Part shown: one piece after another, positions 1 to 64,000 of the stretch | Position numbering within the stretch: position 1 is the stretch's first letter | Layout: every line of letters begins with the position of its first letter | Assembly (NCBI GenBank): GCA_029891345.1 | Contig: CM057009.1 | Location: forward strand, 94,107,916-94,171,915 | Length of the DNA stretch: 64,000 nucleotides | Direction: 5' to 3' | From: Dryococelus australis | Taxonomy: Eukaryota; Arthropoda; Insecta; Phasmatodea; Phasmatidae | Program-made: the position numbers and the translations under genes | Notes under the pieces: generated by a model | Database searches by the model: none | The model's input: the letters and a program-made list of their open reading frames with translations, nothing else | Told to the model about the DNA's origin: nothing

Positions 1-3000
1 TTGAATACCCCTTGATCATGCTCATTCATGCCATAAACATATTCAATTTTGATGACCAGTGTTAATTACTTTTTATGTTATGGACCCAACGGAAGATTGT
101 CACCCTTATTAGGAATGTAAAAAAGGTCAGAAAAACTACAACCATATACAGCAAGCATATTAATCATCACAGCCAGCCTAAGAAACAGTCCCAGTTCCTT
201 TTCAAATGTCTTGAAAAGTTATCTATGTGGTGGCATATTAAATGCAGCTTTAGCCACAAACCAATCTCTGTCCCACATAATTTGCAACCGTAGCTGACAC
301 TTTTAGTTCATTCATGTGCCCAGTTTGAGCCACAGTCTTGAATTTTTGTTGTTCCTTTTCAATGAACTCTGGACAGATTTTCAAGCTACTGCCTGTCTCA
401 TCACATGCAGAATATTCAGAATTCTTTGACTTGTTCATTTGGTGTTGACATATTACTTTCATTTCTTAGTCAAAACGGCTTGCAACTTAAGTATTTTGCA
501 GCATCCATAGACTTACATATTGTTGGACAGCTACTGCTTTGTCATCTTCCATTCTCTCTCTTTCCACTCTCTTTTTCTTTTAAAAACAACTTTGCTTTCA
601 CTACTATAGTAAAAAAAAAGCACTTGAGTATCACCTCTGAATATATTTGACTAATTCCTTATATTTGTGAATGGTAAACCAGTGAAATATATGACTACTT
701 ATTATTTGTCTGCCAACTCAATGACACCTGATTAGATTTTTCTGCCTAGCTCTCCTTTGGTCGATATTCTTGTATTATTTGAAAGCATCGCCTTTCCAGC
801 CATTCTGATGTTCTTAAAATGAAACCATTGCAAAAAAAAAAAAAAAGAAGAAAAAAACTAATAGACCCTAAATTACAAATGCCATTTCTGTTCCATCCGA
901 TAGTATTTGAAAGAGATTTCCATACAAAATTACACTGTAATAGCAAATGATTTGTGGCCCACATTAAAAATAACAATAATACAACTGTAAACAAAATAAG
1001 GGTGAAAATGCCTACCACTTCAGTAAATACCGGCCATCACGAAAATAAATATTCAAGTGTAAATTGTAGCACACAGGCAATGTAATGTTCTATTACATTA
1101 TGTATACACACAGCTAAATGGCTCATTGAATATCTTCAACTACTTGAAAACTGTTTACCATCCTGCAGAATGAAATCAACACAGTTGCCAAGAAAAATAT
1201 CACCACCATCATAAATATAAAGACTATTTTATTTCATTAAAGAACACACAACAGTTATTGCACTTACACTTAACAAAATATGTGACAAGGCCATCACAAG
1301 GAGTATTACAAGCTCAAAGGAAAAAACTAATTATGACTAATCTAGAAAGCTGTGAACAATTTGACACCAGTATATTATAGATAAATGTGTATAATTACTT
1401 GTATATTAATTTCATTGCACAAGTATGTTTTATGCAAGTTTTTGGAACATAAACTCTAGAACAACTGTGATCCAATGTTATAATTATGGCACTATGAAAA
1501 TCAGATTTAAAACTCTTATTCATTGTTTATTTTGTGTTATTCAGTGGAGAAATTTAAAATATATGCAGTTTAGTCAAGTTTACGCAAACCTTCATTGGTC
1601 TGAATTTTTTTAATGCAAAATAATTAGTGGATTTGGAGATATCAGTACAAATGGAAATGTGATGACTTTATACGCTGTTCACAGTAAAGTGAGCACTTTT
1701 TAGCCCCTAGTTACTTTTTCCTTTCAGACACTTTTATCCTTGAACAATATTTATAAATAAATATCACCATGTAAGTAACATACACAGTACGTATATTCCA
1801 CTGCACTCGGAAGTTAATATCCACGGCTATAACAAAATATATTCATTGACTAACATTCCAAATATGAGTACTTTCAAAAGTGCTCATTTTAACCGTGAAT
1901 AGCCTATAGCGTGAAAAACTATATCTTTGAGGAAAAAGCTGATGGGGAGCCTGGTGCAGCAATTTCTGCCTACTGTTGGATTTCACTACTGCATGTGAGT
2001 GAGAAACATTCAAGAACTCATAATGCTGCAATTCCAAGTGGCTGGTTTCGACTTAGGAACTACACAAAACCTTTCTTTATTCGAGCTTCAGAGCAAGTTG
2101 GTTGTGACCATTTCTTTCCTAATCACACTTTCAGTGAAGCAGTAATGTGGTGGTTATATAATTTAGTTTCACCCTGGAGGCGATGTACAGTGGTTTGTGC
2201 TTTGTTATTTTCAACTTATTAAGCGCAGGAAGAATAAGGGGAATTAATAATAAACTGAAGAAATAGTTAAAGTAACTATAAATTTTCACATAAAGTTTGT
2301 TATTATAAAAATTTTAGTGAGTTAGTGTTGTCGAAATACTCAATTTATCAAAATTCTGCACACACTGCAAAGTAATTATAAATAATTTGAGTTACAATAA
2401 AATTAGTAATATATTGTAATGAACAATGGATATTTTAAGATTGATTCTTGTTTATAGCTTATACATAACTATAAGAATAATTAACGTAAATTTGCCACAT
2501 ACAGATGTGCTAGGGACGTGCGGTTTTTCCATGGTGACAGCTCTTATACAAGAAAAAAAAAAGGGGGGCGGGGAAATCACAAGTATAGTGTTTTATAGTG
2601 AAATCTGTAATACATCAAACCTAGTAACAAATCTTTGAATTTTAATTCAATAATAGCACATAACTGGTTACATTTTGCAGTGAAGCACACAAACACAAAA
2701 AAGAAATTGTATGCTTAAAATAATATGCACTTGATCATCCTGCATGAGAAGGCAAAAAAGTACTTACACATGTGCAAGTGCACGCACATGCATGCACACA
2801 CAGCACTTACAGCATTATCCTTCATATTTACTTTTTTTATTATTTACAGACATGTGCTTCCTGTGCTACACACTTGATAATGTAACTTCTAACATAAGTG
2901 GTTTTAAGCAAGAACTGAATTTACTGATAACATGCTTCACGTGTTCTGCCTATAATAATTACATAAAGAAACTGATTTATCGGAGCCCCCATAAAATGTG

Positions 3001-5230
3001 AACAGCATGCATAAAACACTCTGCGACTACTATCCAAATTAATGAATGGATATAAGACCAACTTTTACTAGCGAAAAAATTAGGTGCGAGTATTCCGTTA
3101 AACATTCTCCATTCAATTTTGTTGTCCGTCATATTACAATGCGAAATTTGATAGTGCAAGAGGATTTATACATCTTTATATCTAAAATTATAGTTCACAT
3201 TTTCACTTTTTTCTTAGTTGTTAATATCTTACGGGACATGTGAACATTAGATGAATGAAATGTCTTTATAAACTGTTAAGGGGATGTGAATTTGTATTTA
3301 AAAATAAATTTTTTTGCGACAGTGATTTTTGAAAATTGTGAGCAATTTTTGCTAACATAAAATAAATATGTCGTGAAAGAATGCAGTTTATTATAAGCAA
3401 TATAAATATTTTATTCATAATTGTTATTTAAATTTCTTAAAGGCATTAGTTAAGCCAAAATATAGCACAATGTGAACTACTCAAATTTTTGCTTCCATAT
3501 TATGTGGACATTTTGGCTACTATTTCCACAACCTTCATTGCTTCTGAATGAGAAAAACTGTGCAGGGTTATTTTGTGGAGAACAATTTCTTCTCATCATT
3601 GAAAATTAGATGGGAAGAAAACAAGCAACATACTGGACTGTTCAGAAGCTGTGATTCATACACAATTTGCTAAAAACTTTAGTGCACTTCCTTCATGCTT
3701 TCAGCTAATTGGTATCAAGGTAACAGTATTTGTAGCAATACATAGGCTGCTTTTGTAAATGTTTGAATTTGTATAGAAAATGTTTCAGGTCCCTACACAA
3801 AGCTCCATTACTGTTTTGTTAGAACTAAGTTTCAATGTTATTGGAGCACAAGCTTATATAGATGTATGCTTGCTATATATAACATGAAAATCAATACCAA
3901 AAAAATTAAATGATTAGTTTTGCATCGGTTTTACAGTTTTAAACTTTGCAAACAGCAAAAGTTAATGTCTACTTTGACTGCAAAACCGCTATTCACTGAA
4001 ATATATAATGTTGCATTTGTCCATAGTGAAACTGTCACTTTTTTGGGAATAACATATCTGTTTAAACTGGTTACGTAACAGTAAAAACAAAGCGTATAAA
4101 ATCGCCACAATAAAATACTACACATTTATCAAGTGATGAACTGCATACTATACAGAATATACGTAACTATTTACTTGGTATGGCACATCAAACTTCAGAC
4201 TGAAGTCACTACCCACTGTATTTTTATTCGTACTGTCATTGATTGATGTCTGGAACTGATAACAGTAAAAAAAAAAAAAAACAGTGTAGATAAGAGTCAT
4301 TTCTCTTTACTTCGATCACTATGACAAAATAAAACACATTCCTTCTAACTTGAAACTTGAATTTTAAAATAATTTTATGTTCTTGTGTGAAAAGCAGTAC
4401 AATGTGTGTGAACAAGTTCTTGTGGGTAGCCGACTGAACAGGTAACGGCTGCCTCTTCTCATCATCTCCTCCCCAACCCACACAAAATTAACGTTATCAC
4501 ATTCCAGGAAAAAATTACTCTCTCTGTGCTTATCTAGTGACCAGTGCCGAGCCAACTAGTCGGTGCATCAATGAGGGACACAGTAGAGATGCTGCATTTA
4601 GCATGCAACTTAAAACTACCAAGACCAACTATTGCCCAATTCTTCCAAGACATTATAACTCCCGGGCTGGGCCTTAATTCCTGGTACATATTATACATAA
4701 TTCTATACTAAATTCCATAACAAAACTTGAGAATGTGACACCTCTGTGTGAATAGAAACTACAATTGTAGCATAGAGGATTTCATAAATGATTGTGCAGT
4801 ACACTGGGAAACCTTCCCAAAATGTTGGCTTGGATGACAGAAGCAGTACATAAAACTGCAAAAGAAGAAATAATTTCAGCTATTTTTTTCTGATAATTCA
4901 TTCATTAAAAATTTTGAAGAGCTGCTTCCATTTTGGGTTAACCATGAATTTTAGTGGTAAAAGCAAGAAATAACAGCAATCAATGAAATGCTTTTGATAG
5001 TCCTGCTTAAGATCTGCTTTCTAACTACTAAGTTTCCTTCCTCCATAGGTAAAAGTAAACACTGCAACTTGAATTTCATTTTTAAATTCGACATTTGCAT
5101 TCCACAGTTGGAAGACTTAATTTACATATTTTGTTATGAAGCAATAAATAATACCTACTAAGGCCAGTAGCGGAAATCTATGAGCTTCATGTTTGCTTAT
5201 AAAATTATTTTTTTTTGTGATTATTTTACA
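1..5230. other. AT-rich stretch, no gene recognised
   Basis: The sequence is AT-rich throughout, with short A or T runs such as the A run near 831-845. The small open frames on both strands (for example 1,911-2,222 plus and 250-462 minus) have no family motif I recognise, and none ends in convincing splice signals that join to a neighbour. It lies beyond the 3' end of MON2, so it is either intergenic or an intron of an unseen gene. I see no RNA gene or recognisable mobile element here. Confidence 0.5.
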
Positions 5231-5235
5231 TTAAG

Positions 5236-5668
5236 TCAATTAGAAAATTTGATACTGTTTGGAACATATGTACCTGACTTACTGATTGCTTTGGTAGGAG
5301 GTCTTGGGGCAGATACTAGCTGGCTGGAACTGATGAAGCTGGTGGAGGGATGCTGGGCTTTACAGTACCGTTGATTCCACTCTGTCGATTCCTGGCTCCA
5401 GAACCTGGGGTTGGCTACCCCGTACCTTACCTCGATATCCTGTAGAAGCCCTCGTAACACAAGAGTGATATTCTCTATTGATGTGAATATGCAGTGATAA
5501 ATGATTGTATTCAAATACTGGAGAGGAAAACCTCTCCAGGAGTCGGATGAGTGATGCTCTGTCCCACTCAGCTTGCTTACTGGGAATAGGCGGGGCTAAT
5601 ACACACTCCTGTTTGGCGGCGGTTAAAACCAATCTACAGACATGATTTTGGCTTAAATCAATACCCAT
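5236..5668 (-). repeat. GC-richer dispersed repeat or unidentified exon
   Basis: This block is clearly GC-richer than the AT-rich DNA on both sides. Two overlapping minus-strand frames stay open (5,236-5,514 and 5,360-5,668) but neither gives a family I know. Part of it (about 5,320-5,425) resembles part of the GC-rich block at 54,270-55,075: both hold a GGCTGG-to-AGAAGCT-like stretch followed by a GGGTTGGC-type stretch, and the minus strand of both reads ANPRFW in one frame. Shared sequence at two distant sites favours a dispersed repeat, perhaps the 3' part of a non-LTR retrotransposon, over a host exon. A GTAAGT donor-like site near 5,295 on the minus strand keeps the exon reading possible. 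Confidence 0.3.
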
Positions 5669-6113
5669 GCATGTGCGTGCTGCTACTTTTGAACTTTTAA
5701 TGGTAGTTTAAAATTTTTTTAAATATCATAAAATTTATGATCACGTAATGTAATAACATATCCTTGGTGCCATTTTTGAACTTCTGACACAAATTTTGTA
5801 AACCAGAAAAAATTCACTCCATTTCGAAAAACTCCAGTGCATTAACCGCAGAAATTAAAATTCTGTCCATATCTCGCTTTCATTCATTTCCTGACTGCTT
5901 GACATCCCATATAATTTCCAGTACCTAACACTTCACAACTTATTTCCACACTATTTTCATTCTGACTACCTTTAAATGATCTGGACAACATTATTTAAAA
6001 TTAATACAAGGCCTATTTTCATATTGGCAGAAACCAATTTATAAAAATGATTTCCAACCTATGTAAATTTAAAGAAGTAAGCACATACAAGATATTATCA
6101 AGTTAACATGGGG

Positions 6114-6159
<46 letters not shown>

Positions 6160-9100
6160 CACCACCACCACACTACTTTGGCAATAAATATGTGGAACAA
6201 ACATACAGTATTTCAATTTTTACAACACATGTAATTAACTTCAAAATGTTCAGTATGTTCAAGGAACTATACGTAACAATTTTTTCATGTCATATATAAT
6301 ACAAAAGCAAATATAGTGTTATGTACAGACTAAGGGCTCTATTTTTCTGATGTAATATACATAATTTACTCTTCAAAAAGATTCCCTTTTGTGCCACTGC
6401 AATTCAAATATAGACTTTCATGCTCCTTCACCAGTTTTAATTATTTATAAATTTGTGTTTTATTATTGTCCTTCATGAGCATATTACATTCTCTGATTTT
6501 AAGGAAAATTCTTCCCGAGACATAGCTTGTTAGGACATATAAAATCACCTTTTTGGTTAATTTTTTGAGTTAACATTCTCCCATAAAACAAAAATTTATG
6601 ACATGTACAGAAAGCACATTAAATGTTTTTTTTTTTTACATTATAATTCAATTCTATGAATTCTTGAGACTTTTTACACTACTTTAAAATATGTCTGTAT
6701 CAAATCTCACTGTCTACATATTTCGGGCCTTTAGAACTCAGTTGATAAGTACCAGTAACAATCCGATGTGTGGAGTGTGCAAATTAAAATCAGCTTGTAA
6801 CTTTCAGCCCTTCATTTATGCTCACTTTGCCCCTTCATTCAAAACCTGGGAGAAAAATCATGATGCAGTAGGTACATGTTTGGATTAATTTTACAAGAGT
6901 GCCATTTACTTAACCCTCAGCTGAAGCATGGTTAGTAACAACTAAACCCTCCCCTTTAATGACTACTTAATGGTATAAAAACATTATGAGACACTTTAGT
7001 AACAGTAATTTAACTCCTGAAAAAAAGACTGTGCAACTTTGGGTGTTTAATTCAGTAGAATAATCAGTGAGCCCAACATTTTTCAATATGCTCAAAATTT
7101 TGCTTTGTTTATATCTTCCCTCTGGATTTGTATTACACGTTTCTGTGTTATACTATTTCTCCTACCAGCTCATATGCATCCCATTTCCCATGTTGTTGTC
7201 TAGAATTCTCACTATCTTCAGTTTTTTGTTTCATTTTTATCACTCAGTCTCATTCTTCCTTGATTTTGCAAAACCACAGCTCTTGTATAATTTAGCTAGT
7301 ATATCATTACATCCCCTCTGCAAAGATTATGGTGCCACACTTTTAGCATAACTGTCCGCTATATCTAAACAGTTACAGGCATAGGGGTAATGCTTAGAGC
7401 ATTCCCTCTACTTCTTCAATTAGCAAGTCACAGACATAAGTATGATTTTAAAAGTATCTAACCATACTGTTACATGTTGTGCTGCTCTGCATCACTTCCC
7501 TTGCATTGTCCTGCTAGAGCGTGCAAACTAGTATTTTGAGGGCATTATTGGTAACCTGAGGAGTGTGCAGAGATTTACAAAGGCATGCCATAGCATGTGC
7601 TCACTACAGCAATAAGCCTATTTAGACTCGTTCCACCTTCTGTCCTTGAGATGATTGAATGTCTGGTGTTTTCATTGAAGATTGTTCTGGTCGTCACCCC
7701 AGCCCCTCTCAGTCAGACTCGGGGAGCAAGAAACCTTCTGGATTGGGACAGCTGGTCTATAAGCTGTGACAGGCCTCTCAGTCTACAGAGTTTGGAGCAT
7801 TGCTCAGCCTTAAGTGCCAGGTGTGCAAAGAGAGCTAAGCGATAAGTGGCAACGGCAGTGACTAGCAAGAATGAGTGTGAGAACGACTGGCACGACTATC
7901 AAACTGGATACTTGAGTAACAGACATTTGAAATGATAGCAATAGACCATTGAATTGAATATATGTAAATAATAAGTGTGGATTAAGTGACTACAACCAAT
8001 CTAAAGGCAGTGATAATGACTGGGTTTGACATTAAATGATGTGCTAACAGAGAATAAGAAGAGTTAATATTCAAGATGGGTAGTTTAAAGTTATAAATAT
8101 TAGCTATGTGTATTTTTATAGCATCACAAAAATTAAAAATTAAATTTAACTCTTATTTTTATTAAGACCTTCATCCCTTATGAATTTGGATACACCCCTG
8201 GTGTCTTGTAACAATATCAATGTACTTTGGGAATAATTTTCACATAGAGGCCATAACAGTTAACAAATGGCATTCAAAGCAGGTTTTTTAAAAGTAACAA
8301 TTGCATCTGATGTCAAACATGTATTACCTACTTGATTAATGGGGCACCATGATACTGGTGTGGATGCCTGAATGAGGGAACAGTGAGGAAGAAAGATTTC
8401 ATGAACTAGTGCTAGTGAACACTGTTTTTGTGTTTGATGACATAACTGGGAGTCACAACAAACACAAACAACTGAAATCATTTGATACTGCTAACAAATT
8501 AATGATATCACATGGTTGTAGGCATGTTATGTGAGGTTACCTATTTTAGTTAAATTTCATGTGCCACCTACATAATACAAGATGAGTATAGAATAAATAC
8601 AATTGAGAGCAATATATTATCAAAGATAAAATTATGCATAATTCACTTCATGCACAGCTTAAAAAGCCCCAAAATATTACTAAAAAATTGTTTCAGCACA
8701 GGTTCTCATGATACCTTTGTTACATGTGCCAAGTTACATGTTATAACATTTGCCAACATTAAACAACTTCACAACAAAAAGCATTACACCAGAACTAACT
8801 TACTGTTATGATGTTAGACAAGAAATCTGGTCACATATAAGGCAAAATGCATTTAGAATAAAAAACAATACATTCAAAACGAAATGGCTTTATAATCACT
8901 CCACAAATCACTCGTGACTTGATAGTTTATAATTAGATTTGTATCTGCAAAAATTTGTAAACCAACCAAAGGGTGAATTACATATCTTCTTGCGGGATAT
9001 GTCTGGCCTAATACATATTGTTTGTATGATGGCTTGTTAAGGCACAATTCAGAAAAATTAATTAAATTGATGTGAGTCTAACTGCAGTGTTTTACATCAG

Positions 9101-10213
9101 GCAACATAACAATACTGAGTGCACCTTGTAAAATATACATGGATTGGTGCTACTGATACTTTGGGTGTTTGCTTAATGGACAGTGTGGAAAAACTACCAG
9201 AAAACTAAATTTCATAAGTTAAAAAATGGCCCGTTCTTTCATAGCAAAATGGATTTAGACTTCTTTAATCCTTGTGAATGATTTTTATTTTGACTTCAAA
9301 GCCCATCAATATATTAAAGTACTCCATATTATATGTCGTGGAATGAAGTGCAAAATTATGTAATGTCAATAAACACTGAAATTTTTATTATGATTACCCT
9401 GATTACATTTTTTTACCTCAATATACAATTATTTGAGGCTCAAAATATACATTTTTATGATATAGATGACAACTTCAGATTCAAATATTTGAACTGTTAA
9501 AATCCAATGTACAAAGAAGTAAATTTTCCCACTATTTGGAAGAAAATTTTTTAACCGAGTGTGTGGCAATTTTGCTATCTATTAGTGAATTTTTAAACTG
9601 AATGTGTGTGGTATGCATTTGCTATGCAGGAGTTTTCTAATCTGTATTATAGAAACATCTTATGTAAAAATGTTTAAGACATACAATATTTTTATTTTAA
9701 AACAATTTAATAAATTTACTGTATGTATTAATTTGCTAAATCAGTTCACCTATAAAAATATGAACATATTAAAGTGCAGCATATGAATTTAGAATACCTA
9801 TTTGGAGATTATTACACAATAATTCATATAAGGAAGGGTGTTACAGTGTAGTGAGCAACAATTTCCCAATTACATTTAAAAAATCCCTTAGGAAAAAAAT
9901 TGAACACTTCTCGTGGATGTCATATGACATGATGGCTTAATGAAGATGACCAAACTAGAATGCCTCAGATAAGGTGCCACCATCATGCTCATGATAAGTT
10001 ACAATAATTTAGTGGTCACTTTTTTGTCAAATGACATAACAAGGACCTGCTGTTATTATGGTGTGGAAAAAAAATCTATTATTAACATTACCGCATTTAT
10101 GTATAAGTTAAATGAACAAAGGAAATATTTTACAAAAATGTACCACCTGCACTGAATCAATTTCCAGCAGATTCTAAGACAAAATCCCATTCTATCATTT
10201 AGGATAAGAATGA
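5669..10213. other. AT-rich stretch downstream of MON2, no gene recognised
   Basis: Apart from the poly(A) run, I see nothing with coding character. A modestly GC-richer island at about 7,590-7,880 has an open plus frame (7,597-7,845) that matches no family I know and could be a decayed LTR. The remainder is AT-rich with short frames only. Confidence 0.5.
6114..6157 (+). repeat. poly(A) run of 44 bases
   Basis: An uninterrupted run of 44 adenines, preceded by GGG and followed by CCC and a short (ACC)n stretch. It could be the tail of a retroposed copy, but nothing recognisable lies immediately upstream. It is equally consistent with an expanded mononucleotide repeat. Confidence 0.9.
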
Positions 10214-10615
10214 TTTATTTTATAAGATTTATACCGAGCTTGTAATTTAGACAATGAATTATTCATTTAGTCAGATTTAGACAGCCATAATGTTGAAAAG
10301 GTAAAGAAATATACAGAACAAGTTATAATAAATAACAGCTAGTGAGCTTCCTAAAAGCATAGCAGAAAACATTATAACCAAAGAGGTGATTTTATCTAAA
10401 TGTTCAACAATTAAATGCTTATACGTCTTTTTTTTTTAAATTAATTTTTAAGTCTTTCAGGTACTTAGCATGTTCAATTATCTGAAGAGGGTTGGATGTC
10501 ATCCTCCTCCCAGAGTTCCAGATATCTGGTGGTGAAGTTTGGTACAAACACATATGACACAGAAAATGAGTCAAATACATCATCTTTTCATGATGAAAAG
10601 AAACACACAACGTAA
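10214..10615 (-). other. MON2: Possible MON2 3' untranslated region
   Basis: This follows the MON2 stop codon on the minus strand. A minus-strand AATAAA lies at 10,219-10,214 (TTTATT on the plus strand) and is the first plausible poly(A) signal I picked out. The true cleavage site may lie further on, because AT-rich DNA supplies such hexamers by chance. Confidence 0.3.
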
Positions 10616-10764
10616 TCACGTGCTACTCGATACTATCTTAGGTGGTTGCAATAGATCGTAGTACTGCAACAAGGCTTCTTGCAAAGAGCGCGACACTTGT
10701 GGTGAGGCTATCGTTGTACAGTCAACCAAGTATGGATACAGTCCTATCAGTTGCTGCCATGTAG
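10616..10764 (-). CDS. MON2: MON2 last coding exon with stop
   Basis: The last 149 coding bases encode an Ala codon end, then [40 protein letters not shown] and a short Ser-rich tail, with TGA at 10,618-10,616. This matches the conserved MON2 terminus, where vertebrates have TW..VI.LYP.LVEC and an ...EAL....D.MQPP ending. I chose the acceptor AG at 10,766-10,765. A second AG at 10,775-10,774, nine bases upstream and also in frame, would add Val-Ser-Thr, so both forms may be made. The open frame continues upstream of the acceptor into AT-rich intron by chance and should not be read as coding. Confidence 0.95.
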
Positions 10765-11068
10765 CTGTGCTCACTACACATAACAAAAGAAACAATACTA
10801 TAGCAACATAAGCAACATAAACTTCACTACAATGCACTTCATAATAGTTTATTTTAGTTAAAATCACAACTACTGTTAATGAAATGAAAAATGAGCACAG
10901 CAGTCCATACATATACAGTAAACTTTCAATAAGTCAAACTAAATTGGTGGAGAAAGATGGTCCAAGTTGCAATTTGTTAACCTTACTAAAGGGATAGTTA
11001 TGAGTTGCGCCCAAACAAAGACAGCTACTATTTATATAATTACAGGCATGTATTATAGACTAAATATA

Positions 11069-11723
11069 CAGAATGTTCTAAACATAGACATCTAAACTGA
11101 CGAAGGTGGTAGAGCGGCACAAGACAAACAACAATAACCTATTTGTGTGTAGTCCGATTCTAAACTGTGTAAGAGCTATACAGTTTTTTTTTTATCTTTT
11201 CCATTTTTGAACCTACTCTACATTACAATAAAAATGTCATAATAATGACAAAATAAATTGTCCCACAGAATTGACATTTGTACAAACGGTTCATGCCTAG
11301 TGTAGCCACTTTACCAAACATGCAGCGTGAATAACTATTAATGGTTTTGCAGAAATTATGTCTAGTTCAGACATTTGTCATGAGCTTATATATGTTATAA
11401 ATATAATAATTCACTGCATAACCTAATACCTGCCACTGGAAAAATTACCTTACTGTGTGCCAGTCATGACCAGACTTTGATGTAAAAATAGTAAATTGAT
11501 AGTTAGTGGGCAAAAGTTTCAATAGTTACTGACTTACTTTATAGCAATGCTACACAAATGGAAAGAGTTCAGCTCTCATAAATAATGGTAGTTGACCTTG
11601 AAATCCTACACAATTGCCTGATAGCAGCAGAGCATTGCGCATTTGCTTTGGTTCACTCATGTTATGAAGACTTAAGTGACGAAAATAAAATACAAGTAAT
11701 TGGCTTAATTTTTTATATGAAAG
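11069..11723. repeat. Left long terminal inverted repeat of the mariner-type element
   Basis: Inverted partner of 13,703-14,344. The tip begins CAGAATGTTCTAAAC after a TA. The two arms have drifted, with many small differences, so the insertion is old. Confidence 0.7.
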
Positions 11724-11869
11724 TATTCATAAAAATATGTTCAAAATATCTTCCCTGTCTCTGAACATACAACCTGCAACTTACCAGAAATGTACTTTGT
11801 AATGATTGGAAAGCAATAACATTAATTTGATAGCATTTTCAGCTTCTAATGGTTTGTGTCTAAGTTCTG

Positions 11870-13502
11870 CTTGAATTGCATAAACAATTCATTTATAGTT
11901 ACACCAAAAACCAATTGGGTTCAAAGCTAGTGAACACACAGTCCATGCTAGTTGTCTGCCACATCCAATCAATTTATTAGGAAATGTAGTGTTTTTAATG
12001 TTGACTCACTTGCATTAAATAAATGACATGGTGCACCATCATTCTGAAAACACAGGTTTCTACACAACTCCAGGTTCACATCATCTGCCAGTGGCTGAAT
12101 GTTGTGCTGAAGAAAATTGTTATGCCAGTAACTGTTTTATCTCTCTGGTAGTTCAAATGGTCCAATCAACTGATGGTCCATTATCCCCATCAAAAGTTCA
12201 CGCCAAACTTGTAGCATTGCAGTTAGATATACATAATTGGTATATTCGGGAAGTATTTCAATTGTCTATATTTCAGTAAAGGATAGTAAGTCATGTAATA
12301 TGTGAAAGGTCGTGGCAATGAAGTGTTTGTATTTCATATATTTTCATTTCTCCAAATTTGTTATTTTTCCTTTCCTCATTTCATCAGTAGTAACAGACAT
12401 CAACAACAGACATCATAGGACAATAGTGCATCTTTTTCTTTTCACTGGGTTAGTAAACTAAAAACATCGCCATGCAAGGCACAACATGGTGAAACGAGGA
12501 AAATAACAGAGGTCACCTTTAGCTGACGTGACTGACTGCTCGAAAACAATATGTTTTCAATGAGGAAACTTTCTACCAGTATATAAGGAAGTGCAACCTT
12601 TCTCGGGTATCACAACGGTTCGTCGCAGCACAATTGTTTGTCAGCTGTCAGTCGGACAGCCTGCAACGTGTGATCATGTGACTCACACCGACCAGCACCC
12701 ACAACTTTAACCTTCTTTTGTATTTCGGACATTTCAATTCAAATATCTATTAAATTAATTTTCCGTCGGTGCGAGGAGTCAATAGGGCACCAGGAGAGAA
12801 AAGTAACGTTTTTCTCTTGTCTTTGTAACTCTTAAAGTGAGAAATTTTGTTTTTTTTTGCTGCCACACTGTCTTGTTTTTTTTTGTTAGTCAGCTGTGAA
12901 TGTCAATAGTTTGTTTTGCAGAGACAATAAATCTCCAGTAAACATTTAACTAATTCTGTTATTTATTGGCAATCCTGGTATCAGCTAACTTTCATTATTA
13001 TGTATGTAGTCAAAGTCTCCAACTCACACTGAGCTAGTTCGTTGGTGTTTACTGAGAACTACGAGGTAACAGGACAGTAATCTGTTACAAACTTATGCTG
13101 GAAATGAGATTCTCTAATTTCATGAGTATTTTCAATAAACTATAAGTGAACATTATAAATGTTAAATATTCCACTTCTTTGGAAATGTAATTTATTCATC
13201 CACAAAGTACTATCAATAATGTTGGGGTCCCCCTATGACTGATGCAGCATTTCTTGGCAAAACCCCACCCTATTTTCATAATCCACTGAGAATAGAGACT
13301 GCAACCTTTGTATGCGATAGGAGTGGTAATTTCTGGCTTTCGATGTACAAAATACACTAGTTGTTGGGATACCAATACAACTGCTTATCTTCATTATGCT
13401 ATTAGAAGGTTCATGGTGCACATTTTCTAACACTTGGTCGACATGGTCTGGGTCAGGCCGTGGAATGCTTTCATGTCTCGAACCAGGCATTTGACCTATC
13501 AT
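11870..13502 (-). pseudogene. Broken mariner-type transposase, split by a large insertion
   Basis: The minus strand first shows a helix-turn-helix-like region in the frame 13,502-13,233 (NSIMKISSCIGIPTTSVF, then YRIQRLQSL), typical of insect mariner-type transposases. It is followed by a decayed IDSTLWMNKLHF stretch at the place of the usual W-T-D-E-A-F motif and by IRESHFQHKF near 13,100. The catalytic centre resumes at about 12,205-11,900 with DHQLIGPFELPER and then CFQNDGAPCH, the QDGAPPH-type second Asp motif. Stops and frame changes break it, and the LTR-like insertion at 12,301-13,076 separates the two halves. The first catalytic Asp appears replaced by Asn (WMNK for WTDE). It cannot encode an active enzyme. 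Confidence 0.75.
12301..13076 (+). mobile_element. Solo-LTR-like insertion inside the mariner-type transposase
   Basis: A fossil of about 776 bases. It begins TG and ends CA, has a TATATAAGG promoter-like box near 12,579 and AATAAA near 12,927, and is GC-richer than its surroundings. GTAAT stands at 12,295-12,299 and again at 13,077-13,081, consistent with a 5-base target duplication, although one extra A separates the left copy from the TG. It interrupts the transposase, which shows that it is an insertion. No coding region accompanies it, as expected for a solo LTR. The family is not recognisable. Confidence 0.45.
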
Positions 13503-13528
13503 AAACGTGTTGTGTGTGTTTATGACTA

Positions 13529-13702
13529 CAGTAAAACTCTGTTAAGATGTTTTTGAAGGGACTGAAAAAATAATGCTTATTAAACAGGAAAACTACTTAA
13601 AAGGGTCAATTTACACATGTGCCAATAGACAAAGTGCAAAATGATTCAACTTATTAAGCAGGAAAACTTCTTAAGTGGGAACTTCTTAACAGAGTTTCAC
13701 CT
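13529..13702. mobile_element. Small pogo/Tigger-type MITE
   Basis: This 174-base unit has inverted ends: CAGTAAAACTCTGTTAAG on the left and, on the opposite strand at the right, GGTGAAACTCTGTTAAG. A second internal pair around CTTATTAA(A/G)CAGGAAAAC follows. The CAGT(A/G)AAAC tip after TA is typical of pogo-like elements. It lies between the transposase start and the right inverted repeat of the larger element. Confidence 0.6.
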
Positions 13703-14344
13703 TTCAAAAATGAAATCAAACTAAATTACATGCATTTTATTTTTCTGCTCTTGTTCAATATTTTAAAATCAGTGAACCAAATCAAAGACTAATGCTGCAC
13801 CTGCTTCATTCAATAGTGCTGCACTTCAAGGTCAACATAATCATTTGATAGACCTGAACACTTTCCACATACACAGCATTGCTCTTAAGTCAGTTTGTAA
13901 ATTACTACAAATACTGTATACTAACTACGTTTTCACCTTCAGTATAAAAATTTGCACATTACGTTTAGGACTAGTACTTATGTTTAAGCATAAAATAAGA
14001 TAGTTTCTCCAGTGGCAGGCATTAGGTTAAGTAATACATTACTATTTTTTGAACTTATCTAAACTCATGACACATATCTGGACAAGCCATAACTTCTCCA
14101 AAACCAATAGTATCTTTTATGTTGCTGTAATGACTGAAATGAATGGTATTTGGTAAAATGACTACACTAGTGACCGACCATTTTTACAAATGTCACTGCC
14201 CTAGGATAGTTACCTTCGTCACCATCATGAAATTCTTAGTGTAGTGTAAAGTAGGTCAAAAAAAAAACTCTTAACTGGTTCAAAATCAGACCACATATGC
14301 ATTGAACATTTTCAGTTTGGATGTTTGTGTTTGGGAACAGTCTT
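13703..14344. repeat. Right long terminal inverted repeat of the mariner-type element
   Basis: Inverted partner of 11,069-11,723. Read on the minus strand, the tip is AAGACTGTTCCCAAACAC, preceded by TA. A small MITE abuts its inner edge. Confidence 0.7.
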
Positions 14345-15279
14345 TATATTAAATGTGACAATAAAAATTATATAGTCTAATATAAATAACATTGCAGACA
14401 TTCTATAAAAATAATTAAGCACCATCGCTTAACAGATGCTCAGCAAAGATCCTGCCAAGCACCTCGAGCCCATTGCCACATCTGGCCACATGGAAGGTCA
14501 GAGTCTAAGTAAAGGTCATTTGTCAGCTGTGCCATGGGTGCAGCATACTGCATCTACTATTGATCCATACTGTCTAGAAAGTAATTTTGAAAAAAACAAT
14601 ACATTTTACCACAAATTAAAGCATAGCAAAACAAAAAACCATTTTATTACACACATTTAAGAGCTTAAATAGTTAAATTCTGAGTACGAGACACCACAGT
14701 ACACCTTGATTTAATAATTACAGAACAGGTAAATTGAAATGTTGAATATGACAGTGTAAATTGAAGCAATTACCTTCTAGTCATGAACCTTCAAGTTCTT
14801 GAAGATGTGTGTGAGAAAGTCCAAGCACTTATACTACAGTGAGCCACACAATAGAAATAGTATTCGTTATAGAATTCAGCACATTAAAAAATAATATTGT
14901 AAATGGCACTCTACAGAGTTGTAGCAATCTTCCCCATAATACAAAACTGCGTATTAGTGTTTTTACATGCTCTAAATATTCAATTAGGATTTTATTTATT
15001 GTTACAGAGTTCAGTTACGTGCTTTTGATTAACTGATGACCTTATCATGCGTGATGTGAGTATAATTCCACTCCTGTGGGTTTACAAATTTGTAAAGGCC
15101 GTCTACAGTATAATCAGCTTGTAAAATCTCCTTTCCAGAATAAAGCTTTTAAATTTATTTAAATCTCTCTGCAGCACTTAAAATTACACAATTTATTTTA
15201 GGTACCACTGAGACAGTTTCTAACAAGCAGCACAGAGCATGCCATGTTAACATTTACTTATGCACACAGCCTTTAAGGG
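14345..15279. other. Intronic AT-rich stretch, nothing recognised
   Basis: MON2 intron sequence between the mariner-type element and the SINE. The open plus frames at 14,436-14,660 and 14,839-15,036 carry no motif I recognise. Confidence 0.5.
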
Positions 15280-15535
15280 GGAAAGGGGGGGAGAATGAAG
15301 AGGTTAGAGCTGCTTTTAACATTGAGGTCTTAAGAGCAAATGTTGGTGAAGTGAAGTGAAATAGAGCAGCGCTGGAATACAAGGATGGGGGAATCAGAAA
15401 ACCTGCCGATCAGCAGCATGACCCAACACAATTTCCACGTGCAAAAATTCAGGAACAAATTCGCCAGGAATCAAACCCGGTTTGCTATGGTGGGAAGTGA
15501 GCACTCTAGCCACTGCGCCATTGTAGCTCCTGGAG
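15280..15535 (-). repeat. tRNA-derived SINE, copy 1
   Basis: On the minus strand a tRNA-like head carries an A-box-like TGGCTAGAGTGCT and a B-box GGGTTTGATTCC. It is followed by a non-tRNA body shared with the copy at 56,525-56,785: TTTTTGCA(C/T)GTGG(A/G)A, GGTTTTCT, then AAGACCT(C/T/G)(A/G)ATGTTAA. The head with RNA polymerase III boxes and a shared body define a SINE family. The 131-residue plus frame across it is only its antisense. Confidence 0.85.
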
Positions 15536-16349
15536 GTGGTACGGAGGGACACACTCCATATAGTAGCAGGCTACATTGCCACATCTCCTATTGTCAGCCA
15601 ATTTGTTTTAACCAAGTGTTTTCCCACTGCATTCCATGCATGTTTTGCTTATACAAATACACAAACACACTTGTAAATGCAGTGTTGATGAAGAGTGAAA
15701 TTAAGAAAATTAAATCCATTATAAAGGTTGATCAGAAAGCAAACACCCAACTATGGGAGGCAATTCCTTATGAAAAATAAAGTCGAAAATATAAAGGACA
15801 CCATATACCTAAACGTAACAATAACCCCTTATCATATTATCCCAAGTATATTGGCATTTTTATGTGGCACATTATTATCATCCCAAGTTAACTGGGTGAA
15901 AAAACATGTATCAATTAATATTTACGCGATATATCATGACGAAATTTCATGTGTGTTTACTAGCAGTGGGATCAGGCTGTAATATACAAGGATTTCTAGA
16001 ACCAGATTCATTTTGAGGTCACCAGATGTCGGAGCAAGTGCAATGCAGAAGATAGCCTACGTAGCAGGCTCTTGCTTTAGATTGTAGCTTCGCTGCACAT
16101 TTGTAAAAATACATCCGAATGTGTACTGACTGTGCATAGATAAAAAGGAGTCATGTAAGTAGTAAGCAAGAGATGTAGATGTTTCACTAACAGACCTGTA
16201 ATCTTCCGCAAGCCGAGAGCTTACTCATGTCTCCCGAATGGCTAACTTCAGCAGTCCTGTTATTCTTCCTTAATGTCTCTTCCAAATAGCCAACTGTGTG
16301 GTCATTCTCTACCATTCGTGAAGAATAGGTTAATGAAAAATATACGATT

Positions 16350-17990
16350 GTAACAGTTCAAAATCAGTGATTCAGACATCGAAGAAAGCGAAGTAAATGA
16401 TCTTGATATATCAGGATCCGATAGTAACAATTATAACAACATTTCTAGCTCAGAAGAATGAGATAGCTGTCCGAATATGGCGTGAGATAAACTGCAGTAT
16501 GCCAAACATCACTCCACCGAGATACCTATTTACAGATAAGCCTGGAGTAATCAATGTAAATTCTGACAATTTTCTTGATTATTTTCACCTGTTTATTAAT
16601 ACTGACTTGGCTGAACTCATAGCTACAGAAACCAACCATTTTGCATCACAATATATTCAAACCCATCCACAGACAAAATGGAAGTCAACAACAAAAGAAG
16701 AAATACATGTTTTTCTTGCATTAGTTGTGGATCAAAGCATTGAAATGAAGCTTACATATAAAATGTACTGGGATAAGGACCAAATATTTGGCACACCATT
16801 TTTCAGAAAAACTATGAAATTTCGCAGATTTATTCAACTGAAACTATTTCTTCACTTCATTAACAATGAGTCATATGATGCAGCCATTCATACAAACCCT
16901 CAATCCCTAAACTGAACAAGATATGGCCAATATATCCATTTTCAAAAAAAATTTCTGAACTTTAAGCTCCAGAAAGAGATGTAACAGTATATGAAAGTCT
17001 TACGTTATTCAAGCGATGTCTTGGATGGAAACAGTACTTACCTATCAAGATGGTACAGTTCGGAATAAAAATATTCATGTTATATGAATCATCAGACGGA
17101 TATGTATATTCATTTGTAATATACACTGGATGGGGAACAAACTTTGATGACGAATACAAAAGCCAATGTCGTTGCTAGTAGTAATGTCATTTGTGAAACC
17201 TCTTCTTGGAAAAAGCTATTTATTGTGTCATTATTGGCAACTTTTATACTTCATTGCAACTGGCAGATATGTTGATATCACACTAAACAGACACATATTG
17301 GACTGTCAAACAACCAGAAAAGAACTGCCACCAGAATTGCATAAATGAAAATTGCAAAAAGACAGTGTCATGGCTTTCCAAGGAGGGAAAGTTATGGTAA
17401 TGAAATGGATGGGCAAGAAAGTCAGAATTTTGTTTACAACCTATAATCCTGAAATGAAATGTGTAACAATAAATAGACAACAGCATATGAAACCACAAGT
17501 TGTATTACATTACAACCATTAATGGGAGGTGTGGACATTGTTGACTAGTGCATAGCAGATTATGCAGTATGTACTAAGAGAGGAAAAAAAATACTGTAAG
17601 AAGATATTTTTTCATTTATGGACCTAGTAATATGGAATTCATTTCTGCTGTATACAAGTATACAAAGATTTAAAGGAAACAGTCACATTTGGAGTACAAA
17701 GAGGCTATAGTCAAAAATCTCACTGACAATTTTCACATGCAACAATGTATCCAGGGCAAGGCAGTCCGGAAAATCAGTTAATCCATTGAGAATAAATGCA
17801 CAACACTTTCTAGCTATGATTCGGTCAACTGAAAAGAAAAGCAATCCAACATGCCAGTGTGCAATGTGTAGCAGGGTGACGGATGCACAAGGAAAAAAAA
17901 ATACAGCATGAAACATGTACATGTGTAAAGATTGTGGTGTATCACTTTGTGTTGTACTGTGTTTCAGAGTTTACTATACAAAAGCAGACA
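16350..17990 (+). pseudogene. Dead piggyBac transposase
   Basis: DNA transposon gene of the DDE_Tnp_1_7 family. The acidic N-terminus (SDSDIEESEVNDLDISGSDS) begins near 16,365. The longest open part (16,397-16,915) holds the conserved core, including YMYWDKDQIFGTPFF-like and FRRFIQLKLFLHF stretches (the actual start is TYKMYWDKDQ). Beyond the first stop the similarity continues in broken frames: FKRCLGWKQYLPIKMVQFG corresponds to the family's D-E-x(n)-F-K-G-R...Y-x-P-x-K-P block, but the catalytic Asp is Tyr here. A cysteine-rich C-terminal domain (CAMC..., CKDCGVSLC) ends near 17,990. TTAA-flanked terminal repeats were not found. It sits antisense in the last MON2 intron. Confidence 0.9.
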
Positions 17991-18199
17991 TTTAGGCAGA
18001 AATTTTATACAGCCTGAGTGAACAACAATTGTGAATAAATATTTACATACTTTAGTCTCATTATCTTGTTGCCTTTCTCCAATAACATTTTTTATATGTA
18101 TTGCACAAGGGATAGAAACAAACTGAATACATATGTAAAAAATACAAGTTGTATTTTTAGTGATGAATGGCATCATTGTTTTAAAATTATTTTTTGGTG

Positions 18200-18790
18200 T
18201 TTTTGTAAAGATTCCACTATTGTAATAATTTTATACAATTTACAAAGCTTACATGATAGTATTTTATGTTACGACTTATTCATTCTGACCACATTTACAA
18301 ATATAAATAAATTTTCACATGCTAGTTTAACACAAAAGAGTCAGGTTAATAAAATAGTGTGTAGCGAACATAAGTAATTTATTTATAATACTATATGTTC
18401 CAAAAGTAATTTAATGGATTTTTAGGCATATTTTAACTAAATCTGGCCAATTTGATAAATATATGTAATATTTTTACAAGCATATAAACACAGACAAGAA
18501 TACTTGGGTTAATAAGAAAGAATGCAGTGAACTTTACTATTTTGTTATAACAATTTTATGTGATTCAAATCTTATGTAATGAAATTTTATGTAAATATTT
18601 TCTAAACCTGGCATAATTTATGAATATATATACATAGTACTTTTAAGTGAATATAAACACAGATGAGTATACTCAGGGTAGTAAAACAGTGTGCACCGAA
18701 AATTAATTAAGGTTAGGAATGTAAATATTTATTTTTTACATGTGGTATGTTTATTTGCATACTGAAAATGGTATAATATAGCTAAATCTC
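18200..18790. repeat. Three diverged tandem repeats of about 165 bases
   Basis: A landmark of the type TCAGGTTAATAAAATAGTGTG occurs at about 18,341, as TTGGGTTAATAAG at 18,504 and as TCAGGGTAGTAAAACAGTGTG at 18,673, spaced 163 and 169 bases apart. The flanking parts of each unit (ATATAAACACAGA(C/T) and CTAAA.CTGGC) also recur. The units are AT-rich and lie just after the piggyBac remnant. They may be its 3' flank or a separate minisatellite. Confidence 0.6.
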
Positions 18791-21700
18791 ATTTTTGAAT
18801 AATTGTAAATTTTGACACATATTTCTCATCAAGCATACATTGCAGTAATGCTTCATGAGTAAGTACTGTGCTTTTGATCTTTTTTAATGATGGATTATCA
18901 TAATAAGTTTGCAAACTGCAAATTATTGTATCGGCATTGCAGTAAAAACTCAGTCAAATCATTTTTGCTCTGGGCCTGTGGGGAATACTATTCTGCTCAG
19001 CCACCAAGTGCTGCCAATGCTAAGGTACAGCACCAGGCGCCACGGTGTTGGATATGCCATGATAAACAGTACCACTAGCACAGAACATGCCCCAACAGAG
19101 TGACAACGGCTATAGGAAACGCGCCAATGAGGTAGGACCACAACAGGGGCCTTCCTTCTTTACCAATGTACCAGTCACAGCACCCCAGTAAAGGTAAATA
19201 ACCAGCCAGTTGCATAATAGAGACAAGTGAGTACGATAATTGATAATTTCTTGAGGGTAACTGTGTGTGTTTCAAATGTTACAAATGTTGCCTTGATTGA
19301 TACCACTACATAGCACAATTTTGTCCACGAAGAACTTGTAAAATTTTCAGATATCCATGGTACTCATGGTACTAAATTAATAGTAGTGCTCGCCACAATG
19401 AATGGCAAAAGTGATATCATTGGTGTTACTCTGCTTGAGATAAATTTTAGGGATGTTGAAATGTGTGTTCTCAGCTTAGTCTCAAAAGAAATCAGCGAAG
19501 ATGTTATTTTTGGAGTACCTTCGCTAATTGATCAGGAAGTAATCATAAGAATTTCTAGTGATAGGATACATTTCAACAAGCAAGTCAGATGTACTAGTTA
19601 CACAGACATGTAGAGGGTAACTTGCAGCTCGTAACCCTAGATGCCTTCGATCATGGTGTTCTGGCTGAATTTCATACCACCTTTGAAAACATCTTAAACG
19701 AGAGAAAAGACGTAATCCCACCATCTGACCTGCTTAACTGTACCAATGTTGCCAAACACGAGATCAAAACGATCCACAACAATCCACTCTGGACATGCCT
19801 TACAGATTACGAAGTATACCACCTGAACGTCACCAACCGCAAAATTGCGTAAATGAAACATGACGAATAATTGAGCCGTCAGAAAGCAGGTACAATTCAA
19901 CTATCACCTTAGCACTGAAAAAATATGGAGCATGGCAGATTTGTATTGATTTTAGACCCATAAATCAAATAAGAGGGTGTGCCCCACTCTCATTTATCAG
20001 TGTAAACACAGCCCTCAACATAGTTTACACGGCAAAAATTTTTGTTATCTTATGACCTGAAAAGTGGATTTTGGCAGATTCCAGTAAAACCGGAAGATAG
20101 GCACTAAACGGCTTTTACGGCAACAGACTGTCGCCGATACCAGTTCTGTGGCACACCCTTTGGGCTTAAATGTGCACTGTCTACTTTTCAGAGCATTGGT
20201 GAAAGTCCCTGACAGAGTAATTGGTGACTTCGTAATGGCCTAATTAGATTATGTGGTCATGTGGTCAAAAACATGGGAAGTCCATCTGCGACACCAAGCT
20301 ATTATTTTGGAATGACTAGTGATCAATGGCCTAACCTGTGCCAATCACAGGTGTAGCATAAGGAAAATTAGCATTAAATATCTTGGCCACCTTGTCGACG
20401 GGGAAGGGAACTGCCCCACGCCATAGTAATTAGCCACCATTCAAGAGTATCTCGTGCATACCACGTGGAAGCACTTACGAAAATTCTTTGGCCTAATAAA
20501 TTGGCTCAGACAGTATGTGCATGATTTTTCAGTAGTTACAACGCCGCTGACTGAAATACTCTCATCCGCTAAGAAGTACAAGTGGGATGCCAACAAGCAA
20601 AATGCATTTGAGGAGGTGAAATATCATTTCTCACAGTGCCACACCCTCACATGCATTGACACAACATGCCACCTGTATTTACATACTGACGCCAGTCAAG
20701 AAGGCATCGGTGCGGTGTTCTTCCAGTATAGCAACAGTCAAGAGCACTCTGTTATTGACTATTCCAGTGCCAAACTTGGCAATGCTGAAAAGTGCTATGA
20801 TTTACACGAACAAGAATATTTGGTGATCATCTGGGTCATAAAACGGTACCGCATTCATCTGGAGTACAGGCATTTCATGCTGAGGACAGATAAACGTTGC
20901 TTGTTGTGGCTGCACAAAATTCATGAGGTTCATAGCAAATTAACGAGATGGTCAATGTTGCTACAAAATTTTGACTTTGTTGTCAAACATGTGTCCGGCA
21001 AAGACAATCAGTTGGCCGACGCCTAGTCATGTTCCCCGAACGAAAGGGAAACAGTAGTAGGTGAAGAGAAGTCTGAGACCATCGTATCTCCAGAAAATAA
21101 TATAACAACTCCAGTAGTGCTACAACAAATTGCAGTGAAACAACCACAGCAAAACCCGCTAGCATGAAAGTGCACAGATGACCTCTACGTGTACATGTTA
21201 AACCAACAACAAATGTCAGCGAAGGTAATAAAAAATAAAGGCCCAGTGAGAACAAGAAATAGAAGAGGGCCGGAAAGTGATTGACAACCCCCTCGTGACA
21301 CATAACAACAGCCAGTCAGGAGTTTGATGGTGATTCTACATGCCACCAGGGGCATTCACTACTGTCATTTGCATTGCCCATAGCAACGTACTGTCCGTTC
21401 CCCCAGGAGCAACATACAGTGCATAACATTGCAGCGTCATTTTTGTGGCCTGGCCTTACAAAGCAAGTGAGGGAATACGTACGCAAGTGTCATGCCTGCA
21501 GTGTTCACAAAACACGTAGGTCAGATGGAAAAGCCCAACAACAGCTAAGGCTACCACAATGTCCTTTTGAAGCTATAGCCCTAGACCTCTTGGGTCCATA
21601 TCCAAGCTCATCGGACGGCAAACGTTTTCTTTCAGTGGTGACCAATTTTTTTACATGATGGTGCAAACTGTATGCACTCCCAAGAGTGTGCATACTACAC

Positions 21701-23224
21701 ATTACTGCCACCCTAAGGAAGAAGGTTTTTCCCAGCTGGGGTTACTCAAAAACACTAGTTAGTGAAAATTCCACCCAGTTTCCCAAACCGTGTTGTAGAG
21801 GTTTGTGCACCGAGTGGTATGTTGAACACCACACCACTGACATCACGTGCCTTCCAACCCAATTAAATGGCAGAACCAGGAGCTAAAGCAAAGTTGCACC
21901 TGAGAGTAGGTGAAGATCACAAATCATGGGCCAAGCACATTCTACACATAGCTTTTTGTTTACGTAACCGCACAAATGAGGCCACAGGAAAATATCCTCC
22001 TGAATTGTTGAATGGCATGGGCCTAGCATTCCCAGGGAAGTTTGCCTGCCGTGTACCAGACTTGGACCCAGATGCTGCAGACTCTGAGGTAAGGGAAAGG
22101 GAGAGGTGGCAGCATCATTACGAAGTGCACAAAAACAAAAAAACGCTACATCCAAAAATGGCTTCCTCAAACCAAACGACCAACTAAGCCTTTGTTACCA
22201 GGTGACTATTTTTACATGCGTGCGCACCAATTGTCAACAGCCACACAGGGTTTTTGTGCGGGACTTGCACCCAAATGGACCGGGCCACACAAGGTCCTGG
22301 AAAAGTTCAGTCCAACGTCGCATCTAGTGTAAACTTGGCCGAGGAAGAGGTGTAAGGTTCACAGGGATGAAATCCGCACTGCTTCTAACCCCAATGACGT
22401 TGATGTAACACGTCCAGACATCATCCCAGAAGATGTAAGTGAAAAACAAAATGACAGAAAACCAGGTAGTGCTGCTGAGGCAGAAGTGAGTGACTTTTTT
22501 TTTGTCTAACATAACCCACAGCAACACCCGAGGTGGAAGTCTGGTGTCATCACGAGGGCAGTCACCCTTAGATTTTTGTGGCTTCCCAGCTGCCACGCTT
22601 CCTACTGCTGTGCCTGCCACAACAGTTCAGTGGTTGGCATCAGAGGACATCAATGACGTGTAGAGAGGGGAAACGTGACCCCTTGGCTTCTGTGGCTTTC
22701 CAGCCACCACACAGCAGACTGCCCCGCTTGACACTGCTGCAGCTCAGCGGTCAGTGCCAGAGCTCATCAACGTCCTGTGGGGGGAAGTGCCACTTCCTGC
22801 ACCCAGTAACGAGTGGCAACACACCCTGCAAGGAGATGGGAGCAGCTCTTCCGCCACATCCCCCTGTTAGTCGGTGTATCACTGCCCAGCACACTCACAA
22901 CAAAGCTGCGCGACCCCTCTGCTTCAGGCACTCAGCTTGCACCAGCCAGAGCTCGGACATGCCAACTCACATTGCCGCCACAAGCCCTCCTGCAGGCCCT
23001 ACTTCACATACCCCTACAGCCACTTCGGATGCCCTACGTCCTTGATGCCATCGGCTACCACACGAGACGTCTCACGAGGTAGGGAACAGGCCATTCCCTA
23101 CTTACAGGCTGAGGCAACGCCCCTTGCGTAGCCCCACCTTCAGCTGCACTTCAGCATAGCTACAAGATGTCGCAGCATCGAGCCATTGGTTTCACATGAG
23201 CCGTGGTGGCGGGGAGGGGGGATT

Positions 23225-24475
23225 TGACACCCTCACTATCCTGCTCGGGATGCAGCCTACTACTGCTCTGTTGAAGCACCAGCCATGCACGGCCATGCAT
23301 TCTGTGTACAAGTCAAAATGCTCATTTCTGCAGGAACGGATCAGTGAAACAGGTCAAGACCCGTATTCTCCATCGGAAAAACAGTAAACTCACCCTGATA
23401 TGTATATTGTGCTAATTTGATCTGTGCTTCTGAAAGCAGAGTCTAATTTATATAAGGGAAAGGGTTATTTCAATGGCTCCTATAAGTGTGATTAACCTAA
23501 GAGTGCCAAGCCATGTGGATTATATTTAAATACTAAACACAGACCTGAGTTGCTCATAAATAAAAATATATTTTTCTAGTGTTTATGTCATATTTGTTTT
23601 GATTTAAAAGAGCAAAATTTATTTTCTCGAGTTCTGTTAAAATGTTACTTAAACAATCTCGACAATTCCGGCATACGCCATGTCACGTGCCCAAACTTAA
23701 CTTCTTTCTAATAATATTAAATTTAGCTTATAATTTAATATTGTCTTTTTGAGCATCAGTGCTAATGTGAAATGTCTTGTATTACTTCCTAATGATTTTC
23801 TGTATGCTTCACAGGCCCATTCAGGCTTCTTTACGTAATTATTATTTTTTCCAGACACCAGTAAAATGAGAACTCTGGACAGTAGGTAACCAACTATACA
23901 TGTTGGAAAGAGACATTAATTCTTCCAGTGCTTATTTTGTGTTTCTGAGAGTTTTATTGTACACATTTTGCCAAATGTATGTATAAACAAATTTCCCCTC
24001 ACTATGCTGGCAGGTGATCTCGGCCAGGTAGCCAGATGTCTCTTCCACCATCTTTAGTCTTGAGCAGCATGCCAATAAGGATACACACGTGTCGCGTGAG
24101 CCTTCATCAACTTGAACCAATCATCTTAACTGCAATAGTAAGTATTGGTATAACGTAACTGTTTTAATTGTTTTTGCTCCTTCCGCATATGTATACTCTT
24201 CTCTGTCATACTCGCGGCCCCAAAGAGTATAATGCCTTTAAGTTTTCATGTGCTTGTACTTCCAGACATGTCTGCCGATGGCAGGCCTAAATGCCACCCC
24301 CACTTCAGATGAGGGCCAAAGTGTGTTGTAGTTTGAATGTAGCCTCATTCCATCAATATACATTTTCAGATGGACCACGTCTTAAATGTATTTCATAGTA
24401 CTTAACATACCTTAGGGACCTGGCCCACTCCAAGAAAACACGTGCTCCGTTTATGAACTGTGTAAATGTGATAAT
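23225..24475 (+). repeat. 3' LTR of gypsy copy A
   Basis: It starts TGACACCCTCACTATCCTGC directly after a G-rich purine tract and matches, inverted, the LTRs at 26,669-27,776 and 32,300-33,538. Detectable similarity to the latter ends near 24,475 at a GAACTGTGTAAATGTG stretch, so the right border is approximate. A TTATATAAGGG box lies near 23,450. Confidence 0.8.
24392..24441. repeat. 50-base direct repeat, first copy (inside the LTR)
   Basis: Identical to 25,230-25,279 except for one base. It contains CCTTAGGGACCTGGCCCACT. This copy is in its native LTR context, because the same stretch is continuous with LTR sequence on both sides in the LTR at 32,300-33,538. Confidence 0.9.
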
Positions 24476-25229
24476 TGAACTCTCTCTCAATTACTTTCAT
24501 TAACATGTGCTGCGAGGGGACTGCTACGTGGCTGTTGACCTGTTACTGCCCTGAGAATGAGTCAACACATGCTCACCCATGAATAGATGAGCTGGTGCCC
24601 TTGGGAAGTACCTACAACTTTTCTAAAATTCTAGCCATTAAGCAGGGTTTCTCTCAAATCCAGCATACTCTGCCCCTTGCTAGCAGCTAAGCCACGTCAA
24701 TTTAAATAGTTTTTATTTGCAGCAACATATCTTTGTCTGCTCGCAGTCTTGTCAGTGAATCAAAGAGGTCTAATATGGTAATCTAAGCAATATCCCTGCT
24801 TTTAACATCCTGTTCTTCAGATAGTAACGTAGAAGCATTAATATGTTGATGGTGCCAAGCCCAGCAAATATTGAGCGCTGAGAATTTCTGTATACCTCAA
24901 GTCATTCAGCTACTGTTTCATCATGAAACCACTGTCCGTATTTCATCATAGTAACATGTCCCGTGTGTGTTGTGGATTGCCTACCTGCTAGGCCACTCAA
25001 TATCGCTTGTGGAATGATGTCGCCACGGATTTCTCACAAACAGTTCACCTGAGAGTGTTCGGACACAACCTTTTTTTTAATGTAGACTTGCTGATTAATA
25101 ACTTCATGCAATAAATTGCTTCCAATTGTTTGTTAACACGATTCATGCAAACACAGGATTGCAACCCCCATTTCCCCAATTTAAGGGGATGCTATTACCA
25201 ACCATGTTTCTCGAGGTGAACGATCTCCA

Positions 25230-25279
25230 TTCATTGTACTTAACATACCTTAGGGACCTGGCCCACTCCAAGAAAACAC
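25230..25279. repeat. 50-base direct repeat, second copy (displaced)
   Basis: One mismatch from 24,392-24,441, 838 bases away, without the neighbouring LTR sequence on either side. The roughly 750 bases between (24,476-25,229) match nothing else I recognise in the window. Confidence 0.9.
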
Positions 25280-25489
25280 TATTTGCCAATTAGTCTTTTT
25301 AAGATCAGCAGCATTTTGTCATCATCTTGTGTTTGTGTGCACCGGGAAGTTATATTTTATCTACTGTAATATTTTCAATACCTGAGAAATGTAAAAGCAA
25401 TAGACTTGTGCACAACAAGCTAGAGAAATTGTTAAAACTGTAATTCAGTTTTGCTATACAGAAAAGGAACATGGTAATGTGATGATTCC

Positions 25490-26165
25490 TATTCAGTGTG
25501 CGGCAAAATGTGCTTCAGTTGCAACCGGGAAATCAAAAATTTTTGTTTCAAAAATATCTTAAAGAGGGCAGTATACCATCTAGCAACGGAACAAAACTAA
25601 ACTGTTGTCCTGGTAAGAAGAGAAAAACTGTAGACAGAAGAATACAGTTTGATTCATGTCATGCTAGAGTGACACAAAGAAAATTGCAAGAGTTTGGTGC
25701 TATAAAAAAAATAACAACTAAAAAAACTTGTTGGCAGTGTTGGCAAAATAATACATTTCATAAGTAGTATTGAAACTTTGTGAAAATTAATCAAAGCAAT
25801 GGTGTTAAAGTTTAAAAAATGTATAATTAACCACTTGTTAGATTGTCGCATGGCAAGCGAAATACCTGGGAGCTATATGGAAAAATGACAGACAAGGCGA
25901 AAGTAAATCACTTGTAATATACCTCAGTGAGACTTGGATTCATCTGAATTACACTGTGAACAAGCGTTGGCAACTTGATGACGTAGCAGGAGTGCACAAA
26001 ACAATCATCCAGGCCAGCAATGGATTATAGTTCATGCAGGTAGTGAATATGACTTCATTGAGGGAACCAAGTTAATTTTTAAAGGCAAAAATAAATGCAG
26101 AGACTACCATAATGAAATGAATAGTAACAACTTCATCAAGGGTGAATACTTATGTACTGGTTCTG
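25490..26165 (+). pseudogene. Broken Tc1/mariner-related DDE transposase remnant
   Basis: The first part (25,498-25,767) resembles the helix-turn-helix and linker of insect DDE transposases: SIPSSNGTKL, PGKKRKTVDRRIQFDSC. After a gap the catalytic part appears near 25,915-26,140 in shifting frames: YLSETWIHLNYTVNKRWQ (the Y-L-D-E-T-W motif with Asp replaced by Ser), IIVHAGSEYDFIEGTKLIF, then a DYHNEMN stretch that I recognise as the family's DYHDEMN block. The third catalytic region is missing. It lies between the two inverted gypsy copies. Confidence 0.75.
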
Positions 26166-26470
26166 TAAATCTCTTTTAAAAAAGATATTTATATATATAT
26201 ATGCGTGTGTGTGTAATGTTTATATAATAGTAATAACTTGCAGGTAAATGTACTCAACATAAGATTTAATTTAAAACAACTAAACGCAGGTTGCTGCTAC
26301 TGTAAACACCATTTAACAAGTGACGTGACAGTGTGCACAGGTGGTAGATAAGCAAGCTTGCTCGCTATTGACTGGAAGGAGGGGAGGCAAATGTAAGTGC
26401 TGGGCAGGTTGGTGTGTATGAGATATCAGGAAGAAAACCGCCCGAGCCGCGAATAACGCACAATGACATG

Positions 26471-26471
<1 letters not shown>

Positions 26472-26518
<47 letters not shown>

Positions 26519-26532
26519 AAAAAAAAAAAAAC
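26472..26532. repeat. (AT)n microsatellite followed by poly(A)
   Basis: An uninterrupted alternating AT tract of about 40 bases runs into an A run of about 17. It lies just outside the gypsy copy B 3' LTR. The minus-strand frame across it is low-complexity translation only. Confidence 0.9.
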
Positions 26533-26668
26533 CCTCCCTTGACACTGAGTAAATTGCTTAACAAAAATATTGTCTGTCTCCTTTAGAAACATCAGTACTA
26601 AATCCACCAATATTCCTAAATATATTCCTATGCTGGTATCTCCTTCTATAGTGTCTTTGTGGTCCATC

Positions 26669-27776
26669 TGAAAGCGTATATTGATGGAATCAGGTTACAT
26701 TCGCACTACAACACACTTTGACCCTCATCTGAAGCGGGCATGGCATTTAGGCCTGCCATTGACCGACATGGTAGGAAGTATTATTAAGCATGTACAAACT
26801 TAAAGGCATTACATTCTTCGGCGCCGCGAGTCTGATGGAGAGGAGGATACCTACGCAGGAGGAGCAAAAAAATTTAAATGGTTCCGGTACACCAAGACTT
26901 GCTATTGCAGTTAAGATGATTGGTTCAAGTTGATGAAGGCTTCCGCAACTTGCGACACACGTGTATCCTCATTGGCCTGCTGCTCAAGACTAAAGATGGT
27001 GGAAGAGACATCTGGCTACCTCGCCGAGATCACCCACCAGCATCATGAGAGAAAATTTGTTTACACATAAATTTGGCAAAATGTATACAATGAAACTCTC
27101 AGAAACACAAAATAAGCACTTGAAGAATTAATAGAGTCTTTCTGAAATGTAAAATTGATTACTCACTGTCCAGGGTTCTCATTTCACTTGTGTTAGAAAA
27201 AATAATAATTACGCGAACAAGACAGCATGGGCCGGCGAAGCATACAGAAAATACATAATTAGAAAATAATACAAGACATTTCACATAAGCACTGACATTC
27301 AAAAAAAAAGAAAATATTCAATTATAAGTTAAATTAAATATTATGTGAAAAAATTTAAGTTCGGGCACGTGGCATGGTGGATGCCCGAGCTGCCGATATA
27401 GTTTAAGTAACATTTTACCAGAACTTGAGAAAACAAAATTATTTATGAGCATCTCAAGTCTGTGTTTAGTATTCAAATGTAACCTATACGCCTTTGCACT
27501 CTTAGGCTAATAACACACACACTTATGGGGAGTAAGAGGGAGATAATACTTTCCTTTATATAAATTAGACTTTGCTTTAGGGGCACAGATCAAATCACCA
27601 CGACATACATATTAGGGTGCGTTTACACTCTGTACGATGAGGCAAATGAGCCATGACCTGTTTCACTGATCCGTTCCTGTATGAATGAGCATGGTGATCT
27701 GTACACAGAACACATGACTGTGTGTGGCTGGCGCACGAGCAGAGCAGTAGTAGGCTGTATCCTGAGGGAAACGTCA
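26669..27776 (-). repeat. 3' LTR of gypsy copy B
   Basis: Direct repeat of about 32,387-33,538. On the minus strand it begins TGACGTTTCCCTCAGGAT after a GTGGTGGCAT stretch. Similarity to the other LTR stops at about 26,669, so the distal part of this LTR is not recognisable. Confidence 0.85.
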
Positions 27777-30700
27777 AATGCCACCACCCACTTCTACGAA
27801 GGGGAGACCAATGTGCGGCAACATCTCTTAGCGATGGTTACGCTGAAGTGCAGCAGGAGATGGGGCGGCGCAAGGGGTGCTGCCTCAGTCTGTATGTATG
27901 AAATGGCCAGTTCCTTAGCTCGTGAGATGTCTCATGCGTTCGCCAATGCCATCAACGACATAGGGCATACAAAGTGGCTACAGGGGCCCCTCACATACGA
28001 CCTGCAGGAGGGTGCGTGTCGGCAATGTAAGTTGGCAAGCATGAGCTCTTTGGCTGGTGTAAGCTGGGTGCCTTAAGCGAGGCAGTCATGCAGCGTTGTT
28101 GTGAGTGGGCTTGGTGGTGATACACCGACGAATATGTGGAGATGGCGGAAGAGCTGCTCCCATCTCCCTGCGGGGCCTGTTGTTGCTCGTTGTTTCTGGG
28201 TTTTGGGGGGGGGGGTCATCTCCCTCCACATGACGTCGATGAGCTCTGGTGCTGATCACTGAGCTGCAGCAGTGTCGAGCGGGAAGGTCTGCTGCGTGGC
28301 AGCTGGAAAGCCACAGAAGCAGAGGGGTGACGTTTCCCCTCCCCACATGTCACTGATGTCCTCTACCGCCGACCACTGAACTGTTGTTGTGGCAGGCGCT
28401 GCAGTAGGTGGCGTGGCAGATGGGAACCTACGAAAATCTAAGTGTGACTGCCCTCGTAAAGATGCCAGATTTCCACCTCGGGTTTTGCACTGGTTTATGT
28501 TAGATGGCAAAACATAGCTCACTTCTGCATCTGCAGAAGTGAGTTTCGGTCGTTTTCTATTTCACTTACATCTTCTTGGATGACAGCTGGACATGTTCCG
28601 TCTATGTTGTCAGGGTTGAATGAAGTGAGGATATCATCCTTGTGGACCTTACACCTCTTCTTCAGTCTGGTTTGCACTAGATGATGTTGTACTGATATTT
28701 TCCAGAATCCTGTGCGACCCAGTCCATTTGGGGGCGAGTCCCGCACAAAAACCCTGATTGGCTGTTGACAAGTGGTGAACATGCATGTAAACAAAGTCAC
28801 CTGGTAACAAGTGCTTAGGTGGTCATTTGGTTTGAGGACGCCATTTTTGGATGTAGCTTTTTTTTTGTTTTTGCGCACTTCGTAACTTATCTCAGATCAG
28901 AGTCTGTAGCAGTTGGGTTCAAGTCTGGATCAAGGCAAGCAAACTTCCCTGGGCGTGCTAGGCCCGCGTCAAACAATTCAGCAGGAGATTTTCCAGTGGT
29001 TTCATGAGTGCAGTTATGTAAACAAAACACTATGTTTGGGATGTGCTTGGCCCATGATTTGTGATCTTCGCCTACTCTCAGGTGCAACTGTGCTTTATCT
29101 CCTGGTTCTGGCATTTGATAGGATTTGCACGTACATGATAGATGTCAGTGGTGTGGTGTTCAACACGCCACTCAGTGCACAAACCTCTCCAATGCGGTCT
29201 GGGAAACTGGGTGGTATTTTCACTACGGAGTGTTTTGGGGTAATCCCAGTGGTGAAAAAACTCCTCCATTAGGATGGCAGCAATGTCATATATACGTGCT
29301 TGGCAGGGCATAACAGTTCGCACCATCGTGTAAACAACTCAGTCACCACTAAAAGAAAACTTTTGCCATCCTATGAGCGTGGACATGGAACAATGAAGTC
29401 TAGGGCTGTAGCTTCAAAAGGACATTGCGGTAGCCTAGACTGTTGATCTACGTTTCCATCTGACCTACGTGTTTTGTGAACACTGCAGGCATGACACTTG
29501 CGCACGTATTCCCTTATTTTCTTTCTAAGGAGAGGTCACAAAAATGACGCTACGTTTGTTATGCATTGTAGGTGCTGCTCCTGGGTGACCAAAGAGGCCG
29601 TTGCTATAGGCAACGTGAATGACAGTAGAGCGCGCCCCTGGCGGCAAGTAGAGGCACCACCAACCTCCTGACTGGCTGTTGTTATGTGTCTGGAGCCGGT
29701 TGTCAATCACGCTCCACCCCTCTACTACTTCTTGTTTGCATTGGGCATTTATATTTTTCACCTCCACTGACATTTGTTATTGATTTAACATGTATATGTA
29801 GAGGTCATCTGTGAATGTTTCTGTAGCGGGTTTTGCTGTGGTTGTTTCACCATGATTTGTTGTAGCACTACTGGAGTTGTTATATTATTCTTCAAAGGTA
29901 TGGTGGTCTCATACTCCAATTTGTCTACAGCTGTTTCCCTCTTGTTCGGGGAATGTGACAAGGTGTCGGTCAACTGATTATCTTTGCCGGGCACATGTTC
30001 GACAAAAAAGTCGAAATTTTGTAGCAACATTGACCATCTCGTTAATTTGCTACGTACCTTATGCATTCTGTGCATCCACAACAAGCAACGGTTATCTGTC
30101 CTCAGCATGAAATGCCTGTACTACAGATGAACACGGTACCATTTTATGACCCAGTAGACAAGGCACGTTTAAGCCCAAAGGGCATGGCACAGGACTGGTA
30201 TCTGCGGCTGTCTGGTGCCGTAAAAGCCATTTTGTGCCTATCTTCCAATTTTACTGGAATCTGAAAAAATATACTTTTCAGGTTAAAAGATAACAAAAAT
30301 TTTGCCTTGCAAAGGATGTTGAGGGCAGTGTTTGTACTGATAAACAGGGGTGTGGCACACTCTATTATTTGATTTATGGGCCTAACTCAAAACAAAACCA
30401 CCACCCTCCATCTTTTTTTTGGTGCTAAGGTTATAGCAGAATTGTACCCACTTTCTGACGGCTCAAAGGTGGTATGAAATTCAGCCAGAACACCATGATC
30501 GAAGGCATCTAGAGTTACGAGCTGTAAGTTACCCTCTACACGTCTATGTTGTAACTAGTATATCTGACTTGCTTGCTGAAATGTATCCTATCTCTAGAAA
30601 TTTCTATGATTACTTCCTGATCAATTAGCCAAGGTACTCCAAAACTAACATCTTCACAGATTTCTTTTGAGACTAAGACGAGAACACATATTTCAACATC

Positions 30701-32106
30701 CCTAAATTTTTGGCTAAGCTGAGTACCAGCAATGATATCACTTTTGCCATTCAGTGTGGCGAGCTCTACGCTTAAGTTAGTACCACGAATATCTGAAAAT
30801 TTTACAAGTTCTTTGCGGACAAAATTGTGCGATGCCGTGGTATCAATCAAGGTAACAGTTGTAACATTTGAAACACACAAAGGTACCTTCAAGAGTTTAT
30901 AAATGGTCGTACTCACTTGTCCCTAGTAGGCGACTGGCTGGTTATTCACTTTTTCTGGGGGCGCTGTGACTGGCACTCTGGTAGAGTAGGAAGGCCCCTG
31001 TTGTGGTCCTACCCTGTTGGCACGTTTCCCATAGCCGTTGTCACTTTGTTAGAGCACATTCTGTACTAGAGATATTGTTCATCACAGCATATCCAACACC
31101 ATGGCGCCTGGCGCTGAACCTCGGCGTTGGCAGCACACTGTGGCTGAGCAGACACGGCACTTAGACCACTGTTTCACGGCGCAATTCCAGAGTGGTCTTT
31201 CTGCATGTGACCAGAGGCATGGGCAGGCTGGTCACCTGGGTTGTTACACCCTTGGCATGGTGCATTTGTGTGTTTGGTGGAACTTTCACTGTTTTTCAAC
31301 ATAACCAATCACTTTCATATTGCCAGTAATACCACTTAACTTCCTGTACAACCAAATCTAATCAACTTCAAACTTGATCTTCTTAAGGGAAAACATCACA
31401 GAAATACCAAAAATCCTATAATAGCAGTCTGACTACTTACACCTTCATTAACAGGAAAGGTCTTCCAGCAGATAATGTCCAGAGAATCAATCTCACTTAT
31501 GTACTTTGGAGTCAGTTACTTTGAATTACTAGCTCTTCCTAAGAAACAAAATTCTAACAAACCACTTCCCGCTTTGGCAGTAATTCCTTGAAATCTAAAT
31601 TGAAACCTGAAAGACAACAATATGTAACTTTCTTCTGCATCAACAAACCCAATTACTCCATTCTGTATTGAGTTATTAACATCCTTTTAAATATGATGAA
31701 CATTACGATATACCTTCCTGGGATAATATCTGGAAATACGATTCTGCCAATGTTTCATTCTGATGTCTCTCCTCTAATGACACCACGCAAAGTGAATAAA
31801 TACAGAACGCAACATACTTATATACACACAAAACCCATAGATAACTACAACACGAAACACTATGAGCAAAAAATACAAGTCTGCGACCTTCAAATTCTAA
31901 CATCCAGTGGTGCTACTGTTCTAAAAATAGACTTGGCAAGCTTTAAACTGGGGGGCACTCACTTATACACATAGCAGGAGCTCCCTTAGGCTCGTCTAAA
32001 ATACTACAACGGGCCACACAACATGGTGTTCATTTTGAGGTTCTGACAGATTCCAACTTGCAACTTCATATATTCATAACTTTTTAACTAATGAACGTTA
32101 ATAAAA

Positions 32107-32281
<175 letters not shown>

Positions 32282-32299
32282 TTTTTTTTTAATTAGCAC

Positions 32300-33538
32300 A
32301 TTTACACAGTTCATAAACTGAGCACGTGGGTATTCTGGAGTGGGCCAGGTCCCTAAGATACGTTAAGTACTGTGCAATAAAATTAAGATGTGGTCCTTCT
32401 CAAAGTGTATATTGATGGAACAAGGCTATATTCACACTGTAATACAATTTGACCCTCGTCTGAAGTGGGCATGGCATTTAGGCCTGCCATCGGTCGATGC
32501 AGTAGAAAGTACTTTTAGCATGTGAAAACTTAAAGGCATTACACTCTCCAGGGCCGCAAGTCTGACGGAGGGGATACGTATGAGTGAGGTGCAAAAATAA
32601 ATAAAATGGTTCTGGTATACTAAGACTTACTATTGCAGTGAAGATGATTGGTTCAAGTTGATGAAGGCTTCCACGATGCACGACACACGTACATATTCGT
32701 TGGCCTGCTGCTCAAGACTAAAGATGGTGGCAGAGTCATCCGGTTACCTTGTCAAGATCATCCGCCAGCTTCATAAGGGGAAATTAGTTTACACATATAT
32801 TTGGCAAAATGTATAAAGCAAAACCCTCAGAAATACAAAATAAGAACTGGAAGAATTAATAGAGTCTTTCCGACATCTAAAGTTGATGATTTACTGTTGA
32901 GAATACTCATTTCACATGTGTCGGAAAAAATAATAATCACGTGAACAAGCCGGAATGGGCCGGTAAAGCATACAGAAAATCATTAGAAAATAATACAACA
33001 CATTTCACATAAGCACTGACAGTCAAAAAGAAAAATATTAAATTATAAGCAAAATTTAATATTACGTGAAAGAATTAAAGTTTGGGTACATAGCATGACG
33101 AATGCCAGAACTGCCGAGATTGCCTACAAAACCTTTTAACAGGACTCAAGAACAAACAGATATGACATAAATACTAGAAAATAATAATATATTTTATGAG
33201 CATCTCAAGTCTGTGTTTAGTATTCAAACATAAACCACGTGGCTTTGCACTTTTAGGCTAATAATGCATCACTTATGGGATGGAAAAGGGAGATAACATT
33301 TTCCCTTATATAAATTAGTCTCTGCTTTCAGGGGTACTGATCAAATTAGCACAATAAACATATTAGGGTGAGTTAACTCTTCGTACAATGGGTCAAACGG
33401 GTTGTGACGAGTTTCACTGATCTGTTTCTGCATGAACAAGCGTCGTGACCTGTACACAGAACACATGGTAATGCGTGGCTGTGCACGAGCACAGCAGCAG
33501 TGGGCTACATCCTGAGCAGGACAGTGAGGGCAATGTCG
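32300..33538 (-). repeat. 5' LTR of gypsy copy B
   Basis: Matches 26,669-27,776 in the same orientation and 23,225-24,475 inverted. A TTTATATAA box lies near 33,310. The inner border is approximate, because a microsatellite starts at once. Confidence 0.85.
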
Positions 33539-33764
33539 GAGTGATGCAAATAAGTTTACTCCATTCTATATCCTATAAATTGTGAGATATGAAAACAGCC
33601 ATTTATTTCTCAACAATTTGGTATTTATAAATGTTTCACTCTAGCCATGCTTTTCCAAGCAAGAAAAATGCAGTGACTTAAAATTTTTAGTAAACCTACT
33701 ACCTGTGTACCCTTCAGAAAATTTGTTTAAATCTTAAGAGTATGATTTTAGTATTACCCTTAGC

Positions 33765-35511
33765 TAGAGATGGGCCGTTCAATACTTTGATACCTCAATA
33801 CCTCTTGATAGTGGGCAGTATCAAAAGTATCGAGTATCGCTACGTGCATGTCAATACTTTTATTTGATACTTTTTATCGACACGTGTATATGGCTTGGAT
33901 ACTTGGTCCACCATATTCCTTATTGTCACGAAGCGGCACCGCTTATTTTGTTTTTGGCAGTTTACTAGTTTCTGAAAGCCCATGTAGTGTCGTATTTATT
34001 TAACGATTCAGGTAATTATTTTGTATCGATTGTAGAGAAACATCTAGTAAGGATTGCAATAGAACAACATGTATTCAGGAGTTGTGAATAGGAATTACGA
34101 ACTGAAGTCTGTGCGTATTGTAAATAACGTGTTTTGAAAGTGTATATTGTAAATAACGTATTTTGAAACGGTTATTAGAATGTTTTAAATGTACATAGCC
34201 TAAAAAAACACCATTTCAACTTGTTTTGCAATGCAAAACTACTAACATGTGTATTGTATGGAAAATGAACGTCTCCAAAAATATTTACATCCCAAATGTG
34301 TTTAATATTCAAATTACCGTACAAACTAAATATTTATCACGTTTTCTTTAGGTGAGGTTAAATCTAGGCAGGTTATTGAATGTTTCTTTCATATGAGCAA
34401 ATTTTCAACACATCCACTAAAACAATAATATCTAATTAAAAATTATACAGGCCATGTTCAAATTGACAAGTTTCGTTATTTAGTTACTTTGAAAATTCAT
34501 TATTTGGTAGGTATCGATTTGGACATCCTTGACAGTCACGTGTTTAGCAGTTGCGGCAACTCATAATTAATAGTGCAAATTTTTTTTATCTTAATTTAAT
34601 GCTTAAAACAGACGTAATATTTCTGCAATCATCACTGGAATATTATGAATACATTAATAAATAAGAAACTGATAAATTATGAAATAACGACTTGATGTTA
34701 AACTAATGCATCTCCCAACCCCATCCAATCCACTGGCAATAAAATGAATGGAGGCCCAGCAGTATGACTTAGCCATAACTAAAACAAGGTAGGTTGGAAT
34801 GGTAACCTACATTGATCATAGCATTGATTATTTACACTCTGTTTTATTCATAGACAGAGCAGCTGTGGCGCAAGGATACATTGTGGCCATGCTACGTTTC
34901 TAGAACTGTCAAAATTTATGCTAGTACTACATATTTTTTTACGTGCCATTTGTGTTTACAACCAGTATTTCATATTTATTGTACGTGTTTTGTGTGTACA
35001 CAATCTGAGAAAATGACCAATGCAAAACAACAAACAGAATAATAAATTTATCTTGCTTACAGTAGCAGAAGAATTGCTATTGTTTTTGATCGGGCGATAA
35101 ACTATTCCCACATTTCCCCTATCTGACTTAATCCAGAAAAAAAAATTAATGCTTGTTTTTCTAAATAAAAATTATTAAGCTTTCTTAGTTCGAAAATTGA
35201 CATGCTTGATGTGCTTTTTTAGTATCATATTAATATTTATCATTTTTTAACACTTGACAGGCCTACTACTAAGTTATATAAATTTCAAATTTGTTTCCAT
35301 CATCTGTAGTATACTCTTGCGTGATTTTTCTTATATTTTAAAATTTATAATAAATTTGGTCGAGAACAATGAAAACATAGTTTACAAAAATTTGATTGCA
35401 TTATTTAATTTTTTTTACTCGAGGGTATCGAGTATCTAAAGTATCGAGGGTATTGAGCTGAAAACTGTATTGAGTATAGAGTATTGAAAACATGGTATCA
35501 TCCCACCCCTA
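33765..35511. mobile_element. hAT-like non-autonomous element
   Basis: The left end TAGAGATGGGC and the right end, read inverted, TAGGGGTGGGA are typical of hAT elements. The flanking 8-mers CCCTTAGC (33,757-33,764) and CTCTTAAC (35,512-35,519) agree at six of eight positions, as for a decayed hAT target duplication. Subterminal regions carry repeated GTATCGAG/TATCGA motifs at both ends, another hAT habit. An internal tandem pair of GTAAATAACGT units lies near 34,120-34,170. I see no transposase frame in its 1.75 kb. Its right end is about 20 bases from the MON2 splice donor at 35,540. Confidence 0.65.
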
Positions 35512-35540
35512 CTCTTAACTACTAATTCATTGATATTTAC

Positions 35541-35623
35541 CTTTCTGTTTTGGAGCTTTTTTCAGTGAAACAACCAATGTAGCAATCGCCTTCAGTACGA
35601 AAGATATTTCAGACAGCCTGTTT
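35541..35623 (-). CDS. MON2: MON2 exon (second from last), 83 bases
   Basis: A short exon too small to stand out as an open frame. It encodes RNRLSEISFVLKAIATLVV then SLKKAPKQK, matching the MON2 block that ends FVLKA..TL..SLKK before the TW motif of the last exon. The acceptor is a strong polypyrimidine tract ending TTTTTCAG at 35,625-35,624 and the donor is AAAG|GTAAAT at 35,540-35,539. Its first base completes the Arg codon begun in 36,432-36,654 and its last G begins the codon completed in the last exon. The downstream 24.8-kb intron starts here, and a hAT-like element ends only about 20 bases beyond the donor. Confidence 0.93.
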
Positions 35624-36431
35624 CTGAAAAAAAAACAATATAAATTATGTTTTAGAATTGGCAGTGTGTGTGTAACGGTTGCTGATTAGTAAGGAATTGG
35701 AATAACAATTACTAACATATGTGAAAAATGTATATTATTGTGTTAAACGGTTTAAAAAATTATAATTTTGGATTCAGAATGAATAAAAGTTTTATTTCTG
35801 TGTAATGCACATAGTTCATAGCAAACACTAAACGTTATACATGCAGAGCTCTTTATCCCACGCGAAATGAGATGAGGAATACGCTATATTGTTATTTTCA
35901 ATAGCAGGAAAATTATTGGCAAAGCCAGAAATTTCCTCGGAGAAAAATTACCTCACCATACAATAAAAGGCATCATACTTTATGGTAATGATTAATTTTT
36001 TATTAGAACTGAAGTTTTATTAATAACTTAAATCCATATTGATGAGAGCCTTAGTGGCAAAGGAAAGGGTTACAATGCCAATATCACCACATTGTTATGC
36101 TACTGAAAGCCATTGCATGTGTTTCACAGACAAATAGCTATTAAGGAAATACATATGTATAAATTTTTTATGTTGTGATAAAATAAAGTTTAAGTTTTTA
36201 ATTTTATGCTGTGAATATAATGCACAGAAAGGCTAAAAATGACAACATCCAGATTACAATAGGTTCCTAATCACTTGGCTATGAACTTTGTGCTCATTAA
36301 GTAAATAATGTTGAAGGATGGACTTAAACCATCACCAACATGGCCTCCTTGTCACAAAACTTGCATAGTGTCAATGGTTATCCAGGATCCAAATACAGCA
36401 AAAAAACATTTAGCCAAGAGTTGGTGGGTAC
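35624..36431 (-). other. MON2: Short MON2 intron
   Basis: An 808-base intron between two coding exons, with GTACCC donor and TTTTTCAG acceptor. It is AT-rich, with no mobile element recognised. The plus frame at 36,308-36,565 is antisense to the exon and intron and carries no motif. Confidence 0.85.
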
Positions 36432-36654
36432 CTAGGAAGTGGACATTTTCCACTCAGACGCTGATCTTGCACATACTGATGAAGAACTTCCTGAAACCTG
36501 TGCAGAAGTGCTGTAACAGCCAGTCGCCCAGCCAAGATGTCTTCAACGCCTCCAAGTTCTCCTGATTCCATTCCGTGCAGTAAGGAAAACTGAAGTAGGG
36601 TCTCAAAGCATGTCTTCGCAAATTCTTCTCTAAGTTTGTGATCACATTCATAAT
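36432..36654 (-). CDS. MON2: MON2 exon (third from last)
   Basis: This 223-base exon encodes [17 protein letters not shown] near its start and [18 protein letters not shown] at its end. Both match conserved blocks of the MON2 C-terminal helical domain (in vertebrates I recall CFETLLQFS and a [12 protein letters not shown]-like block). The acceptor is TTATTTCTTAG at 36,656-36,655 and the donor is CCTAG|GTACCC at 36,431-36,430. Entry and exit phases fit the exons on both sides. The frame is uninterrupted over 73 codons, with no sign of decay. The central part ([18 protein letters not shown]) is the variable segment I would expect between two helices. Confidence 0.95.
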
Positions 36655-37160
36655 CTAAGAAATAAATCCATTAATAGTGTTTGTCGGCATAACTATTTCT
36701 CAGCTTTTTTGAAATTACATTCATGAAATCACAAAAAAATTAAGAGATTATAACTGCATACCATGCTTACTATACATATAATATTAAAAAATACAAATTA
36801 TAACTTATCTCTATAAATACCAACTCATTTTATTATAACTGAAAAACAGATGCACCTAATATTTGGTTGACATTTTTCAAGAATAACATACATTTGAACT
36901 GGCTATACAAATATTCCCTAAGTACGATTTAAAAATTATCAAAAATGTTGATAACTTACAAAATAATTAACAATTAATGAGGGAATATTTTGATCTTAAC
37001 TGGGTGGCTAAAGATAGAAAATTTTGCTACCTAGCTTTCTATAAAAATAGATACATATCTTGAAGCACAAATTAAATAGGTCGCATATACAGGCTGTATC
37101 TAAATTAAACAAACTTTGGCAGCAGGTAAATCACAAAAAACAAAGATGAAATTGTATATA

Positions 37161-37577
37161 TGACCTATGGTCTAAAGTGAATCATAAGGGTGGTACACAT
37201 CTTTGAAGTTGTACATGCAGCACTAGTTTATAACAAATATTGGAGAAAATATTCAAGATGGAACGCTGAGTGGCTGAATAATGTGTAATGGAACAAAGAT
37301 CTGTAAACATCATAACACCTGTCTGTCAATGTCATAAAATTATTTAATGGAAACAATTACAGTTACAACCCTTATTTAGACTTAATCTCGATGATCCTGT
37401 AGCAAACCTGTCATTTTAAAGACTAATTAGTCATATCATCATGTCACAATTAACTATACATTATATAGATACCCAGTATTCAGTCTTTATAATTTCAGTA
37501 TTTTAAATAAACTAGTGCTTCAGGTCCAAATTTAAAGATGTGTACTGCCCTTACAATGCACTTCAGACCATAGGTTG
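37161..37577. mobile_element. 417-base MITE inside the left inverted repeat
   Basis: The inverted ends run TGACCTATGGTCTAAAGTG on the left and, inverted at the right, CAACCTATGGTCTGAAGTG. Similarity extends about 60 bases, through GTACACATCTTT. TA flanks both ends exactly (37,159-37,160 and 37,578-37,579). The right arm of the surrounding transposon lacks this segment, which shows directly that it was inserted. Confidence 0.9.
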
Positions 37578-38255
37578 TACGCAAGCACATGTACACAAAC
37601 ATATATCTAAAACATAAAGACAACTTTTGATAGGTTATTACTGAGGTGAAAATAGAAAGATTGAAATAGGAAATCCATGGATCAGGTCAAATACCAAGTG
37701 CAGTAGATGCTTCCAAAGTTTGTGAAAAATTATCATTTATTGACATATTTTTTTTGGGAAACTGCTTGTGGGACACAAACAAAGTAATGGTTAATAATTA
37801 TTTAAACCATAATCATTAATAAAGTGAATGTCATGTACATGTAAACCACTCCCATCATGTTGAAAGGGGGTTTAGCCATATTCTGTAAAAAATGTATGTT
37901 ACAGAAAAAATTTTGTATTTTTGACTAGAGATTATGATATTCCAGAAAAATTGGCAACATAAATGTATTTAGCAAAAACTGTCCAACGCTCGCCCTTTTC
38001 GAGTAATAATTACACGTTTGATTCCACGGAGAAGTGTTATTGCCTGCTAGTTGGACAACTAGTAATGACTGTACACCACACCATACTGGAATAAGTTTCC
38101 CACAACTGTGTGTGTGGTCTTACATAAGTGATTTGCATAAATAACAGATTGGTGGGATTTTCTCACTGTTAGGAATACAGAATTTAAAAGAAGAAGAAGA
38201 GAAAAAGAAGAAGTTCTTGCACTACCAGTTCAATGATGTACCACCATAAGCAACT

Positions 38256-39298
38256 TTACAACAAGTGTTCAAAATGGCAGCCACCAACCTCGTTGCAACA
38301 ATTCATTTGGCACATGAAACACAGGCGTACCCTTTCAAAAACTTTGGTGTATCTTGAATCTTGTTACAGGCAGCCATAACCCTGGTTAGCAGATCGTCCT
38401 TCGACTCAATGGGTGTGTCATACACCAAAGCCTTGCTGAACCACCACAGGAAAAAGTCAGGCAGATTAAGGTCAGGAGAGCAAGCTGGCCACGAAACACA
38501 CCTACCTCTTCCAATCAACTGTGCTGGAAATTCCACGTTAAGGTGACCCCATACAGTTCTTGTGGAATATAGAGGGGCATTATCATGTTGAAGCCACATA
38601 CATTACCAGACCACAAGAGGCTCATTCTCGAGCAAATCTGGCAATGTAAATTGCAGGAATTGACAGTACGTGTGCCCAGTCAATTGTTGTGGCAAGTACA
38701 GCCCAATGAGATGATCACCCACAATTCCCCCCCAGATGTTTACAGAAAATTTGTGCTGGTTGACTGTGATGGCGGTTGCAAGAGGATTGGTGTTGTCCCA
38801 CATGTGATTGTTCCTGCCGTTAAAATTAACTTCTTTCGCGAATGTTGCTTCTTCAGTAAACAATATGATGGAAGTAAAATGAGGAACTACTGTGCACGGT
38901 TGCAGAAACCATTATAAAAAATCACATAGAGGTTCCAATCAGTTGGTCCCAATGCCTGCACCTTTCACATGTGGTAGGCACGCAGCAGCTGCTTGTACAT
39001 AACATGTCATACATTGGAATGGGACACACCCACTCTGTGTGCAATAGCATGGGTGTGTATTAACCGGTTTTTCCTCCACAACATTCAGTACTTCTTCCAC
39101 ATTAGGTATACGGATATGCCTTGAGTGACCAGATCCACCTTGTACCATAATCGTGCCTGTTTCATGTAGTCTCTGAGTAACAGTTGTGAAGGTTTCGTGA
39201 TGAGGTTACCACAGTGCTGGAAACCTCTCATGATACAATCGTACAGCAGCTTGTGCATTACCTTTAACTTCACCATAAAAGAGAAAAATGTCTGTCAT
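38256..39298 (-). pseudogene. Nearly full-length but frameshifted DD41D transposase
   Basis: The minus strand from ATG at 39,298 reads YGEVKGNAQAAVRLYHERFP, the DUF4817-type N-terminal domain of insect transposases, then a helix-turn-helix region (IPNVEEVLNVVEEKP). The catalytic domain has FTEEATF (first Asp replaced by Glu), NIWGGIVGDHLIGLYLPQQL, then QHDNAP with the second Asp and PDFFLW with the third. Counting residues, 41 separate the second and third Asp. It ends near GGCHFEHLL at 38,256, the usual family terminus. The total of about 347 codons is close to a full gene, but it is spread over several frames (38,303-38,599, 38,603-38,863, 38,939-39,148 and the start), so it is inactive. 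Confidence 0.88.
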
Positions 39299-42200
39299 TT
39301 TGAGTTCGTATGCATCGCCATGTTGACTTGTAATAGAATGCATGCAAACTTACAATGAAGTATGGGTTTTTATTATACAGTCCTCTCCTCTGTTAAGGAG
39401 GGGAACTACAGTACTCATAATGAGAGTGGGGGGAAAACATGACACACCAATATCCCATGCCTTTTAGACACACCATTAGACAAAACAAGTTACAATTTAG
39501 TACCACCACAAACCACCTGTATGTAATGTCTACACCAATACGGTGCAGTGCACAGACAGCCATTATTAACTGCCTACCTGGCAGGCAGTAACACTTCCAT
39601 GTAAAATTAAACATGATATTTTACTCTAAAAGGGCGAAAGTTAGACCATTTTTGCAAAAGAAATTTATATTGCTTAAATTGCCAGCATTTCATAATCTGT
39701 AGTAAAAAATAGGAAATTTTTCCTGCAGCTTACTTTTCTTGCAGAAATAAGAGTGGCAACATGATGGGGTGGATTGCATGTACTCGACATTCACTTTATT
39801 AATGATTACGGTTTAAAAAATTAGTAACCATTAATTTGTTTCTATCCCACAAGCAGTTTATTAAATATGATAATAAATAATAATTTTTATCTAATTTCGG
39901 AAGCATTTACCACTCTTACTATTTTTGACCTGGGCCATGGGTTGCCTATCTCAATATTTCCATTTCCACCTCAGGAATAACTTATCAAAATTTGCCAGTA
40001 TGTTTAAGATATGTGGTGTGTGTGCATTTTCACCTTTTTCCTTGATTTAGCGGCTGCTGAAGTTTGTCAGTACAATTTAGATACACCCTGAAATGGATTC
40101 TTGTGATGAAATTAAAGAATGAAAAGATAAAATTTGAAAAAAAATATATTTTAATATTTTATTAACCTAAAAATGCCTTTTACCAAGTAAAAATTATAAT
40201 GCATAGAAGATGTTAATAAATAATAAAGATAATCAGCAGCTGCACAATCTTCACAAAAAATATTACAACCAAAATTGAACTTTTGGTATAGAATGGTTAA
40301 TTCCTAAGGGTTGTATGGATGAAAAATGCTTAAGGTAAAATATTAGTGTCCGTGTTACAAAAACACACTCAGTAAAATTTTCTTCCAGGGGACCAAGTGC
40401 GTAAGAGTTTTACTGATCAAAACTCTCTGTTGCAGACAATACATGAGTAAGTTCACTCATAACATGTCACAAAAAAAAATAAAACTGGTAAGTCCTACAC
40501 ATACCTCCTGCCAAGACAAAAGTGAGGTCTCAACCAAAACACATATTTACGAGAAACAGAAAGAAAAAGAGAAAAAATGTGAAGCATATTGCATTCATAC
40601 TACTATTATACTTGTTGAATGGGAAGCCTGTATAGTTTGTGCACTGGATGGTACAGCTCTCCTTTTGGGTGCATGTCGGCAACCTTTAACCTTTACAACA
40701 CCATGGCCAAGCACCATCCTTGACGAGGTACACAATCTTCTCCAGCTAGGATAAGGTCCCGCACGTTGAATCTGGGCTGTTGGATACCCCACTTCCCTCA
40801 AGGCTGCAGATGCTGGAGATAATCTATGTACCATATTCTCCAGAAATGTGTTGCAAGGCTATACACAATTTCCCATCATTTGGAGAGGCAGCAGGTTTGG
40901 TCTGTTTCTTGTGGCTCCAGTACAGCCACAATTTATGCACCAATCAATATGAGACCAGGGGTTAAGGCAGATACATCATGATGGTCAGATGGCATTGGTG
41001 TTAAAGGTCTTGAGTTCAAAACAGCTTCAACTCGTGTACAGTGTTATTATCTCCTCCAGAGTTAGTATCTGTTCTCCCCAAATAACTCGACACAGATGTT
41101 TTGCCAATTTCTATGTAGCCTTCTACAATCCACCTTGATGAGAACTGGCAGGTGCCAGGAAATGGAAATCAACGGAATGAGATGATGCAAAATTTTCCAA
41201 GGACTGTGATTTAAGCAGATTCTGGAATGTCCGAGTTAGCTGTCTGGGGGCACCTACAAAATTGGTCCCACAGTCCTCTTCATGACACAAAACATGACAG
41301 GGCTGCAATGAAGCTTTCAGTAGTCAAGTCAGACACAGCTTCAAAGTGACTAGCGTTTGTGACTAAACATATGAAGATTGAGATGTAAGCCTTCTAGATA
41401 GGACAGCGATGGAAGCCATTCAAACAAATTGGAATGGGTCCTACATAGTCACTGTACATAGTCTGTACACTCAAAGGCTCGGGCAGGAGATACTCTGGTG
41501 GTAGATCTCTTATGAGAGGTGGATTATTGCTAGACTTGGAGTAAAAAAACCAAACACTTTAAAGACTCTTGTGTGAATCAGGCATTGAGCGGACAGAATC
41601 CAAAACTCTTGATATACAAGTGATTGTAAGAGTTGGGGTGCAGCATGAATGTATTTGGAATGTTAATGATCAAAAAGAGAACTAAAAACAACAGGGTGAT
41701 CATTAGGCAACAGAACTGGGTGTTAAGCACCACAATTTAGATCTGCATTGTTAAATAGGCCACCTGCCCGGAGCACACAGTGATCATTTACAAAAGGAGA
41801 AAGATGTTTTAACCGAGTATAACATGACTGTTTCTGTTTGGTAGGAAGCAGATCATCCTCGAAGAAGGCCTGTGGCACACATTTACATACAGCATACACA
41901 GACTGTTTCAGTTCTAGTGATGACAATGGTCCACTGCCATGGTCTTGTTTCCGAAGTCACTCCATAAATCGCAAGTCATAAGCAATTATCTGAATCAGCT
42001 GAGACCATGTAGGTGGTTGCTGCAATATTTGCAATTATGCTAGCAGATCTTGTGTTGTCAACAATGTTACAAGAGGAAACTTCAATTCAGGAACATCTGC
42101 AAGATTCTGAGACACGAAAGACTGAGGCTATGTGTGTGGTGAGTCAACCAGCCACTGAGGTCCATGCCACCACAAACTATATGACACGAGCTCTTGTGTG

Positions 42201-42631
42201 AGTACACCACAGCTAGCACAGTCAGCTGGGCTGTCCTGCGACCGGACATGTTTCCATGCTTCAGGGGGTACCCATTACTGAATTTGTGTCACACTGTTGG
42301 CAACAAAGTTTTTCAATTGACATGGCGGAGACTTGACCCACCAGAGTCACACTAGAATCAGACCAAGCTACAGCTGATACTTTCAGATACTGAGAATGGT
42401 ATTCCAAACAAGAATGGATCAATTTGGCCAAGGGATGTGCACTGCTAAGCTCCAGTAAGGGGAAGACACACTTAGTTGTGGGTGTCTACTTTAGACTTAA
42501 CTATGACTAGGTGGACACACACTTCTCCATTATTATCTAGATGCCTCAAGTAAACAGCAGTTGCATACGTCTTCTCCAAGGCATCTGAAAACCCATTCAG
42601 TTCTGCGCTGGTGACCCTTGGACATATACCG

Positions 42632-43080
42632 GGTGAGGCATTTAAAGCAGGCCACTGTAATATATTAGACACTTGTAACGACAAAAGAAAATGTTTCAGA
42701 CAAACGACGTTTGGAGGAAAGGGGCCATAATGTTACGTTACTAAATAGGGTGTGTTGCACGCCGAGGAATGACTGAAAGATAGGGGTCAACTTCTTTATG
42801 TTAAATGGGACAATGTGGTTTAATGTTCACCTTTCTAGTACGTTTGACACATGTTTGCATTCAACTTGCGAATAGCTGTTCAGAGGTGTGTAATAAAGTA
42901 TGTCATCCCATTTACAATACCGACATTGACCCCCATAACTCCTTCACATCTCGACGTAACACCAAACTGTTAACGTCACATTATGGCTCCTTTCACCCCA
43001 AACAACGTTTGTCTGAACCATTTTCTACTATTTTTTCAAGTGGGCGATTTATTAGGGTGGCCTGTTTTAAATGCCACAGC
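42632..43080. mobile_element. Foldback/MITE-type insertion in the BEL/Pao fossil
   Basis: The two ends are inverted copies over more than 100 bases. The left, from about 42,632, has GGCATTTAAAGCAGGCCAC, then TTCAGACAAACGACGTTTGG and CCATAATGTTACGTTA. The right, read inverted from 43,080, has GGCATTTAAAACAGGCCAC, then TTCAGACAAACGTTGTTTGG and CCATAATGTGACGTTA. It separates two parts of the retroelement pol region. No frame of its own is convincing. The exact borders and target duplication are uncertain. Confidence 0.75.
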
Positions 43081-43690
43081 CTGTATAGAGAGGCAGTTGC
43101 AGTGATTTTACAAAACTCAAGTTCTCAGTGAAGTTGTTCCATGTGGTAATGCTTGAAGTGGAAGAGGTTCATCCCAATCCAGACCTTGAGTCCAGAGCCA
43201 CTGTACGAGGATCTTGGCCCAAACACCATAGGAGATAATCAGCCCACAGGATCATAGATTTTAGCTATTTGTGACAATACCAAACATTTGATAGCAGCAC
43301 ATAAAAGTGACACAAAAATTAAATGAAAAGGTATCTTTTCCTGGATTCCAGTGCAATTTAAGTACATTTACAACTGGTCCAGCTGAAAAATGAAACATTT
43401 TAGGATGTTCACAATGGTCTGGAGGCAGTCTTCCAAAACCTACTGCAAGAGGTTCCTCAACTGGTCTTTCAACAAGCAAGCTTCATCCATCATTGCAGCT
43501 CCCGTCACAATGTCATCAACAAAGATGTGGATTTTAAGGTTAAATGGTTGAGTTGGTACACCAAGAAGGGCTGAGGACTAACATGCCACAGAATGAAATG
43601 ATATGGTCTGTCCTCTTCAAGGACTAAGATTCACCAATACATTTGCTTAATGTTGAAAGAAAATGCAACACAATAGAGCCTGAAGCAGAG

Positions 43691-43743
43691 GAGACCCAAA
43701 CTTCAAAATGAGATCTGTGATCTCATTTTGAAGTTTGGGTCTC
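43691..43743. repeat. Perfect inverted repeat, 25+3+25 bases
   Basis: GAGACCCAAACTTCAAAATG and the next five bases, a TGT spacer, then the exact reverse complement. It lies in the reverse transcriptase part of the BEL/Pao fossil. The arms are identical although their surroundings are decayed. Confidence 0.97.
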
Positions 43744-44444
43744 TGTAGAAGAATGTAATTTATAGACAGATGATTTGAGGTTTTGACACTGCCATTAAAC
43801 ACTACAAAAAGCTTTGTGGTTGAACTCTTAAGTCTTCATGACACCAAGATGAGGTACATAACACTCATCAAGTTCTGACCCAACTGGTTGTTCACTTGGT
43901 GAGATGTAAGTTCCATATGGCCTGAATTGACATAATCTTGCATGAAGTCTTGGTACATGGTTTTAAAGGATGGATGGTGATTGAGCCAAGGACACTACTT
44001 CAGCAAAGGTATTTGTGTCATATTTGAAGTAAGTTCTATAGTGCTAATTCTGTCATGTTGAGATGTGAAAATTCTTAATACATATAAGATTATGGTTACA
44101 AAAAATATTTGCTATGTTTCCCCCCTCTTCCCATTTTGCACATAATTACTATGCAGAAAAAATTCTATAAATAAATGAATTTCAATTAAGGCACTACCAT
44201 TCATGGAAATAAGTATTAAACCGCAAGTATGTAACATTTATATAGTGTTTATCCTGATATTAATAAAATACTGTTTTTCAGCGTTTGATAATGGCATCAC
44301 TTAAACAAATTTGACATTAAAATATCGCAATTACTACCAGCGGTTTATTTAATGTTTGGGTATAAAGAAATGCTAATGTAGCACCATTTGCCCTTTGAAA
44401 TCCAAATTTTATCGGTAGAGAACCCCTGGAGCCCCCAATTTACT

Positions 44445-44700
44445 GGCAAGATCAGTGATCTTTTATAAGAAATACATTTTAGTTCTTGACTCCCAGTTAC
44501 TAATTGAAGTCAGTACCACTGAACAATACACATCTGTGCAACTGAGCTGGTCACAACGCACTCCTTGATGTTGATTCGCAAAAAACCATTCTACAGTCAG
44601 AGCACATGTGTAGCGATGCCTAACTCCAGGTGTCACCATACATGCACGCTAGCTAAACAGCCTCCGGCAGAGAACACACAAGCCAGCACACAACATATAA
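44445..44700 (-). repeat. Probable 5' LTR of the BEL/Pao fossil
   Basis: It lies directly upstream, on the minus strand, of the primer-binding-site-like TTGGGGGCTCCAGG. On the minus strand it could begin TGTTGTGTGCTGGCTTGTG near 44,697, and it has TTATAAAAGATC near 44,470. No second copy was found, so it rests on position alone. Confidence 0.4.
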
Positions 44701-44705
44701 ATATA

Positions 44706-45284
44706 CTGCTTACAGAAAGTTAAGCATATTTCCCACTGCTCACAAAAAGTTTAGCATATTTCCCATTCACCAACGTATACATAATATTAGATTTCTAGTA
44801 GGAGTGGATTGTACCAACGTTGTGTGAATCATGTAACATTGGGATCTTACCCTCCAGCGACATGTATATTGAACATACATTAACACAGTAGGTTCAACCT
44901 CAGGCATAAAAAATAGCCGCAATTGAGGAATGGGACAATTTACCCCAGGAACTGCTTAATGATCTTGTTTTTGGTATGCTTTGTCGGATACAATCTTGCC
45001 TTAGGAATCATGGAGGTGCTACATGTTATTGACGTTTCTCAATGCTTCTGAGAAGACCATTTTTGTTGTTGAATCTAATAAGATTTCTTTGTTTCAGTTT
45101 TTTTTTTTTTCAGTTCATGTCTTTTGTTTGTTTTATACTGGGATGATGTAAATGAATATCGTATTTTTTTCTACTTGATGTGCTATTAGGAGTACAATAT
45201 GAAATGTAAACTACTTTTATTCAATATAACATCCTGGGATCTGATATATGCTAAACTTTCTGTGAGCAGTTTATACGCAGAGTA
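44706..45284 (+). mobile_element. Internally deleted Tc1-like element
   Basis: The inverted ends are TACTGCTTACAGAAAGTTAA on the left and, inverted at the right, AACTGCTCACAGAAAGTTTA, the TIR style of one group of insect Tc1-like elements; a second tandem copy of the motif follows on the left at 44,736. Inside, at about 44,925-45,030, the plus strand reads EEWDNLPQELLNDLVFGMLC and then RIQSCLRNHGGATCY, the C-terminus of a Tc1 transposase (W..IPQE.I..LI..M). The catalytic part is absent. It abuts the BEL/Pao LTR. Confidence 0.8.
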
Positions 45285-45339
45285 TCTACTCAAATTTTTT
45301 ACAGACTAAGCTGGCAATAAAATACAGAATAATAAAATT

Positions 45340-46500
45340 ACATGTGATGTATCTAAGAATCACAACACTTTATATACCCTTCACTTTTCCTCCTTTCTCT
45401 CTCCTTTTTCTCACCTGTTATAAACACGTCTGCTATTCCTACCTATGCCATACGTTAAAACTTAACACTTCAATTTTTATTTGCACCTTCCCCCATTCAC
45501 AACAAATTTTGTTCACTTATTTTTATTTTGTGCTCCCATCTTTTTCCCACCCTATCCCTCTTCTTTTTGATTAATACTTTTGTCATTCCAAAATAGTTTC
45601 GATGAAAACCTTCATATTGTGTATGTAATACACATGTCCTTTTTCCATACCATATGGACTGCCTTCCCCTTTCTCACATTACAATATACAAAAGCTTTCA
45701 ACCTTCTTTTACATGATTCTTTAACATCATAAACTATTTAAGGTATAATACCTCCCCCTAAACATTCACTTCTAATTCATTATGTTTGTACCCCATTCTC
45801 TGTCCCCCATTTACATATTAAATTTTCTCCTGCAATTCACAAACTATTTATGCTCTGAACATAATACTTGGTATTTACCCCCTACTCCTTGATAACTACT
45901 TCCTCCCCACCCCTTGTCCCATTTACATACCCCTTTCTAATTCCCATATAGTTTGACAACATTTTTTCCTAGCACTTGCATAAACCACAGATACACACCA
46001 TCACACAGGCATTACTTATGCTTGTATTAGACATTATCCAGGCACCCATCACAATAAAAATCTTCAATATTTTCTGTAACATATGCAACTAATTCATGTT
46101 TGTGCTCTAACTTCACAAGTGCAAAATCTGGAATAACTTTAGACCATCAATTATACGAAGGTTTTACTTTTTTAAATTATGAAGTTAGAGCCATGTGTGT
46201 TTTTCACGTCGAACACTCTGTACACCTTGTACAACTACAAAATTGGAATTTAACTGTGAAAGTAAGGAAAGCATGAAATTTATAGGATTTTTGGTCATGC
46301 CCATTCTACTCTTATTATAGCAATATTGAATTTACACAATTCCAGTATTTCCCATTTCTGTTCATCTTGTAAAAATATTTATACACAAATAGGACCAGAA
46401 AAATAACCAAACTGATTAAAATACATACTTTACATTAAAAAGTAACTTTGACCTGAAATACAGAATTTTTTAAATATTTTAAACCAGTTTTTTTTTTACA
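45340..46500. other. G-poor, C/T-rich stretch without a gene
   Basis: The plus strand from about 45,340 to 46,050 is strikingly poor in G and rich in C and T, with many CCCC and TTTCC runs. The open frame at 45,344-45,574 follows from this composition. I recognise no repeat family; a similar but shorter stretch occurs near 57,660-57,800. Confidence 0.55.
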
Positions 46501-46508
46501 AAATTTCT

Positions 46509-46682
46509 CACACTATTTTTACAAAAATTCATGAAGATAACTGGGTTAAACAATATTCTTCATAATGTGTCTGACACACTTGTTTCTTCTCATCTCACAC
46601 TATTTATACAAGAATTCATGAAGATAACTGGGTTAACCAATATTCTTCACGATGTGTCTGATACACTTATTTCCTCTCATCT
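46509..46682 (+). repeat. Two tandem copies of an 87-base unit
   Basis: The unit beginning CACACTATTT.TACAA.AATTC at 46,509 recurs at 46,596 with about nine differences. The period is 29 codons and the plus frame stays open across both (KITGLNNILHNVSDTL and KITGLTNILHDVSDTL). There is no other sign of coding. Confidence 0.9.
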
Positions 46683-46869
46683 GAATCTCTTTATAGACAC
46701 ATCAAACAGTAATATACTACCCTTTTCACAGATTTTTTTCTCATCCACAAATACCCTCCTTCTGACATTCCCCTTCCGTAATACTCCTCGTTTATAATGT
46801 CCTACCCTAGCCTTGTAAGTAGAGACTGCTGAGGAAAGGGAAGATCCGAATAGTAAATATTGTAACAAA

Positions 46870-47819
46870 ATATGGTTTTCAGATTAACAGGTATAGAAAT
46901 ACCATGAAAATAAATATTTTCTCATTAATTTGCCTGAGAATCACTTGATAATGCTTAAAGTCATAATGCAATTTGGCCTTGAGCTACAGTTTGTTCAGCT
47001 TCGTCACATAGGCACAACACCTTAAAAATCATGGACTATGCAGAACGATATTGACAATGATAATAAATACAAAGATGACAACAATGATGGGTGTTCAGTC
47101 TACAAAAATTGGACAGTACCCCAGAATATGTACTTGTAATGAGAACTGTAGCATGCCTAAGGCATACTGTACAGGAATTATAAAATTATTTGACACTGCC
47201 TTCCACAGAATGAAGGTAAGAGGGCAACACAACATCCATTCCTGAACTCAGGAATCAGGAAGAAAATGATGCAATCTTCAAAATTCTTTGACTTTGCTAG
47301 GAATCAAAGCAGTATAGGAAAGAGAACTGGAGCTGAGATCACAGATACAGCATGGCTGAGGAAAACCACCAGTCAAATGCTAGTAATGAAGATTGGAATG
47401 TGTAGTAAATTAAATTATTTACTCCATGGTCAGGCACATTGATTTTGCCACTAAAGGCACTGAAAACAATGGAGGGAAAATAATAAAATTGTGGAATGAA
47501 CGTTGGCCATGAATTACTTGACACACAAAATAATAATAATAATAAAAAACACCCAAATTGGTGCTTAGTTTTCTCCCCCACAAACATTAGAACACAGCTG
47601 TCTGAAAGTGAGCATCACCTGAACTTGAATTTTTTAACTCTATAGTTAAGCAATTGAAAAAGCAAAACAAAACCCTAGGTAAAGAGTTGTAATTCCACTG
47701 GAGACCATCTTATACGTCAATTACACTGACGCGTGTTGCTTAGACTAATCAATGTAGCTTTGGCATGCGCTAGATCAGACGCGCTCTGGTATACAATCAT
47801 TGATTCTGATTAGGCTTTC
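46870..47819. other. Intronic stretch, nothing recognised
   Basis: AT-rich MON2 intron sequence, with a short (AATAAT)n-like stretch near 47,529. The frames are short and carry no motifs. Confidence 0.5.
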
Positions 47820-49640
47820 TGATAGAGACTAACACTGGTCGGGTTGGCTGATGACTCTGTATAAAGTCAACTGTGGGCGGTACCGCAATGTGCCTGAATA
47901 CAACCCTTGCTGTTTAAGGTAAGGCTGATTTACCAGTATACTCGGTACGGGGATGTTGACTGAAGAGGGAGGCCTTTCCAGGTAATGGGCAGCTAGAGCT
48001 CGTTCCCATGGGGTATGTATCAAATACAGAGGGGCTAGTAGTTCACACCTGCTTAGCAGCAAGGAATTGATCTTTTTTCTCCTCCCTTCAAGCTCCATGG
48101 CTCTCTTCGAATGGCATAGAGATAGCAGTGACACTTAACTTACTCCTAGTCAGGCGCAAGCAGTAGACGGTACCCTAACTAAGTGTAGAGCCCAAAAGCA
48201 GTTGACGGCACGAACCCTGTGCTCCTACAGTTCTGCACCATGGTGCACAAACCTGGAGTGGTGGGTCATGTGGGCTGCCTTCCTACTACTGTCAGGGTGT
48301 GGTCCAGCAACAGTCGAGCCTCCAGTCCCAGGCAAAATACCCCTGCCAGCACCGGAGGCACTCCGGCAGCGGTACAACCTGAGGTGGCTGTCCTGCTCGT
48401 GTTGGATGTGTATCTAATGGTTGGGGATCTACCTTTATGTACACCAGGGTGCACAGAACAAGTGGCTGTCGAAAGTGGTGTGTGTTGCCGATGTACAGAT
48501 TCATGAAGGGGACCTGTAGTCCCATACTATTGATTGTACAGTAATAAAAACCCAGAAGCTTGTTTGTTCCCTCTAAGGGCTAAGTACCTAGTTTTCAGAA
48601 AGCATTTACCTCTGTAACAGATTTACTCTTGGGATATGATAAAATGTCTTTATTACAAATAATAAATACTGTTGACAGGTACTCTTACTACTAAGCAAAG
48701 TGGGAATGGAAGTAAGCTATGCTTGACACATGGAGTTGATCTGCTCCTAGACTACTCAAGTTAAAAATAACTTTGATAGCTATGAAAATAACTCAGACAC
48801 AGTTACTATAACCTGGGGTTCCCCAACACGAGACTTTACAAAAGGGGCCACTACTTTTAACAGCAGTGGTTGTAGTTGTCAATTACCAGCAAGTAGCGGC
48901 GGCTGTTGAACCAGGAGAGTCAAAAGCGAAAGTGTGGAGTGAAGTCTTGCAGGCTGCTGGTGTTGAAGAGCTTCTGGAAGCTAGTGGTGGTTGAAGTCTC
49001 TGGAACTTCTGGCAGAAGTGGTAGAAGCCTCTGGTCGTTGGTGGGGGCAGCCACTTGTGGTTGCTCAAGATCTCTGGAGTTCTTGGAGAGGTCCGTGAGA
49101 GCCTAAGATTCAGTAGAGAGCCCCAGCACAGAAGTGTTGAGGTGAGCTACTGGAGAACACAACTACTCCCTTCGGCCGCACACTGCCTTATATTGAGAGC
49201 TCGGCTGGCCCATGCCTGGGCTGGAGTGGTAGACTCTACCCTTGCACTCGGCAATATGGTCTTATGCACTTGGCCCTCTTCGGTAAGCTTCGTAAGCTTC
49301 ACTGGAGTGGTGACACACTGTTTGCCAGGTGCATTGGGGAGGCTGATGTGTTACTGCGGCCACTTGGAAACAATGCTTATTTCATGTGCTAGAACCGACC
49401 ACTTGGCTGGGAGTGATTCCATTGCACTCGTGAATAACGCATTGGGTGTGACCTATCCTCAGGTTACGTAGATACTACGTGAGTAGTGTGAGAAAGTTGG
49501 GTCTGGAACATCAGGAAATACCACCCATCTGTAACTGTCGCTCCAGGGGAAACAATCCTGTAGCCATCTATGGTTTTGGTTCCTAGTATGACATTAACAC
49601 ATTAGGATGACTCGGTCGTTTGGCATAACCCATATAAGTG
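47820..49640. other. GC-rich block of unknown origin
   Basis: Composition rises sharply relative to the surrounding intron. Several overlapping frames are open (47,829-48,134 minus; 48,202-48,506, 48,906-49,106 and 49,055-49,471 plus), but none shows a motif I know. AATAAA-type signals occur near 48,542 and 48,658. The abrupt composition change and the lack of coding signature suggest an inserted element, perhaps LTR or retroelement tail, but I cannot assign it. Confidence 0.35.
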
Positions 49641-52600
49641 GCATGCATCAAAACCATACACTAAGCCCTACAGTGTTTTGTGTTACGTTCTTGGAAATGG
49701 CAGCTTCATGTAAAACTTTAATGAAGTTATATTTTCCCACAAGAGCATTTAATATAGTGGTTCAGTGCCTAGGCACCTGAAAACCTCAATAATTTTCATA
49801 TTTCATACACAATGGACTGCTGTATCTAAAAATATTTAAGATATAAGTTGTTAGAACTGAAGCAGTAAAAAAAAATACTTGCATAATTTTATTGTATCAT
49901 TTATGATACTAAATCCCTAAGCCAAAAGCAATTTGGTAGAAATATTCACAAGCCCAGCATTACTACATTTTATCCAAGACTACAAACTTGAGCACAATTT
50001 CTGTGTGTTTTTAATGATTCATTCTTTTTGGAGTTTTCATAGTGAGTTGCCAAAAACCATATTTTGGTCGTATGTTTAATATTTTGAACTACGTAGAAAA
50101 ATCTTTGTCGGCATAGTGTGACACTGGTTGTTCCTAATTGGCTTACTTCCCTTTATATACTGATTGACTTTAATCTATTTGACAACCCCACCCTTACTCC
50201 ATATGCACATTAGGTTGATGTCTAGTTTGGCCAAAAGTATTTAACATGTATGTTCTGCCCTCTGGCATAACACTCTCTCTTGTAAGTTCACTGGAGTGCC
50301 TAATTAGAGGTGAGTTAAGATGTGCCATGTCAATGTTTTAGGTTGATCATCTGTCATTTGGTTAACTCCCTTGTAAAATTCTCGTTCAGTTTTCCTTCAA
50401 AATCATGTTTTCGACTTCAAATGTAGGCTGCCTTGCTGCAGAACAGATCCCTGGTATCATTACCTAATTTTCTGCTTCTAGCAATAATTAATAATGATTT
50501 TGTGAAATGTATATAGTATAGTATTGGTAACAGCCTCTGGAATAGTACGTTGCCAATACTTGTGAGAACAATATGATATGGGCCTTCAAAGGGAGATGTA
50601 TTTAGTTTTGATAATTTAATTTAATTTTTTTTTTGGGGGACACTGCACACCAACTCCCTTTGTAATTTTAAGCCCGCCTGTTAATTCACATTTTAATAAT
50701 TTTTTTGAGCATATTAATGGGGAGAGAAATCAACCACCATGATCTTGTATTCAACAAATTAACTCATTTTAATGTGTATAATATTGATGATTTGTGTATT
50801 GGTGTGCAGATGGGGTTATGACTGGGCTGCCCTTCACCTTAATATTTTAGCATATTGCACGCTTTGTGGATTGTGGAATGTAGAACGCAGCTTTGATTGG
50901 GTTATGCATTGGTGTTTAACAGGGGTTTGTCTGTGGACAAGAAATTTTGGATTAGCAACTGTAAAACATTTACTCAGATTGTGTATTTCAGTGACATTTA
51001 TATTTATGAAAGAATTGTACTCTAAGTCACAGATGAAAGTAAAAAAACGTTAAGGCATATGAATGTGATATGATTTAAACCCTACTTCTGTTCAATGGAA
51101 GTTACAAAACAGTACAAAGGAAATGAAAGTCTACAATTTAACTATACAATACCACTATACATTTAAGCATATAGTGTTGTTACTCCTCTGTTAATTGAGG
51201 CCTAACGTGACACGTAACTGTACATGCATTGCTGGAATGCTAGCACCATCACATCAGGTGGGATCATCTGGTTGCAGGTATGATGGCCACAACTGGCCAG
51301 ATGGGGGAAACTGCCCACATCAAATGGCCATCTAAACAACCACTTGCTTTGCAAATAAAGGGACATGCAATAGTAACTATGTGTGAATATACAAATATTA
51401 TTAAAATATAATGCCTGTGCATAGTGCCTCACCAGTATTCTGTACCCCATTTGAAGTTCTTGTGAATTCAGGACTGCCATTGGCAGATAAATTAATCTAA
51501 AATATAAAAACTGCTTTATTGAATATTGTTTTTTCAGCAGGTTTCTTTGGGTTATTTAAAAGTTCTCTCAAGCACTGACAGGACAAGATATAGATTAACG
51601 TAGTGATGGATCTTACATTTAAGTGTTGATTTACTAATAATTTTATTACATGAAGTAAAGTTTATTTTACCCAATGTGGAGGTGCTCAGTTTTTCTTATT
51701 TGCAAGTATTCTCAAATGAAAGTGGGCATGTTTTAATTAACATTTTTTGAATATAAAGGGATGGAAACCCCCTTCATAACATTCTATAAATTTTAATGGT
51801 TTTTTATAGCGTATTTGTATTTCTTAAGATTTCTATATAAATATTATACCATATACGTGACTGGTAGGACCTACCACCCGCATCTGTCTTGAGTCAGTTC
51901 GTCTCTGACAGTTGCTAGGGGAGGATGCAGCTGCATGCAGGATGCCTTCAATTTTTGTTTGCTCAACAGACCATGCCATTGTATTAGTTAATTAATTTCT
52001 TGGCACATTTTCTTTGCTTGTTACTGCCAGCATTTTCCCCTTATAAAAGTTTGGTACAAGGAAAGATTAAATCCCAAATTTATAGTTCTCCGCCAACTCC
52101 AACATTTTCATTAGATGTGATTCTTGACAACATGATCACGTACCTACAACTCTGTTCTCATTCCTCATGCCTTGCATGGTTAAAAGCAAGTTCTTTTTAA
52201 CTATGTTATAATTTGTATAATACGGATTTGTCATGTTATAGTAGTGTCACATAATGTGAATTACATGAGTGCAGCACACATGTGTAAGTTACAGGAATAT
52301 TATTAAATGGCAATCTTCAGGCAGCAGTGTGTTTGTGTATTTATTTTCATGCTAACATGAGATAGCTAATGCTGTATTTCAGTGTGAGGGCAAAGGCGAG
52401 CTATGAGGCCTTCAACAGCAGGATCACTAGTAGTGATAGCCTCTCACTGCATGCATAACGCTATATGCCCCTCCATCTGCACCACATCCAAGGGGGTGGA
52501 ACAACAAAAAAACAATTTACCAATTTACTAGTGTGCTGTGTCAAAATATGGCAGATGTTTGAAATATTTTTGAAACTAAAATTTCTCAACCTTTAAGTCA

Positions 52601-54200
52601 GTGAAAATTTCTGTGAATATTATTAAAATGTCTCACTACCTTTTGTATTTTAATTAATGTGGTAAATAATGCCCTTATCCATCATTTCAGGAATCGGCTA
52701 TTTATTTAATAACCACATTTGTTTTGCGCAATATTTATTTTTGACATAACTTATATGCTGGTACAAGTTTTTATATGATGATTTAATTGTTTACTAGAGC
52801 TTGTAAAATAAGTTATTTACATATTTAAATTTTATTTAATTAATGTTTGTCATTATTTTATTGCTTAAATATTTTTCTTATTAATTTTGTTTCAATTAAT
52901 TTCTTTCTATGGTTTGAAAGTTACATTTAAAATGCCAACCTGCATTTTGTGCGACTGTTTGTCCATCCGCTGGATGTTCAATGCAGCATTAAGAATTCCT
53001 CTGGTTGTTCCCTCCTAGTAGCACATCTTGCACTCGCTTCCCTGTACAGGCATTTTAACAGAAAAATGTTTTTTTTTTGTAAATGTAGTAATTTCACCCC
53101 CATCTGTGTGCCTAGTAAGTCACCCAAGCTGGACTGCCTATGCATCAATTGGCAACAATTTTATAATTTCATTAATAATTTCTTTGATATTTCTGCATCC
53201 TGTGTGTGGCACTGTTCAATCACTTCTGACCTTGGCATGCTGCTAGCCAGCATGTTGTGTGTGTGTGATTTGACAGTTATGGCATTTTTTGGCACATAAG
53301 TGTCTGTTTTACATTTTAGTTTGTTTGCCATCATATAGTCAGTGGTACAACATAAGAAATAGTTAGTTGTGTTAAATTTTTCATTAAATTTAGAGTGATA
53401 AAGTGTTTTAACATTTAGTTCTCTAATTTACTTTTCTTCTGTTTACAGTCTATGGCGAGTACCACTAAAAGTTCATTAGTTCTCCCTCATGCAACAGGTA
53501 CTTTTATTTATTTTAAAAATAATTTTGTGTGTAAATAACAGTTTATGGACCCAACCCTTCAGTATTTTCCAGTTTGTGGGTTTCTTCTCTATTTGTTCTG
53601 GCTTCACGCACCAACCTCTGATTTCTTGGTCTCCAGGGAAATGTGTGGGAACCGACCTACACATCCCTGGCTCTAAACTGTTGTGTGCCATTAGTACAGC
53701 TAAGTCTCAATGGAACTTTTATTTAAATTCAAAATAAACCATTAGAACCAGATAGTAAAATTAGTCTTTTAAAAAATTAACTAATTCAAGGATGTTAAAT
53801 TGTTGTGATGTAAAGTATGTTCTTTGTGTTATTTGTTATGATTATACCGAAAATGTAATTTACATTAAGTTTGAGGTTATTACATTCTTTTGAATTTAAT
53901 ATATAATTTGCAGCATTAGATGTTAGGGATGCATCTCAGGGGCTGTTTGCATGTTATTTGAAGATATTTTTAAGTTTTAAATTCAACAGTTAATATGATT
54001 CCTGATGGTTATTCAGTTTTGCCAGCATCTGTAAGGCTATCACTGTAATATAAAACATTGGAATTATTGTATGTATTTAATTGTATTTCCGTTATTTATT
54101 ATCAGACTGTAATATAAATATTTACTGGATTTAATTTTGTTTGACAATAAAAAAAAAAAGTTGATTAAGGAACACCCGGTGAAACAGGAGTTGAATGTGG
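49641..54200. other. AT-rich intronic stretch, no gene recognised
   Basis: Long AT-rich MON2 intron sequence. A small GC-richer patch at about 52,385-52,500 and a run of open frames at 52,949-53,737 carry no recognised family. I found no splice-bounded exon resembling MON2 here; none is expected, because the flanking exons join in phase. Confidence 0.5.
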
Positions 54201-54238
54201 GTGTCAATATTATATATATATATATATAATATTGACAC
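54201..54238. repeat. Perfect 38-base palindrome
   Basis: GTGTCAATATTATATATAT followed by its exact reverse complement with no spacer. It is followed by an ATACATAC/ACAC microsatellite and then the GC-rich block. Confidence 0.97.
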
Positions 54239-54269
54239 ATACATACATATATACATACACACACACGAC

Positions 54270-55075
54270 GCCCTAAGGGTAACTGAGAATGTCGTCACGT
54301 AAAGAGGGTTTTTGGTATGTGCTAGTTCAGGTGCACCCGGTGGCGAGGGTTCCTGGTCTAATTCAGTCTTTACGCGGTACTATAGCCTGTCCAGTATAAA
54401 GTACTGGCCTGGTAGCTTTACGGCAGGACACGAAGTCAGGCTCCATGAGCGTGATCTTGCGTTTCAGTGGATTGACTCTAGACGGTATACCTGGGCGACG
54501 CGAACATGTGGAGACTGCTTAATCTGGGTCAACTCCGGCTGGCATGAGTTTGAGTTAGGTTGGCTAGTGTGCAGAAGCTTGAAGGTGGTGTCGGTTGTAG
54601 GGGTTGGTTCCGCTGGCTCAAATCCCCAAAATCGTGGGTTGGCGAGTTCCAAGGACTGGTCCTGTCCGCTTAAGTATGCTGCAAACACGGGGTGTTTCCT
54701 CGCTCATTCAAATAGAATCTTCGAAGAGGTCCTTGGGAATCTATGGTGTGGACAGTATCTGCAGGTGAAGCAAGGCCTGGGCTTTGTCCCTGGTGAGAGC
54801 TTTGCAAATGTAGTCAGGAAGAGAGGGGTAAGCTCCTGCAGACGCTGAGAGGCAGTAAGCACCTAACCTTCTCTCAGATACCACTCCAACGGGAGTAGGG
54901 TATTGGGGCAGATTCACCCTCTCACATCTGTGAACAGAATGCAGGTAACGTGTGGTCCCACACTGGTGTATAGCCATGTGCAGTGTCTGCCCTGTAAGCG
55001 GTATCCTTATCCTAGCTCTCTGTGCCGAAATGATGTGAGCACTGAAAGTTAGGTCTTGCCAGAGCAGCAAAGCTT
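54270..55075 (-). repeat. GC-rich dispersed repeat, possibly a non-LTR retrotransposon 3' part
   Basis: A block with much higher GC than its surroundings, ending on its left in microsatellite (TATA, ATAC, ACAC) as many non-LTR elements do at their 3' ends; this would put it on the minus strand. Part of it (about 54,545-54,645) resembles 5,320-5,425. The 178-codon plus frame (54,312-54,848) and the minus frames (54,464-54,688; 54,741-55,070) show no reverse transcriptase motif. The family is unknown. Confidence 0.4.
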
Positions 55076-55539
55076 GCTCATTGATTAGACAAAGTCGTTA
55101 AATCATTGTTGGGAAGACGTCATGCTTCAATTTATGTGTGTGTTTGCTGGGTCCTTTGGTTAAATAAGTTTTATTAATTGCTGTGGTACTTTTTGTGTTG
55201 TTTGTATGATGTATGCACCAAGGACTTGCTGCATTTTTGATACATATAGTCATTTCATTATGGTCTTTTGGTCATACATGAGCACACCAGCCCGGGAAAA
55301 GTTGGGTGGCATCCTGTATGATTACCTGTTTGTCTTCCACCCATCCACCCATTCAGCACATCAACAATCACCCACCATCCCTTCTTGATGGCCAGTGTCA
55401 ATGAAACATGCTGTTCATACCCAAGATTTGTCTATTTGGTACCTCATGAAGTAGGCTAGTCAAACTTGGGGGTGCGAGTTAAATTTTATTTGAGCAGGTT
55501 TATTATTGTCATTTTATGCCAGAAGAATAATACGAGGGC

Positions 55540-55665
55540 AGCTTACAAACTAAATCGACCTTAATTTACACTTCAATCACACAAATATTTTGCTTATGTG
55601 AGATTCAAACCTGGAACTTCATGGCTAAGAGGTGATGACTTAGCAACCACAAACACACACAGATT
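55540..55665 (-). repeat. tRNA-like sequence, possible second SINE type
   Basis: The minus strand has TGGTTGCTAAGTCATC, A-box-like, and AGGTTTGAATCTC, B-box-like, about 30 bases apart, followed by a body unlike the SINE at 56,525. There is no second copy in the window, so the call rests on the two boxes. Confidence 0.35.
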
Positions 55666-56524
55666 GCCATTTGAGTGTCTGAATCCCAACTCAAACATGA
55701 ACATTTTATGGTCTGGAACACTGCATGTACAAAACATTAATAAAGTTGTTTTTAAGATAGTGAAACTGAAAGTTACACTTTGATGATAAATTACACAAGT
55801 TTACCTAACACATTTTTAACTATATATGTGTGTACTAACTATTCTATAATTTTTTCAGGAATGTTTCATGGGCTATTTTTTTTTTTAAGTTACTGGCTGT
55901 AAAGACGTAAAATAACAATATTGATACGCCTATATAACAGTAACTCAAACAATTACATATTTTTCATAAGATGTTGTTCCACTCTTTCCTGGAATATGGG
56001 AAATAATAAATTAAAATATTATTAATTTTTAAAAATAAATTGTTACTTATATTTTTACATGTAGTAATCAGGTATAATATATAGCATACAATTAAAGGTC
56101 TGCTTTTAATTAAAATTTAATGGGCTATTAATGAATGAATTTATGAACAAAGTGTTTTTATTAACCTGAATCAGTCCTCAGTAGAAGCATACTTGAATGC
56201 CAGATGAAAGTAATTATCACACCAGCAACATAAATGTTAGCAATCTGCAAAAAAAATCCTACTTTAATTTGCAGACTGTCTATAAACCTGACCAGTACAA
56301 ACTGGGAAACAAATAAACAGCAATTAGTGTAATGTTTAACCTGAAATATTCACCAGAAATACATTCACCAACAAGAAAATGGGTACAATATAAAAATAAT
56401 TATATAACCATGAACACTGGTGTATAGGCATATTGATGGATAACACAAATGAATTTTTGTGTGGAGATATGTGCACATATATTATACCAGTGTTCTGCTG
56501 TCACTCATTGTGCAGAGAGGGAGG

Positions 56525-56785
56525 GGGGCAAGGCGGCTGAGCAGTTAGTCTGCTCGCCTCCCACCAAAACAATCTGGGTTCAATCCCCGGCCGGGTCACT
56601 CCGGATTTTTGCATGTGGGAATTGTGCTGGACGATGCTGTTGGTCAGCGGGTTTTCTCGGGATTTCCCATTTCCCCCTCCATTTCATTCTGGCACTGCTC
56701 CATACTTACCTCAATCACCCTCATCGGCTCTCAAGACCTTGATGTTAAGAGCCGTCCAAATCTCTTCACTCACTCACTCATTGTA
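56525..56785 (+). repeat. tRNA-derived SINE, copy 2
   Basis: The tRNA-like head has a GCGGCTGAGCAGTTAGTCTG A-box region and a GGGTTCAATCC B-box (56,577-56,587). The body is shared with the minus-strand copy at 15,280-15,535 and ends in a CACTCACTCACTCATTG tail. It is better preserved than copy 1. The open frames that cross it (56,449-56,954) are not genes. Confidence 0.9.
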
Positions 56786-56829
56786 TGGTGTATATAAACA
56801 GTCCACAAAACAGCATACAGAAATGATGC

Positions 56830-57480
56830 ACATAACAGATATACAAACAACTGATGCGAGTTTGAGAGATGCTGAAAATCGAGCTTTGAGAGGCAGGGTG
56901 GACTGTGTCCAATCTCCCATCATTTGGACTGTTCAGTCAGTTAGATTGTGTTAGAAGCAATGGACATGTGACACAAAGGTACTCATATGTGGCGAAATTA
57001 TTCTGAACAACCCTGACAGATCAGCTTCACAAGGAAAGTGTGTCTACCAAAAGCCTTTCCAGACACCTGGCACATGTCAATCTGTGGTCCAAAATAATAG
57101 GGCTTATGCATTTTGTGAATTAACATCTCAACATCACCTTAATTTGCAGTTATGTCACAGCAGAGCAAAGACAAATGCTAAAGACAAAGAGTTGTTTTTC
57201 GTGATGAATTGCAGTTTATTTTGGAAATGAATGACCACTGTGCAAAGGTTTTGAGGACTGCAGGGAGTGCTACAATATCTATTTCCTTTTTCTGTGGCAC
57301 ACATCCTATTACTGGTGTGATGTGGTAGAAAGCCATCACATAACAAGGGTCATTAATGCACAGCAATTCACTGAAAACATTCTGTGGCCCCATGTGCTAA
57401 CTCCCGGATGAGTTCCAGGCATTCCTAGCAAAATATTGCTTGCCTTCATATGCCTTTGGCTTCCCTGGAGTGTTTACATT
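56830..57480 (+). pseudogene. Tc1-like transposase remnant
   Basis: Scattered plus-strand frames recall Tc1 transposase in the right order: a helix-turn-helix-like remnant near 56,910-56,990; VVFRDELQFILEMNDHC near 57,190-57,240 in the place of F-x-D-E-S-x-F; PITGVMW near 57,305-57,325, the GVMVWG motif; and NAQQFTENILWPHVL near 57,355-57,400. Frame changes and stops break it, and the C-terminal catalytic part fades out. No inverted ends were found. Confidence 0.7.
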
Positions 57481-58711
57481 ATGTTTCATAACTCACATTA
57501 GTGGAACCAGATACGATACCAGGTTCCACCTTTTAATTTTCAACACAAACAGACATTTTCACAAGTATGAAAATTAAACTAATAAAAGCATGGAAAGTGT
57601 AAAATATCTTGTAATGTGGACCCAGAAAATGCTGGAAAGAATGCTTTGAAAAAATATCCAAATAAACTGTCTCCACTCTCTTCCTATTCCTCCACCATTC
57701 TTAGCCATTTCTCTGTCTCCAAAACCTCCTTTTTTCTGAACTCTCGTTTGCTAGCAGTTATTTATTATTTCTCTATGACCTCTATAAGTCCTTGTCCTTC
57801 CTATAGAATTCATGTAATTAATTTTATAATCATATATATATATATATAATGTATCTCAGCTACTTTCTTTGTTTATTCATTTGAATGCTACGGTACCACA
57901 TTATTTCTTGTTATGAAATTCACATAGCATTCTTTTTTCATCCATGTTTTTGCTCTATACATCATTATACACATGTACTATAATTTGTTTTCTGTCCCTT
58001 TATACCTATTTCCTACAAATAATATTCACAAAAAATTAAAAAGTCCCATTCTTTGATGGCCTAATTAAATTTTACTTTTTGGTTTCTGCGTTATCCATCC
58101 AGTATACTTAAAAAATCGGTGGTTTAGCGATGGGGAAAATTATAAGTCCATAAATGTGCAACCTTTGCACTGCAACAAACTTTTTATTTAGAGGAATACT
58201 TTTCTATCCTAATTTTGAATACTACTCTTTTCTCAGCCATTAATTTCTTTGTATGACTTTCCATATGCAATTAAATGTTCATGTACATGAATTATTTTGT
58301 AACACTTTAAAATATAATGTTCATCTTTTGAAGTTTGCACCTCATTATCAACTCTTTTTGTCACATTTTTTTCATGACAATTTGTAACTTGATACAGTGA
58401 TAAACAAATTCATATTCTTGTTTAAATTTGGACATGTTTGAAAAAACACTAAGAGACAAACCAAATCATACTTTACGAACACACAAAACAATATGCTGTG
58501 ACTTAATAAACACACACAAAAATCACCAAAAATTATACTATTATGTATATATAACAATTTTTAATCATATGTACCTTTTATAATACGATTTTTAGTGTAT
58601 ACACAACTGTACTTGTAGATAAAATGTAATTTACTTAGAGTAAACCAAATTTTTTAAAATAAATGTTTTCTCATTCAAAATGAAAATAATGTGTGCCAAC
58701 AAAACTATTAC
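57481..58711. other. Intronic stretch, nothing recognised
   Basis: AT-rich MON2 intron next to the 58,712 exon donor, with a short C/T-rich patch (57,660-57,800) and an AT microsatellite (57,830-57,850). Confidence 0.5.
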
Positions 58712-58899
58712 CTGATGTTAATGAATTACTCGCAGAATGAATTGAACCCTTGTTTAAGATCATAACCACTTCAAGTATAAATTCTTTGGGCACAATGTGG
58801 GAATAGGGAAGCACTTCTTCCTTCATCAACTCTATTACTTGGCAATCAACTGCTTCATCTGCTTGGATTTCTTCTGGACATCGTTCCACTGAAGGGGCA
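58712..58899 (-). CDS. MON2: MON2 exon (fourth from last)
   Basis: This 188-base exon encodes about 62 residues of the MON2 C-terminal region, including LPYSHIVPKEFILEV and NKGSIHS, the latter a block I remember as nearly invariant in MON2 proteins. The acceptor is a TTTATGCTTTACAG stretch ending at 58,900 and the donor is CATCAG|GTAATA at 58,711-58,710. It begins with the last base of a codon and ends with the first base of the next, so it joins in phase to the exon at 36,432-36,654. The acidic stretch EEIQADEA precedes the helical part. The preceding exon is not recognisable between here and 64,000. Being mid-protein, it contains neither start nor stop. Confidence 0.9.
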
Positions 58900-60300
58900 C
58901 TGTAAAGCATAAATAACATCTCATAATGCAAAATTTTTAAATTTAATTTTAGTTCTAAAAATATATGTAAAATATTGAACAGGTACGTAGTGTTCTGTTA
59001 TAGCTCTTGTAGTATCCCACATCATCAATGGGTGCAGCCAAACAGTTGGGCATGGTAGGTATGTTACCAGTATCAGTCACCAAAGTGAGGCTCGAGGACT
59101 GATACCAGTGTGGGGTACTTCATTCAGGCCACGTCCCTCAGCATGGCTGTGAGGTTGTTAGTATGTTGCTCTTCCATCCTGACATAGTGGCAACAATCTT
59201 AAATTGATGAAGGTATCTCCAACAAAGGGCCTGAGCATCATACAATGTGGGCTTAGTTGCAACCCTGTGGTACCAAACCTGCAAAATTACACCTCTTTCT
59301 GTTGCTGGGTGATACTGTCTACCTCTCACTGTTCTTAGCTTTTGGCTCAACACTGACTAGACATCACTCTTCACTACTTCTAAGGTTACTTCTTCTTAGG
59401 TTGGGAAGATCAATGTTAAAAGTTTGGCAACTAAAAATTTTCATCACTAGGTAAGCGCTAGTGTCGCATGTGTACCAGATCTCAATTTGTTACGTTAAAG
59501 AACAGGATAATTGCAATAATCATAAATAATATATAATATAGCTCCATAACTAAGTAAAATAGCTCTCTTTCATCATTCATATAGATTAAAATTTTAATTA
59601 AAAGTTACCTTAACAGTGCACACCTAGTGGCGGAAATTTTCCCTACAAATGGCCACTACTTTACTAAATGTGTATTTTATTGATTATCTCTTCATTTGTA
59701 CTGTTTTCCTGTTACAATATACCTTTAATGAATAGAACAACTATTACTATTGATATATGCCACTATAGTGTTATACCAAATAATCAAGAAAATGATAAAT
59801 AAAAGCACAAAAAAAAAAACCAAGAGTAGCTGCCTAATCCTGTTCCTTCACCCTCATAGCTTGTAGGAGAGTAAACATTAACTTCACATGTGTAATTAAT
59901 AATTTTTTATTAATTAAAATTTGTAATTTTTATTGCATGTGGATACTGTGAGACCATCCCAGTCTAATTAATGTATTACCCCAGAGGTCACAGTATACCA
60001 CTCCTGCACGAGAACTTGCTCGTTAAGATCCCAATTTAATTTTTCGAGAACAGAAAAATAAATATAACGTAAAAATAAATTTTTTGAATATTTGTACACA
60101 TGGTGTGTAAATTATTCTTTCACTTTATCATGCCAGTGTAATTCTGCTCTAGACCTAGGAAGGCCAAGTATTAAAACGACTCATTCCCCAATTTCCTTCC
60201 AAATTTCTTCCTCCCTTAGTAAGCACGAGAAAAGAAAACGCAATGGGATTGCCCTGCTCGGCGCTGAGAAGCAAATGACTACAGGTCCTGACACCCAACC
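58900..60300. other. Upstream MON2 intron sequence, unclassified
   Basis: Sequence upstream of the MON2 acceptor at 58,900. A less AT-rich patch at about 59,000-59,400 has an open minus frame (59,138-59,353) that I do not recognise and that could be decayed mobile DNA. I looked for a preceding MON2 exon ending in phase 2 and found none that convinced me. Confidence 0.45.
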
Positions 60301-60349
60301 GCTGTCAAGAGGAGGGAGAGAGAGAGCGAAGAGGGAAAGAAAGGGAAGG

Positions 60350-62340
60350 CTGTTCACCTGCTGCAGAGATTGAAACCAGATGGCGTGAGGCCCAGATATG
60401 GGCACCCGCTACTCACTCAAGGGCAGCGTGCACAGAGCAGGCGGTCGCCCAGAAGCCCAACTCATTCAAGGCAACGCGCACATAGAAGAGGTGTTTGCCT
60501 AGAAGTCCATTGAGATTGAGGCATTCACCCTTCCAACCTGCAGCACAGTAGTAGAAACCAGAGATAGGTCTATGTCACTCAGGGGGTGGCCGATTGACGC
60601 ATGCCCATCTATAAGCCACATGCGCTCAAGGGTGGAATATATAAGCCTGGGTAGCAGATTATATCATTGTAAATTACGTGCATAATTACAATACCCATTA
60701 TCCACCAAGATTTAAGGATGCAAAAGGCACCCCCGCGATTTGAATAAATATTGGTGAGAATTCAATTACGCGCAGCTAGTCCTGGAAAAAGTTCCTACAA
60801 TTTCGAGAGATGGAAGCACCCCCGTGACCTTGTGATGTCACGACCAGCCTGCCTCAGAAACAGAGGTTTTAATTTGTCGTCGCCTCCACGCAGAGCGATA
60901 AGAAAAGCGCAGCGCATCTGCACCTTCGATAAATGTGCCCCCGTGGTGAAAGGCTACGCTACCCCCTGAACCCCGAAGAACTGCTGATAACCAAAATTAT
61001 TGTATAACCCAGCAGCCAGCCACGGCAGAGGTGCCGGGCTCGGCGACCAAAGAGGACGCGAGCCCACCACCAGTCTGCAAAGACTCACTCTTAACCTCCT
61101 CAGTCCACAAGGTCATACCCTATCCTCGAGTCTGCAAGAACTCTTTCAGCTCAACTCCTTAGTCGGCGAGGACTTCTGCTTACCCAGTCTGTGAAGACTT
61201 TCCTGTCTGCCTGACCAAGGGCACTCTGTATCCTACCTTAAACCTTATCTTACCCACACCTTAAGGCCATCATCGTCAGTCTGCGAAGACACGCTCTCTC
61301 TCAATACCTGCACGTCACTGGAGACCTACAAGTAAGACAACTCCAACCACAGGTATACCTCACCTTAAACCCAGTAATCCTTCCCCAGTCAACTTCCTTT
61401 GACTCTGCAGTAACGAGCCGTTGCGTTTCATATTGTTTACCTGATTAACTTCACCTTAATTAGTTTGCCGCTGTAAAGTTGCGTTACTAAATTTTTCTTA
61501 GCCACTGCAAAGTTGCATTGCTATATTTTGATCCATCTCAGGCATGCCTTCGCCTGACCCGTCGCTCACGTTATTACGTAGTATAACTTTTTCCCAGTGT
61601 TTTGATAAGACAATTTTAATTGTATGAAATATCTTTTGCTGGTTCTCTCCAGGGACGAATTCCTTAATGAACCACAACATCAAATTTATTACTTTGTGTA
61701 CCGTTACTCGTAGTTAGCAAATCCCTTGTTCTGACCTTGTGTAATACTAGCCATCATATGTATAGTAGAAAAGGTGGCATCCAAAGCAAACAACGATGTA
61801 GGGAATGTCGTGCCCTAACACATGCGACTGTAAGTTCTACAACCGAGGACGAATTTCAGCTTGTGTGCCAAGACCTAGTTCCACGGTCTATCTCTCTGTA
61901 TATACCATTAGAGATAGCCTTCCCCTTAGATTGCCTGCTCGGTGGCCAGTGGCCAGGTTACCCCACAGATGATTACATTATGAGGAACAATTAAAGTTAC
62001 TGGCTCAGAAAGATGAGGCTAACCCCTGTGACAACACCACTACGCAACACGTAATATTCAGCTGCAGTCTGTTCTACTAATTAGAGTAACTCCCCAGAGG
62101 GCACTGTACTCCCTAAATTTTGTTCAATCAAACTTGCATTGGGAAAAGTAGTTTGAGTTCAACACCCAGCCCACCCAGACAACCGACCCCATGCAACACT
62201 CCCAACTGCAGATTTTGTCCCGTCACACCGCCCTACTCGGCATGTTAAGATCTCGTCCGCCAGATCACGGACCCCCACCACCATTTCAGATTAACCTCCA
62301 CTTCATTTCACCCATTTGGGATCGCTGGCATCCCGTATAT
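60350..62340 (+). mobile_element. LTR-like region of a retrotransposon fossil
   Basis: A GC-rich block with a GGAATATATAAGCC promoter-like box near 60,640 and repeated AGTCTGC.AAGAC-type units between 61,070 and 61,290. It ends at TATATTGGCGACCCTGA near 62,335-62,350, the TTGGCGACCC primer-binding-site style of insect LTR elements. The left border and partner LTR are not seen. It may be the 5' LTR of the element whose pol fragment follows, or of another element. Confidence 0.45.
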
Positions 62341-62599
62341 TGGCGACCCTGATAGTGAGGAGGATTGAGCTCCCTGGACGGGCAGTCACGTCCATCCACC
62401 TCACCCTGGGGTTTGACTCCCCTACAAACCGTAGAAAACCTACCCCCAAGCGGCCTAATACTCCACCTAAACCCCCTTACGCCACATTGACCTAATATAA
62501 GGTAGTATTCACCGTGGTAGGCCAAGCTAGGTTTGATAGGCTAGTCAACATCACAACACTACCATCTAAGGTAGTCACCCAGTAGCTACCCCGTAGCAC

Positions 62600-64000
62600 A
62601 TGCGACAAAGCAAATGTATAGACAGATACCAGTATGTCCTAACCATCAGGATCTTCAGTGTATTGTTTGGGGCTTTGGTGACAGTGGATCGGTGGAGGAT
62701 TATTGTTGAAAGGCGGTGACATATGGTGTCTTCTCCATTCCATACTTGGCACTCTTCACTTTGCAGCAACTCGCTGAGGATGAGGAGAGATTTCTTGTTG
62801 CTGCAAATGTGCTGAAGTCAGACCTATATGTTGATTACGTGGTTACTAGCTCTAATTATGTTGATTCTGCATTGGCCATGCACAGAGAGTTTATTTCAAT
62901 GCTCACGATCAGTGATTTAAATTGCAAAATTTTTTCAGCAACCATCCTGCCTTGCTTGACTGGCTCTCAGTGGAATATGTTGAGGCTTCAGAAACCCTGT
63001 CATTGGATCAAGACAATCATGTTATAAAGGTGTTACAGCTGCAATGTAATCCCAGCACTGATTGCTTCTTATACAAGATAAAGCCTAGTTGCACAGAGAC
63101 CACCAAGAGAAACATCTTGTCAGAAATGGCAAGGATTTTTGATCCTCTTGGGTGGCTCTCTCGCTCACCATGTTTTCGAAACACCTCATCCAGACCCTCA
63201 GGCTGGAGAAACTTGATTGGGATGCTGAGCCTCCAGGTAATATTGTCAAGAAGAGGAGCCAGTTCAACAGTGAGCTACCACTGCTATCATCAGTTGTTGT
63301 TGCCAGATAATTGACTCTGCAGATTCCTCGTACAAAATGCACGGCATCTCTGATAGCTCAGAGATTGGCTACACTATGTGGGGCTTTGCTGTTAGCTCGT
63401 CTACTTCATCATGTGGTAGAGTTGTTCGCCCTGCCATCACCTTGTTGTCTATCAGTGCCTGGACCGACTAGCAGCTGATTGTTCTTTGTTGGGTGAGCTC
63501 GTCTCCTCACCAACTGAAAACTTAAGTCACCAAAAGGGTGAGTGAGATGAGTGAGATTCAGGAGTTCATCAGGCCATCCTGGCAGAAGCATGTCCTGTCA
63601 GAGTCCACTCCTGCAGATTGTGCATCTCGTGGGCTCTTACCCTCTCAGCTAGTAGGGCATCCCCTGTAGTGGACCAATCCAGCTGGTTATGGCAAAACCC
63701 TGCTCAGTGGCTCTCCTGTTCTGAAATTTTAGTCACTGACCCAGTTCTGCTTGAGCAGAAGGTTAAGATTTTGGAAACATTTGTTTCATCTGATGAGTCT
63801 GACAATCTGCTCTCACATTTTAGTAGTTTGACAAAGTTGCTTCAAGTATTGTCATTGGTGCTGCTTATTAACACAATTGCCATAACTCTTGTGAAAATTG
63901 CCTAACTAGGCACTTTACCACTAGTGAGTTGGACAAGTCCCTTCATGTTTTATTACTGCATGTTTAGTCGTCTGTGTTCAAAGGAGCCTTTTTCTGTGCA
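62600..64000 (+). mobile_element. BEL/Pao pol fragment, runs off the window
   Basis: A broken fossil. The reverse transcriptase begins partway through, with MYRQIPVCPNHQDLQCIVWG near 62,620, then PYLALFTLQQLAEDE and LYVDYVVTS near 62,740-62,850 (the Y-V-D-D region). It is followed by ARIFDPLGWLS near 63,130 and RNase H/connection remnants to 64,000. The family order and motifs are those of BEL/Pao. Several breaks are present. It is in the opposite orientation to the BEL/Pao fossil at 40,600-44,700 and antisense to MON2. Confidence 0.88.

Follow-up and report, generated by a model that had tools for sequence, protein, structure and literature searches.

The window, the whole 64,000-nucleotide stretch of the Dryococelus australis genome analysed here (G000:C17:94107916-94171915; assembly of 3.415 Gb in 646 contigs), contains two places, A and B, at which long inverted arms surround a single decayed transposase. 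Aligned arm against arm with BLAST, the arms of A are 67% identical over 567 columns (E 3.7e-36) and those of B are 76% identical over 487 columns (E 6.3e-96), far beyond chance in both cases.

Element A, including two later inserts, occupies positions 11069..14344, with its transposase remains on the minus strand and a TA outside both ends. The left terminal inverted repeat (TIR) arm (11069..11733, plus strand) has a gradual inner limit at ~640-665 bp, and the right arm (minus strand) spans 13701..14344. The ends were fixed by an alignment of 22 arms, comprising the two in the window and 20 from fetched loci, some rows of which are damaged at the tip. Column agreement rises from 0.43-0.54 to 0.75-0.86 at CAGAATGTTCC (window 11069), holds for ~400 columns, stays mostly at 0.67-0.83 to ~640 columns, and then drops to 0.60-0.68. 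From this profile we read the A TIR as ~640 bp. Without its inserts the element measures ~2.23 kb.

The transposase of A survives as two decayed minus-strand stretches that give weak tblastn matches to related frames. One (11865..12209) covers the region of the second and third catalytic residues, while the other (13088..13529, with an ORF at 13233-13502) covers the N-terminal to middle region. In three-frame translation the third catalytic residue reads Gly, and 125 bases lie between the second and third codons (41 codons plus 2 bases), so the spacing appears compatible with 41 residues.

Between these two stretches lies an 878-bp repeat (12210..13087) with TG..CA ends, flanked left and right by AACT. 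We take it for a solo LTR; 39 other scored places, of 2650 candidates, carry it at 87-88% identity, extending from at most 18 bases from its start to at most 2 from its end. The second insert, a stretch of ~170 bp (13530..13700), is MITE-like, has inverted ends (GTAAAACTCTGTTAA .. TTAACAGAGTTTCAC), and sits in the inner right side of A. Neither insert is matched in any of the 20 other A loci. The first is bridged in eight of them (six within ~10 bases and two within ~50) and the second in two; at the loci that do not bridge, matches are absent on one or both sides of the inserts.

Element B (37594..40018, minus strand) is 2425 bp long, with TA outside its left end and TG outside its right. It consists of a left TIR arm of ~490 bp (37594..38085, plus strand), a right arm of ~480-490 bp (39540..40018, minus strand), and a decayed transposase (38249..39300, minus strand). 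Its ends are drawn from 29 aligned arms and from an empty site described below. Arm agreement jumps from 0.41-0.49 to 0.83 at window ~37594, stays at 0.83-0.93 for ~480-490 columns, and falls to ~0.6 where the insides of left and right arms differ, which points to a TIR of ~490 bp. The initial annotation had drawn the boundaries at 11,069-14,344 and 37,090-40,090, with TIRs of 550-650 bases and a core of ~2.3-2.6 kb once insertions are removed. Its ends for A coincide with ours, as does its TIR range (~640 bp), but its outer limits for B enclose sequence of another element and its TIR range is too long for B (~490 bp).

The B transposase has a helix-turn-helix part followed by a DDE domain and is interrupted by stops and frame changes. 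Its first catalytic Asp reads Glu, and 41 residues separate the second from the third Asp, just as had been noted for this copy beforehand. The second-third spacing is 41 residues in all seven aligned rows, of which five have Asp at the third position.

The sequence flanking B is here assigned to a third element, C. Its left part (37090..37593) holds the whole left arm, the middle, and the inner half of the right arm, with TA outside the left end; the outer part of the right arm (40019..40090) is cut off by B and has AA, not TA, outside. Unbroken, C measures 576 bp with inverted arms of ~200 bp, and this unbroken form occurs elsewhere in the genome. A 576-bp query representing the joined empty site gave 3051 candidates, and 18 of the 39 other scored places cross the join; ten of these 18 run from at most 21 bases from the start to at most 7 from the end (71-75% identity). 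One further locus (L076) aligns weakly with C positions 325-576, also across the join. The piece 40012-40095 matches 36 other genome places, all of them more than 350 kb away from every B match on the list of 41. Because empty-site places elsewhere run across the join, we place the insertion of B in the right arm of C, and the composite annotation of this place is corrected to B nested in C. C is a high-copy element without room for a transposase.

We also considered whether 37163-37575 is a MITE within the outer repeat. This was rejected: three solo loci (L075, L077, and L078) are unbroken from C position 1 to 298, 261, and 264, respectively, and so run through the left part of that interval (window 37163), and the 576-bp query that includes it crosses the join at 18 of 39 places. 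A shorter empty-site query lacking this interval found nothing that spans the join, in keeping with the assignment of the interval to C. In four of 20 B loci, 23-27 bases of the C tip match the tips of the loci themselves, so that the ends of B and C may be distantly related.

A and B had been taken for two copies of one mariner-type family with long TIRs. The shared plan stands, but a single family does not: no blastn match links an A arm to a B arm at E 1e-3, and an nhmmer profile of the A arm has no significant match outside A copies. A relationship of A to B through their arms was rejected on these two results, and we treat the elements as members of two different families, both old and decayed.

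Further copies of both were found in the genome, as that annotation had suggested looking for. The A arm has at least 45 matches including itself, the 44 others being 65-81% identical (40 of 148 candidates scored). The B arm has at least 42 including itself (40 of 413 candidates scored); 40 of the 41 others are 76-82% identical, and the last match covers just 40 bases, at 90% identity. Inverted arm matches longer than 40 bases were present in both orientations at 11 of the 20 B loci and seven of the 20 A loci fetched. Transposase pieces between B arms occur in either genome orientation, and shorter copies have both arms close together (L032 and L033 for B; L042 and L049 for A). The earlier reading as mariner-type DD41D elements with long TIRs as a family trait is supported. 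The recurrence of the arms also bears on the possibility, set beforehand as the refuting case, that the arms are unrelated repeats that flank transposase relics by chance at these two loci. It was true in part of the sequence outside B, now assigned to element C; for the A and B arms, which recur with transposase remains at many places, it is refuted and can be given practically no weight. Judged by general rather than dedicated methods, none of the loci examined showed a recognisable copy with short TIRs.

A 98-residue piece of the B transposase gave 13,225 candidates, and all 150 that were scored match, at 42-69% identity apart from the piece itself. We took 15 loci beyond the window, a chosen rather than random set and few of the 13,225: seven best matches (L060-L066, where L061 and L063 coincide with the B loci already fetched as L037 and L031) and eight whose open frames span 228-303 residues (L067-L074). 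Of the 15, 14 have a recognisable long arm on one or both sides, and none was seen at L068. The longest open frame listed has 303 residues, and no intact full-length transposase was present among the loci read.

Domain searches gave few matches. Pfam DUF4817 was detected in L071 (E 3e-8) and in the B copy L061 (E 6e-5; 23.0 bits, just above the cut-off of 22.6), with nothing in the six window pieces and nothing at relevant scores in five other frames. Against PDB, L067 weakly matches Mos1 (E 0.008) and Sleeping Beauty (E 0.011). The NCBIfam IS630 model matches one of four frames, L071, weakly and below its cut-off (E 5e-6). On the catalytic motifs read and these weak matches of L071 and L067, the enzymes are identified as DDE/D transposases of the IS630-Tc1-mariner superfamily. 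A search for relatives in viral contigs yielded two pattern matches, none of them confirmed.

Elements of this kind have been described in aphids. According to Bouallegue et al. 2017 (PMC5490172), the aphid LTIR-like elements have a DD40-41D motif, one transposase, and short arm-bearing derivatives, and are close to rosa; Apismar5.1 and Apismar5.2 are 2307 and 2423 bp long with TIRs of 466 and 460 bp, and the authors treat the DD41D members as the same as Lsra (Zhang et al. 2016). B resembles them in its TIR of ~490 bp (above 460 bp), its 41-residue spacing, and its length of 2425 bp (above 2.3 kb). A has a longer TIR (~640 bp), is slightly short without its inserts (~2.23 kb), and has a spacing that is compatible only. 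Both stick insect elements differ from the aphid ones in host and in representing several families, and the likeness is one of published descriptions. The statement that canonical mariners have short TIRs is sound, though long-TIR DD40-41D elements were already published in that study.

Other comparisons are looser. The rosa (Crmar2-like) DD41D elements, as summarised in the same source (PMC5490172), share with B a spacing of 41 residues from the second to the third catalytic Asp, but are ~1.3 kb long with TIRs of 28-32 bp, whereas the TIRs of A and B extend over hundreds of bp. Visitor is DD41D by name (DD41D/VS; PMC8472432), and its likeness to A and B is by name only. Minos and Tec share long TIRs with A and B (several hundred bp and ~700 bp, respectively) but are given as DD34E (PMC7325037) and belong to other clades. 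A literature search on DD41D, Lsra, and long TIRs, with most subscription journals outside its scope, returned no paper whose title concerns LTIR families from so large a genome. As far as these sources extend, A and B do not represent a new transposon class. What appears to be new, judged from the arm comparisons below, is the homology of B arms to the arms of a family with a transposase just 42-54% identical to that of B. The long-TIR DD41D plan is found in several families within this one large genome.

Based on these observations, A and B are very probably dead copies of two IS630-Tc1-mariner cut-and-paste families of the long-TIR DD40-41D kind, LTIR-like, a placement set by description. 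Target-site (TA) duplication and cut-and-paste transposition by a DDE transposase are traits of the superfamily. Each family would once have had a single transposase gene between two inverted arms, ~640 bp long in A and ~490 bp in B and, for B at least, nearly perfect. Its product, combining a DUF4817-type helix-turn-helix part with a DDE domain, would have bound predicted sites in the arms, cut the ends, and inserted the element at TA; both the cut-and-paste reaction and the arm binding sites are inferred. Copies that have arms but lack a transposase were presumably moved in trans.

The arms carry some record of this history. In B, the two arms of a single element resemble one another just as closely as arms taken from separate elements do (0.770 for 8 pairs, including a low pair, L033, at 0.614, versus 0.781 for 398 pairs), which is the pattern expected of one source with near-perfect arms, a burst, and then separate decay of each arm. 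The A arms are more alike within one element than between elements (0.738 over 5 pairs versus 0.667 over 226), a pattern that we read as several source lines.

Homology of the B arm extends beyond its own family. The nhmmer profile of the B arm matches L074 twice, over columns 52-465 (E 3.8e-16) and columns 2-271 (E 1.2e-12), and L073 over columns 54-282 (E 1.8e-15); the best shuffled decoy reached E 0.57. The transposases of L073 and L074 are only 42-54% identical to that of B (tblastn pieces); the arm is homologous along most of its length between elements with very different transposases. Because this homology spans such families, the long arm of B is inherited and older than their split.

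Exceptionally long TIRs are also described for mariner lineages in Rhodnius prolixus, where they occur in Rpmar49 and Rpmar17 (PMC4678618). In Rpmar49 the long TIR is reported to result from a rearrangement that takes in coding sequence. L067 looks alike in origin: its arms (632-1029 and 2094-2527; 435 columns, 79%) overlap the 3' end of its transposase, as if one end had been duplicated in inverted orientation to form the other. The long arms of A and B might likewise be recent, derived from a short-TIR mariner that lost one of its ends to an inverted duplicate of the opposite one. However, the arms of A and B lie outside the recognised coding parts, and the match of B arms to those of another family (E 4e-16) largely refutes a recent origin for B; overall we consider such an origin improbable.

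The arms of both elements are still predicted to fold together. With the loop included, the B arms fold at -419 kcal/mol, compared with -178 to -199 when the right arm is shuffled, and the A arms at -402 compared with -259 to -270 (8 shuffles each), so double-stranded RNA from the arms is possible. Such RNA is described as a silencing route for Tc1-type elements in a review (PMC3878927), and the arms might have been kept mainly since read-through transcripts fold in this way, shaping silencing or self-limitation. Yet any long inverted repeat folds like this, and colinear arm sequence between families suits protein-binding or promoter sites at least equally; we regard folding as an unlikely main reason for the long arms, if slightly less so than a recent rearrangement.

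The L074 and L070 arms match each other in an inner block in blastn (E 1.6e-10 and 4.7e-11, with two other pairings at 4e-6 and 6e-4), and an L071 arm matches C with a score of 52, where 60 shuffles reached 26 at most. The B profile alone is not significant against C (E 0.13), L071 (0.83), L072 (1.1), or L070 (6.9). The multi-family alignment is suggestive of a shared arm plan, in which we discern by eye three candidate blocks in colinear arrangement: a site resembling CCGACAAACTTCG on the outer side, TTGCAACT..CTAGGACCCACCG on the inner side, and a third block, GGGG..TTGCCACCC. On our reading these were kept between families whose transposases are only ~40-55% identical. One tentative interpretation, less likely to be right than wrong, is that the whole long arm is a conserved working module of the DD41D clade, holding several transposase or host-factor sites in register. 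If this is true, the long TIRs of the clade would reflect an ancient multi-site transpososome and not chance or RNA silencing. That families have arm sequence in common makes the purpose of long TIRs testable.

L071 differs in the apparent extent of its arms, which align over 811 columns (83%) into the end of the stretch. TIRs of more than 800 bp are doubtful here, as a clade-like terminus lies ~345 bp into the arm. The first 174 arm bases match window 24916-25087, and L071 may therefore be a composite. That window interval matches the outer part of the L071 arm at 83% over 177 columns, suggesting another repeat there. A 66-base segment of the window (15749-15814) also matches the L070 right arm stretch (77%, E 1e-8).
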